64,000 bases of DNA from Mycobacterium dioxanotrophicus (GTDB lineage: Bacteria > Actinomycetota > Actinomycetes > Mycobacteriales > Mycobacteriaceae), in the NCBI RefSeq assembly GCF_002157835.1, contig NZ_CP020809.1, positions 5,890,001-5,954,000 on the forward strand, read 5' to 3'. Below are positions 1 to 64,000 of this stretch, piece by piece; the stretch's first letter is position 1, and each line of letters begins with the position of its first letter. Both the position numbers and the translations under genes were made by a program. The notes under the pieces were generated by a model that was not told the DNA's origin, ran no database searches, and was given only the letters and a program-made list of their open reading frames with translations.

Positions 1-530
1 ATACGCAGCGAGGCGTAGGTGCCTTCCTTACCGAGCAGCTGGATGCTGACACCGGCGGAGCGGGCCAGCTTGGCCCCGCCACCGGGCCGCAGCTCCACGG
101 CGTGGATCACGGTGCCTGCCGGGATGTTGCGCAGCGGCAGGTTGTTACCGGGCTTGATGTCGGCGTTGGCACCCGACTCGATCACGTCGCCCTGCTTGAT
201 GCCCTGCGGCGCGATGATGTAGCGCTTCTCGCCGTCCAGGAAGTGCAGCAGCGCGATGTTCGCGGTGCGGTTCGGGTCGTATTCGATGTGCGCGACCTTG
301 GCGTTGACGCCGTCCTTGTCGTGGCGACGGAAGTCGATGACGCGGTAGGCGCGCTTGTGGCCGCCACCCTTGTGCCGGGTGGTGATGCGGCCGTGGGCAT
401 TACGCCCACCGGTGCTACTCAGCGGACGAACCAGCGACTTCTCCGGAGTCGAACGAGTGATCTCGGCGAAATCGGAGACGCTCGAACCGCGACGACCCGG
501 GGTCGTCGGCTTGTACTTGCGAATTCCCAT
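1..530 (-). CDS. rplB: 50S ribosomal protein L2, 3' part cut by window edge
   Basis: The frame starts at the ATG at 528-530 ([14 protein letters not shown]) and runs off the left edge without a stop. About 176 codons, the N-terminal two thirds of L2, are present. L2 binds 23S rRNA and supports the peptidyl-transferase centre. The gene follows rplW by 28 bases, the standard S10-operon order. The reverse-strand text contains typical L2 stretches such as [12 protein letters not shown]. Confidence 0.95.
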
Positions 531-558
531 ATCAGTTAAATCCTCTTAGTTCCCGGCG

Positions 559-861
559 CTACGCCGGTGCTCCGAACAAATCGATCGGCTTGCTGCCCGC
601 GGCCAACGTGACGATGGCGCGCTTGGTGCTCTTGCGCTGCCCGAAGCCGGCGCGGGTGCGCTTGCGCTTGCCCTGCCGGTTCGCGGTGTTCACCGAATCG
701 ACCTTGACGTTGAAGATCTTCTCGATAGCGATCTTGATCTGCGTCTTGTTCGAATCCGGGTGCACCACAAACGTGTACACGTTGTCCTCGATCAGCCCGT
801 ACGACTTCTCCGAGATGACCGGAGCCAGGATGATGTCGCGGGGGTCGGTCACGGTTGCCAT
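559..861 (-). CDS. rplW: 50S ribosomal protein L23
   Basis: A 100-residue protein starting [20 protein letters not shown], with the L23 core ([20 protein letters not shown]) and the basic arm [20 protein letters not shown]23 binds 23S rRNA at the exit tunnel and is the docking site for trigger factor and SRP. Its start codon shares a base with the stop of rplD, so the two are translationally coupled. Length matches the actinobacterial family. Confidence 0.98.
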
Positions 862-1517
862 CAGGCCGACACCTCTTCTTTCTGATCCTTGGTGCTCGCA
901 GCGATGTAGGCGTTCAGGGCCTCGACCGAGAACACCACGTCGTCGGCGTGGAGCACGTCGTAGGTGTTGAGCTGATCCGGCGAGATCACATGCACGCCAG
1001 GCAGATTGCGAACGCTGCGGGCGCCGACCTCATCGGTGCGACCGATGACGACGAGCACCTTCTTGTTCTCGGTCAAGCTGCCCAGGAATGCCTTGGCACT
1101 CTTGGTCGACGGGGTCTGACCCTCGATCAGCTCGGTGACCGCGTGGATCCGCTCGTTGCGGGCCCGGTCCGAGAGCGCACCGCGCAGCGCGGCGGCGATC
1201 ATCTTCTTCGGGGTCCGCTGGCTGTAGTCGCGCGGCTGCGGGCCGTGGACGACGCCACCACCGGTGAACTGCGGCGCACGGGTCGAGCCCTGACGGGCGC
1301 GGCCGGTGCCCTTCTGCCGGTACGGCTTCTTGCCACCGCCGGAGACCTCACCGCGAGTCTTGGTCGCGTGCGTGCCCTGACGCTTGGCTGCCAACTGCGC
1401 GGTGACCACCTGGTGCATCAGCGCGATGTTGGGCTCAACGTCGAACAGCACAGCGGGCAGCTCGACGGAACCGTCGGTCTTACCTGCCGGAGTCTTAACG
1501 TCAATTTTCAGAGTCAT
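861..1517 (-). CDS. rplD: 50S ribosomal protein L4
   Basis: 218 residues. The basic loop with [20 protein letters not shown] near residues 56-75 is diagnostic for L4, which lines the exit tunnel and assembles early on 23S rRNA. The gene overlaps rplC by one base and rplW by one base. In other bacteria L4 can regulate the S10 operon; no such leader element was identified here. Confidence 0.98.
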
Positions 1518-2170
1518 TACTTCTCGCCTCGCTTGATTGCGCTGCGGACAACAACCAGTCCACCGTTACGTCCGGGGATGGCGCCCTTGATGAGCAGCAC
1601 GCCGTTCTCGGCATCGACCTTGTGCACCTTCAGGTTCTGCGTGGTCACCCGGTCGGTGCCCATCCGGCCCGACATGCGAGTGCCCTTGAAGACACGGCCC
1701 GGGGTGGCGCAGCCACCGATCGAACCGGGGCGACGGTGCACAGCCTGGGCACCGTGCGCGGCGCCCTGGCCACGGAAGCCGTGGCGCTTCATGGTGCCGG
1801 CGAAGCCCTTGCCCTTGCTGGTGCCGGTCACGTCGACGTAAGCGCCGTCGGCGAAGATCTCGGCGGTCAGTTCCTGACCCACCTCGTACTCGGCGGCAGC
1901 AGCCTCGTCATCGAGCCGCAGCTCGGCCAGGTGACGACGCGGGTTCACGCCCGCGGCGGCGTACTGGCCGGTGACCGGCTTGTTGACCTTGCGCGGGCTG
2001 ATCTCGCCATAGGCGAGCTGCACGGCGGTGTAGCCATCGCGCTCGGTGGTACGGATACGGGTCACCACGTTGGGGCCGGCCTTGACGACCGTCACCGGGA
2101 CGACTTTGTTGTTCTCGTCGAACACCTGCGTCATGCCCAGCTTGGTGCCCAAAATGCCTTTTCTAGCCAT
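1517..2170 (-). CDS. rplC: 50S ribosomal protein L3
   Basis: 217 residues beginning [20 protein letters not shown], a typical L3 N-terminus, with the central loop [20 protein letters not shown] that reaches towards the peptidyl-transferase centre. It is the second gene of the S10 operon, 14 bases after rpsJ. No unusual residues were noticed. Confidence 0.98.
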
Positions 2171-2184
2171 TTGATTCGGGTCTC

Positions 2185-2490
2185 CTACTGGATGTTGACG
2201 TCGACACTGGCCGGCAGATCGATGCGCATGAGAGCGTCAACGGTCTTGGGCGTCGGGTCGAGGATGTCGATCAGCCGCTTGTGCGTGCGCATCTCGAAAT
2301 GCTCGCGCGAGTCCTTGTACTTGTGCGGCGACCGGATGACGCAATACACGTTCTTCTCGGTCGGCAGCGGCACAGGGCCCACCACACTGGCACCGGTACG
2401 GGTGACCGTTTCGACGATCTTGCGCGCCGAGGCGTCAATGGCCTCATGGTCGTAGGCCTTGAGCCTGATGCGGATCTTCTGTCCCGCCAC
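2185..2490 (-). CDS. rpsJ: 30S ribosomal protein S10
   Basis: 101 residues from a GTG start at 2488-2490 ([19 protein letters not shown]), preceded by AGGAG at suitable spacing. The frame is open further upstream, but that extension has no S10 similarity and would break the usual length. S10 is a 30S head protein (NusE in antitermination). It is the first gene of the operon, so the promoter must lie in the 2491-2870 region. Confidence 0.97.
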
Positions 2491-2870
2491 GCTTCTCCTA
2501 CCTCGCTCCTGCTTCGTACATCGGCCGGCCGTCCCGGGGACGAACCCGTCGGGCCTGGTGCCCCGGCGCGGATCGCGCCGAGATTTGCCGCCGCTGTTTA
2601 CCTGTCTATGGTTCACCGGCCCCCGCGGTCGGGTGTGTCGCCCTCCCGCACACTCGTTCGCTCAGGAAATCCGTCACAATCGAGGCTGGAACCGGATGCG
2701 CCCGTGTGGGCGCTGGTCGGATGCCCGGGCCAGGGAGTACCCAGCTCAAGGCAACCTGAACAGTATGCCTTAGATCGCCGCACGCTCCAAATCCCTGATG
2801 GAAGCCGGCTCGGCCGTTCTGATCCAGCCTACGTAACGCCACGGTGCACCCGGAACGGGCAGCGCGTCAA
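2491..2870. other. Leader/promoter region of the S10 operon, no gene
   Basis: 380 bases between rpsJ (minus) and the thioesterase gene (plus). Frames crossing it are open only because of high GC and have no recognisable content. It must hold the S10-operon promoter on the minus strand, perhaps near GGCATACTGTTCAGGTTGCC (about 2745-2765), but no -10/-35 pair can be assigned with confidence. Confidence 0.5.
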
Positions 2871-2896
2871 CCTATCTTACTCCCGAGTAAGATAGG
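2871..2896. promoter_or_regulatory. Perfect 12-bp inverted repeat, probable operator over promoter
   Basis: CCTATCTTACTC, two bases, then its exact reverse complement GAGTAAGATAGG. The right arm contains TAAGAT, which could be the -10 hexamer, and the ATG at 2901 starts only 4 bases after the palindrome. Transcription would then begin at or next to the start codon (leaderless mRNA, common in mycobacteria). A dimeric repressor of the TetR type is the likely ligand; which one is unknown. Confidence 0.65.
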
Positions 2897-2900
2897 GTCC

Positions 2901-3383
2901 ATGACCATCTCAGGGGCGCCCAGTGCCACCTACCGCGCGTGGCAGCAGCTGGCAGGCAAGCCGCTGGGCACCCGCCTGTTCTCGGCCGCGGCCATGGCGC
3001 GCGTTCCGTATTTCGCCTCGATCGTGCCGCACGTCGTGCGAATGGAGCCCGGCCTGGCCGAGGTGACGGTGCCCAAGTGGTTCTTCATCTACAACCACTT
3101 GCACACCGTGCACGCGATCGCATCGTGCAATGCCGCGGAGATGGCGATGGGCATGCTGATGGAGGCGACAGTGCCCACCAGCCACCGCTGGATCCCCAAG
3201 GCCATGACGGTGAGCTACCTGGCCAAGGCCACCACATCACTGCGCGCGACGGCTCGATTGGACCCGCCGGACTTCGCGCTGATCACCGAAGGCGTCGACG
3301 TCGTGATTCCTGTCAGCATCACCGACCGCCGCGGCGTCGAGGTCGTGCACGCCGACATCACCACCTGGGTGACCCCGGCCTGA
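2901..3383 (+). CDS. Hotdog-fold thioesterase-like protein (DUF4442 type)
   Basis: 160 residues from the ATG at 2901. The pattern (long N-terminal helix, VPHVVRMEPGLAEVTVPKWFF, then YNHLHTVHAIASCNAAEMAMG with the hot-dog central helix, then strands ending in DITTWVTP) fits DUF4442/PaaI-like acyl-CoA thioesterases. The substrate is not predictable. It is a single gene behind the palindrome at 2871-2896, and its expression is probably controlled there. The start is chosen because the palindrome and -10-like hexamer lie immediately before it. Confidence 0.75.
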   Translation: MTISGAPSATYRAWQQLAGKPLGTRLFSAAAMARVPYFASIVPHVVRMEPGLAEVTVPKWFFIYNHLHTVHAIASCNAAEMAMGMLMEATVPTSHRWIPKAMTVSYLAKATTSLRATARLDPPDFALITEGVDVVIPVSITDRRGVEVVHADITTWVTPA

Positions 3384-3387
3384 GGCT

Positions 3388-3741
3388 CTACTCGAGGTAG
3401 GTGCCGTGGCCTTCGCGCACGAGCTCACCGTCGAAGAGCAGCACCTCGTTGACCAGTCCCCCGCGATGGTTGCGGTAGTTGATCACCAGGCTGGATTCGC
3501 CGCGGTACACCGCGAGCACCTCGAAATGCAGATCCGGCATCCCCGCGAGCGCGGTGGTCCAGTAGTCCCGCAGCGCGGCCTTGCCCCTCACCACCCCGCA
3601 GCTTCCGGGTACAACGCGCGCAGCGACCGGTGAACTGAACACCACGTCATCGTGGAAATGCGCCAGGACCGCTTCGACATCGTGGGCGTTCCAGGCCTCG
3701 ACCCAGGCGTCGGCAAAGGCCTGCGGTGGCGGCGTCTGCAT
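3388..3741 (-). CDS. SnoaL-like / NTF2-fold protein
   Basis: 117 residues. The N-terminus AFADAWVEAWNAHDVEAVLAHF and the later KAALRDYW and YRNHRGGLVNEVLLFDGELV match the SnoaL-like polyketide-cyclase/NTF2 fold, a small cone-shaped barrel often working as a hydrolase, isomerase or binding protein. The gene follows the esterase stop by 2 bases, so the two are likely co-transcribed. Substrate unknown. The ATG at 3739-3741 is preferred over an upstream in-frame start that lies inside the esterase gene. Confidence 0.75.
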   Translation of the reverse strand: MQTPPPQAFADAWVEAWNAHDVEAVLAHFHDDVVFSSPVAARVVPGSCGVVRGKAALRDYWTTALAGMPDLHFEVLAVYRGESSLVINYRNHRGGLVNEVLLFDGELVREGHGTYLE

Positions 3742-3743
3742 CG

Positions 3744-5411
3744 TCAGCGGCCTTTCAGTCCGGCCCAGAACGGGCACTGGTGCTCCTGCGCGAATCCGTC
3801 GGCCATGTGGCTACCGCTGGACTGCAACGACATTCGGGGTGAATCCGCCGAACCGTCGGCGGCGGGCCAGCCGGGATTACCACTGGCGACGAACCGGCTC
3901 CAGTCGTCGATCATGGTGTCCGACAAGGTCTGTTGCGCAGGGTTCAGCGGCGGGGCACCGCCGATGTCGAACAGGTACCTCAGCTCGAGCGAATGGCTCG
4001 CACCGACCGGGAACGGCAGAGTCCGGAAGGGTTCGGGCGCGGGTGCATTCCGGTCGTTGAATTCGTAGGCGTACACCGGTCCGGACAGGGTCGCGGCCAT
4101 CCGGTCTGCCACACAGGAGAAATCGGCATCGGTCACCGTCGCCGAATATGCCAGCGCCGCACCGCCGTACCGGTCGGGAGGATACTGCGCACCCACTTTT
4201 GCGGCGTCGGGGCCGAACGTCTCGGCGAGCAGCCGTGGGTATTCGTCGGGGGTGAAGCGCTCCCCCTCCTGCAGGTAGCGCATCGCCACGAACAACGTGA
4301 ACTCGTCGCGGGTGGTGCCCACCATCACCGGCACCCGGGCCCCCTGACCGGCCGCGAACGCCGCCAACGGCGCGACCGGCAGGACCTTGCTGCCGGTGAC
4401 CGGACCGGTCAGCTCGTCGCGGCCGATGTTGTAGTACCAGACCGGTTTTCGCAGCCGATCCACCGGCAGCGCCCGCAGGCAGGCCGCCGCGGTCACCGGG
4501 TCGGGGCAGCCGACGGCGGCCGCGTAGTCGAGGCTTCGGCGTTGCGCGGTGGCCAGGTCCGCCTGCGCCTGACACGGCGCGCTCATGAGGATCGCCGCCC
4601 GGAACAACCCCGCCGAACCCGGCGCCACCAGGTGATTGCACACCGACATCCCGCCGGCGGATTCACCGGCGATGGTCACCTGTTCCGGATCGCCGCCGAA
4701 CGCCGAGATGTTGTCGTGTACCCATCGGAGCGCGGCCTGCTGATCGAGCATCCCGTAGTTGCCGACGTCGCCTGCGGGCCCGAGTGCGGGATGCGCCAGG
4801 AATCCGAGGGTGCCGAGGCGGTAGTTGATGCTCACGACGATGATGTCGCCGCGCGCCACCAGCCAGCGCGCGTCGTATACCCCGCTGCTGCCGTTGACGA
4901 ACGCGCCGCCGTGGATCCACACCATCACCGGGCGGCGTTCGCCGGACGCGGGCGGTGTCCAGACGTTGAGGCTCAGACAGTCCTCGGAGGTGTTGCGCCC
5001 CCGCTCGGGATCGGCGGTCGGGTCCTGAACGCATCGCGGTCCGAACACCGAAGCGTCGCGCACCCCGGCCCAACCGGGCGCCGGAGCCGGCGGGGCGAAG
5101 CGCAAGGGACCGACAGGTGCTGCGGCGTAAGGGATTCCGGCGAACAGCCGATGGTCGGTCGCCACGTTGCCGCGCAGCGTGCCCTGCGCGACGTGTACGT
5201 ACGACGGGTCCCCCGCCGGTTCCGGTGACCCTGACACCGTCCTACTGGCGCCACGCCCGCATCCGGCAAGCATCAATCCCATGATGACGACGACCACCGC
5301 GAGAACGGCCGTCAGACGCCGCCCCGTATGGCGCACCTTTGCTGGCTGCACAGTCGCCGAGCCTAGCCGGTGACGATCCGACATTCCGCCGCCCGAAGTG
5401 GCACCGGTCAC
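3744..5411 (-). CDS. Type-B carboxylesterase, predicted lipoprotein
   Basis: 555 residues. The N-terminus has basic residues, a hydrophobic stretch and a lipobox ending LAGC (Cys51), so it should be lipid-anchored outside the membrane. The catalytic domain shows EDCLSLNVW, the oxyanion motif HGGAF and the nucleophile elbow GESAGG (Ser251), as in the para-nitrobenzyl esterase/cholinesterase family. It hydrolyses carboxylic esters; the natural substrate is unknown. Starts are possible at GTG 5411 or ATG 5384. It is divergent from the P450 gene with an inverted repeat between. Confidence 0.88.
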   Translation of the reverse strand: MTGATSGGGMSDRHRLGSATVQPAKVRHTGRRLTAVLAVVVVIMGLMLAGCGRGASRTVSGSPEPAGDPSYVHVAQGTLRGNVATDHRLFAGIPYAAAPVGPLRFAPPAPAPGWAGVRDASVFGPRCVQDPTADPERGRNTSEDCLSLNVWTPPASGERRPVMVWIHGGAFVNGSSGVYDARWLVARGDIIVVSINYRLGTLGFLAHPALGPAGDVGNYGMLDQQAALRWVHDNISAFGGDPEQVTIAGESAGGMSVCNHLVAPGSAGLFRAAILMSAPCQAQADLATAQRRSLDYAAAVGCPDPVTAAACLRALPVDRLRKPVWYYNIGRDELTGPVTGSKVLPVAPLAAFAAGQGARVPVMVGTTRDEFTLFVAMRYLQEGERFTPDEYPRLLAETFGPDAAKVGAQYPPDRYGGAALAYSATVTDADFSCVADRMAATLSGPVYAYEFNDRNAPAPEPFRTLPFPVGASHSLELRYLFDIGGAPPLNPAQQTLSDTMIDDWSRFVASGNPGWPAADGSADSPRMSLQSSGSHMADGFAQEHQCPFWAGLKGR

Positions 5412-5424
5412 ATAGACTGGCTAC

Positions 5425-5438
5425 TTGACACCCGTCAA
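5425..5438. promoter_or_regulatory. Inverted repeat TTGAC-N4-GTCAA in esterase/P450 intergenic region
   Basis: TTGACACCCGTCAA lies in the 50-base gap between the divergent esterase and P450 genes. It is a short symmetric element of the kind bound by TetR-type repressors, and a TetR gene lies just past the P450. The arms are only 5 bases, so chance occurrence is possible. Confidence 0.4.
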
Positions 5439-5461
5439 CTGCCGGTTGGAGGAGTTTCTGC

Positions 5462-6715
5462 ATGAGCGCGCCTGCGATGGATGACGCCGCCAAGGTCCTG
5501 GCCGATCCGACGGCCTACGCCGACGACGCTCGCCTGCACGGGGCGTTGACCCGACTGCGCGCCGAGAACCCGGTCGCGTGGGTGGACAACCCGCCGTACC
5601 GCCCGTTCTGGGCGATCACCAAGCACGCCGACATCATGGCCATCGAGCGCGACAACGACCTGTTCATCAGCGAGCCTCGGCCGCTGCTGGCCACCGCGGC
5701 CGCCGACGATCTCGCGCGGCAGCAGCTCGACGCCGGTATGGGTCTGCGGACACTGATCCACATGGACGATCCGCATCATCGCAAGGTCCGGTCCATCGGC
5801 GCGGACTGGTTCCGCCCCAAGGCAATGCGAGACCTGAAAGTCCGTGTCGACGAACTGGCCACGCGCTATGTCGACAAGATGGCCGCGGCCGGGCCGGAAT
5901 GTGATTTCGTCACCACGGTGGCGGTCGACTTCCCGCTGTACGTGATCATGTCGCTGCTCGGGCTGCCCGAGGAGGATTTCGGCCGCATGCACATGCTGAC
6001 CCAGGAGATGTTCGGCGGCGACGACGAGGAGTACAAGCGCGAGGGCGGGTCGCTGGATGACCAATTGGCCGTGCTGCTCGACTTTTTCGCGTACTTCTCA
6101 CAGTTGACCGCGTCGCGACGGGCCAACCCGACCGGAGACCTCGCGTCGGCCATCGCCAACGGCCGCATCGACGGGGAGCCGTTGTCGGACGTCGACACCG
6201 CCTCGTACTACGTGATCGTCGCCAGTGCAGGCCACGACACCACCAAGGACGCGATCTCCGGAGGGCTGCTTGCGCTCATCGAGAACCCCGGCGAACTGGA
6301 AAGGCTACGTGCCAATCCCGAGTTGATGGGCACCGCGGTCGAGGAGATGATCCGGTGGTCCACGCCGGTCAAGGAATTCATGCGGACGGCGACTGCCGAC
6401 ACGACGGTGCGTGGCGTACCGATCGCCAAGGGCGAATCCGTTTACCTCGCTTATGTTTCCGGCAACCGCGACGAAGACGTGTTCGCTGATCCGTTCCGCT
6501 TCGACGTCGCACGCGACCCGAACAAACACCTGGCCTTCGGCTACGGCATCCACTTCTGCCTGGGCGCGGCGCTGGCCAGGATGGAGATGGCCAGCCTGTT
6601 CACCGAACTGCTCTCCCGCCTGGACCACATCGAATTGGGCGGAACACCAGTACTTTCCGCGACGACCTTCGTCGGCGGTCTCAAGCACCTGCCGGTGCGC
6701 TACTCGTTACGCTGA
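5462..6715 (+). CDS. Cytochrome P450
   Basis: 417 residues with all P450 landmarks: I-helix AGHDTT, the K-helix ExxR in EEMIRW, and the haem loop FGYGIHFCLG with the axial Cys near residue 366. It is a soluble class-I bacterial P450 needing a ferredoxin and reductase; none is adjacent, though a ferredoxin-reductase-like gene lies at 16827. GGAGGA precedes the ATG. Substrate and CYP family are not assigned. The 3' end overlaps the convergent TetR gene by 16 bases. Confidence 0.93.
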   Translation: MSAPAMDDAAKVLADPTAYADDARLHGALTRLRAENPVAWVDNPPYRPFWAITKHADIMAIERDNDLFISEPRPLLATAAADDLARQQLDAGMGLRTLIHMDDPHHRKVRSIGADWFRPKAMRDLKVRVDELATRYVDKMAAAGPECDFVTTVAVDFPLYVIMSLLGLPEEDFGRMHMLTQEMFGGDDEEYKREGGSLDDQLAVLLDFFAYFSQLTASRRANPTGDLASAIANGRIDGEPLSDVDTASYYVIVASAGHDTTKDAISGGLLALIENPGELERLRANPELMGTAVEEMIRWSTPVKEFMRTATADTTVRGVPIAKGESVYLAYVSGNRDEDVFADPFRFDVARDPNKHLAFGYGIHFCLGAALARMEMASLFTELLSRLDHIELGGTPVLSATTFVGGLKHLPVRYSLR

Positions 6716-7320
6716 GCACCTTCGGCACGACGGTGGGTGGCCAGGAAACCGTCCACCGCCGCACGCGCGCAGGTCGGGTAGTCGAACTCCGGCAGCATGC
6801 TCAATCTGCCGAGCACGATCGGGCCGAGTAGGAGCGCCGCGGCCCTGGTGCGGTCCACCGGACCCAGTTCAGCCGCCGCGTCGGGACTGTCGAGGACGGC
6901 CCCGAACGGCGCCGCATACTGCTCTGCCACCCGCTCGCGCAGCGTGCGCACCTCCCGGCTGTCGTCGTGTCCGAGACTGCCACCCAGCGCAAGCCACGCC
7001 ATCGCGGTCACGGTAACGGGCGCGTGGACGATGAGCTCAGCTTGAGCTTCTACGAGCGCGAGCAACCGGTCACGCAGCGACCCCTCGTTCGGCGGTACCG
7101 GCGCGGGCGGGATCATCGAGTGAAAAGCCGCTGCCAGCAAGTCATTTCCGCTGGCGTAATGCCGGTAGAGGGTGGCCCTTGCGACATTGGCAGCGCGGGT
7201 GACCGCGTCGACCGTCACCGCGCTCGGTCCCCCGGAACGCAGCAGCGACGTCGCCGCATCCAGCAGCCGGGCCCGGGATCGGGCCGGCCGCGGATCACTC
7301 CCGCCAGCCACAGTCAACAC
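6700..7320 (-). CDS. TetR-family transcriptional regulator
   Basis: 206 residues. The N-terminal helix-turn-helix reads SRARLLDAATSLLRSGGPSAVTVDAVTRAANVARATLYRHYAS, in pieces typical of TetR; the C-terminal half would be the ligand-binding domain. It is convergent with the P450 gene (16-base overlap) and lies downstream of mftG on the same strand after a 69-base gap. It may control the P450/esterase pair through the repeat at 5425-5438; this is inference from proximity. Confidence 0.88.
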   Translation of the reverse strand: MLTVAGGSDPRPARSRARLLDAATSLLRSGGPSAVTVDAVTRAANVARATLYRHYASGNDLLAAAFHSMIPPAPVPPNEGSLRDRLLALVEAQAELIVHAPVTVTAMAWLALGGSLGHDDSREVRTLRERVAEQYAAPFGAVLDSPDAAAELGPVDRTRAAALLLGPIVLGRLSMLPEFDYPTCARAAVDGFLATHRRAEGAQRNE

Positions 7321-7389
7321 CTCCGCGTAACGAGACCGAAGGTCTTCAAAGTACCCGGACAGCCACGTCCGGCACCGCCTTCATCCCGC

Positions 7390-8808
7390 TCAGCGGGCGA
7401 TGAACTCGGCAGCGCGATGGCCGATCATCGCGATGGTCGCGTGCGGTCCACGACTGGTGATGGCCGGCATGATCGAACCGTCCACCACCCACAGACCGGT
7501 GATTCCATGGACTCGGCAGCTCGGGTCGAGCACGGCTTCGGGGCCACTGCCCATCGGGGCGGTGCCTGCCAGATGCTGTGACGTCGACCACGACGGTTCG
7601 CCGACTTCCGCAGTGCCACCGATCAATTCGCGGGCCAGCGTCGTGCCTTCGCGGAGCGCTTCGACATCGGAAGCCACGCTGTCATAGCGGTGCTCGATGA
7701 TCGGAGCCGTCGTCGGATCCGTCGAGGCGAGCCGGACCCGCCCGCGGGACCGCGGCCGCATCAGCGCCACCCCGAGGTGCGGCAACTCGGTGGGATCGTG
7801 CCCGGGCCCGTGCACCATCGCCGCGAACCCCGCGGTGTACGGGCGCACCTCGACGCCGTCTGTGGTGGTCAGCACGGCCTCCAACGGTGGCAGGTCATGG
7901 GTCGGCGTCCAATCGACCGGCAACACCCACTCGGGGTGGTCCACCGTCGAGGTCCCGACGGGCAATCCCGCCAGCACCGCGATCCCCAACCGCTCGAGGT
8001 CGGCAGCGGGGCCGATGCCGGACAGCATCAACAGCTGAGCAGATCCGATTGCGCCGCCGCACAAGACAATTCGATCTGCAGTGAGGGTCTCGCCGCCCAG
8101 GCACTCCACGCCGACGGCACGGGTCCCGGCGAAAAGGATGCGGCAGACCCTGGTGTCGGCGCGGACTTCCAGGTTGGGGCGCTGCAATGCCGGCTGCAGA
8201 TAGGCACCACCCGGGCCGAGGCGGGTTCCACTGTTGATGTTCAGCGGGACCGGGCCCACACCTGCCGGCAACGCCGCGTCGGTGTCCGAGCCGTTCAGAT
8301 CGGCCAGCCAGCCGAATCCCGCCGCCGTCGCCGCGGATACGAAAGAGGCCGTACACCCGTCGAATTCATGCACCCGTCGGACCAGAATCGGCCCGTCGGA
8401 GCCGTGCAGTGCGGTGTCGAAGTCCAGATCCGTCTCGATCGCAAGGAAATGCGGCAGTACATCGCGCCAACTCCAACCGGGGACCGCCCAGCCGTCGAAG
8501 TCGCGGGGCAGCCCACGGCAGAAGTAGCCCCCGTTGACCGCTCCCGAACCGCCGACGACCGAGCCGCGGATGATCTCGGTGTGACGGGGCGGACGCTCGG
8601 TCAAGGTGGACCGATAGTGCCGCACCACCCCGCTGGCGGTGCCGATGGGAAGCCGCAGTCCGTCAGTGATCTGAGCGGCCACCCGAGGGTCCGACGGGGC
8701 AGGTCCGGCTTCGACGACGCACACGCGGCAGGAGGGATCGGCGGAAAGTCGTTCGGCCAGGACCGATCCGGCGCTGCCGGCACCCACGATCAGGATGTCG
8801 GCGCGCAC
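7390..8808 (-). CDS. mftG: Mycofactocin-system GMC dehydrogenase MftG
   Basis: About 472 residues from GTG 8808. The frame is open into the end of mftF, and the start is set where the FAD motif begins (VRADILIVGAGSAGSVLAERL). It has the GMC signature around GSVVGGSGAVNGGYFCRG and the C-terminal SQHLAGTAPMGSG and DGSIMPAITSRGPHATI. MftG is described as passing electrons from reduced mycofactocin to the respiratory chain. It is the last gene of the mft series, after mftF. Confidence 0.9.
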   Translation of the reverse strand: MRADILIVGAGSAGSVLAERLSADPSCRVCVVEAGPAPSDPRVAAQITDGLRLPIGTASGVVRHYRSTLTERPPRHTEIIRGSVVGGSGAVNGGYFCRGLPRDFDGWAVPGWSWRDVLPHFLAIETDLDFDTALHGSDGPILVRRVHEFDGCTASFVSAATAAGFGWLADLNGSDTDAALPAGVGPVPLNINSGTRLGPGGAYLQPALQRPNLEVRADTRVCRILFAGTRAVGVECLGGETLTADRIVLCGGAIGSAQLLMLSGIGPAADLERLGIAVLAGLPVGTSTVDHPEWVLPVDWTPTHDLPPLEAVLTTTDGVEVRPYTAGFAAMVHGPGHDPTELPHLGVALMRPRSRGRVRLASTDPTTAPIIEHRYDSVASDVEALREGTTLARELIGGTAEVGEPSWSTSQHLAGTAPMGSGPEAVLDPSCRVHGITGLWVVDGSIMPAITSRGPHATIAMIGHRAAEFIAR

Positions 8809-8836
8809 GTGAGGAGCAGAAATAGGAGAGGCAGGT

Positions 8837-10249
8837 CTAACTCCGCAGCTGCGGTTTGAGCGCACCGAGGTTGCGCTCCCGCACGACACCGGTCCACAGG
8901 CCCGTGCCGTACGCGATGTCGTCGAGGCGCTTGAGCATGATGTGGGTCAGCAGGCCGACGGGCTTGGTGTCGTCGTCGGCGTTGCCGCGTCTGGTCGCCC
9001 AGTCCACCACCCCGTCGACCACGGCCGCCAGCAACACCGCCTGCCGGGCCCGACGGCAGAGCAGCGCGGCGATCAACGCGATGGGCCAGTAGTGCCGACA
9101 GATCGCCGAACACAGCTGCAGCGCGGCAGACCACAATCCAGTCGCGGTGACGACGGCGACGTCCCGGGGTTCGGTGTCGACCGTGCTGAGCGAACGCGCG
9201 ATGCGCCTGCCGGTCATGACCGCGACGACCAGCGAGGCCAGATAGCCGATGCACGAGCCGATGGCCAGCAGCAGCCACACCACCAGACTCCAGCCGGAGA
9301 TCACCAGCGGGGCCGTCTTTCCGGGGTGCCGCACGGTCAGCGGAGCTGCCGATGTGCCATAGAAGGCCTTGCGACTGAACCACTCTCGCAGGTCGGTGCG
9401 GTGGTCGTGGGCGACCAGGGCGATGGGCTCGTACCGTAGCCGGGCGCCGGCCTCGACGAACCGCCAGCACAGGTCGACGTCCTCACCGGACTGCATGGTC
9501 TCGTCGAATCCGCCGACCCCCAGCAACGCCGACCGCCGGCAGATGATCGCGGCGCTGGGCACGTAGGACACCGTCCCGTACGGAACCACCGGCGCCTCCC
9601 GGACACCCAGGTCCAGCGATGACCGCACGGCCTCGTACCGGGCAACCAGGTTGTCGGTGGTGTGCAGCCCGACGATCCGAGGCGCGACCAACGCCACGGC
9701 CGGATCGCAGAAGTGGCCCAGCAACGCTTCCAGCCAACCGCGGCGCGGGACCACGTCGGAGTCGAGAAACGCGACGAAGTCCGTCTCACATGCCGCCAGG
9801 CCGGTGTTGCGGGCGGCTGCCGGCCCGTTGCTGCGGGTGTGCCGCAGCACCTGGACGTCGCAGTGCATCGAGGCGAACTCCTCCTCGGACACCGGTACCG
9901 CGGAGCCGTCGTCGACCACGATGACCCGAAGCCCGCGCAACGTCCCGATCAGCCGGTGCAGACCAGATACGTTGTCCCGCACCGGAATAACCACGGTAAC
10001 GTCGCGGTGCGACGGCCCGCTGGCGGGGCGCGGATGAGCGACGGTGGCGTCGAGCAGGGTGCGTGCGAGTTGCGCGCTGACGGCGTCATGGACCTCGAGG
10101 CGACCGCCGTTGAGCATGGTCCGCGCGGTCGGAGCCAGTCGCAGCAGACGCGTCGGCGACCCGCCCAGCAGGGCCGACCCCTCACCGAGCACCTTGACGC
10201 GACGATCCACCTGCACGGCAAAGCCGTCAGGCAGCCTCGGGCCGGTCAC
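8837..10249 (-). CDS. mftF: Mycofactocin glycosyltransferase MftF
   Basis: 470 residues from GTG 10249, which overlaps the mftE stop as GTGA. A GT2 domain is visible ([32 protein letters not shown]), followed by hydrophobic membrane segments near [16 protein letters not shown]. MftF adds the beta-1,4-glucose chain to (pre)mycofactocin. The N-terminal domain before the GT2 core ([19 protein letters not shown]) is characteristic of the family. Confidence 0.94.
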
Positions 10250-10989
10250 GTCAGCATCCCGTTCCGGTCGGGCCGCCAGCGACGGATCCGATCCGTGCAC
10301 CCCTCGACCATCTCAGCAAAGATACGCTCCCCCTCGGACGCAGTGGCGGTGGTCGGGTCACCGAGCACTCCTGCCGCGCTGACCGCGGCAACCCCACCAC
10401 GACGCAACTGCGGCATCAATTCCGCCAGTGGCGCGGTGTTCCCCGGTGCGACCTCGTCGCACCACACATCGCTCGGTGAAATATGTAGCAATACAGAAGT
10501 TTCGGTATGGCCGGCATGCGCGTCGGCCCCGGCCGTCGTACACGGGACCCAGCCGACGTCGCGGCTCTCGGACCGGAGCAGGGCGGTGGCCGCCGCCAGC
10601 GCCTCCACATTGCCCCCGTGGCCGTTGACGAACACCAGGCGCGACACCCAGCTCGTGGCCGACCTGCCGTACTCCACCAGCAAAAGCCTCAGAGCCTCGG
10701 TACCGATCGATATGGTGCCGGCGAACCCCTCGTGCTCGCCGCTGGCTCCGTAGCCGATCGCCGGCGCCAAGACCCAGTCGGACCCGGCGACGCCGCCGAG
10801 CCGCTCCACCGCAGCGCGGGCCACCGCCGAGGCGATGCGCGTGTCGGTGTCCAGCGGCAAGTGCGGTCCGTGCTGTTCGGTAGAGCCGACCGGGATGACC
10901 AACATGGGCGACACGTTTCGTAGCTGCCTCGTCGTCGAGTTCCCGAGCTCGCTGGGGAAAGCCACGTGCCGATGGTAGGCCGAATTCAC
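10246..10989 (-). CDS. mftE: Mycofactocin peptidase MftE (creatininase family)
   Basis: 247 residues from GTG 10989 ([18 protein letters not shown]). Creatininase-fold metal ligands are visible in [15 protein letters not shown] and VNGHGGN. MftE cleaves the MftC-modified MftA peptide to release the valine-tyrosine-derived core AHDP. A longer in-frame start exists upstream but adds no family similarity. The gap to mftD is 147 bases, the longest inside the cluster. Confidence 0.93.
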
Positions 10990-11136
10990 CTGGAGTGCGC
11001 CAATTGTTGAAGCATGAGCAGCAATTGATTTCCCGGAACTTCTCCGCCGGCTCCCCAAAGCCATCACGTGCGCCTCTCCAGCCACCCCTGTCACGGGGAG
11101 GTTACGCGCTACGGACCGTCCCGACCAGCCCCCCGG

Positions 11137-12330
11137 TCAGATGCCAGCGTTGGGTGGCACTCCCAGCGACCGCAGGAATCCCGGCGGCACCAAAATGTCA
11201 TCGGGCGACAGATCGTGGATCGAGGCCTTGCCGAGCCCGCGCAGCGCCGAGTCGATCCCACCCGAGAGGATGTCGAGCACGTTCTCAACGCCGGCCTGTC
11301 CATTGGCCGCCAGACCCCACAGGTAGGCCCGGCCGATCATCACGGCCCGCGCACCCAGCGCCACGGCCTTGACGACATCGCTGCCGCGCCGGACACCGCC
11401 GTCGAGCAAAACCTCGATCTGGTCACCGACCGCCTCGGCGATCGCCGGCAGGCACCGGATCGCCGCAGGCGTACCATCCAGATTGTTGCCGCCGTGGTTG
11501 GACACGGTGATGGCCGAAACCCCGGCATCGACAGCACGTTTGGCGTCATCGACCCGCACCATGCCCTTGAGCAGGAACGGACCGCCCCACTGCTCGCGCA
11601 GCCAGGCGATGTCCTCCCAGGTCGGCGGCGGGGTGCCCATCCACTGCCCGTACGCCTCGAAGAACGTCGGCCCCGGCTCGCCACGTCGCCCCTGATTCGG
11701 AACCCGCAGGTCCGGCGGACGCAGATGCTTGCCGAAGCTCCACAGCCAGCGCGGCTTGGTGAGCACCTCCGGCGACATCTTGATCATGGTCTTGAGATCC
11801 ATGCGCTCGGGAATCTTGGGGCTACCCCAGTCACGGCCGTGGCTGAAGCTCCAGTCGGTCGTCGCGATCAGACCGACCGCGCCGGCGTCCTTCGCGCGCT
11901 GCACACGCTCGGCGATCTCGTCTCGGCTGCCGAGCCAATAGATCTGGAAGAAGATCTTGTCGTTGACCGCGGTGACTTCTTCCATCGGCTTGCTGGCAAA
12001 CGACGAAAGGCCCATCGCGGTACCGCGTGCCGCCGCGGCACGGGCAACCGCCACCTCGCCGTCGGGGTCGACCGCCTGCACACCTGTCGGCGAGATGATG
12101 ACGGGCATCGAAATGTCCTGACCCATCACGGTTGTCGACATCTCACGCTTTTCGGTGGCCCCGACGACGTGCGGAGCAAAGCCGAGTTCGGCAAATGCCT
12201 CGACGTTGTCGGACACCGACACACCCTTCTCACTGGCCGAGATCAGCGAGGAGTAGGCGGAGCGGGGCAGACGTTTCTTCGCTCGCTGCTGAGCGATGGC
12301 GACGGTTTCGAACCAGGTATCGCGGGCCAT
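11137..12330 (-). CDS. mftD: Pre-mycofactocin synthase MftD (FMN-dependent)
   Basis: 397 residues of the lactate-dehydrogenase/glycolate-oxidase family: MPVIISPTGVQAVDPDGE, the catalytic-side NHGGNNLDG, and the FMN-phosphate region DGGVRRGSDVVKAVALGA. MftD oxidatively deaminates AHDP to pre-mycofactocin, giving the redox-active alpha-keto amide. It starts 2 bases after mftC and is often annotated as lldD. Length and motifs look intact. Confidence 0.95.
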   Translation of the reverse strand: MARDTWFETVAIAQQRAKKRLPRSAYSSLISASEKGVSVSDNVEAFAELGFAPHVVGATEKREMSTTVMGQDISMPVIISPTGVQAVDPDGEVAVARAAAARGTAMGLSSFASKPMEEVTAVNDKIFFQIYWLGSRDEIAERVQRAKDAGAVGLIATTDWSFSHGRDWGSPKIPERMDLKTMIKMSPEVLTKPRWLWSFGKHLRPPDLRVPNQGRRGEPGPTFFEAYGQWMGTPPPTWEDIAWLREQWGGPFLLKGMVRVDDAKRAVDAGVSAITVSNHGGNNLDGTPAAIRCLPAIAEAVGDQIEVLLDGGVRRGSDVVKAVALGARAVMIGRAYLWGLAANGQAGVENVLDILSGGIDSALRGLGKASIHDLSPDDILVPPGFLRSLGVPPNAGI

Positions 12331-12332
12331 GA

Positions 12333-13514
12333 TCAGATCGGACTTTCGTTGCAGAACTTCTTGGGGGGGACAGTGAGGAGCTTGAGCGGGACGGGCCCTT
12401 TGCGTTCTCCGGTACGGGAATGGTCGACGCTGGACTTGGGCTTGTCCCGCTCCAGCGCGAGTGCGGGCTCACCGTAGCCCTGCACGCACTCGGGGTCCGG
12501 CCCGTCCATCGGCAGACCGGTGAAGAACTTGGCGGCCATGCAGCCACCGCGGCAGCTGTCGTAGTGCCCGCAGCTGCCGCAGGCGCCGGCCGACTGCGGT
12601 TCCCGCAGCTCCCGGAACAGCGGGGCGTTTTGCCAGACGTTCTGGAAACCATTGTCTGACAGGATGTTTCCGGCCAGGAAGCGGTCGTGGATGGCGAACG
12701 GGCAGGCGTACACGTCGCCCACCGGGTCGATCAGGCAGACCACCCGGCCGGCTCCGCACAGGTTGAGCCCCGCCAACGCACCCGGCTCGCCGAGGCCCGA
12801 CAGGTGGAAGAACGAATCCCCCGTGAGCACCCGCTCACCGTGGGCCACCAGCCAGTCGTACAGCTGACGCTGCTGGGTCGCGGTGGGGTGCAGTTCGTCC
12901 CAGACGTCGGCGCCGCGCCCCGAGGGCCGCAGCCGCGTGATGCGCAGCGTCGCGCCGTACTGATCGGCCAACGCCTTGAAATCGTCGAGCTGGTCGACGT
13001 TGTGGCGCGTCACCACCACCGAGATCTTGGCGTCCTTGAAACCGGCAGTCTTGAGGTTCTCCAAGGCTCGGATGGCCATGGCGAACGAGCCGGGGCCGCG
13101 TACCGCGTCGTTGATCTCGGCGGTCGCCCCGTCCAGGGAGATCTGGACGTCGACGTAGTCGCTGGCCGCCAGTTTCGTTGCCACCTCCGGCGTGATGCGC
13201 ACGCCGTTGGTGGAGAACTTCACGCCGACATGGTGGGCGGTCGCGTAGTCGACAAGCTCCCAAAAGTCCGACCGCACAGTGGGTTCGCCGCCACCGATGT
13301 TGACGTAGAACACCTGCATGCGTTCCAGCTCGTCGATGATGTCCTTGCACTGCTGCGTGCTGAGCTCTCGCGGATCGCGTTTGCCCGAGGACGACAGGCA
13401 GTGCACGCACGCCAGGTTGCAGGCGTAGGTGAGCTCCCACGTCAGGCAGATGGGTGCGTCGAGGCCGTGCTCGAACTGCTCGACCAGTCGTGGTACGGGC
13501 GCTACGGAAGTCAT
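12333..13514 (-). CDS. mftC: Mycofactocin radical SAM maturase MftC
   Basis: 393 residues. The radical-SAM cluster ligands are Cys32, Cys36 and Cys39 (CNLACVHC), followed by GGGEPT. A C-terminal SPASM domain holds auxiliary Fe-S cysteines (LCGAG, YACPF, CGSCGHYDSCRGGC). MftC oxidatively decarboxylates the C-terminal Tyr of MftA and forms the Val-Tyr crosslink. Its ATG overlaps the mftB stop (ATGA). Confidence 0.97.
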   Translation of the reverse strand: MTSVAPVPRLVEQFEHGLDAPICLTWELTYACNLACVHCLSSSGKRDPRELSTQQCKDIIDELERMQVFYVNIGGGEPTVRSDFWELVDYATAHHVGVKFSTNGVRITPEVATKLAASDYVDVQISLDGATAEINDAVRGPGSFAMAIRALENLKTAGFKDAKISVVVTRHNVDQLDDFKALADQYGATLRITRLRPSGRGADVWDELHPTATQQRQLYDWLVAHGERVLTGDSFFHLSGLGEPGALAGLNLCGAGRVVCLIDPVGDVYACPFAIHDRFLAGNILSDNGFQNVWQNAPLFRELREPQSAGACGSCGHYDSCRGGCMAAKFFTGLPMDGPDPECVQGYGEPALALERDKPKSSVDHSRTGERKGPVPLKLLTVPPKKFCNESPI

Positions 13515-13822
13515 CGATTCTCCTTGAGAACGAGCATCTTGGACTGGGCAAGCACACCCAGGGCATGCAGGTACGGGGCCTGCTGATCGTCACCGACCCC
13601 GGCGGCCCGGCACGCCGACCGGACATCCGGATGGTCGGCCAGAGAGTTGACCACCGTCACGATCGTCCGGTTCTTCAGGAACGAAAGCTTGCGCGTACCA
13701 AAGTGATACAGCAACGCACCGAACGGCTCCGGCCGCACCGCCACCTGGTGGTGCAGCCGCCAGCCGCGTTCCGGATCGAACGACGGTGCCGCACCGGTGG
13801 GCGCGGACACAGGCCCGGTCAT
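13511..13822 (-). CDS. mftB: Mycofactocin peptide chaperone MftB (RRE protein)
   Basis: 103 residues from ATG 13822, 2 bases after mft[26 protein letters not shown] and RKLSFLKN are typical of MftB, a winged-helix RiPP recognition element that binds the MftA leader and presents it to MftC. A start 6 codons further upstream would run into mftA and is not preferred. Confidence 0.94.
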
Positions 13823-13824
13823 GG

Positions 13825-13920
13825 TCAGTAGACCCCGCACATCCCGTCGATCGACACCTCTTCGACGAGGGTCTCGGTCACGAGTTCGGTGTCGGATTCG
13901 ACTTGCTGATTCGGTTCCAT
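13825..13920 (-). CDS. mftA: Mycofactocin precursor peptide MftA
   Basis: A 31-residue peptide starting [10 protein letters not shown] and ending in the invariant core IDGMCGVY, whose final Val-Tyr becomes the cofactor. AAAGGGG precedes the ATG at 13918-13920. The frame is open far upstream (antisense to mftR) but only this short peptide is meaningful. It is the first gene of the operon, about 34 bases from the operator at 13955-13972. Confidence 0.96.
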
Positions 13921-13954
13921 GGATTTGCCCCTTTCGTACGCTGGGCCTCGACTA

Positions 13955-13972
13955 TTGTGACCCAGGTCGCAA
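13955..13972. promoter_or_regulatory. Probable MftR operator between mftA and mftR
   Basis: TTGTGACCCAGGTCGCAA is an 18-base near-palindrome (16 of 18 positions symmetric) in the 93-base gap between the divergent mftA and mftR starts. MftR is reported to repress mft genes and to respond to long-chain acyl-CoA. Its placement here suggests one site serves both promoters. The binding itself is inferred. Confidence 0.65.
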
Positions 13973-14013
13973 CAATATGGCATCGAGTGCCGATATGGAA
14001 GGCCGGGTTTCAG

Positions 14014-14598
14014 ATGAGTGCGGGACGGCGTCGGTCGACCACCCAGGACCACATCGCCGGAGTGGCCATCGAGTTGTTCGCGGCCCGCGGGTTCGACGAC
14101 GTCAGCGTCGACGACGTGGCCGCCGCGACGGGCATCTCGCGGCGCACGCTGTTCCGGTACTACCCGTCGAAGAACGCCATCCCCTGGGGCAACTTCGACG
14201 CACACCTGCAGCAACTGCGTGAGCTGCTCGCGACGCTGAGCCCACGCGTGAGCCTGGGAGAGGCCCTGCGCGAGGCTCTGCTCGCCTTCAACACCTACGA
14301 GGCCGACGAGATGGCCCAGCATCGGCAACGCATGCGCGTGATCCTGGAAACGGCTGGGCTGCAAGCGTATTCGATGACCATGTATGCAGGATGGCGCGAG
14401 GTCATCGCCGGCTACGTGGCGGTGCGCACCGGCCGGGCAGCCACCGACCTGATTCCGCAGACCGTGGCATGGCTGATGCTCGGGGTCGCGCTGTCGGCCT
14501 ACGAGCACTGGCTCGCCGACGAGTCGGTGTCGCTGACCGACGCGATCGGCGAAGCATTCGACATCGTCTCGCCGGGGCTGGACGTGCTGGCCGAATAG
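14014..14598 (+). CDS. mftR: Mycofactocin-system TetR regulator MftR
   Basis: 194 residues from ATG 14014 ([20 protein letters not shown]). The HTH ends [22 protein letters not shown], the hallmark of MftR-type TetR proteins. It is divergent from mftA and likely represses the operon and itself. The frame is open further upstream, but that extension covers the operator. It is the counterpart of Rv0691c by synteny. Confidence 0.94.
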
Positions 14599-14624
14599 CT
14601 AGCGCCACACGCAGCCGAGCGCCG

Positions 14625-14888
14625 CTGCCAACCACCGACACCGCACACCGCGTCGAGCGCGGCAGCCAGCCGCGCGCCGGCCACCAGTTCGCCGAACGGC
14701 CCGGCACCGGTCAGATCAGCGGTCCAGACCACCGGCTGCGTCCACGATCGCGGCAGGGCGGATGACAGTCCGATCTGGCGCCACAGCAGATCCCTTGCCT
14801 GATCGGCGATCTGGCGCAGCGTCGCCTACTCCACCTTGACGAACCCGTCCCGGATGAAAACGTCGACATCGATCACGGCGTTCACCAT
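14625..14888 (-). pseudogene. N-terminal remnant of a phytanoyl-CoA dioxygenase-family gene
   Basis: Read from ATG 14888 on the minus strand: VIDVDVFIRDGFVKVE, then a TAG at 14826-14828, then in the same frame LRQIADQARDLLWRQIGL, WTQPVVWTADLTG and GPFGELV...LDAVCGVGGWQ, after which similarity stops next to mftR. This looks like the first 80-90 residues of a PhyH-type non-haem iron oxygenase with a premature stop and the iron-binding C-terminal part deleted. M. tuberculosis has an extra gene (Rv0690c) at the equivalent slot; identity with it is untested. Confidence 0.6.
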
Positions 14889-14973
14889 CGCCCACCCGCA
14901 GCCTGACAGGCCAACGATTTTTCGTCGAAAATTGGGGTGTCGGAGTTCGGGCTCCAACGGCGACGATAGAGAT

Positions 14974-15489
14974 GTGAGCGCCGAAACAGACGCTCCGCGG
15001 GCACTGTTAGCCCTCTACGACGAGGCGCTGCCGGTGGTGTACGGGTACTTCGCCCGGCGCTGCGGTGACCGCGGAACTGCCGAGGACCTGACGTCGGAGA
15101 CGTTCCTGGCGGCGATGGATGCCGCCCGCAAACCGTCCCCGCCGCAGCTCTCGGTGCCGTGGCTGATCGGGGTGGCCCGGCACAAGCTCGCCGACCACTA
15201 CCGGCGGCGCCACGACCGATTCAGCATCCCGGTGGCCGAGTTACCCGAGCCGGTCGACCCGGCCGACGACTGGGATGCGGAGCTGGACCGCATCGTGGCC
15301 GAAAGCGTGCTGGCGCGGCTGCCCGAGCAACACCGCACCGTGCTCGCACTGCGCTACATGGACGACTGCACAGTGCCCGAATGCGCCGAGCTGATCGGTC
15401 GCACCGTGCAGGCCACGGAAGCCCTGCTGGTGCGGGCCCGCCGGGCGTTTCGAACGCAGTATCCCGGACCGGAAGGAGGGAAGTCATGA
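14974..15489 (+). CDS. ECF-type RNA polymerase sigma factor
   Basis: 171 residues from GTG 14974. Region 2 (DEALPVVYGYFARRCGDRG, AEDLTSETFLAAM) and region 4 (LPEQHRTVLALRYMDDCTVPECAELI) are clear. It directs RNA polymerase to alternative promoters, including perhaps its own. The stop overlaps the start of the next gene (ATGA). No classical zinc anti-sigma gene follows; the partner is the VOC protein, whose first 47 codons may have a regulatory role. Confidence 0.9.
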   Translation: MSAETDAPRALLALYDEALPVVYGYFARRCGDRGTAEDLTSETFLAAMDAARKPSPPQLSVPWLIGVARHKLADHYRRRHDRFSIPVAELPEPVDPADDWDAELDRIVAESVLARLPEQHRTVLALRYMDDCTVPECAELIGRTVQATEALLVRARRAFRTQYPGPEGGKS

Positions 15490-16820
15490 TCAACAACAAC
15501 CACGATCCGCTGACCGTGCTTGCTGACGCCGACCTCCCGGTTTCCCCGGACCCGCAGTTCGCGGCCAGGCTGCGAGCGCGTCTGGAATCGGCTCTCACAC
15601 TTCCGAATCGAACGCAAGGAGTTGTCATGACAGGCACCGATACCGCCATCTCCGAACTGAATTCTGAACCTGCTGCCGCCACATCGTCTCCGCGGCCCGC
15701 CGCCACATCGTCTCCGCGGCCCGCCGCTACATCGTCTCCGCGGCCCGCCGTGGTCTCTTACCTGGCGGTGCCCGACGCCCGCGCCGCCATCGCCTGGTAC
15801 ACCGAGGCGCTCGGCGCGGTGCAGGTCGGCGAGCCGATCGTGATGGACGACGGCCGCATCGGCCACGCCGAACTCAGTCTCGCCGGAGGCGTGCTGTACC
15901 TCGCCGACGAATTCCCCGAGATGGGCCTGAAAGCGCCGTCACCGCAGGCAAATTCGGTGAGTCTGATGCTGCACGTGACCGATACCGACGCGGCGTTGAA
16001 TCGAGCTCGCCGCCATGGTGCGCAGGTGCAGCGGGAACCGTATGAGAACTACGGCTCGCGCAATGCGACCATCATCGATCCGTCGGGCCACCGCTGGATG
16101 CTGTCAGGCCCGTCGACCGGTGTGCCCGCCCTGATCCAGCACGGTGACGTCGGATACGTGTCGGTGTGGGCCCCCGACCCCGACAAGGCCGCGGCGTTCT
16201 ACGGGCATGTCCTGGGTTGGATCTATGACCCGGCCGCCCGCAAGATCACCAACACCGTGCAGCACATCGGGATCTATCCGATGCCGGGCGCTCCCACCCT
16301 GTTCTGCTGCTACGCCGTCACCGACCTGGACGCGGCCCGGCAGGCCATCACCGCGGGCGGTGGCACCGTCGGGGAGCCCGACGAACGCGAATTCGGCACG
16401 GTCCTCGACGCCACCGATCCCGGCGGCACGGCCTTCGCGGTGTTCCAGCCGTCCACCGAAGTCCCCCGTCCCGCTCTCAATGGCGCAGGGCCAGGCGAAC
16501 TTTCGTATCTCACCTACGAAGTGACCGATTCGGCGGCGTTCAAGGAGTTCTACGGCCGGGTGTTCTCCTGGACGTTCGAACCGGGCCGGATCAACGACGG
16601 CTGGGGCATCCAGGGCAGCCAACCGATGTCAGGTATGGCCGGCGGCAGCGCGACCACCACCACGGTGCCGATGTGGACCGTCGCCGACATCGACGCCGCG
16701 GTCGCGCGGGTTCGGGAAGCCGGCGGGACCGTGCTGCAGGAACCGTCCCAGCAGCCCTACGGATTGATGGCCGAGTGCACCGACGACCAGGGCAGCCGGT
16801 TCTACCTCGGCCAGTTCTAG
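15486..16820 (+). CDS. Three-domain VOC (glyoxalase-fold) protein with sigma-linked N-terminal extension
   Basis: 444 residues from ATG 15486. Residues 1-40 (MINNNHDPLTVLADAD, then SPDPQFAARLRARLESAL) form an amphipathic leader typical of genes behind ECF sigma factors. Residues 64-87 are three AATSSPRP repeats, followed by three VOC modules (about 90-205, 215-325, 340-444). A second start at ATG 15627, in frame with AAGGAG before it, would give the VOC part alone. The family covers dioxygenases, lyases and resistance proteins; the function here is unknown. Confidence 0.85.
   Translation: MINNNHDPLTVLADADLPVSPDPQFAARLRARLESALTLPNRTQGVVMTGTDTAISELNSEPAAATSSPRPAATSSPRPAATSSPRPAVVSYLAVPDARAAIAWYTEALGAVQVGEPIVMDDGRIGHAELSLAGGVLYLADEFPEMGLKAPSPQANSVSLMLHVTDTDAALNRARRHGAQVQREPYENYGSRNATIIDPSGHRWMLSGPSTGVPALIQHGDVGYVSVWAPDPDKAAAFYGHVLGWIYDPAARKITNTVQHIGIYPMPGAPTLFCCYAVTDLDAARQAITAGGGTVGEPDEREFGTVLDATDPGGTAFAVFQPSTEVPRPALNGAGPGELSYLTYEVTDSAAFKEFYGRVFSWTFEPGRINDGWGIQGSQPMSGMAGGSATTTTVPMWTVADIDAAVARVREAGGTVLQEPSQQPYGLMAECTDDQGSRFYLGQF
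15675..15746 (+). repeat. Three tandem 24-bp repeats inside the VOC gene
   Basis: The unit GCCGCCACATCGTCTCCGCG plus GCCC occurs three times head to tail (15675-15698, 15699-15722, 15723-15746, one base differing in the third). It encodes AATSSPRP three times, forming the linker between leader and VOC domains. In-frame 24-base units allow copy-number change without frameshift. Confidence 0.95.
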
Positions 16821-16826
16821 CGGCAC

Positions 16827-18002
16827 TCAGCCCAGGACGTCAGCGATGGGCGCGCCTGCGGCGATCTTGCTGCGGACCTTCATCACCTTGCCCGGCATGC
16901 CGCCGCCGACGACACCGACGACCACGCCGTCACGCTCGTAGTAGGCCAGGAATTTGCGACCGTCGTCCTCGACGACATGCACGGTGTCCTCGGCCTCGGG
17001 CTCGCCCAGGCATTGGATCTTCACGTCGTACTGGTCACTCCAGAAGTACGGCACCGAGCTCACCGCCGAAGCCTCCTGGCCCAGCAGCGCAGGAACCAAG
17101 GCACGGGCCTGGTCGGCGACGTTGCTCCAATGTTCAACGCGCACTTGGTCTCCGACGGCGGTACGCCATGACGCCACATCGCCGATGGCCCATACGTCGG
17201 CCACACTGGTCCGGCCCACCTCGTCGCACACCACGCCGTTGTCGACCGCGACGCCGCTGCCGTCCAGCCACTCGATGGCCGGATGCGAGCCGATGCCCAC
17301 CACGACCAGATCGGCGTCCAACTCGGTGCCGTCGCCCAGCACGACCTGCTCGACCTTGTCGGTGCCCCGCACCTCGGTCACCCCCACACCACAGCGGACA
17401 TCGACACCCTCGGCCTGGTGCAGCCGGGTGACCAGGGCTCCGATCGTCTCCCCCAGCACCGACGCCAGCGGCGTGGGCTGCGGCTCCACCAGCGCCACTT
17501 CGACACCGAGCTTGCGCAGGCTGGCGGCCACCTCGCAGCCGATGAAACCGGCCCCGACCACCACGGCGCGCCTGGCCGATCCGGCGTCGGCACGCAGCGC
17601 CAGGCTTTCGTCGTAGGACCGCAACACCCGGATACCCGGCAGGTCAGGGAACGAGCGGATGCGCTTGGGCACCAGGCCCGTCGCGATGATCAGCTGGTCG
17701 TAGGCCACCTCGCTGCCGTCGGCCAGCGAGACCGACTTGGCGGCGGTGTCCACCGACTGCGCGGCCGAACCGAGCCGCAAAGTGATGTTGTTGTCCGCAT
17801 AGAATTCGGCGGGCTTGAGCGTGACGTCGTCGGTCTCGGCACGCAGCACTTCTTTGGACAGCGGTGGCCGATCGTAGGGCAGATGGTCCTCGTCGCTGAT
17901 GATCGTGATCGCTCCGGAGTACTCCGACCGTCGCAACTGCTCAGCGGTCCGGGCAGCCGCGAGACCGCCTCCGACGATGACGATGCCCCCAGGTGTAGTC
18001 AC
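16827..18002 (-). CDS. NAD(P)H ferredoxin-reductase-like flavoprotein
   Basis: 391 residues. FAD dinucleotide fold at the start (IVIVGGGLAAARTAEQLRR), DRPPLSKEVL, NAD fold VVVGAGFIGCEVAASLRKLG, and the C-terminal FAD site SVADVWAIGDVA. This is the rhodocoxin/putidaredoxin-reductase family, which feeds electrons via a ferredoxin to P450s or dioxygenases. By synteny it corresponds to Rv0688. It ends 3 bases from the convergent VOC gene. Confidence 0.88.
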   Translation of the reverse strand: MTTPGGIVIVGGGLAAARTAEQLRRSEYSGAITIISDEDHLPYDRPPLSKEVLRAETDDVTLKPAEFYADNNITLRLGSAAQSVDTAAKSVSLADGSEVAYDQLIIATGLVPKRIRSFPDLPGIRVLRSYDESLALRADAGSARRAVVVGAGFIGCEVAASLRKLGVEVALVEPQPTPLASVLGETIGALVTRLHQAEGVDVRCGVGVTEVRGTDKVEQVVLGDGTELDADLVVVGIGSHPAIEWLDGSGVAVDNGVVCDEVGRTSVADVWAIGDVASWRTAVGDQVRVEHWSNVADQARALVPALLGQEASAVSSVPYFWSDQYDVKIQCLGEPEAEDTVHVVEDDGRKFLAYYERDGVVVGVVGGGMPGKVMKVRSKIAAGAPIADVLG

Positions 18003-18061
18003 GAGGGGGTTTCTACACGATCATCCCGCATGGGTGTAGGCCACCCTACTGATGGGCGCTA

Positions 18062-18508
18062 TTACGGCCTGGCCCGTTCGATGAGCCTGGAGAGCACGAC
18101 GATGCTCTCACTGCGCTCGATGTCGGCACTGGCCCTGATGCGTTCCAGCGCCTCCTCGAGGTGCCGCATATCCCGTGCGAGGACGTGCAGGATGGCATCG
18201 GCGGTGCCGGTTACCGTTGCGGCACTGACGACTTCGGGGATGCCGACCCACGCGGCACGCAGCTCGGCGGGTGCGATGGTGCCATGGCAGAACACCTGCA
18301 CGTAGGCCTCGGTACGCCACCCGAGCGCGCTGGGGTCAACCACGGTGGTGAAGCCACGGATCACCCCATCGGCGATCATGCGGTCCACTCGCCGCTTGAC
18401 GGCCGGCGCCGACAGGCTCACCCGCTGCCCGATCTCGGCGTAGGTGGCCCGGGCATGTTCGGCAAGCTCGGCGAGGATCTGCTCGTCGGTCTCGTCAAGA
18501 CGTTCCAT
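18062..18508 (-). CDS. Lrp/AsnC-family regulator
   Basis: 148 residues from ATG 18508 (MERLDETDEQILAELAEHAR). N-terminal winged HTH (YAEIGQRVSLSAPAVKRRVDRM) and a C-terminal RAM effector domain. It is divergent from ddaH-rocD, the same arrangement as Rv2324 beside Rv2323c/rocD in M. tuberculosis, so it likely controls those genes in response to an amino acid such as arginine or ornithine. Confidence 0.9.
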   Translation of the reverse strand: MERLDETDEQILAELAEHARATYAEIGQRVSLSAPAVKRRVDRMIADGVIRGFTTVVDPSALGWRTEAYVQVFCHGTIAPAELRAAWVGIPEVVSAATVTGTADAILHVLARDMRHLEEALERIRASADIERSESIVVLSRLIERARP

Positions 18509-18554
18509 GTCGCCCCTCTGCACGCAACAAAACACCGAAACGGTGCTGTAGTTG

Positions 18555-18596
18555 CAATGTATCGCTGGTAGACGCGCAATAACCAGCGATTGATTG
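18555..18596. promoter_or_regulatory. Inverted repeat between Lrp regulator and ddaH
   Basis: CAATGTATCGCTGGT (18555-18569) and ACCAGCGATTGATTG (18582-18596) are inverted copies matching at 13 of 15 positions, with a perfect 9-base core and a 12-base spacer. The spacing suits a multimeric Lrp-type protein. It lies 28 bases before the ddaH start and 46 bases before the regulator start, so it could serve both. Confidence 0.65.
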
Positions 18597-18624
18597 CGTG
18601 ACGACTGCTTTCTATCGTCGATTC

Positions 18625-19470
18625 ATGACAACACTGCACGATGTCATGCCCACCTCTGCGCCCACACCTCGCCACGCCACCACCCGCCGCTACGCCATGA
18701 CAGAACCCCGGTATTTCGCCGTGGAGTACGCGATCAATCCGTGGATGGACACGTCGACGCCGGTCGACCCGCAGCGTGCGGTGGACCAGTGGGAGTCATT
18801 ACGACGGACATACCTCGACCTCGGTCACACCGTCGACCTCGTCGCGCCCCGCCCAGGCTTGCCCGATATGGTGTATGCCGCCAACGGTGGCATCGTCGTC
18901 GGCGACACCGCCGTGGTGGCAAGGTTCGCATACCCGCAACGCGCGCCCGAGGCCGACGCCTACGCCGACTGGATGGCCGGACGAGGCCTCACGCTCGCCC
19001 ACACTGCGCATGTCAACGAGGGCCAAGGCGATCTTCTCATCGTCGGATCAATGATGTTGGCGGGCTGGGGTTTTCGTACTGAGCGCGAGGCGCACGACGA
19101 GATCGCCGCCATCACTGGGCGGCCCGTGGTGAGCCTCGAGCTGGTCGACCCGCGCTTCTACCACCTCGATACCGCCCTGGCCGTGCTCGACGACACCACA
19201 ATCGCGTACTACCCGCCGGCGTTCACCGATGCCGGCCGGACCCGGATAGCTGAGCTGTTTCCCGACGCCATCGAGGTCGCCGACGCCGACGCCCATGTGC
19301 TGGGTCTCAATGTCGTCTCCGATGGCCGTCACGTCGTGATGCCTGCGGCGGCCACCGGCTTCGCGGCCCAACTCCATGACGCCGGATTCGAGCCGATCGG
19401 CGTCGACCTCACCGAACTGTTGAAAGGCGGCGGATCCGTCAAATGTTGCACCCTGGAACTACACCCGTGA
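18625..19470 (+). CDS. Dimethylargininase / arginine-deiminase-superfamily hydrolase
   Basis: 281 residues from ATG 18625. Amidinotransferase-fold landmarks: MVYAANGG near the start, NEGQGD (substrate acid), FYHLDT (catalytic His) and a C-terminal GGGSVKCCTLEL with the catalytic Cys at 274 or 275. Such enzymes convert methylarginine or arginine to citrulline plus amine. It is coupled to rocD by GTGA and is syntenic with Rv2323c. A GTG 9 codons earlier would overlap the operator region. Confidence 0.85.
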   Translation: MTTLHDVMPTSAPTPRHATTRRYAMTEPRYFAVEYAINPWMDTSTPVDPQRAVDQWESLRRTYLDLGHTVDLVAPRPGLPDMVYAANGGIVVGDTAVVARFAYPQRAPEADAYADWMAGRGLTLAHTAHVNEGQGDLLIVGSMMLAGWGFRTEREAHDEIAAITGRPVVSLELVDPRFYHLDTALAVLDDTTIAYYPPAFTDAGRTRIAELFPDAIEVADADAHVLGLNVVSDGRHVVMPAAATGFAAQLHDAGFEPIGVDLTELLKGGGSVKCCTLELHP

Positions 19471-20708
19471 GCATGCTGGATGGCGTGGACACCGACACAG
19501 TCTCCGTAGCCATCGCACTCGACGATCGCTACGTCGCACACAATTACGCACCACTGCCGGTGGTGGCCGCCAGCGCGGAGGGGGTCTGGATCACGGACGT
19601 GACCGGCCGCCGGTACCTGGACTTCCTGGCGGCGTATTCGGCCGTCAACTTCGGTCACCGGCATCCGGAGATCATCGCGACCGCGCACGCGCAGCTCGAC
19701 ACCCTGACGCTCGTCAGCCGCGCATTCCACGCCGATCGGCTGGCCCCGTTCTGCGCCGCGCTGGCCGGGCTGTGCGGCAAAGACATGGTGCTACCGATGA
19801 ACAGCGGCGCCGAGGCCGTCGAGAGCGGGATCAAGGTGGCCCGCAAGTGGGGCACCGACGTCAAGGGCGTGGCCCCGGGCGCTGCCAATATCGTGGTCGC
19901 CCAGAACAACTTTCACGGCCGTACTACCACGATCATCAGCTTCTCCGACGACGAGACCGCGCGCCGCGGATTCGGCCCGTACACCCCCGGGTTCCGCTCG
20001 GTGCCGTTCGGCGACGCCGACGCGCTGGCAGCCGCGGTCGATGACAACACGGTCGCGGTGCTGATCGAACCCATCCAGGGCGAGGCCGGGATCATCGTCC
20101 CGCCCGCGGACTTCCTGCCGCGGGTCCGCCGGCTGTGCACCGAGCGCAACGTGCTGATGATCGCCGACGAGATCCAGTCCGGGCTCGGTCGTACCGGCCG
20201 CACATTCGCCTGCGAGCACTGGGACGTCGTCCCCGATGTCTATCTGCTGGGCAAGGCGCTCGGCGGTGGGGTGTTGCCACTGTCGGCGGTGGTGGCCGAC
20301 CGCGACGTGCTCGGGGTGCTGCATCCTGGCGAGCACGGTTCCACCTTCGGTGGTAATCCACTGGCCGCCGCGATCGGCACCACCGTGGTGGGCATGCTGC
20401 AACGGGGCGAATACCAGTCCCGCTCAGCAGAACTCGGCGCACATCTGCACCGCCGGCTGGAGATGTTGATCGGTCACGGCGTTCGGGCGGTACGGGGCCT
20501 GGGCCTGTGGGCAGGCGTCGACATCGACCCGGAACTCGGCACCGGCAAGCAACTGTGCGTGGCACTGGCCGAACGCGGGGTGCTCGCCAAGGACACCCAC
20601 GGGTCCACGCTGCGGTTCGCCCCGCCCCTGGTGGTCACGGCTGACGAGATCGACTGGGCCATCGATCAATTCGCCGACGCCCTCACCGACGCGCGCCGCT
20701 CGCGTTAG
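19467..20708 (+). CDS. rocD: Ornithine aminotransferase
   Basis: 413 residues from the GTG overlapping the ddaH stop (ATG 19473 is an alternative). Class-III aminotransferase: MNSGAEAVESGIKVARKWG, DEIQSGLGRTG and the PLP lysine in LLGKALGGGVLPLSA. It converts ornithine plus 2-oxoglutarate to glutamate semialdehyde plus glutamate. The gene is intact here, whereas M. tuberculosis carries it split as rocD1/rocD2. With ddaH it forms an arginine-derivative catabolic unit. Confidence 0.94.
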   Translation: MSMLDGVDTDTVSVAIALDDRYVAHNYAPLPVVAASAEGVWITDVTGRRYLDFLAAYSAVNFGHRHPEIIATAHAQLDTLTLVSRAFHADRLAPFCAALAGLCGKDMVLPMNSGAEAVESGIKVARKWGTDVKGVAPGAANIVVAQNNFHGRTTTIISFSDDETARRGFGPYTPGFRSVPFGDADALAAAVDDNTVAVLIEPIQGEAGIIVPPADFLPRVRRLCTERNVLMIADEIQSGLGRTGRTFACEHWDVVPDVYLLGKALGGGVLPLSAVVADRDVLGVLHPGEHGSTFGGNPLAAAIGTTVVGMLQRGEYQSRSAELGAHLHRRLEMLIGHGVRAVRGLGLWAGVDIDPELGTGKQLCVALAERGVLAKDTHGSTLRFAPPLVVTADEIDWAIDQFADALTDARRSR

Positions 20709-20803
20709 CCGGCGAGCAGACACTGCGGTACCGCAACCACGGCGTGTCGCGTACCTGAGTGTCTGCTCGCGGGGAAAGTCGCGCGGAAAGTCAGGGAAAA
20801 GGG

Positions 20804-21673
<870 letters not shown>

Positions 21674-21738
21674 TCAGCGACCAGGCTAACAGCAAAAGTA
21701 GAACGTGTTCTAGACCCAGGCCGGTGCTCGGTCTGCGC

Positions 21739-22557
21739 TCACAACTCCGAGATGATCTGCTGCCGCTTGGCGGTGTACTCCGCGTCGGTGATGGCACCGG
21801 TGGCGCGCAATGTCTCCAATTCCTGCAACCGCTGCGCGGTCGACGGTTCAGGCGCCTGGACAGCGGGCGTCGGCACGGGTGCTGCCGCCGGGGCCTGCTG
21901 CGCGGCCGCGCGCCGCACCACATTCGTGACCTGTTGGCGCACCAGAGGATTGGACCTGATATCGACGGTGCCGTTCATCGGAACGTTGTTGGCCTTGAGG
22001 ATCCGCAGGATCTCCAGCAGCGGGCCGGCCTGCCCGGACAGGTCGTAGGTGCGGCGGTCTTCGTCCACGGTGAACTGCGCCGGCACCAGACCGCCGACCA
22101 AAGCGCTTCGCTGCCAGTCGATTTGATAGTCGCTGGTGACAGGGTCGACGAGGACGACGAGCTTGCGGCCGGTGATCAGCGGCATCCTCGTCACCGAGGC
22201 GATGACCCGGTCCTGGCTCTCAAAGGGGGCCAGACCCGGCCCTTCGATCCGAAGATTGAGCTTCACCAGTGGTTGATCGTTGATCTGGGCGCCGGTCTCG
22301 GCGATGCCGATGACCTGAGCCAGTGCCAGCACCCCCTGCTGCTCCAGGTGCTGCGACTTGGCAGCGGACTTGGCGCCGTAGTTCGTCATGGCCAACGCGA
22401 CCAGGACATCCGCCGCGGTGATCAGCAGACCAGCCCAGAACATCCACCGCACCAGGTCGCTCTCACCGATGGCGAAATACACGACGAGAAAGATCGGCCC
22501 GACCAAGCCGCCGCACAGCAGCACCCACAGCTGAGCCTTCAGATACCGCCCGACCAC
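21739..22557 (-). CDS. Membrane protein with C-terminal SHOCT domain
   Basis: 272 residues. Two membrane segments near the N-terminus (LWVLLCGGLVGPIFLVVYFA and FWAGLLITAADVLVALAM), a central soluble region of beta character, a Pro/Ala linker and a C-terminal SHOCT helix pair (RLQELETLRATGAITDAEY). It corresponds by position to Rv0686, a membrane protein of unknown function. SHOCT domains often mediate oligomerisation. Confidence 0.85.
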   Translation of the reverse strand: MVGRYLKAQLWVLLCGGLVGPIFLVVYFAIGESDLVRWMFWAGLLITAADVLVALAMTNYGAKSAAKSQHLEQQGVLALAQVIGIAETGAQINDQPLVKLNLRIEGPGLAPFESQDRVIASVTRMPLITGRKLVVLVDPVTSDYQIDWQRSALVGGLVPAQFTVDEDRRTYDLSGQAGPLLEILRILKANNVPMNGTVDIRSNPLVRQQVTNVVRRAAAQQAPAAAPVPTPAVQAPEPSTAQRLQELETLRATGAITDAEYTAKRQQIISEL

Positions 22558-22643
22558 GTGACCCTCCTCGGATCGCCGATACGGGTGTCAGATTATCGCC
22601 ATTCATCCTCGATGTCTGGGCTGCGCGCAGGAAACTTACGGCT

Positions 22644-24020
22644 GTGACAGATCAACGGGCGGCGCCGACCGCGCCGCGCGACCGCTGGATTCTCGCGGCG
22701 GTGTCCACCGCGCTGTTCTGTGTCCAGTTGGACTATTTCGCCGTCAATCTCGCGCTACCGAAGATGGCAGAGGATCTCGGAACCACAGCCACCGACCTGC
22801 AGTGGGTGATCAGCATCTACATGCTGACCCTGGGGGCATGCATGGTGCCTGCGGGCCGCATCGGTGACATCTTCGGTCGCCGACGCACTCTACTGATCGG
22901 CATCGCCATATTCGGTGTGTCGTCGGCGGTCTGCGCGATGGCCCCGTCCGCGGCGTGGGTGATCGGCTCGAGAGCGGCCCAGGGATTGGGCGCGGCGCTG
23001 ATCTTTCCCGTCTCGGTCAGTGTGCTGACCAACTCCTTTCCGGCGGATCGAGCTGCCCGCGCCATCGGATTGGCCTATGGGATAGGCGGATTGGGTAATG
23101 CCGCAGGCCCGTTGGTCGGTGGTCTGCTCACCCAGACGGTCGGATGGCGCGCGATCTTCTGGTTGCTCGTGCCTCTGGCCGTCATCTGCGCGGTGATCGG
23201 GGGCATCACCATGCCGGAGAGCTCCGACCAAACCGTGCCACGCCGGATCGATCTCACCGGGCTCGCTCTGATCACCATCGGCATCGGTCTTTTCACGCTG
23301 ACCTTCGACCGCGGCCCGAGTTGGGGCTGGCTCTCGCTGCCGACCGTGGCGGCGTTCATCATCTCGATCGTGACCATGACGGCGTTCGTCGTGACCGAGC
23401 ACCGGGTCAAATGGCCGCTGGTCGATCTCTCGCTTCTGCGGGACGAACGGTTCACCGTGCTGATCCTCACCGGCACCGTGGCCAACATCGCTTATGTGGT
23501 GGCGATTTACCTCTCGACCTTGAATCTGCAGGACGTACGCGGCCTCGATCCGTTGACCGCCGGGCTGGCATTCCTTGGCCCATCGGCGGGCGCCGCCGCA
23601 GGCGGTGTGCTCTCTGGACGGCTGGCCACCAAGTACCCACCCATGGCGGTGATGGGTACGACGGGTGCGGCCGCCGCGATTTCGCTTGCCGTGCTTGCCC
23701 TCTCACACAGCTGGCCGCTCTATCTCATCGCCTTGACGGCCTGCGGCTTCACGATGGGGCTGGTCTACGCGTTCACTACAGTGGCGACCCAGGCAGTGGT
23801 ACCGCCGGAGCGGGCCGGTGCCGCGGCGGGCGTGGCGCTGACCTCCATGGTGACGCTGGGGGGCGTCGGGATCGCCGTCACCGGCACCGTGCTGGAAATG
23901 CTCGTACACGCGGGATCGACTACCGGTGGCGGTATTTCGGCCATCCTGCTGACCATCGCGATCCTGCTGCTGCCGACCTCACTGCTGGTGCTGGGCTGGG
24001 CCAAACAGACCACCCGGTAA
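22644..24020 (+). CDS. MFS drug/metabolite exporter (DHA2-type)
   Basis: 458 residues from GTG 22644 with about 14 hydrophobic segments. The motif GRIGDIFGRRRTLL after helix 2 and the helix-5 GGLGNAAGPLVGGLL (antiporter motif) are typical of H+-coupled DHA2 exporters such as EmrB/LfrA. The substrate is unknown. Single gene; no adjacent regulator. Confidence 0.9.
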   Translation: MTDQRAAPTAPRDRWILAAVSTALFCVQLDYFAVNLALPKMAEDLGTTATDLQWVISIYMLTLGACMVPAGRIGDIFGRRRTLLIGIAIFGVSSAVCAMAPSAAWVIGSRAAQGLGAALIFPVSVSVLTNSFPADRAARAIGLAYGIGGLGNAAGPLVGGLLTQTVGWRAIFWLLVPLAVICAVIGGITMPESSDQTVPRRIDLTGLALITIGIGLFTLTFDRGPSWGWLSLPTVAAFIISIVTMTAFVVTEHRVKWPLVDLSLLRDERFTVLILTGTVANIAYVVAIYLSTLNLQDVRGLDPLTAGLAFLGPSAGAAAGGVLSGRLATKYPPMAVMGTTGAAAAISLAVLALSHSWPLYLIALTACGFTMGLVYAFTTVATQAVVPPERAGAAAGVALTSMVTLGGVGIAVTGTVLEMLVHAGSTTGGGISAILLTIAILLLPTSLLVLGWAKQTTR

Positions 24021-24074
24021 GAGAAGAACTCGAACCACGTACGGAGGCGACGAGAGCACTTTGCGCTGCCGAGC

Positions 24075-24132
24075 AATGTGGACATCACAGCGGCTTGGCC
24101 GAAAAAACCGGCAGTGCGCTGACGTCCACATT
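24075..24132. repeat. Long inverted repeat after the MFS gene
   Basis: AATGTGGACATCA (24075-24087) and TGACGTCCACATT (24120-24132) are inverted with one mismatch that is a G-U pair in RNA. The 32-base loop has a further GC-rich pairing potential. It sits between the convergent MFS and cutinase genes and may act as a bidirectional terminator, but no T-tract follows. Confidence 0.45.
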
Positions 24133-24252
24133 TCACGGGGACACGGTTAGCCGTATTTGCTGCATTTCACTCTTGAGCGTTTCGTGGACCGGCAGGTATC
24201 CGAAAGAGAACGCATACACGGACAGTTCCCAATGATCTTTGCGCAAGGTCCG

Positions 24253-25080
24253 TCACATCGGCGGTCCGACAGTGGCAATGTTGCCCACCGGCTGCGCCGC
24301 TTCCAGCAGCTGGTACAGCGGCCAGGTCCACGCGTACCCACCGGACCGCGCCCGCGCATAGCTCGTATGGATGGCCACGCCGGCTGGCGTCACCTCGTCG
24401 TCGTCGGTGATCGCATCACAGACCGGGTCGCCGACATCGCACACGCTGATGGTGCGGGAGCCGACGGACACCGGCAGTGGAGTCGTCGGCGCATGCGCCA
24501 TCAGCGGCCACTGCTGCGCCATCCCCTTTCCGGCAGCACCTCGAACAGCGGTAGCGCTTCCGAGGTTGTACGTCGGGTCGGCGGGCAAGCGGTCGCCGTC
24601 GGCGACCAGCAGAACAGCCGCCAGACTGGGATTGCCTGCCAGAGATTGCAGGTTCCGGTGGACCACCATCGCGCCCTGCGAATAGCCGGCCAGCACCACC
24701 TTGCTGGAAGGGCACTGCTGGGTGAAGGCGGTGTACTGGTTGGCCAGGGCGGCGACACCGGCGTCAACACTGCTCATGAAACCCGCCCAGCCGAGCAGAT
24801 TTCCGGTATCGGGCACCGCCACCGCCGGATAGATGACCGCCTCGGCGGTCATGGTCCGACCGTCGCGCTGCACCTGCTGAGACAGGTCCTGGAGTGACTG
24901 GTACACCACTCGACCCATGCCGCCGTACGAAGCCGGATCGTCACGTTCACCCGAGCCGGCAACACCGATCCAGTGAACGTCGGGGCATCCCGGTACGGCA
25001 TTGGCCGGGGCCGCCGTCAAGCCGATGAGCCCGATGACGCCGACGGCGCAACATACCGCCACGAACAGACGACGAATCAC
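24253..25080 (-). CDS. Secreted cutinase-family serine esterase
   Basis: 275 residues. A Sec signal peptide (MIRRLFVAVCCAVGVIGLIG, cleavage likely after ANA) is followed by CPDVHWIGVAGSGER, the nucleophile elbow GYSQGA and the acid region CDVGDPVCD. These fit the cutinase/Culp alpha-beta hydrolases of mycobacteria, which are often phospholipases or esterases at the cell surface. Position next to tuf is not functionally informative. Confidence 0.88.
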   Translation of the reverse strand: MIRRLFVAVCCAVGVIGLIGLTAAPANAVPGCPDVHWIGVAGSGERDDPASYGGMGRVVYQSLQDLSQQVQRDGRTMTAEAVIYPAVAVPDTGNLLGWAGFMSSVDAGVAALANQYTAFTQQCPSSKVVLAGYSQGAMVVHRNLQSLAGNPSLAAVLLVADGDRLPADPTYNLGSATAVRGAAGKGMAQQWPLMAHAPTTPLPVSVGSRTISVCDVGDPVCDAITDDDEVTPAGVAIHTSYARARSGGYAWTWPLYQLLEAAQPVGNIATVGPPM

Positions 25081-25191
25081 AGCGGAACCCCCTACCCGTA
25101 CACAGCAAAACTACCTGCACTATCGCCCCAGTAGTCACAGGCGTTACGCGATTGCAGCAAAGGAGCGCAAGGCCACAACAGAGCACAAATG

Positions 25192-25225
25192 AAAGCGGCG
25201 CCCACCCGAAGGTGAGCGCCGCTTT
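25192..25225 (-). terminator. Hairpin terminator downstream of tuf
   Basis: On the minus strand AAAGCGGCGCTCACC, loop TTCG, GGTGGGCGCCGCTTT forms a 15-bp stem with one G-T pair closed by a UUCG tetraloop, 16 bases after the tuf stop. It ends the rpsL-rpsG-fusA-tuf unit. Only a short T run is present, as usual in mycobacteria. Confidence 0.85.
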
Positions 25226-25241
25226 GCAGCAGTCAGATCAA

Positions 25242-26432
25242 TTACTTGTTGATCTTGGTAACCCGGCCGGCGCCGACGGTACGGCCACCCTCGCGGATCG
25301 CGAAGCGCAGGCCCTCGTCCATGGCGACGGGCTGGATCAGCTTGACGGAGATGTCGGTGTTGTCACCGGGCATAACCATCTCGGTGCCCTCCGGCAGCGT
25401 CACAACACCGGTCACGTCGGTGGTGCGGAAGTAGAACTGCGGACGGTAGTTGTTGAAGAACGGCGTGTGGCGGCCACCCTCGTCCTTGGACAGGATGTAG
25501 ACCTGGCCCTCGAAATCGGTGTGCGGGGTGGTGGTGCCGGGCTTGACCACAACCTGGCCACGCTCGACGTCCTCACGCTTGATACCACGCAGGAGCAGAC
25601 CGACGTTGTCACCGGCCTGGCCCTGGTCGAGCAGCTTGCGGAACATCTCGACACCGGTGACGGTGGTCTTGGTCGTGGTCGGGCGGATGCCGACGATCTC
25701 GACCTCTTCGTTCACGTTGACCACGCCACGCTCGACGCGACCGGTGACCACGGTGCCACGACCGGTGATGGTGAAGACGTCCTCGACGGGCATCAGGAAC
25801 GGCTTGTCGGTCTCGCGAACCGGATCCGGGATCGACTCGTCGACCGCGTCCATCAGGTCCTCAACCGACTTGACCCACTTCTCGTCGCCTTCCAGCGCCT
25901 TGAGCGCCGAGACGCGGACGACCGGGGCCTCCTCGTCGAAGTCCTGCGCAGCCAGCAGCTCGCGGACCTCCATCTCGACGAGCTCGATGAGCTCCTCGTC
26001 ATCCACCGCGTCCGACTTGTTCAGCGCGACCAGGATGTAGGGCACACCCACCTGGCGGGCCAGCAGCACGTGCTCGCGGGTCTGCGGCATCGGGCCGTCG
26101 GTGGCGGCGACCACCAGGATGGCGCCGTCCATCTGGGCCGCACCGGTGATCATGTTCTTGATGTAGTCGGCGTGACCCGGGGCGTCCACGTGGGCGTAGT
26201 GGCGCTTGTCGGTCTGGTACTCCACGTGGGAGATGTTGATGGTGATACCGCGCTGACGCTCTTCAGGCGCATTGTCGATCTGGTCGAATGCGCGCGATTC
26301 GTTCAACTCCGGGTACTTGTCGTGCAGAACCTTGGTGATTGCTGCAGTAAGCGTGGTCTTGCCGTGGTCAACGTGACCGATGGTCCCGATGTTGACGTGC
26401 GGCTTCGTCCGCTCGAACTTCGCCTTCGCCAC
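25242..26432 (-). CDS. tuf: Elongation factor Tu
   Basis: 396 residues. G1 [10 protein letters not shown]3 DAPGHADY, G4 NKSD; switch and domain II/III sequences are normal. EF-Tu delivers aminoacyl-tRNA to the ribosome. It lies 164 bases after fusA and ends at the strong hairpin at 25192-25225. The long open frame antisense to it is a GC effect. Confidence 0.99.
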
Positions 26433-26515
26433 TGTGGTGTCCTCCTGGACTGTGTTGGTGCTTGTACTTAAGCAGTGTTGATGTGTTCAGTTGTGCGGTC
26501 TGCGAGGCTACCGGG

Positions 26516-26617
26516 TTACTGACCCGTCGCCTTCGCTCAGATCGACTGCTCGACTCCGGCTCAGATCGCGCCTCGGCCGCAAGCGGCCTTCGATGCTTAC
26601 TGACCCGTCGCCTTCGC
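26516..26617. repeat. Direct repeat duplicating the 3' end of fusA
   Basis: The 21 bases TTACTGACCCGTCGCCTTCGC occur at 26597-26617, where they are the last codons and stop of fusA (minus: AKATGQ-stop), and again at 26516-26536 in the fusA-tuf spacer, 81 bases away. Between them a GGCCGC-AA-GCGGCC hairpin (26577-26590) could weaken transcription. The second copy has no reading function. Confidence 0.85.
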
Positions 26618-28699
26618 GATGATCTCCTTCGACACGTTCGCCGGAACCTCGGCGTACGAATCGAACACCATGGAGTAGTTCGCCCGGCCCTGGGTCTTCG
26701 ACCGGAGGTCGCCGACGTAGCCGAACATCTCCGACAGCGGAACCTGCGCCTTGACGACGCGCGCACCACTGCGCTCCTCCATGGCCTGGATCTGACCACG
26801 GCGGGAGTTCAAGTCGCCGATCACGTCGCCCATGTAGTCCTCGGGCGTGGTGACCTCGACGGCCATGATGGGCTCGAGAATGACCGGCTGAGCGGCCTGC
26901 GCGGCCTTCTTCAGCACCTGCGAGCCGGCGACCTTGAATGCCATTTCCGAGGAGTCGACCTCGTGGTAGGCGCCGTCGAGCAGGGTGACCTTCACGTTCA
27001 CCAGCGGGTAGCCGGCGAGCACGCCGTACTGCATGGCGTCCTGCGCACCGGCATCCACCGAAGGGATGTACTCGCGCGGGATGCGGCCACCGGTGACCTT
27101 GTTCTCGAACTCGTAGGTGGCACCGTCCTCGCCGTGGAACGGCTCCAGGTCGATGAGCACCTTCGCGAACTGGCCCGAGCCACCCGTCTGCTTCTTGTGG
27201 GTGTACTCGACCTTCTCCACCTTGCGGCGGATGGTCTCGCGGTAGGCCACCTGCGGCTTGCCGACGTTGGCCTCGACCTTGAACTCGCGACGCATGCGGT
27301 CCACCAGGATGTCCAGGTGAAGCTCGCCCATGCCGCCGATGACGGTCTGGCCGGTCTCCTGGTCCAGGTGCACCTTGAAGGTGGGATCCTCTTCCGCGAG
27401 CTTCTGGATCGCGGTGCCCAGCTTCTCCTGGTCGCTCTTGGTCTTGGGCTCGATGGCGACCTCGATAACCGGGTCCGGGAACGTCATCGACTCCAGCACG
27501 ACCTGGTTGTTCGCGTCGCTCAGGGTGTCACCGGTGGTGGTGTCCTTGAGGCCGATCACCGCGTAGATGTGACCCGCGGCGGCCGTCTCGACCGGGTTCT
27601 CCTTGTTGGCGTGCATCTGGAACAGCTTGCCCAGACGCTCCTTCTTGCCCTTGGTGGCGTTGATGACCTGGGCGCCGGACTCGACCTTGCCCGAGTACAC
27701 GCGCACGTAGGTCAGCTTGCCGAAGAACGGGTGCACGGCGATCTTGAACGCCAGCGCAGCGAACGGCTCGTCGGTGGACGGACGACGCAGGATCTCCTCG
27801 TCCTCCTTGCCCGGGGCATGGCCACGGACCGACTCGACGTCCAGCGGCGACGGCAGGTAGTCGATGACCGCGTCGAGCATGGGCTGCACGCCCTTGTTCT
27901 TGAACGCGCTGCCGCACAGCACCGGGTACAGCTCGCTGGACACGGTCAGCTTGCGGATCGCGCCCTTGATCTCGTCGATGGTGAGCTCTTCGCCACCGAG
28001 GTACTTCTCCAGAAGCGCCTCGTCGGTCTCGGCGACCGTGTCCATCAGCTCGCTGCGGTACTCGGCGGCCCGCTCGGCCAGATCCGCGGGGATCTCGATG
28101 GTCTCGTAGCTCTCGCCGAGCTTGGTCTCGCCGCGCCACACCTTGGCGTTCATCTCGACCAGGTCGACGATGCCCTCGAAGTCGTTCTCGGCACCGATCG
28201 GCAGCTGGATCACCAGCGGCTTGGCGCCGAGGCGGTCCTTGATGGTCTGCACGGTGAAGTAGAAGTCCGCACCCAGCTTGTCCATCTTGTTGACGAAGCA
28301 GATCCGGGGCACGTCGTACTTGTCGGCCTGGCGCCACACCTGCTCGGACTGGGGCTCAACACCTTCTTTGCCGTCGAACACGGCAACAGCACCGTCGAGC
28401 ACGCGCAGGCTGCGCTCCACCTCAACGGTGAAGTCGACGTGCCCGGGGGTGTCGATGATGTTGATCTGGTTGTTGTTCCAGAAGCAGGTCACGGCTGCGG
28501 AGGTGATGGTGATACCACGCTCCTGCTCCTGCTCCATCCAGTCGGTCGTGGAGGCACCGTCGTGCGTCTCGCCGATCTTGTAGTTGACGCCGGTGTAATA
28601 GAGGATGCGCTCGGTCGTCGTCGTCTTGCCGGCGTCGATGTGCGCCATGATGCCGATGTTGCGGACCTTGTTCAGGTCAGTCAGCACGTCCTGTGCCAC
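26597..28699 (-). CDS. fusA: Elongation factor G
   Basis: 700 residues from GTG 28699. GTPase motifs [33 protein letters not shown]; five-domain length is normal. EF-G drives translocation and, with RRF, ribosome recycling. Located between rpsG and tuf in the str operon. A very long antisense frame exists through it but is a codon-bias artefact. Confidence 0.99.
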
Positions 28700-28787
28700 G
28701 GAAGTCTTCCCACTCTTTCGCTTGCTTGATTAGGTGTTCGGATGCACCCTCGCGGGCGTCCGACACTGGACGCCCGGAGGGCGGACA

Positions 28788-29258
28788 TCACCAGCGGTAG
28801 TGCGCGAAAGCCCGGTTCGCTTCAGCCATCTTGTGAGTGTCCTCACGACGCTTCACCGCGGCGCCGAGGCCGTTGCTCGCATCGAGGATCTCGTTGGCGA
28901 GCCGCTCGACCATGGTCTTCTCGCGACGGGCCTTGGAGAAGCTCACCAGCCAGCGCAGGGCCAGCGTGGTGGAGCGATCGGGGCGCACCTCGACCGGGAC
29001 CTGGTAGGTGGCGCCACCGACGCGGCGGCTACGCACCTCGAGGGCGGGCTTGACGTTGTCGAGCGCACGCTTGAGGGTGACGACCGGATCGGTGCCGGTC
29101 TTGTCGCGGGCCTGCTCCAGCGCGCCGTAGACGATGCGCTCGGCCAGCGACTTCTTGCCGTCCAGCAGGACCTTGTTGACCAGCTGGGTGACCAGCTGCG
29201 ACCCGTAGACCGGATCGTTGACCAACGGACGCTTCGGCGCGGGACCCTTGCGCGGCAT
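28788..29258 (-). CDS. rpsG: 30S ribosomal protein S7
   Basis: 156 residues starting [20 protein letters not shown], with [19 protein letters not shown] and a C-terminal helix ending AHYRW. S7 nucleates assembly of the 30S head. Its start codon overlaps the rpsL stop by one base. Confidence 0.98.
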
Positions 29259-29632
29259 CAGCTCTTCTCCTTCTTGGCGCCGTAACGGCTACGGGCCTGC
29301 TTGCGGTTCTTGACACCCTGGGTGTCCAGCGACCCGCGGATGATCTTGTAACGGACGCCGGGGAGGTCCTTCACACGACCACCGCGCACCAGCACCATCG
29401 AGTGCTCCTGCAGGTTGTGACCCTCACCCGGGATGTAAGCGGTGACCTCAACCCCGCTGGTCAGCTTCACGCGGGCAACCTTACGAAGCGCCGAGTTCGG
29501 CTTCTTCGGGGTGGTGGTGTACACGCGGGTGCACACGCCGCGGCGCTGCGGGCTGCCCTTGAGGGCCGCGGTCTTGACCTTCGCGACCTTGTCGCGGCGA
29601 CCCTTGCGGACCAGCTGGTTGATGGTTGGCAT
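29258..29632 (-). CDS. rpsL: 30S ribosomal protein S12
   Basis: 124 residues starting [12 protein letters not shown]. The decoding-centre loops [10 protein letters not shown] and [11 protein letters not shown] carry Lys43 and Lys88, the residues altered in streptomycin-resistant mutants, so the allele looks wild type. First gene of the str operon. Confidence 0.98.
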
Positions 29633-29913
29633 GTACCGGCTTTCTGTGTGTTGCTATGTGCTGCTCTGTTGTTCTTCAAGTCTCTGTACTGCAGTTACCC
29701 CCGAGGCGCGTACCCCGCGGCCGGGCGTGTCGCACGTGCTCACACCGGAGGAATTCCGATGCGTGTAAGACATGCGAATTGGCCCGGCGTGCGGGCACGC
29801 TTGCGAAACACTTAGCCGCATGCGCCTTTCCGGCCAGGCACGATCCACCACAATACCAGGGCCGACCGCGACGAACCAAACTCGTGCGCGGTCGACTAAT
29901 CGCAGGTCAGAGC
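29633..29913. other. Upstream region of rpsL
   Basis: 281 bases between rpsL and the TetR gene, both minus. It must contain the str-operon promoter on the minus strand. TACAGAG at about 29688 could be a -10 region, but the assignment is weak. No gene or clear repeat was found. Confidence 0.4.
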
Positions 29914-30528
29914 CTACGCCTGTCGACGCTGCATGCCGGACGCCAGGCGCAGCAGCATGTCGGTGAACACCGCATCGGTGTCGATATCGTCCATCACGCC
30001 GGTCATCTCCAGCAGTACAAAACCGTGTAGGGCCGACCAGAATTCCAACGCCGCGTAGAACGCGTCCTCCCCTTCCAACCCGAATGAGGCCAGCACGTCG
30101 ATCACCGGTCCGGCGGCGGCTTTGGTGGCTGCGGAGTACTGCGGGTCGTCGCCCCCGAACGGCATGCGGGTGAACGCCGAGTACCGGCCCGGGTGGTGAT
30201 GGGCGTAGCTGCGATACGCGCTGGCCATGGCCACGATGGCGTCTTCGCGGGTGCGGCCCTGCCCCACGGTGTTCAGCATCCCGATGATGTCGTCGATGAC
30301 GCGCATCCGGACCGTGCGGCGCAGGTCTTCCAGGCTGTTGACGTGGTTGTAGAGCGATGGCCCCTTGGTGCCGAGCTGGCTGGCCAATGCGTTGATGGTC
30401 AACGCGTCCCAACCGTCGCGGTCGAGGAACGTCAAGGCGGCGTTCACGATCGCGTCGCGGCTGAGCCGGGTGGTCCGCGCCGGGCGCGGTCGGCCACCGG
30501 CCGCCTGCGAATCCGGCCGTGTTGACAT
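29914..30528 (-). CDS. TetR-family regulator with WHG-type ligand domain
   Basis: 204 residues from ATG 30528. HTH: LSRDAIVNAALTFLDRDGWD, LASQLGTKGPSLYNHVNS. The C-terminal FYAALEFWSALHGFVLLEMTG fits the TetR C-terminal WHG family. The frame is open upstream without similarity, so the internal ATG is used. No clear target; it lies between rpsL and the lipoprotein genes. Confidence 0.88.
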   Translation of the reverse strand: MSTRPDSQAAGGRPRPARTTRLSRDAIVNAALTFLDRDGWDALTINALASQLGTKGPSLYNHVNSLEDLRRTVRMRVIDDIIGMLNTVGQGRTREDAIVAMASAYRSYAHHHPGRYSAFTRMPFGGDDPQYSAATKAAAGPVIDVLASFGLEGEDAFYAALEFWSALHGFVLLEMTGVMDDIDTDAVFTDMLLRLASGMQRRQA

Positions 30529-30629
30529 GTGCGCTCCACCTGGTCGGGTCGACGGGATGTTTCGGGTCGACGGGAACGGACCCTGAACTGGGTCGCGGTG
30601 AAACTCTAGCCGTTCCCTGTCCGTAAACG

Positions 30630-31145
30630 TCAGTTCACGCGGTCCTGGCTGACTTGGGCGAGTTGCCCGGTGACGGTGCACAGATCCGGCAGAACAGCAG
30701 GATTCATCGACTGGATCGACCAGGTGATGACGTCACTGCCCTTGCTGACATAGATGCTGCAGACATTGGCGTCCTGGGCCCTGAACCCCTTGTTGCCGTT
30801 GATGGACACTTCGGTCAACGTGCGTCCGGCGCGTTGTTCCAAGGTCCGCTCGGCGTCCATGTCACTGCCCCGGTACCACCACGTCGAGATGCCCATGCCG
30901 GCACCGAACGTGCCGAGCAGGGTGTTCTCCTGCCAGAAGCAGCCGGTGTCACTGACCACCGCCTTGGTGAACATCGAGCCCGCGGCCTTGGTCACGTCGG
31001 CATCGGTGATGCCGTTGCAGTCCACCGAGTGGAAGCCACCATCAGGTGGCCGTGCGGCTGGTTGTTCGGCCTGCTCGGAGGGTCCGCACGCGGTAAGAAC
31101 TGCCGCGCCGACGGCGACACCGAGGATCAGAGTTCGCGACGCCAT
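30630..31145 (-). CDS. DUF3558-type lipoprotein
   Basis: 171 residues with signal peptide and lipobox LTAC at Cys20. The mature part has paired cysteines (VDCNGI, DTGCFWQ, NVCSIY, DLCTV), as in DUF3558, an actinobacterial secreted family of unknown role. It starts 1 base after the stop of a second DUF3558 gene; the two look like an operon of diverged paralogues. Confidence 0.82.
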   Translation of the reverse strand: MASRTLILGVAVGAAVLTACGPSEQAEQPAARPPDGGFHSVDCNGITDADVTKAAGSMFTKAVVSDTGCFWQENTLLGTFGAGMGISTWWYRGSDMDAERTLEQRAGRTLTEVSINGNKGFRAQDANVCSIYVSKGSDVITWSIQSMNPAVLPDLCTVTGQLAQVSQDRVN

Positions 31146-31146
31146 G

Positions 31147-31698
31147 TCAGAGTTCCGCCTGCAGGGTCTTGGAGAGCAGCATCTGGGCGCCCTTGCACGG
31201 GTCGCCGCTGTTCTGCCCGCGGTACTGCACCCACCAGCTCAGCACGCCCGAGCCCGCTGCGGCAGTGGCCGCGCATGCCGCGCCGGTGATGTCGCGGCGT
31301 GCCAGGAACGCCTGGTGGCGCTCGACGACGGTGTCGGTGATCTGCGCCTTGCGCTCCTGCGCCACCGTTCGTTCCCGCTCCAAGGATCCGGACTCGAACC
31401 ACGAGAAGACGACATCGACCATGACCGGCGACGCGCTGGGACCGGACTTACGTGACAGCACGTACTGGCAGACCGCGCCGCTGTAGGGACGCACGATGTT
31501 GTCGGCTTTGAGCAGTTCCTGGACCGAGCTGTCGGTGAGCAGACCGCATCGGTCGTCGACATATCCGTAGCCACGGTCGGTGCCTGCGCCGCCGGATTCG
31601 GCCCGTTGCGCCGTCCCGCTGACGGTATGCGAGCACCCCGCGACGGTCACTATCGCGGTGACCGCCACGGCAGCAGCCTCCACAACACGCCGACGCAT
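31147..31698 (-). CDS. DUF3558-type lipoprotein
   Basis: 183 residues from ATG 31698. Signal segment VVEAAAVAVTAIVTVAGC gives a lipobox (VAGC). Mature region: DDRCGLLTDSSVQELL, GAVCQYVL, GAACAATA, DPCKGAQMLL, the DUF3558 cysteine pattern. Upstream partner of the 30630 gene. The frame is open much further upstream but that overlaps the divergent DUF3060 gene. Confidence 0.82.
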   Translation of the reverse strand: MRRRVVEAAAVAVTAIVTVAGCSHTVSGTAQRAESGGAGTDRGYGYVDDRCGLLTDSSVQELLKADNIVRPYSGAVCQYVLSRKSGPSASPVMVDVVFSWFESGSLERERTVAQERKAQITDTVVERHQAFLARRDITGAACAATAAAGSGVLSWWVQYRGQNSGDPCKGAQMLLSKTLQAEL

Positions 31699-31843
31699 CG
31701 GACAACACGGTACCGAGCACTGCGAACTCCCGCGACTGATCACCCGGGCACACCCGAACCGCCCAAGCGCTGCCGAAGCGACGGCGGCGCAACGTACGCT
31801 TCCGTGCATCGGATGTCGTTGCACCAGATTCGGACGAAGGGGA

Positions 31844-32227
31844 ATGACCGTGCGTTGGACAGCTGGGTGCCGAAGATTGAGTGCGGGCTTGATCGCGGTG
31901 CCGCTGGCGCTGACCGCGGGTGTGGCCCCCGCCTCCGCAAAGGACGGCGACACCCACATCACCGGGCAGGGCATCAACCAGACCATCGACTGCAACGGCG
32001 CGACGTTGTTCGTGAACGGCACCGGAAATACAGTCACCGCACTCGGAACGTGTTGGGCGGTCACCGTGCAGGGGTCGTCGAACACCGTCGTCGCCGACAA
32101 CGTGGTCAACGACGTGACTGTCTACGGCTTCGATCAGACGGTGTTCTTCAAGGGCGGTGACCCGGTCCTGGTCGACCGTGGCCGCGAGCTCGGGATGACG
32201 AACCGGCTGGATCGCGTACCCGCCTGA
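31844..32227 (+). CDS. Secreted DUF3060 protein
   Basis: 127 residues from ATG 31844 with AAGGGG before it. A signal peptide (LSAGLIAVPLALTAGVAPASA) precedes short repeating strands: INQTIDCNGATLFVNGTGNT, VTALGTCWAVTVQGSSNTVV, VNDVTVYGFDQTVFF. DUF3060 is a mycobacterial beta-helix-like family of unknown function. Followed after 18 bases by a second family member. Confidence 0.82.
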   Translation: MTVRWTAGCRRLSAGLIAVPLALTAGVAPASAKDGDTHITGQGINQTIDCNGATLFVNGTGNTVTALGTCWAVTVQGSSNTVVADNVVNDVTVYGFDQTVFFKGGDPVLVDRGRELGMTNRLDRVPA

Positions 32228-32245
32228 TACGGAAAGGGAGAGAAC

Positions 32246-32659
32246 ATGCATAGCTACACCACCGGGATCATCAGCGTTGTCGCGGCAGGTGCCGCCGTTT
32301 TCGCACTGTCCGCGTGCGGCGGCGGATCGGACAACAAGAACTCTTCACCGTCGGCGACGGCAGGCACGTCGGGCCTCAACGTGGAAATCGGCAACACCAT
32401 CAACTACGCGTCGGTCGGCACCACCGCCGACATCGATTGCGCCAGCGGCAAATCGCTCACGATCGGCGGGACCAACAACACGCTGACCGTCAAAGGCACG
32501 TGCTCCAGCGTCAACATCGGCGGCTCGGACAACAAGATCACGTTCGAAAAGATCGACAAGGATCTGGCCGTACTCGGGTTCAACAACACCGTGACCTATA
32601 AGGCCGGCGACCCGAAGGTGTCCAACACCGGTAACAACAACACGGTCAACAAGGGCTGA
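32246..32659 (+). CDS. DUF3060 lipoprotein
   Basis: 137 residues. Lipobox LSAC near residue 24, a Ser/Asn-rich spacer, then strand repeats rich in N-N-T (GGTNNTLTVKGTCSSVNIGG, NKITF, GFNNTVTYKAGDP). Its domain parallels the preceding gene, so the pair arose by duplication; one is secreted free, the other lipid-anchored. AAAGGGAG precedes the start. Confidence 0.85.
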   Translation: MHSYTTGIISVVAAGAAVFALSACGGGSDNKNSSPSATAGTSGLNVEIGNTINYASVGTTADIDCASGKSLTIGGTNNTLTVKGTCSSVNIGGSDNKITFEKIDKDLAVLGFNNTVTYKAGDPKVSNTGNNNTVNKG

Positions 32660-32918
32660 CCGGACCAGCTTTTCGACGGCTCGACACCGTCGGCCGCAGG
32701 GGCCGACGGCGATCTCGGCACCGTTCTCGGTGAGCAGCCGCCCCGACTCCCGCGCGCCCTTCTCCGGCTCGGGCGCGCGGTCGAGTGTCGCGCAGCAGGC
32801 AACGAAATCTGGTGCGCACCAAGCCTTTTCGTTCACCGCCCGCTGATCCAGCCACGCGAGCGTGGTCACCCCGCTCTCGAGCGCGGCGGCCAACTCGCAG
32901 CCGGCGCCCTTCTTCAAC

Positions 32919-32969
32919 TCACGCGCCGCGAGAGCCCTTGAACCTGTCCGGCGCGATGACGCTGCGCAC
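32919..32969 (-). pseudogene. Possible N-terminal remnant of glycerate kinase
   Basis: From GTG 32969 the minus strand reads VRSVIAPDRFKGSRGA then TGA. VIAPDxFKGS is the conserved N-terminus of glycerate 2-kinases. No continuation of the kinase was found in any frame. A glycerate kinase would fit beside the D-2-hydroxyacid dehydrogenase at 34310. The match is only about 10 residues; an in-frame ATG at 32996 exists. Confidence 0.4.
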
Positions 32970-33027
32970 GGGCTCGCCGAACCGTGCGAAATTCATCCAC
33001 CTTCCCCTCTCGACACGCTGATACATC

Positions 33028-33041
33028 ACTAATATACTAGT
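33028..33041. promoter_or_regulatory. Palindrome upstream of aminotransferase operon
   Basis: ACTAATATACTAGT is symmetric at 12 of 14 positions and lies in an unusually AT-rich patch 73 bases before the aminotransferase start. It may be an operator or part of the promoter. No local regulator gene is obvious. Confidence 0.4.
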
Positions 33042-33113
33042 CGCACGCCAAACATATACCAATGGCGAAACTTTCGGCCACCGCCGTGACCAGCTGATGA
33101 GGAGTACGACAGG

Positions 33114-34313
33114 ATGCAGCAACTCGCCCACCGGCTCGAACGTCTGGGGACCGAGACGGCGTTCAGCGTCGCGCAGGCCGCCGCGGCCTGGAAGGCGAAG
33201 GGACACCGCGTGTTTCCCTTCCATCTGGGTGACATCAACATCCCGACGGCCCCGCACATCGTGGATGCGATGAACAAGGCGATCGCCGACGGCTACACGG
33301 GCTACTGCCCCGGGCCCGGCATCCCCCAGCTGCGCGAGGCGCTCGCCGACGACCTGGGGTCGGCCCGCGGCATCGACCTCTCCCCCGACAACGTCGTCGT
33401 GATGACGGGAGGCAAGCCCGTCATCACGAAGTTCCTGCAGACCGTCATGAACCCCGGCCAGGAAGTGCTCTACCCGAACCCGGGCTTCCCGATCTACGAG
33501 TCGCAGATCGAGTACCTCGGCGGCACGGCCCTGCCCTACCGCTACGTCCCCACCGACGAGGGCTTCGCGATCGACCTCGATCAGCTCCGTGCTTCGATCA
33601 CGCCGAACACGGTCGCGATCATCTACAACGACCTGCAGAACCCCATCTCCGCCGAGTCGACGGCGGCCGAGCGCGAAGCCATCGCGCAGCTCGCCCAGGA
33701 GCACGACCTCTGGGTGCTCTCCGACGAGGCCTACTTCGAGACGCGCTACGAAGGCGTCTCGAGCTCCATCGCGTCGCTTCCGGGCATGCTCGAGCGCACG
33801 GTCATCCTGTACACGTTCAGCAAGAAATTCGCGATGACCGGCTCACGCCTTGGCTGCGCCGTCGCCCCGGTCGACCTCGCGAAGGTGTTCAGCACGCTCA
33901 ACACCAATGACGAGTCATGCACGACGCACTACGTGCAGTGGGCAGGCATCGAGGCGCTGCGCGGCACGCAGGAGCCCGTCCAGCAGATGCTCAAGGTCCT
34001 GCGCGAGCGGCGCGACGCCGCCTGCGAGGCCGTGAACGCCATCCCGGGTATGAATGTGGCCGTGCCCCACTCGACGTTCTACCTGTTCCCCGACGTCACC
34101 GAGGCCATGGATCGCATGGGTTACACCGCGGTCGGCGACTTCGCAGCCGTGGCACTGCACCAGACCGGCGTCTCGTTCTGCACCCGTGAGCACTTCGGCC
34201 GCCGTCAGCCGGGCGAGGAGCGCCAGTACATCCGCCTGGCCTACTCGGGCATCGAGGTCGATGACATCCGCGAGGGCCTCGGCCGCCTGAACGAATGGAT
34301 CAGCGCCAAATGA
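33114..34313 (+). CDS. PLP-dependent class I/II aminotransferase
   Basis: 399 residues; GAGGAG precedes the ATG. Fold-type-I motifs: NPGFPIYES, YNDLQNPISAE (cofactor-side Asn/Asp region), SDEAYFETRYEG and the PLP lysine in TFSKKFAMTGSRLG. It probably transfers an amino group between an amino acid and a 2-oxo acid. It is coupled to the following dehydrogenase (ATGA), suggesting the keto product is reduced to a hydroxy acid. Confidence 0.9.
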   Translation: MQQLAHRLERLGTETAFSVAQAAAAWKAKGHRVFPFHLGDINIPTAPHIVDAMNKAIADGYTGYCPGPGIPQLREALADDLGSARGIDLSPDNVVVMTGGKPVITKFLQTVMNPGQEVLYPNPGFPIYESQIEYLGGTALPYRYVPTDEGFAIDLDQLRASITPNTVAIIYNDLQNPISAESTAAEREAIAQLAQEHDLWVLSDEAYFETRYEGVSSSIASLPGMLERTVILYTFSKKFAMTGSRLGCAVAPVDLAKVFSTLNTNDESCTTHYVQWAGIEALRGTQEPVQQMLKVLRERRDAACEAVNAIPGMNVAVPHSTFYLFPDVTEAMDRMGYTAVGDFAAVALHQTGVSFCTREHFGRRQPGEERQYIRLAYSGIEVDDIREGLGRLNEWISAK

Positions 34314-35269
34314 GCCGGGTTGTGGTCACCGGGCGAGTCCCGGACGCTGCCATCGAGAAGCTGCGCGTCGAGCACGAGGTCGACGCCTGGCAGGGCCCGG
34401 AGTCGATCAGCCGCGATGAGCTGCTGCGCCGGGTAGCCGGCGCCGACGCCATCCTGACCCTGCTGACCGAACGCGTCGACGGCGAGCTGCTCGACACGGC
34501 AGGTCCTCAGCTCAAGGTCGTCGCGAACGTAGCCGTCGGCTACGACAACATCGACGTGGCGGCGTGCCGCGAGCGCGGCGTGGTCGCGACGAACACACCC
34601 GGCGTGCTTACGGAGGCGACCGCCGACATCGCCTTCGCCCTCATCCTCATGGCCACGCGCCGACTCGGCGAAGGTGAGCGGATCATTCGCGACCGCCAGC
34701 CCTGGAAGTGGGGCATGTTCTTCCTCCTCGGCACCGGCCTGCAGGGCAAGACCCTGGGCATCGTGGGCATGGGCGGCATCGGCCAGGCGACAGCCCGCCG
34801 CGCCAAGGCGTTCGGCATGGATGTCGTCTACCAGTCGCGCAGCGAGATCGATCCCGACGTCGCGGCCGAGCTCGGCGCGCGGCGGGTGGCCCTCGATGAG
34901 CTGCTGGCCGTCTCCGACGTCGTGTCGCTGCACTGCCCCTACGGGCCGGCCACCCATCACCTGATCGGCGCCGAGCAGCTCTCCGCGATGAAGAGTTCCG
35001 CCTACCTCGTCAATACGGCGCGCGGACCGATCGTCGACGAGGCGGCGCTGGCCACCGCGTTGCGTGACGGCACCATCGCCGGCGCCGGGCTCGACGTCTT
35101 CGAGCGGGAGCCCGAGGTCCATCCCGAGCTGCTTGAACTGGGGAACGTGGCGCTCGTGCCGCACCTCGGCTCGGCCACCATCGAGACGCGAACCGCCATG
35201 GCAACGCTCGCCGCCGACAACGCCCTCGCCGTGCTTCGCGGTGAACTACCGCCAACGCCGATCGGCTGA
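34310..35269 (+). CDS. D-2-hydroxyacid dehydrogenase (glyoxylate/hydroxypyruvate reductase type)
   Basis: 319 residues. NAD(P) site GKTLGIVGMGGIGQATARRAKAFG, substrate region VGYDNIDVAACRERG, catalytic Arg in NTARGPIVDE, Glu in FEREPEVHP, and His in VALVPHLGSAT. It interconverts glyoxylate/glycolate or hydroxypyruvate/D-glycerate. Operon partner of the aminotransferase; together they could convert serine-like amino acids to D-glycerate. A hairpin follows. Confidence 0.9.
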   Translation: MSRVVVTGRVPDAAIEKLRVEHEVDAWQGPESISRDELLRRVAGADAILTLLTERVDGELLDTAGPQLKVVANVAVGYDNIDVAACRERGVVATNTPGVLTEATADIAFALILMATRRLGEGERIIRDRQPWKWGMFFLLGTGLQGKTLGIVGMGGIGQATARRAKAFGMDVVYQSRSEIDPDVAAELGARRVALDELLAVSDVVSLHCPYGPATHHLIGAEQLSAMKSSAYLVNTARGPIVDEAALATALRDGTIAGAGLDVFEREPEVHPELLELGNVALVPHLGSATIETRTAMATLAADNALAVLRGELPPTPIG

Positions 35270-35276
35270 CTACCGG

Positions 35277-35323
35277 CGCCCCAATACTCCGAGCACTTTC
35301 GAGTGGTCGGAGTATTTGGGGCG
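35277..35323 (+). terminator. Long hairpin after the hydroxyacid dehydrogenase
   Basis: CGCCCCAATACTCCGA pairs with TCGGAGTATTTGGGGCG (one bulge); the loop itself forms CACT-TTCG-AGTG. It stands 7 bases after the stop and just before the convergent hypothetical gene at 35330, so it can serve both directions. No long T-tract. Confidence 0.75.
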
Positions 35324-35329
35324 ACTCCC

Positions 35330-35872
35330 CTAGCTGTTCAGCGACCGCCTCTGGCGCCAGGAGTGCCGCTCGGGCTCGTCCTCGAAGATTTCGGGCGAAT
35401 ACAATTCATTGCGGGCCTGTTGAAGAAACGCCTTATTCGCATCGCGCCTGTCGGCGTTCATCCAGATCCTGTACCCGGCCTTGAGCACCTCGGGCGGTGG
35501 GTCGCGAAATATCAAGCGCTCCATGGTCAGCGCGTAGTTTCGAGCCTTTTCTATCAGCCCGTTGCTTCCGACGACCTCGATACGCTTCTGCTGGAACCAC
35601 ATTCGATGCTGCCTGGTCAGCCTGTCAGCCTCGGTTATGGACGACGGTCGACCAGCCTGCAAATCTCGATACTCGCGGTCGAGCATCTTTTCGATTTCCT
35701 GCATTTCGTCGATGAACGCATAGATGACTTCCCGCCGGTCATCACGTAGGGCAATTTTTCGTCCGGCAACGGACAAGGCGAAAGCCTGATGCTGCGTTGA
35801 CGCGTGGATGACGTAGGTCAAGACTGCACCCAACACGAAGGTCACCACCGAAGCCCCGACAGTCCAGGTCAT
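35330..35872 (-). CDS. Hypothetical membrane-anchored protein
   Basis: 180 residues from ATG 35872 (GGAAG upstream); a longer frame reaches 36052. One transmembrane helix at the N-terminus (WTVGASVVTFVLGAVLTYVI), then a charged helical region (VIYAFIDEMQEIEKMLDREYRDL, QQKRIEVVGSNGLIEKARNYALTMERLIF) likely to form a coiled coil. I do not recognise the family. Its codon use is less GC-biased than its neighbours. Confidence 0.7.
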   Translation of the reverse strand: MTWTVGASVVTFVLGAVLTYVIHASTQHQAFALSVAGRKIALRDDRREVIYAFIDEMQEIEKMLDREYRDLQAGRPSSITEADRLTRQHRMWFQQKRIEVVGSNGLIEKARNYALTMERLIFRDPPPEVLKAGYRIWMNADRRDANKAFLQQARNELYSPEIFEDEPERHSWRQRRSLNS

Positions 35873-36130
35873 GCCGTAAAGACTTCCACTCGGCCGCGAC
35901 TCAGGTGCCGGATTCAGCCCGTACACAGCATCCGTCGATACCCGCGACCCACGACGCCCGCGATGGCCCGACCGCGACGTTTTTCGCAAACGCGACCGCG
36001 CCCAGAGCGGCCGACCAGCCACTTTTAACGCGTTAGATAGTTTTTCCGGCAAATACCTCAGGCCAACTAGACAGTATTGCTAAAGTGTGCACGCCCTGTC
36101 AGCCACTTCACAGCGAAGGCCCGAAGCGAC

Positions 36131-38233
36131 TTGTCCCACCCCACCCCTGCGCGCCTCCAGAAGACCAAGGCCGCCGCGGTCGCGACCGCCGTCGTGGCCA
36201 CCACCGCCGCGCTCACCGCCGGTGTCGCGTCATCCGCACCCGAAGTACTGCTGGCCGAAAAGCGAACAGTCACTGCGGAAGTCAGCCTGACCGCGGCACC
36301 CCAATTGCCGTCGATGCCGAAAATCGTCGGAATCTACGGGGTCGGACCGGTTTTCTGGGCTGCCGAACTGTTGGGCATCACGCCGCAGAACGTCATCGAA
36401 GCCGCCGCCGGAGTAGTCGGCGGCAGCGAGTTGGCCACGGCCGTCAACCAGCTCCTCGACGTCCTCGACAAGATTTCGCCGATCGAGGCCGGGGTCAAAG
36501 GCCCGCTGCCCAGTGACGTCTACGACGCGGTCAACGGGCTGCAGTACACCACCACCGGTGTTGCGGACGCGTTGACCGCACCGATCAAAGGCATCCCGGT
36601 CATCGGCCCCGCCCTCGCCAAGGCGTTCGCGAACGCCGTTGCGGCACTGGTCGAGACCGCGCCGATTCTCAATCAGCGCAGGGCCATCATCTTCTCGGAG
36701 AGCCTCGGCGGGCTGACCACCTCGCTGGCCTACCGGGACATGATCAAGGCGGTGCAGTCCGACGATCCGGACTGGGGCGCAGGCGTCACCGGACAGTGGC
36801 TGGTGTTCTTCAACAACCCCAGCCGCCCCGGTGGTGGGTTGTTCGCCCTGGCAACACCTGTCACCAACCTGCTCGGGGTGAACCTGTCCACTCCACCAGC
36901 GGGCAGCTACACCAACGAGGACGCCAACAACGGCAACATGACCAAGGTCCTCAATACGTCGATCCTCGACATCACCTGGGCCTACAACCCGCTGTCAGAT
37001 GCGCCGACCACGCTCAATCCGCTGGCGTGGGCCAACGCCGCGGCCGGCGGGGTGTTCCTCACCTACCTGATTCCCAGCGATGGCAACAACATCGACAGCC
37101 TGATAGTCCCGCTGGGCCTGGGCATCGCCGACGGTCTCAAGGTCATGCTGGACCCCACCGGCGGCCAAGGAGTCGAGATGGTCCCCGGATGGGCCGACAT
37201 CGTCCGGACCGCCAAGGACATCGACTGGCTGCACCTCGGACTGGGTGAGGCGTTGGACAAGGTCGCCGACGCCACCAAGTTCCCGGGCACTGCCACCTAC
37301 CTCACCTACGACTCGGGCAACCTGCCCTTGCTCGAACCGTTCGACATGGCGCCACGACTACTGAATCTCGTTCCGGGCGTTCATGTTCCGACGCCGGTGA
37401 CCGACAGTGTCGAGGATGCGCTGCGCATGCTGGTCAACATGGGCTACCAGGATGTCGACCCGGTGACCCTGCAGCGGAACTACACCATGGGAGGCCAGCA
37501 GGCCTACCTGTGGCATTCACCGCTGACCCCGACTCAGCAGCTCGCTGCGACGCAGACCGTGTTCAACGCCCTTGTCGACGGCATCGAGGCCAACGCCCTG
37601 ACCCCGTCGAAGTGGACACCGAAACTTCCCGGAGTCGACCTCTCGCCCGTGACGCAGAACCCGTTGTCCGAAGCCGGGGCGAAGGCGCTGCGCGACGCGA
37701 TCGACCAGATCCAGAAGAACGTGACCGATCCGATGTTCAATGCCGTCGAGACCGGGCTCGCACCGGTCACCGGCGCCCTCGACGGTGTCAACGCGCAGGT
37801 GACCGATGCCATCGACACGGCGCTGAAGGTCAAGGAACCGGGCAAGACGGCGGCGCGGTCGACGACATCGGTGTCGGCACTCGCGGCGCCGGCACCCGTC
37901 ACGTCACTGCCATCATCGGACACTGAGTTGCGCACCCTCGACGTGCCGAGCAGCTCCACCAGACTCGACAAGACCGCGCAGAAGATCACCGAGTCGCTCA
38001 AGGCCGCGCCCGGAAAGCACGCCGCCGATCCGAGCGATCCGCTCAAGAAGTCGGTCAAGGACACCGTGGCGAAGGTCCGCACCGGAGTCAACGACACCGC
38101 GGGCAAGGTCGAACAGGCGGGCAAGGACATCGCCAAGAAGGTCGAGAAGGTGACCAAGCCCGCGAAGGAGCAGAGCAAGGACAGCGCGCCAAAGGGCAAG
38201 TCCGCGAAGGCTTCCGGCAAGGCCGCGGCGTAG
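36131..38233 (+). CDS. Secreted PE-PPE-domain hydrolase with Lys/Ala-rich tail
   Basis: About 700 residues from TTG 36131 (a TTG at 36077 is also possible). Signal-like segment KAAAVATAVVATTAALTAGV; then a PE-PPE-domain (alpha/beta hydrolase) core with nucleophile context IIFSESLGGLTTSLA and DPTGGQGVEMVPGWAD. It has no PE or PPE N-terminal domain. The last 90 residues are rich in Lys, Ala and Ser (KKSVKDTVAKVRTG, KKVEKVTKPAK), like surface heparin-binding or histone-like tails. Confidence 0.8.
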   Translation: MSHPTPARLQKTKAAAVATAVVATTAALTAGVASSAPEVLLAEKRTVTAEVSLTAAPQLPSMPKIVGIYGVGPVFWAAELLGITPQNVIEAAAGVVGGSELATAVNQLLDVLDKISPIEAGVKGPLPSDVYDAVNGLQYTTTGVADALTAPIKGIPVIGPALAKAFANAVAALVETAPILNQRRAIIFSESLGGLTTSLAYRDMIKAVQSDDPDWGAGVTGQWLVFFNNPSRPGGGLFALATPVTNLLGVNLSTPPAGSYTNEDANNGNMTKVLNTSILDITWAYNPLSDAPTTLNPLAWANAAAGGVFLTYLIPSDGNNIDSLIVPLGLGIADGLKVMLDPTGGQGVEMVPGWADIVRTAKDIDWLHLGLGEALDKVADATKFPGTATYLTYDSGNLPLLEPFDMAPRLLNLVPGVHVPTPVTDSVEDALRMLVNMGYQDVDPVTLQRNYTMGGQQAYLWHSPLTPTQQLAATQTVFNALVDGIEANALTPSKWTPKLPGVDLSPVTQNPLSEAGAKALRDAIDQIQKNVTDPMFNAVETGLAPVTGALDGVNAQVTDAIDTALKVKEPGKTAARSTTSVSALAAPAPVTSLPSSDTELRTLDVPSSSTRLDKTAQKITESLKAAPGKHAADPSDPLKKSVKDTVAKVRTGVNDTAGKVEQAGKDIAKKVEKVTKPAKEQSKDSAPKGKSAKASGKAAA

Positions 38234-38247
38234 CTCACGACCAAGAC

Positions 38248-38280
38248 AAATCGGGCGGGCTCCGCGAGCCCGCCCGATTT
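38248..38280. terminator. Bidirectional terminator between convergent genes
   Basis: AAATCGGGCGGGCTC, loop CGC, GAGCCCGCCCGATTT: a perfect 15-bp stem flanked by A and T runs on both strands, lying between the PE-PPE-domain gene (plus) and the repeat-protein gene (minus). Confidence 0.92.
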
Positions 38281-38299
38281 GCGTGAGGTGTGTTGTCGA

Positions 38300-39469
38300 C
38301 TAACCGCCGATGCTTGAGCTGCTGCTGTCGCCACCGCCAAGGGCACCCTTGATGCCGCTGACGACCTTGTCCCAGCCGCGAATACCGTTGTCGGCGCTGC
38401 CACCGCCGCCGGTACCGAACAAGATGGGCGAGCCGTTATTGGGCTTGAAGACACCCGAATACGAGCCATTCGACGGCTTGCCGGTCGGCAGCGAGCTCTT
38501 GTCGTTCGAGGTCGGGAGGCTCGGCGCATCCGGGGTGACCGGGGCCTGCTCGGGGGCGTCCTGCTTGCCGCTGTTGAACGACGGTGGTGTGACGTTGGAG
38601 AGCGCCGTCGTTATCGGGTTCGAGATCTTCGGCGTTTTGACTTCAGGCGCCTGAGTGTCGACGGTCTTGCTCAACACGGTCGGCGTGAGGGTTTGCGGTG
38701 CTTCCTGTTTGGTCGTGTTTTGCGTGGCCGCGAGAGGCGTGGGCGTAGGAGTGATCGCCGCCAAAGCGCTGAAGGCGTCTATTCCACCAAGCCCGGTCTT
38801 CGTAATGTCACCGGTGGTCAGGAAGCTCTGCCAGTTCGGGATCGCGCTGAATGCATCGATACCCGCCAGCGTCGTCACGTCGCCGCCCGATTGAATGAAC
38901 TGCTGGTAGGTATAGAGACCACTGAGTGCCGCATAACCGGGATGCGCCGTTGGGTTGTCGGGATCAGGAACAAACGCCTTCAACCCCTCGCTTGGGACTT
39001 GCGAGAAGGCGACTAACGCGTTGACCGACGACAGGTCGCCAAGATTCGATGTGTCCCCGTTGGCCAATTGCTGGTAAATCGGAATGGCATTGAATGCATC
39101 CTGGCTGGTGAAATCCCCCGAGAGAAGATTAGGAAGCGCGCTGAATGCATCAATTCCTCCCAAACTCGAGATGTCCCCAGTGGTGAAAAAGCTCTGGTAA
39201 CTCGCCAATGCACTAAGAGCCGCATAGCCACCAGTGCCGTCGGGTGCCGGAACGAAGGCACTGAGGTCACCGGTCGATAGGAATGTCTGCCATGCCGGGA
39301 TTCCATCCAGCCAAGCGAGATCGGTGAGCGCCGCGAGCCGCACGTTGCCGTTAACGGCCTTTGCGAAGTTGTCAGCTTGGATCTCGGCGCCCGGCAGCGC
39401 CGCCGCGCCAGCAATGCAAGCCGCGCACACCAGTGCGGTTGCTGCGCTCGAAACCTTCGACAACACCAT
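38300..39469 (-). CDS. Secreted repeat protein, DAFSA family (paralogue 1)
   Basis: 389 residues, not recognised. Signal peptide (ALVCAACIAGAAALPGAE), then degenerate repeats of about 30 residues: aromatic-F-L/F-T-T-G-D-I followed by GGIDAFSALPN (near 91-114, 122-140, 185-235), with GYAALSGLYTYQQF variants. A Pro/Thr-rich linker (240-330) leads to a conserved C-terminal block SNGSYSGVFKPNN, LFGTGGGGSADNGIRGWDKV. Closely related to the next gene; probably cell-envelope or secreted. Confidence 0.8.
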   Translation of the reverse strand: MVLSKVSSAATALVCAACIAGAAALPGAEIQADNFAKAVNGNVRLAALTDLAWLDGIPAWQTFLSTGDLSAFVPAPDGTGGYAALSALASYQSFFTTGDISSLGGIDAFSALPNLLSGDFTSQDAFNAIPIYQQLANGDTSNLGDLSSVNALVAFSQVPSEGLKAFVPDPDNPTAHPGYAALSGLYTYQQFIQSGGDVTTLAGIDAFSAIPNWQSFLTTGDITKTGLGGIDAFSALAAITPTPTPLAATQNTTKQEAPQTLTPTVLSKTVDTQAPEVKTPKISNPITTALSNVTPPSFNSGKQDAPEQAPVTPDAPSLPTSNDKSSLPTGKPSNGSYSGVFKPNNGSPILFGTGGGGSADNGIRGWDKVVSGIKGALGGGDSSSSSIGG

Positions 39470-39662
39470 CGACGTCCACCCTTCTCAGATGTGGATGGCG
39501 ACCGCAGTGTTTTGTTTGCTGACGCCTCGGGTTTGGCCCCTCCACACGTTGGCAGCAAGGTACCCCAAAAGAGCCCAGGTCGCACCACGTAATGGACGCC
39601 AACGTCAGGAGTGCTTGCGAGGGAAAATATCTCTCCCGCTCACAAACCTGATGCCGGATCGA

Positions 39663-39704
39663 GAGCTAGCCGCCGGTGCGCCGTGTGGCGCCCTCGGCTA
39701 GCTC
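39663..39704 (-). terminator. Stem-loop after paralogue 2 gene
   Basis: GAGCTAGCCG and CGGCTAGCTC are perfect 10-base inverted arms around a 22-base loop that can pair further (GTGCGCC/GGCGCC). Located 8 bases past the stop of the 39712 gene on the minus strand. Confidence 0.7.
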
Positions 39705-39711
39705 GGGCGAT

Positions 39712-40980
39712 CTACTCTCCGCCGCTGCTGCTGTCGCTGTCGCCCGAGCCGCTGCTGTCCTTGGGCATCCCAAGCGCGCCGCGAATCCCGTTGGCCACCT
39801 TGTCCCAACCGCGGATGCCGTTATCGGCGCCGCCACCCTTGCCGGTGCCAAACAGAACGACAGGATTGTTGGGCTTGAAGACGCCGGAGTATGAACCATT
39901 GGACTGCTTTCCGGAGGCTCCGGAACTCTTGTCCGTGGCCGCCGGAACGGACGAGGCCTCGGGCGCAGCCGGCGCTGCCGGCGCTACCGCGGGGATTCCG
40001 GCCTCCGACGCTTGAGAGGACGCCGGCGTAACGCTCGACAATGCCGCCACCGGGTTGCTCAGCTTTGGCGCCGTGGCCGTTCCACTCGGCTCAGCCCCGT
40101 CAGATTCGGACACGGTGAGTTTCTTGCTCACGCTGTTCGGAGTTTCGGCTGCGTCGTTCAATTCCGTAATTGCCACTGGCTCAGGTTCATTGGGTTCAAG
40201 CGCAGCTTTGAACACCGGGATGGCGCTGAAAGCGTCGATGCCACCGAGCCCTTCGGATGAAATATCGCCCGACGAGAGGAAGCTCTTCCAGTTCGGGATG
40301 GCGCTGAAGGCGTCAATGTTTGCCAATTGACTTACATCACCGCTCTGAGCGAACTGCTGGTACCAGTACAGCCCACTTAGTGCGGCATAACCAGCTTGGG
40401 CAGGGTTGTCGTCTGTCGCTTCCTCCTCCGATACAGGAACAAACGCGTGCAGGCCCTGATCCGGGAAATTCTGGAATGATGTGACTCCGTCAAAAACGGA
40501 TACACCGCTGAAGTCACCGCCGAGCGCGTTCGCATACCCCGGGATCCCGTTGACTGCGGCGGAATACGTGAGGATGGCGTCCGGTCCGCTCAAGTAGATC
40601 GGAATCGCATCAAACGCGGCGATTCCGCTCAACCCGTCATACCCCAGATCACCACCGAGAAGATTCTGGTAATTCCAGAGTGCGCTGAGAGCGGCGTAGC
40701 CCGGCCAGTCGTCAGTAGGAACGAACGCGTACAGCGGGTCTCCGCCTCCGCCAGTGGCGAAGCTCAGCAACGGGGCGATTCCGTTCACCGAATCGAGCTG
40801 AAGCGTCGCGTTCAAGATGTCCGTGAGCACATCCTCAAGAGCCGTGAACTGAACATCACCGCTCACAGTCTTGGCGAGGTGGGCCGCCTGCATCTCGGCA
40901 CCCGGCACTGCCGCCGCAGCCGCGATGCATGCCGCGCATGCGATCGACGCCGCGGCGGCAGGAATCTTGGTCCACGCCAT
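39712..40980 (-). CDS. Secreted repeat protein, DAFSA family (paralogue 2)
   Basis: 422 residues, homologous to the 38300 gene along the whole length: signal region ACAACIAAAAAVPGAEMQA, repeats GYAALSALWNYQNLL, GIAAFDAIPIY, GYAALSGLYWYQQFA, NIDAFSAIPNWKSFLSSGDI, a Pro/Ala linker, and the C-terminal block SNGSYSGVFKPNN, ADNGIRGWDKVANGIRGALG. The C-terminal block is the best-conserved part and may be an anchoring or interaction motif. Function unknown. Confidence 0.8.
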   Translation of the reverse strand: MAWTKIPAAAASIACAACIAAAAAVPGAEMQAAHLAKTVSGDVQFTALEDVLTDILNATLQLDSVNGIAPLLSFATGGGGDPLYAFVPTDDWPGYAALSALWNYQNLLGGDLGYDGLSGIAAFDAIPIYLSGPDAILTYSAAVNGIPGYANALGGDFSGVSVFDGVTSFQNFPDQGLHAFVPVSEEEATDDNPAQAGYAALSGLYWYQQFAQSGDVSQLANIDAFSAIPNWKSFLSSGDISSEGLGGIDAFSAIPVFKAALEPNEPEPVAITELNDAAETPNSVSKKLTVSESDGAEPSGTATAPKLSNPVAALSSVTPASSQASEAGIPAVAPAAPAAPEASSVPAATDKSSGASGKQSNGSYSGVFKPNNPVVLFGTGKGGGADNGIRGWDKVANGIRGALGMPKDSSGSGDSDSSSGGE

Positions 40981-41416
40981 CGTCTGTGTTCCTCTCTCGG
41001 ATGCTTTGCGCTTACCTGTGAGCCAGCTGTGCCCTACTTGGCAGAACGCTGTCGCACTGTTGCGTAGGAAAGTACCTTAAAGTCCGCTGAGATGCGCGGC
41101 GTATCTCCAGCTCAGTGGACACAATTCGCCAGATACCGCGAAGCGTCGATCGACACCACCAGCCCGGGGAACACGCCCGACTTGGGACGATTGACGCAAT
41201 AGCAAATATTTCGTCTAACGCGGTCGACGGCCAGCACTTCCGACCGGTATCGCACCAGGCCGTCGCGAATTCGGCGCAGAAAGCCCATCTGACCAGCTTC
41301 GATAGCTCATTGCTTAGGCAAAGACAGTCAGATTCACGACGATTTCACAGCTGGTGTCCAGCGACTTCACGCCGTACATTTAGGACTGCACACAGCAAAC
41401 ACCACAAGGAGCCGAC
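40981..41416. other. Divergent promoter region, no gene
   Basis: 436 bases between paralogue 2 (minus) and the small PWE protein (plus). AAGGAG precedes the plus-strand start; a TACATT about 40 bases upstream of it could be a -10. No palindrome, RNA gene or conserved frame was noticed. Confidence 0.45.
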
Positions 41417-41707
41417 ATGATTCTTCGACGCACCGCCGTCGGCGCCGCACTCATCGCGGCTTCCCTGGCGCTCGCGGCACCGGCAATGGCCGACCAGACT
41501 GATCCAACGTCATCAGTCGGTTGCTCACCATGCGCCAGGGGCGCGACATCGTCAGCCACTACGCCCACCCCAATCTGGAACCAGATCTGGCCAGGTGGCG
41601 ACGCAAAGGGCCCATGGGAAAACGCATTTGCGGCCGACATCTGGGGCAATGGCGTGCAGGCCATCAACGGCGGCGCCTGGGAAAAGGTCTTCGGCGAAGC
41701 TCCCTGA
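41417..41707 (+). CDS. Small secreted protein with PWE motifs (paralogue A)
   Basis: 96 residues. Signal peptide (RRTAVGAALIAASLALAAPA, cleavage after AMA), a Cys pair SVGCSPCARG, then WNQIWPGGDAKGPWENAF and GAWEKVFGEAP. Shares the N-terminus and the GDAKGPWENA and WEKVFG segments with the gene at 42056. The family is not recognised. AAGGAG lies 6 bases before the ATG. A terminator hairpin follows. Confidence 0.8.
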   Translation: MILRRTAVGAALIAASLALAAPAMADQTDPTSSVGCSPCARGATSSATTPTPIWNQIWPGGDAKGPWENAFAADIWGNGVQAINGGAWEKVFGEAP

Positions 41708-42055
41708 CCAACTCGATCCAAACAACACCCTCGTGGGAGGCACCCTCTTGCGAGGGTGTTGTCGTATTGGCGGCCGCCAGCGTGAGCGACTTTCCAGCCA
41801 GCTAACCGTGTGAACCATCGCACAGTGGAAGCGTCGGACAACCGAGGCCTTTCCTGGGAAAACGCGGACCCGCCCGCTCATCGCCCGGATAACGGAGCGA
41901 CCTCGTACGACGGCCGACATCCGCTCCAAACCGCACACCCTGCAGTAGCTGAGACAGGGACTTAAGCTGCCCGTGCATGACGCTGGTGAAAAATAGTCAG
42001 CAAACAATTGCACCTGGCGCCGGGGGTCTCGCGCGCAAAGACCAAAGGACTCGAG
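41708..42055. other. Intergenic region between PWE-motif genes
   Basis: 348 bases between the two related genes. It begins with the hairpin at 41722-41762; the rest must include the promoter of the second gene. Its own start is preceded by AAAGGACTCGAG. No further element was recognised. Confidence 0.4.
41722..41762 (+). terminator. Terminator hairpin after paralogue A
   Basis: ACAACACCCTCG and CGAGGGTGTTGT form a perfect 12-bp stem around a 17-base loop that repeats the sequence ACCCTC. It begins 15 bases after the stop codon. Confidence 0.8.
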
Positions 42056-42484
42056 ATGCTTCTTCGTCGCACCGTGATCGGCGCCGCCCTGATCGCGACA
42101 CCGCTCGCCTTCGCCGCGCCGGCGCTGGCCGAACCCAGCACCACGGTCAGCTGCTCCAACCCGTGCAAGCCGCCGACAGCCGGCAAGACCACCACGGTCT
42201 CGGCCAGTGCCGCGCCCAGTACGTCGGGCTCTTCGAGTTCGACGAGCGCACCGCAAGCGCCATGGGAGGCGTTGACCGCGAACGGCCCGTGGGAGACCGT
42301 GACCGCCAACGCTCCCTGGGAGAAGGTCTTCGGCGGCAGCAGCGGCAAGGGCCCCTGGGAGCAGGCCACCTCGAACGGCCCGTGGGAGAAGATCTGGCCG
42401 GGCAAAGACGCCAAGGGACCGTGGGAAAACGCCGTGGAGAAGCTCACCGGCGGGATCGCGAAGGCACTCTCGCCGTTCGGCTGA
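42056..42484 (+). CDS. Small secreted protein with six PWE repeats (paralogue B)
   Basis: 142 residues from ATG 42056. Signal peptide (RRTVIGAALIATPLAFAAPA), Cys pair VSCSNPCKPP, a Ser/Thr-rich spacer, then six copies of (A/G)PWE: QAPWEAL, NGPWETV, NAPWEKV, KGPWEQA, NGPWEKI, KGPWENA. The Trp-Glu units recur every 9-13 residues. Paralogue of the 41417 gene. The two Cys could form a disulphide. Function unknown. Confidence 0.82.
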   Translation: MLLRRTVIGAALIATPLAFAAPALAEPSTTVSCSNPCKPPTAGKTTTVSASAAPSTSGSSSSTSAPQAPWEALTANGPWETVTANAPWEKVFGGSSGKGPWEQATSNGPWEKIWPGKDAKGPWENAVEKLTGGIAKALSPFG

Positions 42485-42552
42485 TCCGCCGGCACCACGC
42501 CGCCGCAGGATCGGGGGTGTGGTTTTTTCGGAGTCGCACCTAGCCTGGGGGC

Positions 42553-43314
42553 ATGCCTCGGTGCGTATTGGTCACCGGCGCCACCGGAACGCTCGGACAC
42601 CACGTGGTGCCGGAAGTGACGGCTGCCGGGCACCCCGTACGGGCGCTGAGCCGCCGTGAGCGCGTCGGTTATACCGGTGTGCACTGGTGCCAAGGCGATC
42701 TGACCAGAGGCGCGGGCCTGGACGCGGCGCTCGACGGGGTCGACGTCGTCATCCACTGCGCGACGCAGCCCACCGGCAGCAAGGACGTCACCGCCACCGA
42801 GAACCTGCTCGCCGCGGCGAGCCGAGCGGGCGTCGAGCACATCGTCTACATCTCGATCGTCGGCATCGACCGCATCCCGCTGCCGTACTACAAGGCCAAG
42901 CTGCGGGCCGAAGAGGCGCTGGCGGCATCGCGCATCGGACACACCGTGCTGCGCGCCACGCAGTTTCACGAACTGATCGAGAAGATCTTCGCCGTCCAGC
43001 GGTTCTCACCGGTGCTGTGGGCCCTTCGGGGCGTGCGGTTTCAGCCGATCGACACGCGAGACGTCGCCGTCAGATTGGCCGAGTTGGTCGATGTGCCCCC
43101 GGCCGGACGGGTACCCGACATCGGCGGCCCGGCAGTGCACGACCACAACGAACTCGGTCGGATGTACCTTGCGGCGCGCGGCAGCAGGCGGCACGTGTTC
43201 AGTCTCACGCTCGGCGGTCGTGTTGTCGCGGGTTACAAAACGGGGGCCAATCTGGTGCCCGAAAACGCGGTCGGCACCACAACTTTTCAGGATTACCTCA
43301 GCTCAGCCGGATAA
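42553..43314 (+). CDS. NmrA-like NAD(P)-binding SDR protein
   Basis: 253 residues. Extended/atypical SDR Rossmann start CVLVTGATGTLGHHVVPEV, then GDLTRGAGLDAALDGVDVVIHCA, and VYISIVGIDRIPLPYYKAKLRAEEAL (YxxxK). Such proteins act as oxidoreductases, quinone reductases or redox sensors. Single gene with GGGGG before the ATG. Confidence 0.88.
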   Translation: MPRCVLVTGATGTLGHHVVPEVTAAGHPVRALSRRERVGYTGVHWCQGDLTRGAGLDAALDGVDVVIHCATQPTGSKDVTATENLLAAASRAGVEHIVYISIVGIDRIPLPYYKAKLRAEEALAASRIGHTVLRATQFHELIEKIFAVQRFSPVLWALRGVRFQPIDTRDVAVRLAELVDVPPAGRVPDIGGPAVHDHNELGRMYLAARGSRRHVFSLTLGGRVVAGYKTGANLVPENAVGTTTFQDYLSSAG

Positions 43315-43409
43315 AAATTCGGCAGACTGGCCGTTTCGCTGGTGCGATCGAAGCCACAGTTTGGCCAACCGTCTTGCATGTGCAGGCGTTCGTCGTAGGC
43401 TCGTCTCTG

Positions 43410-44000
43410 ATGAGCACTTCAGCGCCGCAGAGCCGGTCGACGCGAGCTGCCGACACCGATCGGATTCAGGTGGCGCAGCTGCTCACTGAGGCCGCGGCCG
43501 CGGGCCGCCTGCCGATGACGGAATACGAGGACCGGTTGGCCAAGGCTTATTCGGCGCAAACGTATGCCGATTTGGCTCGGTTGAGCAACGATCTGCCCGG
43601 TGCCATTCCATGTAACAAGGGTGGCCCCTGCCATCCCGCGCCGTCGACGCTGTTGCTGGCCATCATGAGCGGATTCGAACGTCGGGGCCGCTGGAATGTG
43701 CCGATGAAGCTCACGACATTTACTCTTTTCGGCGGCGGCGTGGTCGATATGCGCTACGCAGATTTCACCGCTCCGGAAGTGGAAATCCGGTCCTATTCGA
43801 TTTGCGGTGGGCAGACCATTCTGGTGCCGCCGGAAGTGAACGTGGAAGTCGGTGGCCACGCCGTCATGGGCAGCTTCGACCATTCGGTTCCCGGCGAGGG
43901 CTCCCCCGGAGCGCCGCGGGTACGTATCCGTGGATTCTCGTTATGGGGAAGCGTCGGGATCAAACGCAAGAAGCGACGCAACCAGATCGAAGAGTACTGA
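43410..44000 (+). CDS. DUF1707-domain protein
   Basis: 196 residues from ATG 43410. Residues about 12-62 match DUF1707 (RIQVAQLLTEAAAAGRLPMTEYEDRL, AYSAQTYADLARLSNDLP), a small actinobacterial SHOCT-like domain. The C-terminal half forms beta strands like LiaF/cell-wall stress proteins (EVEIRSYSICGGQTILVPPE, HAVMGSFDHS). No membrane segment is obvious. A terminator follows. Confidence 0.85.
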   Translation: MSTSAPQSRSTRAADTDRIQVAQLLTEAAAAGRLPMTEYEDRLAKAYSAQTYADLARLSNDLPGAIPCNKGGPCHPAPSTLLLAIMSGFERRGRWNVPMKLTTFTLFGGGVVDMRYADFTAPEVEIRSYSICGGQTILVPPEVNVEVGGHAVMGSFDHSVPGEGSPGAPRVRIRGFSLWGSVGIKRKKRRNQIEEY

Positions 44001-44006
44001 CGAAAA

Positions 44007-44030
44007 CGGGCGGGCCGATTGGCCCGCCCG
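44007..44030. terminator. Terminator between DUF1707 gene and convergent secreted-protein gene
   Basis: CGGGCGGGCC, loop GATT, GGCCCGCCCG: perfect 10-bp stem, preceded by AAAA and followed by TGTTGTATT. Lies between convergent genes and can act on both strands. Confidence 0.88.
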
Positions 44031-44049
44031 CTGTTGTATTCGGTGGGGA

Positions 44050-44640
44050 TCAGTGGTTGCACGTGGCGGCGGCCACGCAAGTAAGCGCTTTGTTCGCGTT
44101 GGAGGGCTTGGCGCTCGTGGCACTGAGGGTGTTGGCCCCGGCGACCGCCTTGGGAAGGGTGCCCGGCAGGTCGCTCTCGTCGGGGAGGATCTTGTTGCCG
44201 ACGGACAACTCCGCCCACTTCTGCGTCTGGTCGTAGTAGTACTTACCGGCGTTGACGTTCAGCTCACCCTGGATGGCGCCGTTGGTGCCGGTGGCGAGAG
44301 GAGCCGGATTCGGGTTGCTGGCCGTGCGGGTGCTGGTGTCGACGCCGCCGGCCGGTGTGCCGAAGTTGATGTGGTAGCCCTCGCCCAGCGGGCTGTCGTC
44401 GAGCGTCTTGTTGATACCCGGCGTCTGGTTGAAGACCTTGTCACCGACGGCCTGTGCGACGCGCACACCGGGAGCAGGGTTTCCGAATGCGGGACGCTTG
44501 ACGGCGTCAGCCGACGGATCGGTGGATGCCGACGCGATGCTTGCAGGCACGACGGCCACCAGCGCGCCACCGGCCAGCACACCAGCCACCATTGTGCGCG
44601 TGCGCACCGATCTTTCAGAAGCCTTGCGATGTTTTGCCAT
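44050..44640 (-). CDS. Secreted protein of unknown function
   Basis: 196 residues. Signal peptide RTRTMVAGVLAGGALVAVVP, cleavage likely after ASA. Mature protein: GNPAPGVRVAQAVGDKVFNQ, GEGYHINFGTPAGGVDTST, YYYDQTQKWAELSVGNKI, ending CVAAATCNH with a C-terminal Cys pair. Not recognised. The only two cysteines lie six residues apart and may form a disulphide loop. Confidence 0.78.
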   Translation of the reverse strand: MAKHRKASERSVRTRTMVAGVLAGGALVAVVPASIASASTDPSADAVKRPAFGNPAPGVRVAQAVGDKVFNQTPGINKTLDDSPLGEGYHINFGTPAGGVDTSTRTASNPNPAPLATGTNGAIQGELNVNAGKYYYDQTQKWAELSVGNKILPDESDLPGTLPKAVAGANTLSATSAKPSNANKALTCVAAATCNH

Positions 44641-45243
44641 GCCCGTACCCCTTCGTCATTTCGGCATTGCGCCGCAGCTCGATTCAGGTCCCCGCGACGT
44701 GCTGTGGCGCTGAGACGGAGCGAAATGTAAGGCACTTTGACAGGGCGCGCCAAGGGAAAACCCATGTTGTTCACCGGTTGTTCGGTCGGCGATAAGAACA
44801 ATGACAAACACGTTAATTTTCGACGGCGTGAGATGCGTTCGGCGCGTTCCCCGCGCGAGTGTGGGCGGCGTCACGGAGATTATTTGCTGGACGCCACACC
44901 GCAAATCAACTACCGCGGCATGCATCCACTTCCCAGCCGACGCCTATCAAGAACCCAGACAAGGCTCCTAGGCTGAATTTCAAAGATCAACATTCGACCT
45001 CAGATCTGTTGTCGGACAAGATGTTGCGTCGCGCGTGAGGTGTTGTCCGCCGCAAGACCCGATGAATGGCCCGCCCCCCGAGGGCCGAACGTGCGGTGCT
45101 CGGCCCGCCCCGCCGAGCACCGCACGTCTACAACCGGGCCAATCCCCTTCTCCCGCAATTCAAGTGCACATCACATCGGTTTCTCATCAGCCGCCAAGGT
45201 GGCGACGGTTGGCTGGAAACATCCGAACGCGAAGGAGATAACG
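44641..45243. other. 603-base intergenic region, no gene
   Basis: Divergent promoter region between the secreted-protein gene and the truncated SDR. It holds TTGTCGGACAA (45009-45019), a short palindrome similar to but one base longer than the GntR-type operators further on, and GAAGGAGATAACG before the next start. Nothing else was recognised. Confidence 0.45.
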
Positions 45244-45552
45244 ATGTCGGCACAGCCCCGCAACAGCGAAGTCGTCTTGGTACTCGACGCAGACACCGAA
45301 CGCGGCCGCAGCACCGCGCACCAGCTGCTGCAGGCGGGTTGCCGCGTCGCCGTCAGCGCCCGCCACGCGGCGCCCCTGACGCGGATTATGCACGGCTACA
45401 GCGCATCTCAAGTCATCGCGATCGCCGCCGACGCTTCAGATGCGGCGCAGCTCGAACATCTCATCTCCCGGGTCGAACGCCGATTCGGCCACGCCGTCGA
45501 CCGGATCGTGACCACCGATGGCGTCGCGCACCGACTGGCACTGGCCTCCTGA
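45244..45552 (+). CDS. Truncated SDR-like (Rossmann half) protein
   Basis: 102 residues from ATG 45244 with a strong GAAGGAG site. EVVLVLDADTERGRSTAHQLLQAGCRVAVSAR and later AIAADASDAAQLEHLISRVERRFG follow the first half of an SDR Rossmann fold (strand-helix, then the Asp-binding loop), but the Gly-rich motif is DADTERG and the catalytic Tyr-Lys half is absent. Either a regulatory remnant or a small nucleotide-binding protein. Confidence 0.65.
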   Translation: MSAQPRNSEVVLVLDADTERGRSTAHQLLQAGCRVAVSARHAAPLTRIMHGYSASQVIAIAADASDAAQLEHLISRVERRFGHAVDRIVTTDGVAHRLALAS

Positions 45553-45684
45553 TCCCGGCGCCCGCCGTCATCGGGCCCGGCGGCTCACCGCCACCGGGCC
45601 GCCTCGCCCCTCGTGTTCGATCCGCTCCACGCAAACTCATGCTTGACGCCCGTGCACTGTCCACGGCACACTTCTATTGACCAA

Positions 45685-45694
45685 TTGTCGACAA
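45685..45694. promoter_or_regulatory. GntR-type operator site 1 (SDR-GMC operon)
   Basis: Perfect palindrome TTGTCGACAA, 62 bases before the SDR start. The extended element ATTGTCGACAAATGCACAAT recurs almost identically at 58881-58900. It fits the TTGTNNACAA type bound by GntR/FCD regulators; the candidate protein is encoded at 48849. Confidence 0.7.
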
Positions 45695-45756
45695 ATGCAC
45701 AATTTGGACGATTCGCCGGAGGAGACCTCCGGCCACGGACAGGAAGAGAGCACCCG

Positions 45757-46515
45757 ATGGGCACACTGTTGTCAGGGAAGACCGTCATCGTCACCGGCGC
45801 CGCACGCGGCATTGGCCTGGCGACGGCCCGCCACCTGTACGAAGAGGGCGCTCAGGTGGTCGCCACCGTCCGTTCGCCGGAGCACCTGCCCCAACTCAAA
45901 GTCGACGACGACCGCCTCGTCGGCCGGGTTGTCGACGTGACCGACGAGCAACAGGTCAAAGACCTCATCGCGTTCACCGTCGACACGTTCGGAAAGCTCG
46001 ACGGCATCGTCAACAACGCGGGCATCCTGATCCCGGGCACCATCCTCGACGCCTCGGTCGAGGACTTCCAGAAGACCTTCGATGTCAACGTCAAAGGTGT
46101 CTTCCTCGGCTCCAAGTACGCGATACCGGAGCTGCTCAAGGCCGGCGGCGGCTCGATCGTGAACTTCGGGTCGATCAATTCCATTGGCGCCGAGAAGCTG
46201 CTGACCACCTACACGGCCAGCAAGGGGGCCGTGCTGACGCTGACCAAGGCGATTGCGCTGGACTTCGGCGCCCAGGGCATCCGTGCCAACACCGTGTGCC
46301 CCGGCTTCGTCGACACCCCGCTCAACGTGCCGCACTACGAGGCGCTCGGCGGCCGGGAAGCACTCGAGGCCGGACTTCCCGATTTCCAGCCGATCGGACG
46401 GGCGATCGAGCCCATCGAGATCGCCCACTCGGTAGCGTTCCTTCTGTCCGATCACTCCACCGCCATCACCGGAACCGCATTCGTCGTCGACGGCGGCGTG
46501 CTCGCGGGCGCATAG
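45757..46515 (+). CDS. SDR-family oxidoreductase
   Basis: 252 residues from ATG 45757 (AGGAAGAG upstream). Classical SDR: TGAARGIGLATARHL, NNAGILIPG, active site S and YTASK, C-terminal GTAFVVDGG. NAD(P)-dependent alcohol or sugar dehydrogenase. It begins the unit SDR-GMC-small subunit and lies behind operator site 1. The 30-base gap to the GMC gene indicates co-transcription. Confidence 0.9.
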   Translation: MGTLLSGKTVIVTGAARGIGLATARHLYEEGAQVVATVRSPEHLPQLKVDDDRLVGRVVDVTDEQQVKDLIAFTVDTFGKLDGIVNNAGILIPGTILDASVEDFQKTFDVNVKGVFLGSKYAIPELLKAGGGSIVNFGSINSIGAEKLLTTYTASKGAVLTLTKAIALDFGAQGIRANTVCPGFVDTPLNVPHYEALGGREALEAGLPDFQPIGRAIEPIEIAHSVAFLLSDHSTAITGTAFVVDGGVLAGA

Positions 46516-46545
46516 GTCACGTCGCACAGGAAGTGAGGCCAGCCA

Positions 46546-48165
46546 ATGACATTCGATAACAAGCCCGTCGACGTGCTGGTGATCGGCGCGGGCCCGTCAG
46601 GTGCGGTGGTCACCCACACGGCCGCCGCTGCGGGATTGAGCGTCGTCTGCCTCGAACAGGGCGACTGGGTCAACCCGAGTGACTTTCCCGCCAACTTCCC
46701 GGAGTGGGAGTTGCTCATCCAACATAATTGGGCGCACGATCCCAACGTCCGCGGTCTGCCGTCGGACTATCCGGTCGACGTCACCGATTCGGACATGTGG
46801 CCGGTCATGTTCAACGGCGTCGGCGGCAGCTCCATCTATTACGGTGCCGAATGGCCCAGGCTGCTGCCGTCGGACTTCCGTGTGAAAACCCTTGACGGCG
46901 TTGCCGATGACTGGCCGATCAGCTACCACGACCTCAAGCCCTATCACGACGAGGTCGATGAGTTCATCGGCGTCTCGGGTGTCGGCGGCGACACCGCCTA
47001 TCCCGACGGCCTGGACTATCCCCTGCCGCCGCACCCGTTGGGAAAACCCGGCATGAAGGCGGCTGCCGCAGCCAACGCGCTCGGCTGGCATTGGTGGCCC
47101 GGCACCAACGCGATCCCGAGCCAGAAGAACAAGACCCTCGAACAGTGCGCCCGCTGGGGCGTCTGCGAGTGGGGCTGTCCGCAGGGAGCGAAAGCCTCGT
47201 TCGACCTCATCTACATGCCGCAGGCGCAGCAGGCCGGCGCCGAGGTCGTCACCGGAGCGCGGGTGTCCAAGGTCGTCACCGACGAGAACGGGCTGGCGAC
47301 CGGCGCCGAGTACATCGACCGGGACGGCACCGTGAGGTTCCAGCCGGCGCGTTCGGTAGTGCTGTGCGCCAACGGCATTGGCACCCCACGGTTGCTGTTG
47401 CTGTCGGCGGATGACCGTCATCCCGAGGGCCTGGCCAATTCGTCGGGCCTGGTCGGCAAGAACCTCATGCTGCATCCGAACTGCACCGCGCTGGGCTACT
47501 ACGAGGAGGATCTCGAAAGCTGGCGCGGCCCGGCCGGTCAGCTGATCCACTCCATGCAGTTCTATGAGACCGACATGTCACGCGGGTTTGTCCGCGGCGC
47601 CAAGTTGCATGCCCTGCCGACCCCCGGCCCGCTCAATGCGATCGAAGCCCACCGCGAACTCGATTTCGACGAGCTGTGGGGTCCGGCCATCCACGACATG
47701 GCCCGCGCGGCCCGCAACGGCATCCTGTGGGCGGCCAACACCGAAGACCTTCCCGAGGAACACAACCGCGTGACGCTGTCGCCGAGCCTGGTGGATTCCG
47801 ACGGACTGCCCGCGCCGAAGGTCGAGTACCGGGTCAGCGAGAACACCCGCAAGCTGCTCAAGTTCACGGTCGAGCAGATGGTCAAGGCCCATGAGGCCGC
47901 CGGTGCCAAACGGGTTATCACCCAAGAACTCTGGGTTGACCAACCGGGCCACCTACTGGGCACCGCCCGCATGGGCGACGACCCCAGGACCTCCGTCGTC
48001 GACTCGTACGGCAAGTGCCACGATGTCGACAATCTCTACATCGCCGACGGGAGCATCTTCGTCACGTCGGGATCGGCCAACCCCACCTGCACCATCACTG
48101 CCCTGGCGCTGCGGGTGGGCAAGAAGGTCGTGGAACAGACGAACGCCAGAAAGGCCATGGCATGA
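46546..48165 (+). CDS. GMC flavoprotein dehydrogenase with Fe-S type cysteine motif
   Basis: 539 residues. FAD fold VDVLVIGAGPSGAVVTHTAA; GMC C-terminus PGHLLGTARMGDDPRTS with catalytic His and SANPTCTITALALRVG. Cys201, Cys207 and Cys211 (CARWGVCEWGC) have the C-x5-C-x3-C spacing that binds the 3Fe-4S cluster in FAD glucose dehydrogenase alpha subunits. With the next gene it resembles the alpha-gamma part of such dehydrogenases; no cytochrome subunit is present. Oxidises an alcohol or sugar. Confidence 0.9.
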   Translation: MTFDNKPVDVLVIGAGPSGAVVTHTAAAAGLSVVCLEQGDWVNPSDFPANFPEWELLIQHNWAHDPNVRGLPSDYPVDVTDSDMWPVMFNGVGGSSIYYGAEWPRLLPSDFRVKTLDGVADDWPISYHDLKPYHDEVDEFIGVSGVGGDTAYPDGLDYPLPPHPLGKPGMKAAAAANALGWHWWPGTNAIPSQKNKTLEQCARWGVCEWGCPQGAKASFDLIYMPQAQQAGAEVVTGARVSKVVTDENGLATGAEYIDRDGTVRFQPARSVVLCANGIGTPRLLLLSADDRHPEGLANSSGLVGKNLMLHPNCTALGYYEEDLESWRGPAGQLIHSMQFYETDMSRGFVRGAKLHALPTPGPLNAIEAHRELDFDELWGPAIHDMARAARNGILWAANTEDLPEEHNRVTLSPSLVDSDGLPAPKVEYRVSENTRKLLKFTVEQMVKAHEAAGAKRVITQELWVDQPGHLLGTARMGDDPRTSVVDSYGKCHDVDNLYIADGSIFVTSGSANPTCTITALALRVGKKVVEQTNARKAMA

Positions 48166-48710
48166 CCCTGCAGTCCGATCAGAGGCGCCTGTCGGTTCCG
48201 CCACGGGCGACCAAGCCACCGCGTCCCCTCACCGACCCCGAGCTCACCACCCTGCTGCGCATCGCCGACACCCTGATCCCCGAATCCGGCCCCAACCCCA
48301 AAGCGAGTGCGGCCGAACAATTTCAGCCTTATCTGCACCTTGCCCTGGCCGCGCGTGCCGACGTATTCGATGCCGTCCTGACGGCCGTGCACGCCCTGGC
48401 CGACGTGCCGGACAGCGAGCTGCGTGGCGCCTTGAAGAAGATGTGGTCCGAGGACAAATTCACCTTCGACCCGCTGTCGTCGGTGATCGCCGGCGCCTAC
48501 TTCATGACTCCACAGGTCAAGAAACTCATCGGCTATCCCGGGCAACATCGCGATCCGGCCGGCCTGGAGGACGCCGCCAACGAGCTGGAGACCGGCATCC
48601 TCGATCCGGTCATCGAGCGCGGGCCGATCTACTTTCGGCCGCCGGAGAGTGAGCGGCCGTGGGCCTTGTCTCCTGGGGCGCCGGCTGCTTCGACGGCTCG
48701 CCGACGGTGA
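48162..48710 (+). CDS. Gluconate 2-dehydrogenase subunit 3-like small subunit, frameshifted C-terminus
   Basis: 182 residues, ATGA-coupled to the GMC gene. PPRPLTDPELTTLLRIADTLIP and later FTFDPLSSVIAGAYFMTPQV match the small (gamma) subunit family that escorts GMC dehydrogenases. The C-terminus ALSPGAPAASTARRR looks wrong: removing one C near 48672 gives ALSLGRRLLRRLADGDIPLI and continues to a stop at 48801. The published families usually end with such a NPIDDIWPQLPYN tail. Confidence 0.78.
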   Translation: MTLQSDQRRLSVPPRATKPPRPLTDPELTTLLRIADTLIPESGPNPKASAAEQFQPYLHLALAARADVFDAVLTAVHALADVPDSELRGALKKMWSEDKFTFDPLSSVIAGAYFMTPQVKKLIGYPGQHRDPAGLEDAANELETGILDPVIERGPIYFRPPESERPWALSPGAPAASTARRR

Positions 48711-48801
48711 CATCCCGCTGATCACCGACGACGCCTGGCTGCCCAACCCCATCGACGACATCTGGCCGCAATTGCCGTACAACGTGGACAGCAGAGCGTG
48801 A
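48666..48801 (+). other. Out-of-frame C-terminal coding tail of the small subunit
   Basis: In the +1 frame this segment reads GRRLLRRLADGDIPLITDD, then AWLPNPIDDIWPQLPYNVDS, stop at 48799-48801, with normal coding character and no start of its own. It is the natural end of the preceding gene displaced by a one-base insertion around TCTCCTGGGG (48670-48678). Confidence 0.65.
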
Positions 48802-48808
48802 AGGACTA

Positions 48809-48818
48809 CTGTCGACAA
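48809..48818. promoter_or_regulatory. GntR-type operator site 2 (gntR autoregulation)
   Basis: CTGTCGACAA, with perfect 8-base core TGTCGACA, 30 bases before the start of the GntR gene. The position suggests autoregulation. Confidence 0.6.
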
Positions 48819-48848
48819 TTGGGCAACATGGTTGGGAGGAGTTACCTG

Positions 48849-49568
48849 ATGGCTGCAGTCCCGCAAGACGGCGCGCTGTCGACGCTGAGTGAGGCAGGCC
48901 GCGACGCGGTGTCGCTGGGGCGGATCACGCAACGCACGACTCCGAGTTCGGTCGCCCAGGTGCTCCGTACCGCGATCCTCGACGGAACCCTCAAACCCGG
49001 CAGCCAGCTCCGCGAAACCCACCTTGCCACCGACCTGGGCGTCAGCCGGGCACCCCTGCGGGAAGCGTTGGGCTTGCTCGCCGAAGAAGGGCTCGTCGAC
49101 AAGATCCCCTATCGCGGCGCGTTCGTCGCCGAGGTCAGCGCCGACGGGATGGCCGAGATCGCCAGTCTCCGCAAGCGTCTCGAACCGTATGCCATCGAGT
49201 TGGCGCTGCCGAGTCTGCGTGGCAGCGCACGGGTGAAGGTGACCCGCGCGCTCGAGGACATGGAGATCGGCGCGGACAACAACGACCCCGCGGCGACCAT
49301 CGACGCGCACATGAGTTTCCACCGCGGATTCTACGAATTGTCCGGCCACAAGCTGCTTTTGGAATTGTGGCGGAGCTGGGAAGCCCAACTGCAACTGTTC
49401 TTCTCGGCCGATCACCAGGCGTTCGCCGATCTGCACGACATGGTCGCCGAACACAAACGACTGCTCAAGATCATCGACTCCGGTGATCTCGAGGCGATCA
49501 CCGCCGAAATCGACCGGCACGTGCACGGCGGCCGGCCCCAAGCCGAAGCGGCCGCCAGGGATGCGTGA
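48849..49568 (+). CDS. GntR-family regulator (FCD subfamily)
   Basis: 239 residues from ATG 48849 behind GGGAGGAG. Winged HTH SSVAQVLRTAILDGTLKPGS, then ETHLATDLGVSRAPLREAL, then an all-helical FCD domain with metal/ligand histidines (HMSFHRGFYELSG, VAEHKRLLKII). Such proteins respond to organic acids, amino acids or sugar acids. Candidate regulator of the palindromes at 45685, 48809, 49777, 58882, 61319 and 62653. Confidence 0.92.
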   Translation: MAAVPQDGALSTLSEAGRDAVSLGRITQRTTPSSVAQVLRTAILDGTLKPGSQLRETHLATDLGVSRAPLREALGLLAEEGLVDKIPYRGAFVAEVSADGMAEIASLRKRLEPYAIELALPSLRGSARVKVTRALEDMEIGADNNDPAATIDAHMSFHRGFYELSGHKLLLELWRSWEAQLQLFFSADHQAFADLHDMVAEHKRLLKIIDSGDLEAITAEIDRHVHGGRPQAEAAARDA

Positions 49569-49776
49569 AGCGTCGGCGCTCTGAGCCGACCAGCCGGCTT
49601 CAGCTGATCGTGCCGAAACGCCTGCGGCACAAGCTGATCGACCCCCGCCGCGGTGGCGCGTGCCGCTGCCGGTCCACCACAGGTCGCGCCCGATCCTCAG
49701 CCGACCGCGACCTGCGACACATCACGGGAACCTAGCCAGAAATAGTGATTGCGGTCACCTTCTCCGACGTGTAGAT

Positions 49777-49786
49777 TGTCGACAGT
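49777..49786. promoter_or_regulatory. GntR-type operator site 3 (permease-ALDH operon)
   Basis: TTGTCGACAG with the 8-base palindromic core TGTCGACA, 80 bases before the permease start at 49867. Confidence 0.6.
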
Positions 49787-49866
49787 AGTACAAAAAAAGG
49801 ATCGTGCGACAGCCGTCATCCGTTCCGCCGCCACATCCCCCGCTTATTGAAAACATTGAGGTCACC

Positions 49867-51339
49867 ATGGCGATTACCCCCGAGGAGTCTGGCGTGTTCC
49901 ACCGTCGACCTCCGTCCACTCCGGCAGTCGACGCCGACGCCGCCTACCTGGAGAAGCTCGGCTACAAGCAGGAGCTCAACCGCAGCCTGGGACTGTTCTC
50001 GGCGTTCGGCGTGCAGTTCACCTCGATCGCCATCGCCTCGGGCATCTTCACCACCCTGGTCGTCGGCATCGGCTTCTTCGGGCCCGCCGCCTTCTGGTCG
50101 TTCCTCGTCGGCGGCGCATTGCAGGTCTTCACCGTCGGGCTCGCCGTGGCCATGCTGGTGTCGTCCTACCCGCTGGCCGGCGGCGTGTACCAGATCACCG
50201 GGCGCATCACCGGCAAACCGTGGCTGGCCTGGCAGACCGGCTGGTGGCTGCTGATCGCGCACACCGTCGCCGTCACCGCCTGCTCGGTGAGCATCGCCCC
50301 GTTCATCGCAGGCTGGTTCGGTGTGACGTTCGAGAATGCGGTCGACGCGCTGCCCTGGACGTTGGGGCTGATCGTGCTGGCCACGATCATCAACATCGCC
50401 GGCGTCAAAGTTGCTGCGCTGCTGAACAATATCGGTGTCGTCGCCGAGTGCATATGCGTATTCGGCCTCATCGGCGTACTGGTGTTCTTCAAGCACCCGA
50501 CCCAGCCGTTGGCCTTCCTCACCGATTCCGGCGGCACCGCCACCGGCGGCCACTGGTTCGTCCCGTTCCTCTTCGCGATGATCCTGCCCGCCTATGCCAT
50601 TTCGTCCTTCGACGCGACCGGAAACGCCTCCGAAGAGACCAAGAACGCCGCGTTGAAAGCACCGCTGGCATCCGTACTGGCCAACGTGTCGTCCTACGTC
50701 GTCGGCGTCGTCATGGTGGGCATGCTGATGCTGGCCATCCAGGACCTGCCCGCCATCATGGGCAGTGCCCTGCCGGTCAAAGACATCCTCGACACCGCAG
50801 TCGGCTCAGCCTTCGCGAACGTCTTCGAGGCGGTGGCGATCGTCGCCCTGTTCGCCGCGGTGGTCATGTTGCAGCTCACCGGTATTCGCGTGCTGTGGTC
50901 GCAAGCCCGCGACGGCCAGATTCCCGCGGCGTCGTGGATGCGCAAGGTCAGCAAGCAACGCATCCCCATCAACGCGACGCTGACCATCTTCGCACTGTCG
51001 GTCGTCTTCGCCCTGTGGTCCTCGCTGCTGTCGGTGCTGACCGCCATGACTGCGCTGGCGTGGGGCCTGGCCTACGGCGTCGTCGTCACCGTCGGCCTCT
51101 ACGCCCTGCTCAAGAAGAAGCTACCCAAACACCCTTGGCATTACGGCAAATTGAGCCCGGTGATCTTTGTCCTCGCGATCGCATGGTCGGCCGTCCTGTG
51201 CACCCTGCTGGTCTACTCCGATCCGATCCACGTCGGACTGGGCATGGTGATGGTGATCGGGGCCGGCGCAGTGATCTATCTGACCATCCCGAAGAGCCGC
51301 CGCGGCAAGTCCATCGATACGCAAACCGGCCACCTCTGA
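49867..51339 (+). CDS. APC-family amino acid/amine permease
   Basis: 490 residues from ATG 49867. About 12 hydrophobic helices; YLEKLGYKQELNRSLGLFSAFGVQFTSIA, in pieces, is typical of the amino acid/choline transporter (ACT/GabP-UGA4) branch of APC, as is SFDATGNASEETKNA. Likely imports an amino acid or amine by cation symport. It is the first gene of the permease-ALDH unit. A longer frame starts at 49804 but lacks similarity. Confidence 0.9.
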   Translation: MAITPEESGVFHRRPPSTPAVDADAAYLEKLGYKQELNRSLGLFSAFGVQFTSIAIASGIFTTLVVGIGFFGPAAFWSFLVGGALQVFTVGLAVAMLVSSYPLAGGVYQITGRITGKPWLAWQTGWWLLIAHTVAVTACSVSIAPFIAGWFGVTFENAVDALPWTLGLIVLATIINIAGVKVAALLNNIGVVAECICVFGLIGVLVFFKHPTQPLAFLTDSGGTATGGHWFVPFLFAMILPAYAISSFDATGNASEETKNAALKAPLASVLANVSSYVVGVVMVGMLMLAIQDLPAIMGSALPVKDILDTAVGSAFANVFEAVAIVALFAAVVMLQLTGIRVLWSQARDGQIPAASWMRKVSKQRIPINATLTIFALSVVFALWSSLLSVLTAMTALAWGLAYGVVVTVGLYALLKKKLPKHPWHYGKLSPVIFVLAIAWSAVLCTLLVYSDPIHVGLGMVMVIGAGAVIYLTIPKSRRGKSIDTQTGHL

Positions 51340-51367
51340 TCCGCACAGAACCGAAAGGCACGCTGCC

Positions 51368-52798
51368 ATGACCATCTCCGTCGCGAACCTCATTGACGGC
51401 AAGACACTTCCCGGCTCCTCCGACCAGACCCGCCAGGTGCTCAATCCGTCGACCGGTGAGGTCATCGCCGAGATGACCGAGTCCACCGTCGACGACGCCG
51501 ACCGCGCCGTCGCCGCGGCCCGCGCAGCGTTTCCCGCCTGGGCGGCACGCACTCCGGGCGCCCGATCCGAACTGCTGCATCAACTGGTCCAGATCCTCGA
51601 GGACAACATCGACGAATTGGCCCGGCTTGAGACGATCGACGCTGGCAAACCGACCACGGCGGCACGGGGCGTGGAACTACCCGGCATCGCCGGCGCCCTG
51701 CGCCACTTCGCCGGTGCCGCACGGGTTCTCACCGGCCAAGCTGCCAGCGAGTTCGTCGAGAACAACACCACTTACACCCGCCGCGAACCGCTCGGTGTCG
51801 TGCTGGGCATCACGCCGTGGAATTTCCCGCTGTGGCAGGCGGTGTGGAAGCTCGGGCCCGCGCTGGCGGCGGGCAACACCGTGGTCATCAAACCGGCCGA
51901 ACTGACGCCGTTGGCCACCATTCGCTTCGCTGAACTGGCCCAGGAGGTGCTTCCACCCGGCGTGCTCAACATCGTCCATGGATCGGGAGGCGTGATCGGC
52001 GATGCGCTTGTGCGCCATCCTGACGTGAGCCTGGTGTCGTTCACCGGTTCGACCGCGGCGGGCCGCAAGATCGCCGCCGCAGCAGGCGGCACCCCCAAGC
52101 GACTCGTGCTCGAACTGGGCGGCAACGCACCGGTGATCATCTACGACGACGTCGATCTGGAGGTCGCGCTGCCCATCCTGACCAACGGCGTCCTCTTCAA
52201 CGCCGGCCAGGAATGCATGTCGGCGACCCGGATGCTGGTCAGCGAGAAGATCCACGACACCTTCGTCGCAGCACTGGCTGATCAACTTCAGGCCGTCGCC
52301 GTCGGGGACGCCTCAGACCCGAACACAGTTCTCGGACCGCTCATCTCGCAGATCCAGCGCGATCGGGTGGTGGGGCTGGTGGACGGCCGTTCCGCCGGCG
52401 CCGAGCTCGTCACCGGTGGCCACGCCCTCGACCGGCCGGGCTTCTTCTTCGAGCCCACCCTGATCACCGGCGTCGGCCAAGACGACGATCTGGTGCAGCA
52501 GGAGATCTTCGGACCGGTTGCCACCGTGCAGACGTTCACCGACGAAGCCGATGCGATCGCCAAGGCCAACGCTGTCGAACAAGGGCTCGCCGCCTCGGTG
52601 TGGACCCGCGATATCGGCCGAGCATTGCGCAATGTCAACGCAATTGAAGCCGGCGTGGTGTGGGTCAACAACCACATGGCCGTCGGCCCGGAAGGTCCGC
52701 TCGGCGGGTTCAAGGGTTCGGGCTACGGCAAAGAAGGCGGCACCGCGGGACTGGAGGAATTCACCCGCACCAAGCAGGTCATCCTGAGCCTGTCATGA
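51368..52798 (+). CDS. Aldehyde dehydrogenase (aminobutyraldehyde/betaine-aldehyde type)
   Basis: 476 residues. NAD-ALDH landmarks: TPWNFPLWQ, SFTGSTAAG, catalytic Glu249 (LELGGNAP) and Cys283 (FNAGQECMS). Closest in style to gamma-aminobutyraldehyde or 2-oxoglutarate-semialdehyde dehydrogenases, which fit either amine or hydroxyproline breakdown. Follows the permease by 28 bases and is coupled to the next gene (ATGA). Confidence 0.92.
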   Translation: MTISVANLIDGKTLPGSSDQTRQVLNPSTGEVIAEMTESTVDDADRAVAAARAAFPAWAARTPGARSELLHQLVQILEDNIDELARLETIDAGKPTTAARGVELPGIAGALRHFAGAARVLTGQAASEFVENNTTYTRREPLGVVLGITPWNFPLWQAVWKLGPALAAGNTVVIKPAELTPLATIRFAELAQEVLPPGVLNIVHGSGGVIGDALVRHPDVSLVSFTGSTAAGRKIAAAAGGTPKRLVLELGGNAPVIIYDDVDLEVALPILTNGVLFNAGQECMSATRMLVSEKIHDTFVAALADQLQAVAVGDASDPNTVLGPLISQIQRDRVVGLVDGRSAGAELVTGGHALDRPGFFFEPTLITGVGQDDDLVQQEIFGPVATVQTFTDEADAIAKANAVEQGLAASVWTRDIGRALRNVNAIEAGVVWVNNHMAVGPEGPLGGFKGSGYGKEGGTAGLEEFTRTKQVILSLS

Positions 52799-53052
52799 CC
52801 GAGGAGGACGGCACCGCCACGACCGATCCGGAGGTGCGGGTACGCCAATACGTGCGGCGTCTGGACCTGCGAGACCCCCACCGCTACACCCCGTGGGCCC
52901 AGATCGCGATGACGGTGCCGTCCGCCTCGGGCATCTGCTGGCTTGTCTGTTTCATCGACGGCGAAGTCGACGTGTGGCGCGTCGACGACGAAACGGCCGA
53001 CTACCAATTCCATTCCACCGATTCCCCAGAAACGGGCGCACAATCGAAGTAG
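52795..53052 (+). CDS. Small hypothetical protein
   Basis: 85 residues, ATGA-coupled to the aldehyde dehydrogenase. Acidic N-terminus, then RVRQYVRRLDLRDPHRYTPW and SGICWLVCFIDGEVDVWRVD. No signal peptide or membrane segment. Not recognised; translational coupling suggests a role with the permease-ALDH unit. Confidence 0.65.
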   Translation: MTEEDGTATTDPEVRVRQYVRRLDLRDPHRYTPWAQIAMTVPSASGICWLVCFIDGEVDVWRVDDETADYQFHSTDSPETGAQSK

Positions 53053-53084
53053 AGCCTGTTTCAACGCGAGGGGAGTGAGACGAA

Positions 53085-54422
53085 ATGGTCAGAACACACA
53101 CGGTGGTAGCGGGAGAAACGCTGTGGGCATTGGCGTTGCGCTACTACGGCGAAGCCGAGCTCTACCGACTGGTCGCCACCGCCAGCGGCATCAACGACCC
53201 CAATGTCATCAATGTCGGACAACAGCTCATCTTTCCCGACTTCACCCGATACACCGCCGCCGCGGGAGACACCTTGTCGGACTTGGCGGTGCGCTTCTAC
53301 GGCGACGCGGACCTGGCCCACTTGATCGCGGCGTCCAGCGGCATCGCCGACAACGCAGCCCTGGTCGCGGGCCAGCAGCTGATCATCCCGAACGTCACGA
53401 AATACCGCGTGGTCGCCGGGGATACGTTGTCGGCACTGGCGTTGCGCTTCTACGGTGACGCCAACTACTTCCCCGTGATCGCCACCGTCAACGGCATCGC
53501 CAACCCCAACGCCCTGTCGGTCGGGCAGTCGCTGGTCATCTTCGCCGGCCGCAGCGACGGCTTCGGACTTCGCATCGTCGACCGCAACGAGAGCGACCCG
53601 CGGCTGTGGTACTACCGCTTCCAGACCGACGCGATCGGCTGGAACCCGGGCGTCAATGTCCTACTGCCCGACGACTATCAGACCAGCGGGCGCACCTATC
53701 CCGTGCTGTACATGTTCCACGGCGGCAACGACGATTTCCGTTCGTTCGACTTCATGGGCATCCGCGACTGGACCGCGGGAAAGCCGATCATCGTGGTGAT
53801 GCCCGACGGCGGGCATGCGGGCTGGTACTCCAACCCGGTCACCTCATTCGTCGGCCCACGCAACTGGGAGACCTTCCACATCGCCCAGTTGCTGCCCTGG
53901 ATCGAAGCGAACTTCCGCGCGTATGCCGAATACGACGGACGCGCAGTGGGCGGATTCTCGATGGGTGGCTTCGGCGCCCTGAAGTATGCCGCCAAGTACT
54001 ACGGCCATTTCGCATCGGTGAGCGCCCATTCCGGGCCGGCGAGCCTGCGTCGCGACTTCGGACTCGTCGTGCACTGGGCCAACATCACGTCGGCCGTCCT
54101 GGATCTGGCCGGCGGAACGGTCTACGGCGCGCCCCTGTGGGACCAGGCCAGGGTCAGCGCCGACAACCCGGTCGAGCGCATCGAGAGTTACCGCAACAAG
54201 CGGATCTTCCTGGTGGCGGGCACCAGCCCGGACCCGATCAACTGGTTCGACAGCGCCAACGAGACCGAGGTGCTCGCCGGGCAGCGCGAGTTCCGCGGAT
54301 TGCTCGACGCCGCAGGCATTCCCCAAGACTGGCATGAGGTTCCCGGCGGCCACGTGTTCCGGCCCGAGATGTTTGCCATCGACATCGACGGCATCATTTC
54401 CCGGCTTCGCCCCGCGGCGTAG
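53085..54422 (+). CDS. Triple LysM protein fused to Ag85/esterase-D-like hydrolase
   Basis: 445 residues. Three LysM repeats (about 3-52, 54-103, 104-154), each with VAGETL/AGDTL...LRFYG...INDPN...VGQQLIFP, then an alpha/beta hydrolase of the esterase-D/mycolyltransferase group: [12 protein letters not shown], nucleophile GFSMGG (Ser292) and GGHVFRPEM for the His. LysM binds peptidoglycan-type glycans, yet no signal peptide is visible. Overlaps the convergent glycosidase gene by 29 bases. Confidence 0.85.
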
Positions 54423-56664
54423 GCAATCCGTCCACCAGCAGCGACATGCCATGGTGGGCGGGCATTTCGATGGCGAAGCTGTGCAGGTCGTCGACCGTGG
54501 CCAAGGGCTTGCCGGTGAACATGTCCGACACCGACGCGCCAGGTGGCAGCGCTTCCGAGCGCACGGTGCCCGCGATCTCCTCGTTGGCGAAGTTGAGCAC
54601 CGTGAGCTGATGGTCACCGCTCGCGAGTTCGTGGACGAGCACCAGCATGCCGCGATGGGAGACCTCGGGGATGTCGACCTGACGGCTGGTGGCGATCTCG
54701 TAATGCTTGCGCACCCGCAGAATGGCCTGCAGCTGCCGCAGGAAACTGGTCTCGTCGGCCAGCTGCTCCGGGATTGACCCGTAAAGGCTTCTTCCCCTTG
54801 GCATCCCGGCGATCGACCGGGTCGCCGTCGGGTTGTGCCCCATCAGGTCGTGTGCGGCACGGTGAATCCACCGCGTGTCGCCGCCGTGCAGCAGCTCCTC
54901 GACGTCGGTGCGCGGCAGCGTCAGCATCCCGCACATGTCCCAGCCCGACAGCGCGAACACGCCTGGTTGCAACGCATTGAACATCGCCAGCAGTAGGTGC
55001 GCCCGCCGGATCCGGTCCAGGGACACCCCGTCGCTTCGCTCGCCCCCGGCGTCCTCGATGTCGTCGAGATCGGTAACGCCCAGCGTCGCGGCGATGACGG
55101 TCGCCGTGGTGCAGGCGATGCCGTTGGTGGTGAAAACCAGGTTGTACGGGGCGTTCTCACCGGTGAGCTTCTCGGTGAGATCGCCACGCACGATATCGCC
55201 TAGGGCTTCCCCGGTGACCTCCTCGCCCCGAAAGGTGTAGACGTCGTCGCGGTGACCCGTCGACCAGTGGACGAGTTCGTAGGTCAGCTCGTCGTGGTTC
55301 TGCAACGCATGCACCAACGATGCCGGCTCCACACCGAGTTCGAGGGTGGTACGCAGCGTCAACCGCAGGAACTCGGTGTCGGCGGTAGCCAACGCGTGCT
55401 GGTAGGCCGGGCGGTTGATGAAGTCGTAGGACAGGTCAGCACCGGCCTCCCCGATCTCCCGGATGTCGTCGATGGTCAGGTTCAGCTCCTGGAAGGTGAA
55501 CCCACCGACCTTGCGGACCATGCTGGCGATCAGGTGGTTGGCCGCCTCCGACAGCGGGTGTCCCTCCGACCAGGCGGTGCTGTCCTCGGCCGCGGTCTTC
55601 TCCGCGCCCAGAAAGCCATTGGCGTCCAAGCGAAGTCCCCCGGTGCCCAGATCTGCCAGCGAATGCAGCGCATCGCCGATCACCAGCCGCATACCCGCGA
55701 ACGACGGGTCCAGCCAGTTGATGGACGGCTGCCCGTCCTTGAAGTAGTGCAGATAAACCCAGCGCCGCTCGACGCCGTCGATGCCCATCACCGGGCGGGT
55801 AACGCTCCAGTTGGTCTCTTTGACGCCCTCGGCGTAGAAGATCACCCGCTGCAGCCGCCCGATGATGTAGCCGGCCTTGTCGAGCCAGTCCTCGGTGACG
55901 GTGTCGATGTTGACCGAATCGTGCCCGGCCGGGACCTCGGGCAGGTGGTCCCAGTCCAGCGGATCGACCTCGACCATGTGGTAGATGCCGGGATAGTCGG
56001 CGTACTTCATCTCGGCCAACCGGAAATCCGCGCCCTTGCCGGTGTGCCCGGGCACGATGTCGTCGATGATGGTGCCGCCGTACCAATTGGCCGTGCCGCA
56101 CATCTGCCGGAACTCTTCCTCGGTCCCGAAGGCTGGGTCGATCTGAGTGCTGATCCGGTCGAAGTGCCCGTCGACACTGGGCGTCAACTGCCAACCCGAG
56201 ATGCCGCCCGCCCGTTTGACCGGGCCCGTGTGGATCGCGTCGACGCCGATCTCGGCGAACGCCTTCCACATGTCCTCGTCGGCCATGGCCTTGAGAAACG
56301 ACTCCCCCGGCCGGGTGATCAGCGAAAGCGGATACGCAGTGAACCACACCGCCGCGGTGTCCACGGCACCCCTGGGACTGGGCGTGGCATAGGGGTTCTG
56401 CCACATCGAGCCCTGGCCCGAGAACTGCTGGCTGATCTCGTTGGCATCGGCCAGCATCGACTGACTCAGCAGCCAGGACACATACGCCGGGTTGTCCCCG
56501 GTGGCGGGCCCGTCCTGCGCCACCGACCGACGGACGAACGGCGATTTGACCCGGGGGCGAAACCGCAACGCCCGAGGCCGCGCGGGGTGCAAATGTTCGT
56601 CGAAAGTGATTTCGGTCGGCTCGTTGGTCTGGTCGTCGGGTTCCGGCTCTGCCACCTCAGACAT
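54394..56664 (-). CDS. GH13 alpha-amylase-family enzyme (trehalose-synthase-like)
   Basis: 756 residues from ATG 56664. GH13 regions: DIVPGHTG (region I), GLRLDANGF with the nucleophile Asp (II), FQELNL with the acid/base Glu (III) and ALQNHDE (IV). The C-terminal beta domain ([15 protein letters not shown]) is typical. It likely acts on maltose/trehalose-type alpha-glucosides; exact activity is uncertain. No secretion signal, so cytoplasmic. It follows the racemase-family gene by 126 bases. Confidence 0.82.
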
Positions 56665-56790
56665 GCATCCCCTCTCCGGACTTGGACGGGTCGTGGCTTC
56701 CAGCCTAAGCATCCCGCGCCGAATTCGACGAAAATGCCGCTGAGCGCGCCTCGACACGACACTCTCGTCGATTCGGGGCAGGTCGCGCGG

Positions 56791-57819
56791 TCACACCGGC
56801 CAGGTGTCGGAGAGCTTGTAGCCCGTGGGGAAAGGATCGGCCGGGTCGAGCCCGACCTGACTGATCTCGGTGATGTAGGCCTGGCCGCTGATCCGCGGGA
56901 TGACGGCGTCATAGGGCCCGACAGTGCTCATGCGGTCGATGCGGGCGCCGAACTTCGAGCCGATCACCGACTCGTGGATGAACGGCTCGCCGACATTGAT
57001 CAGACCCTGGGCCTTGAGCACCGCGAGTCGGGCCGAGGTCCCGGTGCCGCATGGTGAGCGGTCGAGGCGTCCGGGCGAGACGACGACGGCGTTGCGCGAC
57101 GTGAGCGCTCCGTCGGCACGGCCGAGCGGGCCGACGAACTCCGTCTGGGTGATGCCCGCGAACTCGGGGTTCTCCGGATGGGTCACCGGGATCTGTTCAG
57201 CAGCAGCGGTTTTCACGCGCTGGCCGAGGTCGCACAGATCGCTGGCCTCGTCGGGGGTCAACTGCAGGCCCAGCTCCTGCGCCGAGGCCAGCACATACGC
57301 CATGCCGCCCCAGGCCACATCGACGGTCAGGGTCGGATAGCCCTCCAGCTCCAGCGGCGCGGCCAATCGATAGGCGAACGCGGGCTGGTTCTCGAACTCG
57401 ACGCTGGTCACCTTGCCGTCCTGACAGGTGCAGCGGATGCGGATGAGCCCGGCGGGCGCCTCGAGGACGACGTCGGTGACCGGTTCGGTCATGCGGATCA
57501 TCCCGGTTTCCAGCAGTGCGGTGGTGACGCAGATGGTGTTGGAGCCCGACATCGCCGGATACTCTGTGGATTCGGCGATCACATAGCCCAGCTGAGCTTC
57601 TGGATCCGTCGCCGGCACAACGTAATTGACGCAATGCGTGACGGCGCCGCGGGGTTCGTGCAGCAGCAGCTGGCGCAGGTCGTCATCGTGATCGCGGAAG
57701 AATTTCATCTTCTCGAACACCGTGGCGCCAGGCACGTCGCCGATACCGCCGGTGACGACGTTGTTGATCTCACCGCCGACATGGCACTTCACCACATTGA
57801 CCATCCGACTCCAGCGCAT
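56791..57819 (-). CDS. Proline racemase superfamily, probable 4-hydroxyproline 2-epimerase
   Basis: 342 residues; GAGGAGG precedes the ATG. The two catalytic positions are Ser91 (AMSGSNT) and Cys257 (SPCGTGT). The superfamily uses Cys/Cys, Ser/Cys (racemases, epimerases) or Cys/Thr (3-hydroxyproline dehydratase); Ser/Cys favours an epimerase. It would convert trans-4-hydroxy-L-proline to the cis-4-hydroxy-D form. The neighbouring DapA-family gene supports this pathway. Confidence 0.82.
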   Translation of the reverse strand: MRWSRMVNVVKCHVGGEINNVVTGGIGDVPGATVFEKMKFFRDHDDDLRQLLLHEPRGAVTHCVNYVVPATDPEAQLGYVIAESTEYPAMSGSNTICVTTALLETGMIRMTEPVTDVVLEAPAGLIRIRCTCQDGKVTSVEFENQPAFAYRLAAPLELEGYPTLTVDVAWGGMAYVLASAQELGLQLTPDEASDLCDLGQRVKTAAAEQIPVTHPENPEFAGITQTEFVGPLGRADGALTSRNAVVVSPGRLDRSPCGTGTSARLAVLKAQGLINVGEPFIHESVIGSKFGARIDRMSTVGPYDAVIPRISGQAYITEISQVGLDPADPFPTGYKLSDTWPV

Positions 57820-57845
57820 GCGTCCTCCTCGGCTCGGCGCGCTCG

Positions 57846-57885
57846 CGTCGCCAGGGCCGCGGTTGCAGCCACGACCCTGGCGACG
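57846..57885 (-). terminator. Intercistronic hairpin between DapA-family and racemase-family genes
   Basis: CGTCGCCAGGG and CCCTGGCGACG are perfect 11-base inverted arms around an 18-base GC-rich loop, 17 bases after the dapA-like stop. No T-tract follows, so it may be a partial terminator or mRNA-stabilising element setting the ratio of the two genes. Confidence 0.6.
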
Positions 57886-57902
57886 CCTCCCGAAACAGAA
57901 CG

Positions 57903-58796
57903 TTAGGCGTAGTTGAGTCCGGTCTCGGCGACCAGCTTGCGCAATTCGTCGAGCTTTTCGGGCTCGAGCTCGCCGTAGGGTGCGCGGGGACTGCCCAGAT
58001 CGATACCAACGGCCTGTGCGACCGCCTTGGTCGACACGGCGTAGCCTTCTTTACCCAGGAAGTCGAACACGTTCCACAGCCGCTTGAAGACCGCCAAGGC
58101 CTCGGCAGTCTTGCCTTCCTTGGCCAGTTCGAAGATGGCGACACATTCCTTCGGCGCGAAATTCGGTGCGCCCCAAATAGACCCGGCGGCGCCGGCAGAG
58201 AACGCCGGCAGCACGATGGTGTCCCAGCCGACGAAGGTGTCGATGGCATCGCCGAGATTGAAGATCAGGTCGAACGCCTGCTCGATGGACCCCGAGGTGT
58301 CCTTGATGTACTTCACCGCGTCGGTGCGCTCCAGCAGCTCGCGATAGAACGGCCGGTCCAGGTTCATGCCGGTGACGCCCGGCAGGTTGTACGCGATCAC
58401 CGGGATGCCTGCCGATTCACCGACGGTGGCGAAGTACTCGATGACCTCGCGACGGGTCGGCGCTTCATAGAACGGCTGCACCAGCAACACCGCGTCGGCC
58501 CCGGCGGCGGCCGCGTGCTTGGACAACTCGATCGCATCGGCGGTCCGCGTCGAACCCGTCTGCGGCGCAACAGGAACCCGGCCCGCGGCCTGCTCGATGA
58601 CGACCTCGTTGACCCGCTTGCGCTCGTCGAGCGTCAGCGCCGCGAACTCACCGGTGCTGCCGCCGGGCACCAGGCCGTGCAGACCGTTGTCGATCAGGAA
58701 GTCGACATGGGACCGCAGCCGGCTCTCGTCGACCTCACCATCGGCACCGAACGGGGTGGATACCGCGGCAAGGATGCCGCCGAGCTTCTTGGTCAT
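57903..58796 (-). CDS. DapA-family lyase/deaminase (hydroxyproline-pathway type)
   Basis: 297 residues from ATG 58796. Class-I aldolase-like TIM barrel: GGSTGEFAALT, Tyr136 (AYNLPG) and Schiff-base Lys165 (YIKDTSG). Family members include dihydrodipicolinate synthase and 1-pyrroline-4-hydroxy-2-carboxylate deaminase; the racemase neighbour favours the latter, giving 2-oxoglutarate semialdehyde. A frame open to 58931 covers the operator and is not preferred. Confidence 0.85.
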   Translation of the reverse strand: MTKKLGGILAAVSTPFGADGEVDESRLRSHVDFLIDNGLHGLVPGGSTGEFAALTLDERKRVNEVVIEQAAGRVPVAPQTGSTRTADAIELSKHAAAAGADAVLLVQPFYEAPTRREVIEYFATVGESAGIPVIAYNLPGVTGMNLDRPFYRELLERTDAVKYIKDTSGSIEQAFDLIFNLGDAIDTFVGWDTIVLPAFSAGAAGSIWGAPNFAPKECVAIFELAKEGKTAEALAVFKRLWNVFDFLGKEGYAVSTKAVAQAVGIDLGSPRAPYGELEPEKLDELRKLVAETGLNYA

Positions 58797-58881
58797 TGTG
58801 TGTCCTTCGTATTGGGAACGGTCTTCGTGACCGTGAATCGTCCGAGCGAACCGCTCGTGATCAGCATAGCGAGATTGCTGA

Positions 58882-58891
58882 TTGTCGACAA
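58882..58891. promoter_or_regulatory. GntR-type operator site 4 (DapA-racemase operon)
   Basis: Perfect TTGTCGACAA, 85 bases before the DapA-family start. The surrounding ATTGTCGACAAGTGCACAAT matches site 1 at 19 of 20 positions, including the downstream TGCACAAT. Confidence 0.7.
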
Positions 58892-58930
58892 GTGCACAAT
58901 CAACTTCGTTTTTCAGAAGGCGGTCACTCA

Positions 58931-59734
58931 TCAGAACCGGACCGCATCGACAAACTTGCGTAGTTCTTCATTCTCAGTTTGCGAGAAACCCGTTGCAGGA
59001 GAGCCGGCGAAGGCGATTCGGCCCGCGTCAAAGAACATCAAGCGGTCTGCGGCCTTCGCCGCAAAGGCCATGTCATGCGTAACCAGCGCGATGCTGATCC
59101 CCTCGTCGCGCTTCAGTCGGCTCAGGACGCCGAGCACTTCCGCCGCCACGGGCGGATCGAGCGCCGAGGTGATCTCGTCACACAACAGGAGCCTCGGCCG
59201 CATCATGAGTGCACGAGCAATTGCGACGCGCTGTCGCTGCCCACCAGACAATTGGTGCGGTTTGGCCGAAATGAAGCCGCTCATGCCGACCTCGTCGAGC
59301 GCTTGCTCGGCCTGAGCGCGTAACTTCTTCTTCCCCCACTTGTGCACAATCCGCGGGGCGAATGTCAGGTTGGTCAACACGTTCATGTGCGGCCAGAGCG
59401 TGTAGGACTGGAAGATCATTCCGATCGTGGACTGGGCTTGGCTCCACTGCTCGGTGTATTCGCCATCCTCGAGCACCCGCTGGCCGTCGAAATCCATTGT
59501 CCCGGAATCAGCCTCGGTGAGACCGGCGACAACCCGCAGTAGCGTGCTCTTACCGGACCCGCTTCGGCCGATTACCACGGTGATCTCGCTCCTGTGAAAG
59601 TCAAGGCTCACATCGTCGAGAACCCTTGCCGCACCGAATTCTTTACAGACATTACGAACTCTCACAAGCGGGTCATCGTGTCCGGCGCGGACATCTCGTA
59701 CAGAGTCGGCCGTCGCACTTGTCGAAATGTTCAT
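58931..59734 (-). CDS. Amino acid ABC transporter ATP-binding protein
   Basis: 267 residues. Walker A GRSGSGKST, Q-loop IFQSYTLWPH, signature LSGGQRQR, Walker B LLLCDEITSALD, H-loop THD. Belongs to the polar amino acid uptake group (GlnQ/HisP). Overlaps the permease gene (ATGA). Last gene of the binding protein-permease-ATPase unit. Confidence 0.94.
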   Translation of the reverse strand: MNISTSATADSVRDVRAGHDDPLVRVRNVCKEFGAARVLDDVSLDFHRSEITVVIGRSGSGKSTLLRVVAGLTEADSGTMDFDGQRVLEDGEYTEQWSQAQSTIGMIFQSYTLWPHMNVLTNLTFAPRIVHKWGKKKLRAQAEQALDEVGMSGFISAKPHQLSGGQRQRVAIARALMMRPRLLLCDEITSALDPPVAAEVLGVLSRLKRDEGISIALVTHDMAFAAKAADRLMFFDAGRIAFAGSPATGFSQTENEELRKFVDAVRF

Positions 59735-60435
59735 GCCGCCACCGCCTGTTTTGTCCGCTTGGACGCTGATTCGTTAAGACGTTGCTGGCCACGTCTTTCC
59801 AGATAGCTCACCAGTAGGGAGAGCGGAAATGCGACCACGAAGTACACCAGGGCTGCCCCAGTCAAAATCTCCAGTGATCGGTACGTCTGCGCGGCGGCAG
59901 TGTTGGCGGCGAACATCAAATCGACGACACCGATGACCGAAACCAAGGCCGTGTCCTTGAATCCGTTGATTGCAATCGACAGCAACGCAGGCAACTGCTG
60001 GCGCAAGGTCTGCGGAACGATGATCGATGCGACCTGGTGGTACCGGTCGACTTGAAGTACCTTGGCCGCCTCCAACTGTTCGGCAGGAACCGACTGAAAG
60101 CCGGCCCGATACACCTCTGCTACTTGCGCAGTCAGATTGGCGCTGATTGCGATGACAGCAGCCGTAAAGCCAGAGAGGCTGATGTCCAACAGGATCGGCA
60201 GTGCATAGAACATCCAGAACAATTGGATCAACACAGGCGTGCACCGGAAGAGCTCAATGTAGCCCTGGGCGATCCATCTGATGAGATCGAACTCGGCCAT
60301 GCGCGCCAGCGCGACGGGCACCGCGGCCACCGCACTGATGATGATGACAAGCAGGGTGATGGCCAGGCTTGTTTTCAGCCCTGTGAGCAGATTTGGGAGA
60401 ACCTCCCACACAATGCCCCAGTCAGTCTTCCCCAC
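59731..60435 (-). CDS. Amino acid ABC transporter permease
   Basis: 234 residues with about five membrane helices and the HisM/GlnP motif around YIELFRCTPVLIQLFWMFY and the EAA loop EQLEAAKVLQVDRYHQVASI. Imports a polar amino acid with the flanking binding protein and ATPase. One base separates it from the binding-protein stop. Confidence 0.93.
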   Translation of the reverse strand: MGKTDWGIVWEVLPNLLTGLKTSLAITLLVIIISAVAAVPVALARMAEFDLIRWIAQGYIELFRCTPVLIQLFWMFYALPILLDISLSGFTAAVIAISANLTAQVAEVYRAGFQSVPAEQLEAAKVLQVDRYHQVASIIVPQTLRQQLPALLSIAINGFKDTALVSVIGVVDLMFAANTAAAQTYRSLEILTGAALVYFVVAFPLSLLVSYLERRGQQRLNESASKRTKQAVAA

Positions 60436-60436
60436 G

Positions 60437-61279
60437 TCACGCGCCCATCTTCAGCGGGCCGAGGTTGGCGACACTGATGTAGCCGACCTTTTCGAACGCG
60501 CGATCGCGCTCACCAGAAGCGATTGACTCCCGAATCGCAACGTTGAGCATCTGCAGCGAGTGCACGTCGATTTCTTCGCTCACACCGTATGAGACCGGCG
60601 CCATCCACATCGGCGTCTCTGGCACCACGATGGCGAGACCGGAATCGGACCGAACCTGCCCCAGCGCAGTGCCGTAATCCGTGAACTGCCCGGGCGCCCT
60701 GCCTGCTTTGACGGCTTGGATGGCATTTGTCCACGAGTCGACGCTGAGCGTCGCGAATCCGGCGGCTTTTGCCGCTGCCTCATGCGCCGAACCTTGCGAA
60801 GAGGCCACCGGCTGACCGGTTTTCATGATGTCCGCGGTGCTCGTGAGGCCACTGTCACGCCTGACCACCCAAACTCCGTTGTCCTCGTAGTACGGGTCGG
60901 TGTACATGATTGTCAGCGACCTCTCGCCGGTGATATCCAAGCCCGCGGCCATGTCGTATTTGTTGGCCTTGAGGCCCGCCACGATGGTGTTCCAGGACGC
61001 CGGAACCGGGGTGAACTTGACCCCCAGATTCTTGGCAAAGGCTTCGAGCGGCAGGAGCACCGGACCGGTCCAGGTGCCATTCCGCTCTTCGAGCATGGGT
61101 GCGAAAGCTGCTACTCCTACGCGGAGTTCGCCTCGGTTCTTAACCTCTTCAGCCCAACTGCCTTGCGAGGCGGCTCCTGCTGTCCCGCCAGCACTCAGTT
61201 TGCCGCCGAGAAGTCCCGCCACGACGGCGACTACCACCAAGGCCAGGATTCCCAGGGATTGCTTCGTCGACTTCTTCAC
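60437..61279 (-). CDS. Amino acid ABC transporter substrate-binding protein
   Basis: 280 residues from GTG 61279 with AAAGGAG in front. N-terminal KKSTKQSLGILALVVVAVVAGLLGG is a signal/anchor without lipobox. Family-3 binding protein features: NRGELRVGVAAFAPMLEERN, SWNTIVAGLKANKYDMAAGLDITGER, YTDPYYED, in pieces. It captures a polar or imino amino acid for import. Confidence 0.9.
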   Translation of the reverse strand: MKKSTKQSLGILALVVVAVVAGLLGGKLSAGGTAGAASQGSWAEEVKNRGELRVGVAAFAPMLEERNGTWTGPVLLPLEAFAKNLGVKFTPVPASWNTIVAGLKANKYDMAAGLDITGERSLTIMYTDPYYEDNGVWVVRRDSGLTSTADIMKTGQPVASSQGSAHEAAAKAAGFATLSVDSWTNAIQAVKAGRAPGQFTDYGTALGQVRSDSGLAIVVPETPMWMAPVSYGVSEEIDVHSLQMLNVAIRESIASGERDRAFEKVGYISVANLGPLKMGA

Positions 61280-61318
61280 AAATCGCTCCTTTGGTGAAGT
61301 CACAACTCCATTGTTGTA

Positions 61319-61328
61319 TTGTCGACTG
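61319..61328. promoter_or_regulatory. GntR-type operator site 5 (ABC transporter operon)
   Basis: TTGTCGACTG, 8 of 10 matches to the palindrome with the GTCGAC core, 39 bases before the binding-protein start. Confidence 0.55.
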
Positions 61329-61366
61329 TATACATGTGGTGTGGACCACTTCAAGGCTTTCGCGAT

Positions 61367-62113
61367 CTATCCGCGCCAACCCAGACACGCCTCAGCAACC
61401 AACGCCGCGACCCGGCGGTGCGCGACATCGTTCGGGATGTCGTGATGGCCGCCGCGGATCGGCACCGCCCGCCCGCGTCGAAGTTCGGCGGCAAATTCGG
61501 CGGCCTTGCGCGGTGGCGCGAAGACGTCGTGCTCGCCGTTGATCAACAGGACCGGGATGTCGAGCGCCCCCAGTTCTCGCCGCACGTCATATCCGGCGGT
61601 TTCCAGCGCGCGCCAGAGATTCGGCTCGGACTGCGCCGTGTCGAATCCCAGCGGGTCGTTTTCCAGTGCGTCCAGGTAAGCCTCGTCGGCGGACATGACG
61701 AGGTCGTGTTCGCCACGTTCCGGCAGACCCCACAGCGGCGCACCCGTCATCACCAGACCGACTGCAGCCGACGGCTTTTCGAGAACCAGCAGCGCACCGG
61801 TCACCGCGCCGAGGGAATGCCCGACGATCACCACCGGCAGTCGGCGGGCCGCCATCACACCGAGCAGCACCGCGGCGTTCGACGCCAGGTCACCGACCGA
61901 TGCGAACATCCCGGCCGGTCCCCCGGTATGGCCGTGACCGATGTGGTCGGTGCCCCAGACGTCGAGTCCCACGGCATTGAGCTGGCCGGCGAGACGGTGA
62001 TAGTGCCCCGTGTGCTCGCCGAAACCGTGCAGCAGCAGGACCTGGGCCCTGGGCGCCTCGGCATCCCAGTGTCGGTAGTAGAACCGGCCGCGTTCGCCCT
62101 CGAGAAACGGCAT
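61367..62113 (-). CDS. Alpha/beta hydrolase (monoacylglycerol-lipase-like)
   Basis: 248 residues. LLLHGFGEHTGHYHRLA (oxyanion HG), WGTDHIGHGHTGG, nucleophile GHSLGA, acid LLINGEHDVF and C-terminal His in RGGHHDIPND. Hydrolyses an ester or lactone; a sugar-acid lactone from the GMC dehydrogenase is one possibility. It follows the RbsD-like gene by one base, forming an operon. No signal peptide. Confidence 0.88.
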   Translation of the reverse strand: MPFLEGERGRFYYRHWDAEAPRAQVLLLHGFGEHTGHYHRLAGQLNAVGLDVWGTDHIGHGHTGGPAGMFASVGDLASNAAVLLGVMAARRLPVVIVGHSLGAVTGALLVLEKPSAAVGLVMTGAPLWGLPERGEHDLVMSADEAYLDALENDPLGFDTAQSEPNLWRALETAGYDVRRELGALDIPVLLINGEHDVFAPPRKAAEFAAELRRGRAVPIRGGHHDIPNDVAHRRVAALVAEACLGWRG

Positions 62114-62114
62114 G

Positions 62115-62600
62115 TCACGCCTCGCCGAGCTCGGCGAACCAGGTCGAGGAGGTCAGCCACGCCAAAGGGATCGGCGGGCTCGGGTAACCCGCCACCAGCA
62201 CCACATTGCCGTGCACCGCATAGTCGCCGGTCTGAATGAAGACCTTCGCCCGGTCACGCAGTCGGTAAAAGTTTGGGAGATAACGTAATTCATGCACGCT
62301 GGCGTCGCCCACAAGGTCCGAGACTCTTCGGCGTCCCGACGGGTTGACCGTCGCCATCTCCTCGGTGACGATCGCCGCCTCGAAGTCGCCGACCTCCCAC
62401 AGCACCGAGACGAGATCGGCGACGGTGGGCAGACCGGGCGCGATGCCCACGTCGATCACCTCGACCGCTCCCGACAGCGGTACCAGACTGGCCGGCGACG
62501 TGCCGCTGCCCGCATCGGCGACGACGACCATCTCGCCGTGCCGAAGCTGACTCACCACGGCGGCCAAGCGTTCGTGCAGAAGCCGGACTTTCGTTGCCAT
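62115..62600 (-). CDS. RbsD/FucU-like sugar-pyranase family protein
   Basis: 161 residues from ATG 62600. HGEMVVVADAGSGTSPASLV and VEVIDVGIAPGLPTVADLVS follow the RbsD/FucU mutarotase pattern (Asp-Ala-Gly and the ligand-contacting strand), with a C-terminal IQTGDYAVHGNVVLVAGYP. RbsD proteins interconvert sugar anomers or pyranose/furanose forms. The similarity is moderate. It shares a divergent promoter with the MHS transporter. Confidence 0.72.
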   Translation of the reverse strand: MATKVRLLHERLAAVVSQLRHGEMVVVADAGSGTSPASLVPLSGAVEVIDVGIAPGLPTVADLVSVLWEVGDFEAAIVTEEMATVNPSGRRRVSDLVGDASVHELRYLPNFYRLRDRAKVFIQTGDYAVHGNVVLVAGYPSPPIPLAWLTSSTWFAELGEA

Positions 62601-62652
62601 CGACTCTCCCCTTCTCGGTGATGGGTTGTGAGGTGGAGCACTCTGCGCTATT

Positions 62653-62678
62653 TTGTCGACAGGTCGACAATCGACAAT
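62653..62678. promoter_or_regulatory. GntR-type operator site 6, overlapping tandem half-sites
   Basis: TTGTCGACAG (62653-62662), AGGTCGACAA (62661-62670) and AATCGACAAT (62669-62678) overlap in series between the RbsD-like and MHS genes. Three GTCGAC/TCGACA cores in 26 bases suggest more than one bound dimer controlling both directions. Confidence 0.6.
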
Positions 62679-62691
62679 CTGGCAGATCGGG

Positions 62692-64000
62692 ATGCACATG
62701 GCAAGCACCGCGGCAGGGATCGAGCACACCGTGACCGAACACGAGGGCCGATTGCAGGGCGCGGACCTGCGTCGCGCCATCACCGCAGCAGCCATCGGCA
62801 ACTTCATCACCTGGTTCGACTTCGCCGCCTACGGATTCCTGGCCGTGCTGCTCGGCCAGATCTTCTTCCCCTCCGAGAATCCGGCGGCCAGCCTGCTCGC
62901 GACGTTCGCCGCCTTCGGCGTGGCGTTCCTGATGAACCCGATCGGCGGGTTCGTCTTCGGACGGCTCGGCGACAAGGTCGGGCGCAAGAAGATCCTCGCC
63001 ACCGCGATCCTGTTGATGTCGGCCTCCACCTTTGCCGTCGGCCTGCTGCCCGGTTACGCCAGCATCGGCATCGCCGCACCGGTATTGCTCGTCGCGCTGC
63101 GCATCCTGCAGGGGTTCGCGGCTGGCGGCGAACCCGGCGGGGCCGCAACATTTCTCGTCGAGTCCGCGGCCCGGGGCCGACGCGCCCGCACCGTCAGCTT
63201 CTGGCACTGCTCGAGTTATCTCGCCAATGCGGTCGCATCGGTACTGGTGCTCACCCTCAACGCCATCCTCAGCGACGCCGCGATGTTCGACTGGGGCTGG
63301 CGCATCCCGTTTCTCGTCGCGGGGCCACTCGGGCTCGTCGGGCTGTACCTGCGCCTGCGGCTGAACGACACAGCCGAATTCGAGCGGCTGCAAAGCACGG
63401 GCGAAGTGAGCCAGACACCGGTCAAAGACGCCTTGACGACGAGCCGCTGCCAGGTCATCCAAGTCATCGGCTGCATCGCGTTCCAGGCCGCGGCGTTCTA
63501 CTTCATCTTCGTCTACATGCAGACCTACCTACAGTCCCAAGTCGGGTTCTCGTTCGGCATGGCATCGGCGTCGACCGTCATCTGTCTGTGTGCGGCGGCG
63601 CTGGCGATATTTGTATTCGCCTGGCTCTCTGACCATTTCGGCCGCAAGCCTGTCATCATCCTGGGTGCCGTGGCCAGCACGCTGATCGTCTTCCCCGCCT
63701 TCGCCGCGTTCTCCACCGCGAACACCGCGTTGATCGTGGCCGTGCACGCGGCCATGGGTGTGTGCCTGGCGATGTTCATGTCCGCCTCCGGCGCGGCGAT
63801 GGTGGAGATCTTCCCCAGCCGCGTGCGGTACGCCGGATTCTCGATCGGTTTCAACATCTCTGTAGCGATCTTCGGTGGAACGGCGCCCTATGTCGCGACC
63901 TGGTTGATCGACGCGACCGGAAGCCCGGTGTCGCCGTCGGCGATTCTCATCGTGACGGGACTGATGGCGATCGCCGCCGCGTCGACCCTGCATGAAACCG
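62692..64000 (+). CDS. MFS metabolite:H+ symporter (MHS family), 3' end cut
   Basis: At least 436 codons, running off the window. Start at ATG 62692 or 62698. Helix 1 region AAAIGNFITWFDFAAYGFLA and the motif GRLGDKVGRKKIL mark the MHS family (proline/betaine, 2-oxoglutarate and shikimate permeases). LQGFAAGGEPGGAATFLVE follows. It probably imports the carbon source or an intermediate of the regulon. Confidence 0.92.
   Translation, partial: MHMASTAAGIEHTVTEHEGRLQGADLRRAITAAAIGNFITWFDFAAYGFLAVLLGQIFFPSENPAASLLATFAAFGVAFLMNPIGGFVFGRLGDKVGRKKILATAILLMSASTFAVGLLPGYASIGIAAPVLLVALRILQGFAAGGEPGGAATFLVESAARGRRARTVSFWHCSSYLANAVASVLVLTLNAILSDAAMFDWGWRIPFLVAGPLGLVGLYLRLRLNDTAEFERLQSTGEVSQTPVKDALTTSRCQVIQVIGCIAFQAAAFYFIFVYMQTYLQSQVGFSFGMASASTVICLCAAALAIFVFAWLSDHFGRKPVIILGAVASTLIVFPAFAAFSTANTALIVAVHAAMGVCLAMFMSASGAAMVEIFPSRVRYAGFSIGFNISVAIFGGTAPYVATWLIDATGSPVSPSAILIVTGLMAIAAASTLHET

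Follow-up and report, generated by a model that had tools for sequence, protein, structure and literature searches.

A putative GntR/FCD regulon with a conserved palindromic operator around a proline racemase-like gene of Mycobacterium dioxanotrophicus

Genes and operator sites of the locus

The window, by which we mean the whole 64 kb stretch of DNA analysed here, carries on its plus strand genes for an SDR oxidoreductase (45757-46515; PF13561/PF00106), a GMC flavoprotein dehydrogenase (46546-48165) and a small protein (48162-48710). The nearest solved relatives of the GMC protein are FAD glucose/fructose dehydrogenases, and its match to PF01266 is confined to the first FAD-binding stretch (9-41). 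The small protein found no match in Pfam or NCBIfam; it adjoins GMC in every compared locus that has a GMC gene, and is possibly the GMC small subunit. Further along the same strand lie the regulator gene (48849-49568), an APC-type amino acid permease (49864-51339; PF13520) and an aldehyde dehydrogenase (ALDH; 51368-52798), the last being aminobutyraldehyde/betaine-aldehyde-like with scores below the curated cut-off. The minus strand encodes a proline racemase superfamily protein (56791-57819), a DHDPS-family lyase assigned at the family level (57903-58796), the ATPase (58931-59734; PF00005), permease (59731-60435; PF00528) and family 3 solute-binding protein (60437-61279; PF00497; start codon uncertain, 61279-61306) of an ABC transporter, an alpha/beta hydrolase (61367-62113; PF12146) and an RbsD/FucU-family protein (62115-62600; PF05025). 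An MFS (MHS-type) transporter (62692-64000, plus strand; PF07690/PF00083) extends beyond the window end. LysM-esterase and GH13 genes in the interval were rejected as regulon members; they have no site in front of them, are absent from the stretch of one relative (L122) and look like bystanders.

As the initial annotation had proposed, a GntR/FCD regulator is encoded within the locus. The 48849-49568 protein (plus strand) belongs to the FadR subfamily and has an N-terminal GntR wHTH domain (PF00392, 61.4 bits) and a C-terminal FCD domain (PF07729, 75.9 bits), both above cut-off. It is most likely the local regulator, likely a repressor, and the probable reader of the operator sites.

Six such sites had been described ahead of transcription units, and all of them are real, though just two are exact, three have one mismatch and one has two. 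Among the six, the exact decamer TTGTCGACAA is found only at 45685 and 58882. The former site (45685-45703, plus strand), upstream of SDR-GMC, has an extra box TGCACAAT, and its core is conserved in L058, L059, L062 and L122; the latter (58882-58900, minus strand), upstream of DHDPS-racemase, has boxes on both sides and is conserved in L059, L062, L068, L122 and L142-L145. The 20-base extension said to be common to these two sites, TTGTCGACAA[A/G]TGCACAAT, is present at both, but in opposite orientations relative to their own genes. One mismatch to the decamer is seen in the gntR promoter (48809-48818, plus strand; CTGTCGACAA), where the site is putatively autoregulatory, and in TTGTCGACAG, found both ahead of permease-ALDH (49776-49785, plus strand; given earlier as starting at 49777) and at 62653. 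The latter copy belongs to a compound, unoriented operator, TTGTCGACAGGTCGACAATCGACAAT (62653-62678), in the divergent RbsD/MHS promoter, which is kept in two relatives, L142 and, as two separate sites, L145. The site with two mismatches, TTGTCGACTG (61319-61328, minus strand), has an extended score of 25.0 on the plus and 21.9 on the minus strand. From site to likely start codon the distances are 62 nt for SDR, 30 for gntR, 78 for the permease, 85 for DHDPS and 52 for RbsD, with 12-39 for the ABC binding protein, whose start codon is uncertain, and 21-27 for MHS when counted from 62670.

With at most one mismatch, the core is matched 11 times in the window against 1.52 expected, a count reached by none of 100 shuffles. 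These matches comprise five of the six sites, two intragenic positions in the locus (48023 in GMC and 49093 in gntR) and four positions elsewhere (5868, 12132, 13246 and 38293); the last six positions were not listed in the initial annotation. When the window is scored with a matrix derived from more distant relatives (49 sites), the six sites rank first.

Form and specificity of the operator

Operators of the FadR subfamily are reported to follow the palindrome TKGT/ACMA, in which GT and AC are 2-3 nt apart, and to have an extra half-site at a distance of 7-12 nt from its centre (PMC4494728). Local regulators of this subfamily (HypR, MdcY, PrpR and UxuR groups, PMC4494728) resemble the present case in their wHTH and FCD domains, in GT-N2-AC and in having the regulator gene among the targets, and likewise combine TKGT/ACMA with a 2-nt spacer and an extra half-site at 7-12 nt from the centre; the particulars here are the core TTGTCGACAA and a nearly invariant extra box. 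The 66 aligned sites satisfy the palindrome with the 2-nt spacer as TTGT-CG-ACAA, and their second box has A at +16 in 63 cases, in agreement with the extra half-sites of published FadR-type operators. This box was also considered as a -10 promoter element and rejected: the -10 consensus expects T directly before the conserved A, and T is found there in just 5% of the 66 sites. A longer palindromic form, TTGTCGACNNGTNNACAA, defined after inspection of the window sites, looked attractive at 45685, 58882 and 62653, and these are its only genome matches at 0-1 mismatch; with two mismatches it gives 16 genome rows, 49776 among them. It was rejected as one long operator and replaced by the core plus extra box because relatives retain just the decamer and one downstream box.

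Specificity depends on how strictly the core is defined. The one-mismatch count suggested earlier as a genome-wide measure of specificity did not serve that end: with at most one mismatch the core has 301 occurrences, some of them intragenic, and the reversed-pattern control has 199; as a marker of the regulon this form was rejected as too unspecific. The exact decamer is rare, with seven copies in the 8.08 Mb genome (control, three). Five exact copies lie outside the locus, and these were rejected as further targets, four being within open frames by a simple filter; the fifth is L130.

Conservation across relatives

The sites are conserved in relatives upstream of the same genes where the gntR clade is present. 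The 20 loci that carry the GntR/FCD clade, the window among them, contain 46 exact sites. Of these, 35 are at most 300 bp upstream of a member of the gene set, none is inside a tested gene and 11 are not upstream of tested genes; among one-mismatch matches in these loci, 16 of 61 are intragenic. Sites still precede the same genes where regulator identity is down to about 45% and gene order is rearranged. In 14 of 18 aligned loci, sites (15 in total, mostly with one mismatch) are found before the gntR genes themselves. Four loci with related enzymes but without a local gntR have no exact sites, and the genomes of two of these carry gntR elsewhere. The most conserved enzyme is GMC, at 81-84% in the seven GMC-holding loci with about 45% regulator identity.

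Among 396 Mycobacterium genomes, 15 have the gntR clade (E<=1e-30) and 16 a strong racemase match (E<=1e-130), and 14 of the latter have the gntR clade too. A class-level racemase search (E<=1e-110) found it in one of 394 genomes, which is the genome studied here, and hence there is no outside locus comparable at that level.

The proposal of a single regulon withstands most of the refuting conditions that the initial annotation had set. It is favored by conservation, by rarity of the exact core and by its absence from the four gntR-less loci, and is weakened by the one-mismatch core being common and also intragenic. On balance, one regulon for the six-site gene set appears well supported, and the 48849 protein probably governs five promoters besides that of its own gene. 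The regulator is of a known kind and so is the type of switch, while the target set is apparently unpublished: it was not found in the literature searches, a literal search for TTGTCGACAA gave no such regulon by title among the matches listed, and searches combining GMC, proline racemase and GntR or addressing hydroxyproline catabolism in mycobacteria gave nothing fitting. The locus offers a conserved operator with a candidate regulator, a target list and an extra box, first noticed by eye in raw sequence.

Possible substrate and alternative readings

The top model of the racemase-like protein is trans-3-hydroxyproline dehydratase, with 427.3 bits against a cut-off of 550, and all 4-hydroxyproline epimerase models are below cut-off as well (NF010578, 226.1/376; NF052296, 157.1/450; NF010577, 105.5/442). 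Its best solved match is the 3-hydroxyproline dehydratase of PDB identifier 4k7g, with which it shares the SGSN motif and Ser at the first catalytic place (Ser91 in the window protein); at the second, it has Cys257 and not the Thr of solved dehydratases (catalytic places after PMC4113996). The resulting Ser/Cys dyad is the same as that of a 4-hydroxyproline epimerase. The DHDPS and ALDH families are both present with scores below specific models, aminobutyraldehyde models being closer to ALDH than ketoglutarate-semialdehyde ones, and curated NCBIfam cut-offs are reached by no enzyme of the set. Two relatives have other dehydratase-type enzymes in regulated loci, each with cis-3-hydroxyproline dehydratase as best model: an enolase (281.7/500) alongside the racemase in L061, and an aconitase X pair (353.3/700) in L120, with no racemase in that stretch. 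The L120 aconitase X is split over two genes, a form reported as archaeal mevalonate 5-phosphate dehydratase (PMC8184944). Among 18 window proteins tested, none is a separate DAO-type oxidase or D-hydroxyproline dehydrogenase. A DAO-domain or amine-oxidase gene is present in the loci of two relatives (L070:5635-7062, adjoining a regulated ALDH, and L069:8251-9708), so the oxidase step of the known pathway may be retained in some loci.

We infer binding, repression, substrate and each reaction step as follows. The 48849 protein would bind TTGT-CG-ACAA and a second, weaker box lying some 11.5 bp from its centre, would control its own gene, SDR-GMC-small protein, permease-ALDH, DHDPS-racemase, the ABC transporter and the divergent RbsD-hydrolase/MHS pair, and would be released from its operators by a ligand. 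The most likely substrate of the enzymes is a hydroxylated cyclic imino acid, which they would degrade; we favor this substrate class tentatively, at slightly below even chance. A 3-hydroxy- or 3,4-dihydroxyproline-like substrate is put forward as a hypothesis only, because all enzyme scores lie below the NCBIfam cut-offs; the earlier suggestion of one compound and an undescribed pathway is no more than plausible. For the racemase-like enzyme we propose dehydration (or epimerisation) of a 3-hydroxyproline-type compound, and if that compound also had a 4-hydroxyl, dehydration would yield 4-hydroxy-pyrroline-2-carboxylate. The deaminase of the known hydroxyproline pathway is of the DHDPS family, and the DHDPS-family enzyme here could deaminate this product, giving 2-oxoglutarate semialdehyde, on which ALDH could then act. 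GMC, SDR, RbsD and the hydrolase are without a clear role in a hydroxyproline scheme.

Known systems offer partial parallels. HypR of Streptomyces coelicolor (PMC6608401) is likewise an FCD regulator, and it controls hydroxyproline-type genes, again in an actinobacterium; compared by operator, it differs in having its own operator, CTNTGC(A/C)ATGTCAC, where the aligned sites here have TTGTCGACAA, and its operon includes a DAO-type D-hydroxyproline dehydrogenase subunit, unlike the window. In the bacterial L-hydroxyproline (lhp) clusters (PMC5144071), a transporter and a regulator accompany combinations of dehydratases of the proline racemase-like, aconitase X or enolase type, with deaminase and ALDH as terminal steps, as proposed here, whereas the window has no separate DAO-type dehydrogenase, has GMC/SDR added and has NCBIfam scores below cut-off.

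The compound served by the regulon may instead be of another kind, for example an amine resembling a sugar or polyol, with the racemase-like enzyme repurposed. GMC, SDR and RbsD/FucU in the window, FGGY kinase and ALO-type oxidase in relatives and the strong conservation of GMC at low regulator identity agree with this, but the amino acid permease, the polar amino acid-type ABC transporter and the hydroxyproline-dehydratase-type enzymes of regulated loci do not, and we regard it as possible though rather unlikely. Somewhat less likely still is the classical trans-4-hydroxyproline pathway, in which the racemase-like protein would be a 4-hydroxyproline epimerase, followed by an unusual oxidase (GMC here, ALO- or DAO-type in relatives), the DHDPS-family deaminase and ALDH. 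The dyad resembles Ser93/Cys236 of the Agrobacterium vitis epimerase, the known route ends in deaminase and ketoglutarate-semialdehyde dehydrogenase (PMC5144071), and the L070 DAO-type gene adjoins a regulated ALDH. Against it stand the lack of a separate DAO-type oxidase among the 18 proteins, the sugar dehydrogenases as relatives of GMC, the lower epimerase scores (226.1/376 and 157.1/450 against 427.3/550 for the dehydratase) and the dehydratase-type enolase or aconitase X of two relatives.

Within the favored class of hydroxylated cyclic imino acids, a more specific and doubtful proposal is a regulon for 3,4-dihydroxyproline-type compounds. Loss of the 3-hydroxyl would give 4-hydroxy-pyrroline-2-carboxylate directly, bypassing epimerase and D-amino acid oxidase; unrelated dehydratase superfamilies (racemase-like, with enolase added in one relative and aconitase X instead in another) would catalyse one and the same reaction under a single conserved GntR operator, and GMC/SDR would serve related hydroxylated compounds as a side-branch or entry step. 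If true, this would be a hydroxylated-proline route without an amino acid oxidase, with one regulator following swaps of unrelated enzymes for one reaction.

Whichever the substrate, another or several FCD regulators might read the sites, the 48849 protein being just one of them. At the loci of sister FCD regulators (35-39% identical) the palindrome differs only slightly, the exact core being present in two and a one-mismatch core in 14 of 26 such loci, and the core alone therefore does not identify the regulator; GntR-type queries also give 25-27 genome matches at E<=0.001. However, the four loci without a local gntR have no exact site, even the two in genomes with gntR elsewhere, and one sister regulator tried against this genome has the window protein as its best match (39%; next, 34%), which makes multiple readers improbable. 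Chance or promoter-element resemblance, for which the 301 genome-wide one-mismatch matches might speak, is very improbable given the rare exact core, upstream enrichment, matrix ranking, the conserved RbsD/MHS site and conservation across rearranged loci, the last being a strong argument against it.

Operators of the window regulon

The palindromic decamer TTGTCGACAA (TTGT-CG-ACAA) is present in the window (G000:C1:5890001-5954000, from a genome of 8.08 Mb) as perfect copies at 45685 and 58882, with one mismatch at 48809, 49776 and 62653, and with two mismatches at 61319. The initial annotation had described one palindrome shared by these six places; its coordinate 49777 is corrected to 49776. 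At up to one mismatch, the window contains 11 matches against 1.52 expected, a number reached in 0 of 100 shuffles; two of these (48023 and 49093) are intragenic in the locus and four lie outside it. Genome-wide, the exact core is rare, with seven copies versus three for a reversed control, whereas the one-mismatch core is common (301 versus 199). Two exact copies belong to the window locus, and four of the other five lie within open frames. The longer pattern TTGTCGACNNGTNNACAA, comprising the core and second half, has only three genomic matches at zero or one mismatch, all in the window locus; as it was devised after inspecting the window sites, only the absence of further genome matches is informative.

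An independent 29-column matrix, built on 49 upstream sites taken from more distant relatives with the window and its 94-97% relatives excluded, was scanned against both strands of the window. The best 13 strand-wise matches all fall on the six places, with scores of 27.2 to 14.3, and the lowest-ranking place by its better score is the compound site at 62653/62661 (18.0). The maximum is 11.4 in 96.6 kb of other sequence from the same genome, mostly stretches picked because they contain exact decamers or partial matches. The top-scoring place outside the locus is 38293 (TTGTCGACTA), with a score of 13.8. The compound site at 62653-62678 has three TCGACA repeats and is partly similar to GTCGACAATCGACAAT, an operator of a sister group of FCD regulators. 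The window regulator (48849-49568), which has GntR and FCD domains, would repress its targets through predicted binding at these sites, since the sites are close to start codons. The regulon is genuine and of a known kind, and no counterpart of its target set was found in the open-access literature searched.

Conservation across regulator-clade loci

The sites were compared across 20 regulator-clade loci including the window, with regulator identities to the window protein of 43%-97%, the closest being those of Mycobacterium sp. 852013, M. aquaticum and M. brisbanense (97, 96 and 94%, respectively). Some genomes contribute two or three loci, and the gene set is incomplete in some (L069 has none of the enzymes and L114 lacks GMC). 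These loci contain 46 exact sites, one of them counted twice as L060 and L122 apparently overlap on one contig, against 0 to 0.05 expected per locus (20 resamples each). Of the 46, 35 lie within 300 bp upstream of the gene set, preceding DHDPS (14), APC permease (8), SDR (8), GMC (2), gntR (2) and ALDH (1). The remaining 11 are elsewhere, several preceding other genes such as luciferase-like monooxygenases and ABC transporter genes. None of the exact sites falls within the tested genes. Of the 61 one-mismatch matches, 16 are intragenic, with 26 upstream of the set and 19 elsewhere. In the regulator locus L123, exact sites are replaced by the forms TTGTCTACAA or TTGTTGACAA, and thus the outer TTGT..ACAA is retained while the centre varies.

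Four loci without a local gntR (L121, L124, L125 and L126; 15-20 kb taken) hold related racemase and DHDPS genes, and three of them also ALDH and GMC; they contain no exact site and four one-mismatch matches. Two are from genomes with the regulator elsewhere (G041, G151), and the other two are from genomes with no regulator match at E<=1e-30 (G284, G347). Among 396 Mycobacterium genomes, the gntR clade (E<=1e-30) is found in 15 and a strong racemase (E<=1e-130) in 16, with 14 in common; G353 has the regulator without the racemase, and G284 and G347 the racemase without the regulator. Two genomes carry a gntR homologue with one in-frame stop each (G191:C21:677594-678229 and G273:C1:1571684-1572328).

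The divergent RbsD/MHS operator is kept in the M. aquaticum-like L142, and in L145 as two sites. The window ABC transporter (58931-61328), with its own operator at 61319, has no match in L142, L143 and L145, and therefore transporter and site look like recent recruits to the regulon. Operator copies at L066:2308 (one mismatch), L067:6495 and L115:4416 precede luciferase-like monooxygenase genes, which suggests an additional regulon member in these loci; a further copy is located at L116:4605.

Operator structure and sister FCD regulators

The alignment comprises 66 sites, partly kin by descent, drawn from 18 of the 20 loci. Of the sites, 58 have at most one mismatch and are placed no more than 300 bp upstream of a tested gene, and eight (61319 and seven in relatives) were added by hand; sites not preceding a tested gene were excluded. 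A box 3' of the core has A at +16 in 63 of the 66 sites and C at +15 in half of them; its mirror image upstream is weaker, with T, G and G at -7 to -5 in 56-65%. Suvorova et al. (2015, PMC4494728) report TKGT/ACMA palindromes whose spacer is 2 nt in several groups of the FadR subfamily, together with weaker additional half-sites 7-12 nt from the centre. From these boxes and that description, the downstream extension TGCACAAT that the initial annotation described for two sites is an extra half-site box of this kind.

Within about 3.6 kb around the regulator, the exact core is found in 11 of the 20 clade loci, compared with 2 of 26 for the best homologue in genomes that have only more distant FCD regulators, where a one-mismatch core is found in 14. 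The distant regulators share 51-59% identity with the window protein over the wHTH, and clade members at the 45% level 56-59%; over the FCD domain the distant regulators share 26-34% as against 39-44% for clade members. In 8 of 12 distant loci inspected (of the 26), CTGTCGACAATCGACAG adjoins an amidase-type gene, which we take to be an allophanate hydrolase, or what is presumably a cysteine-hydrolase-type gene. Thus, from the cores and CTGTCGACAATCGACAG at these loci, the palindrome is a feature of a wider group of FCD regulators. The sister group with CTGTCGACAATCGACAG, found in mycobacteria and one other family of the same order, probably represents a separate conserved regulon. With one sister regulator as query, no close competing sister was found in the window genome, as the best match is the window protein itself (39%) and the next 34%. 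CTGTCGACAATCGACAG or its complement is placed between regulator and neighbour in L033, L034, L035, L037, L039, L041, L051 and L056, and L038 has such a site with one base changed.

Enzymes and a candidate substrate

The best model for the racemase-like protein is trans-3-hydroxyproline dehydratase (427.3 bits, cut-off 550), and its best structural match is PDB 4k7g, a 3-hydroxyproline dehydratase. However, its residue pair, Ser91/Cys257, is that of a 4-hydroxyproline epimerase and differs from the Ser/Thr of a 3-hydroxyproline dehydratase, both as described by Zhao et al. (2014, PMC4113996). Watanabe et al. (2016, PMC5144071) describe a bifunctional dehydratase/2-epimerase, PA1255, and an aconitase X whose activity towards a 3,4-dihydroxyproline is weak, lower by about 300-fold. 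L061 has, together with a racemase, an enolase among the genes that follow the permease site, with cis-3-hydroxyproline dehydratase as best model (281.7/500). In L120, a stretch without the racemase, two exact operator copies flank an aconitase X pair (6391-8063), a swivel and a large part in separate genes, whose best model is also cis-3-hydroxyproline dehydratase (353.3 and 96.6 bits, against a 700-bit cut-off set for a fused protein). This split form, which PMC8184944 describes for archaeal mevalonate 5-phosphate dehydratase, argues against a simple interpretation.

Together with the DHDPS-family enzyme and ALDH, dehydration of a 3,4-dihydroxyproline could lead to 2-oxoglutarate with no need of an amino acid oxidase; such a route would account for the absence of a separate amino acid oxidase among 18 window proteins tested. 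GMC, SDR, RbsD and the hydrolase are not accounted for by this route, nor are the glycerol-kinase-like and DAO-domain genes of L060 and L070. We regard the proposed pathway as a good hypothesis and not as a result. In L070 (4364-8490), the regulated ALDH is followed by a glycerol-kinase-like gene, a DAO-domain gene that includes a BFD-type [2Fe-2S] part, and a pyridine-nucleotide oxidoreductase, and L060 (16507-19368) has a similar gene string, as judged by sequence starts.
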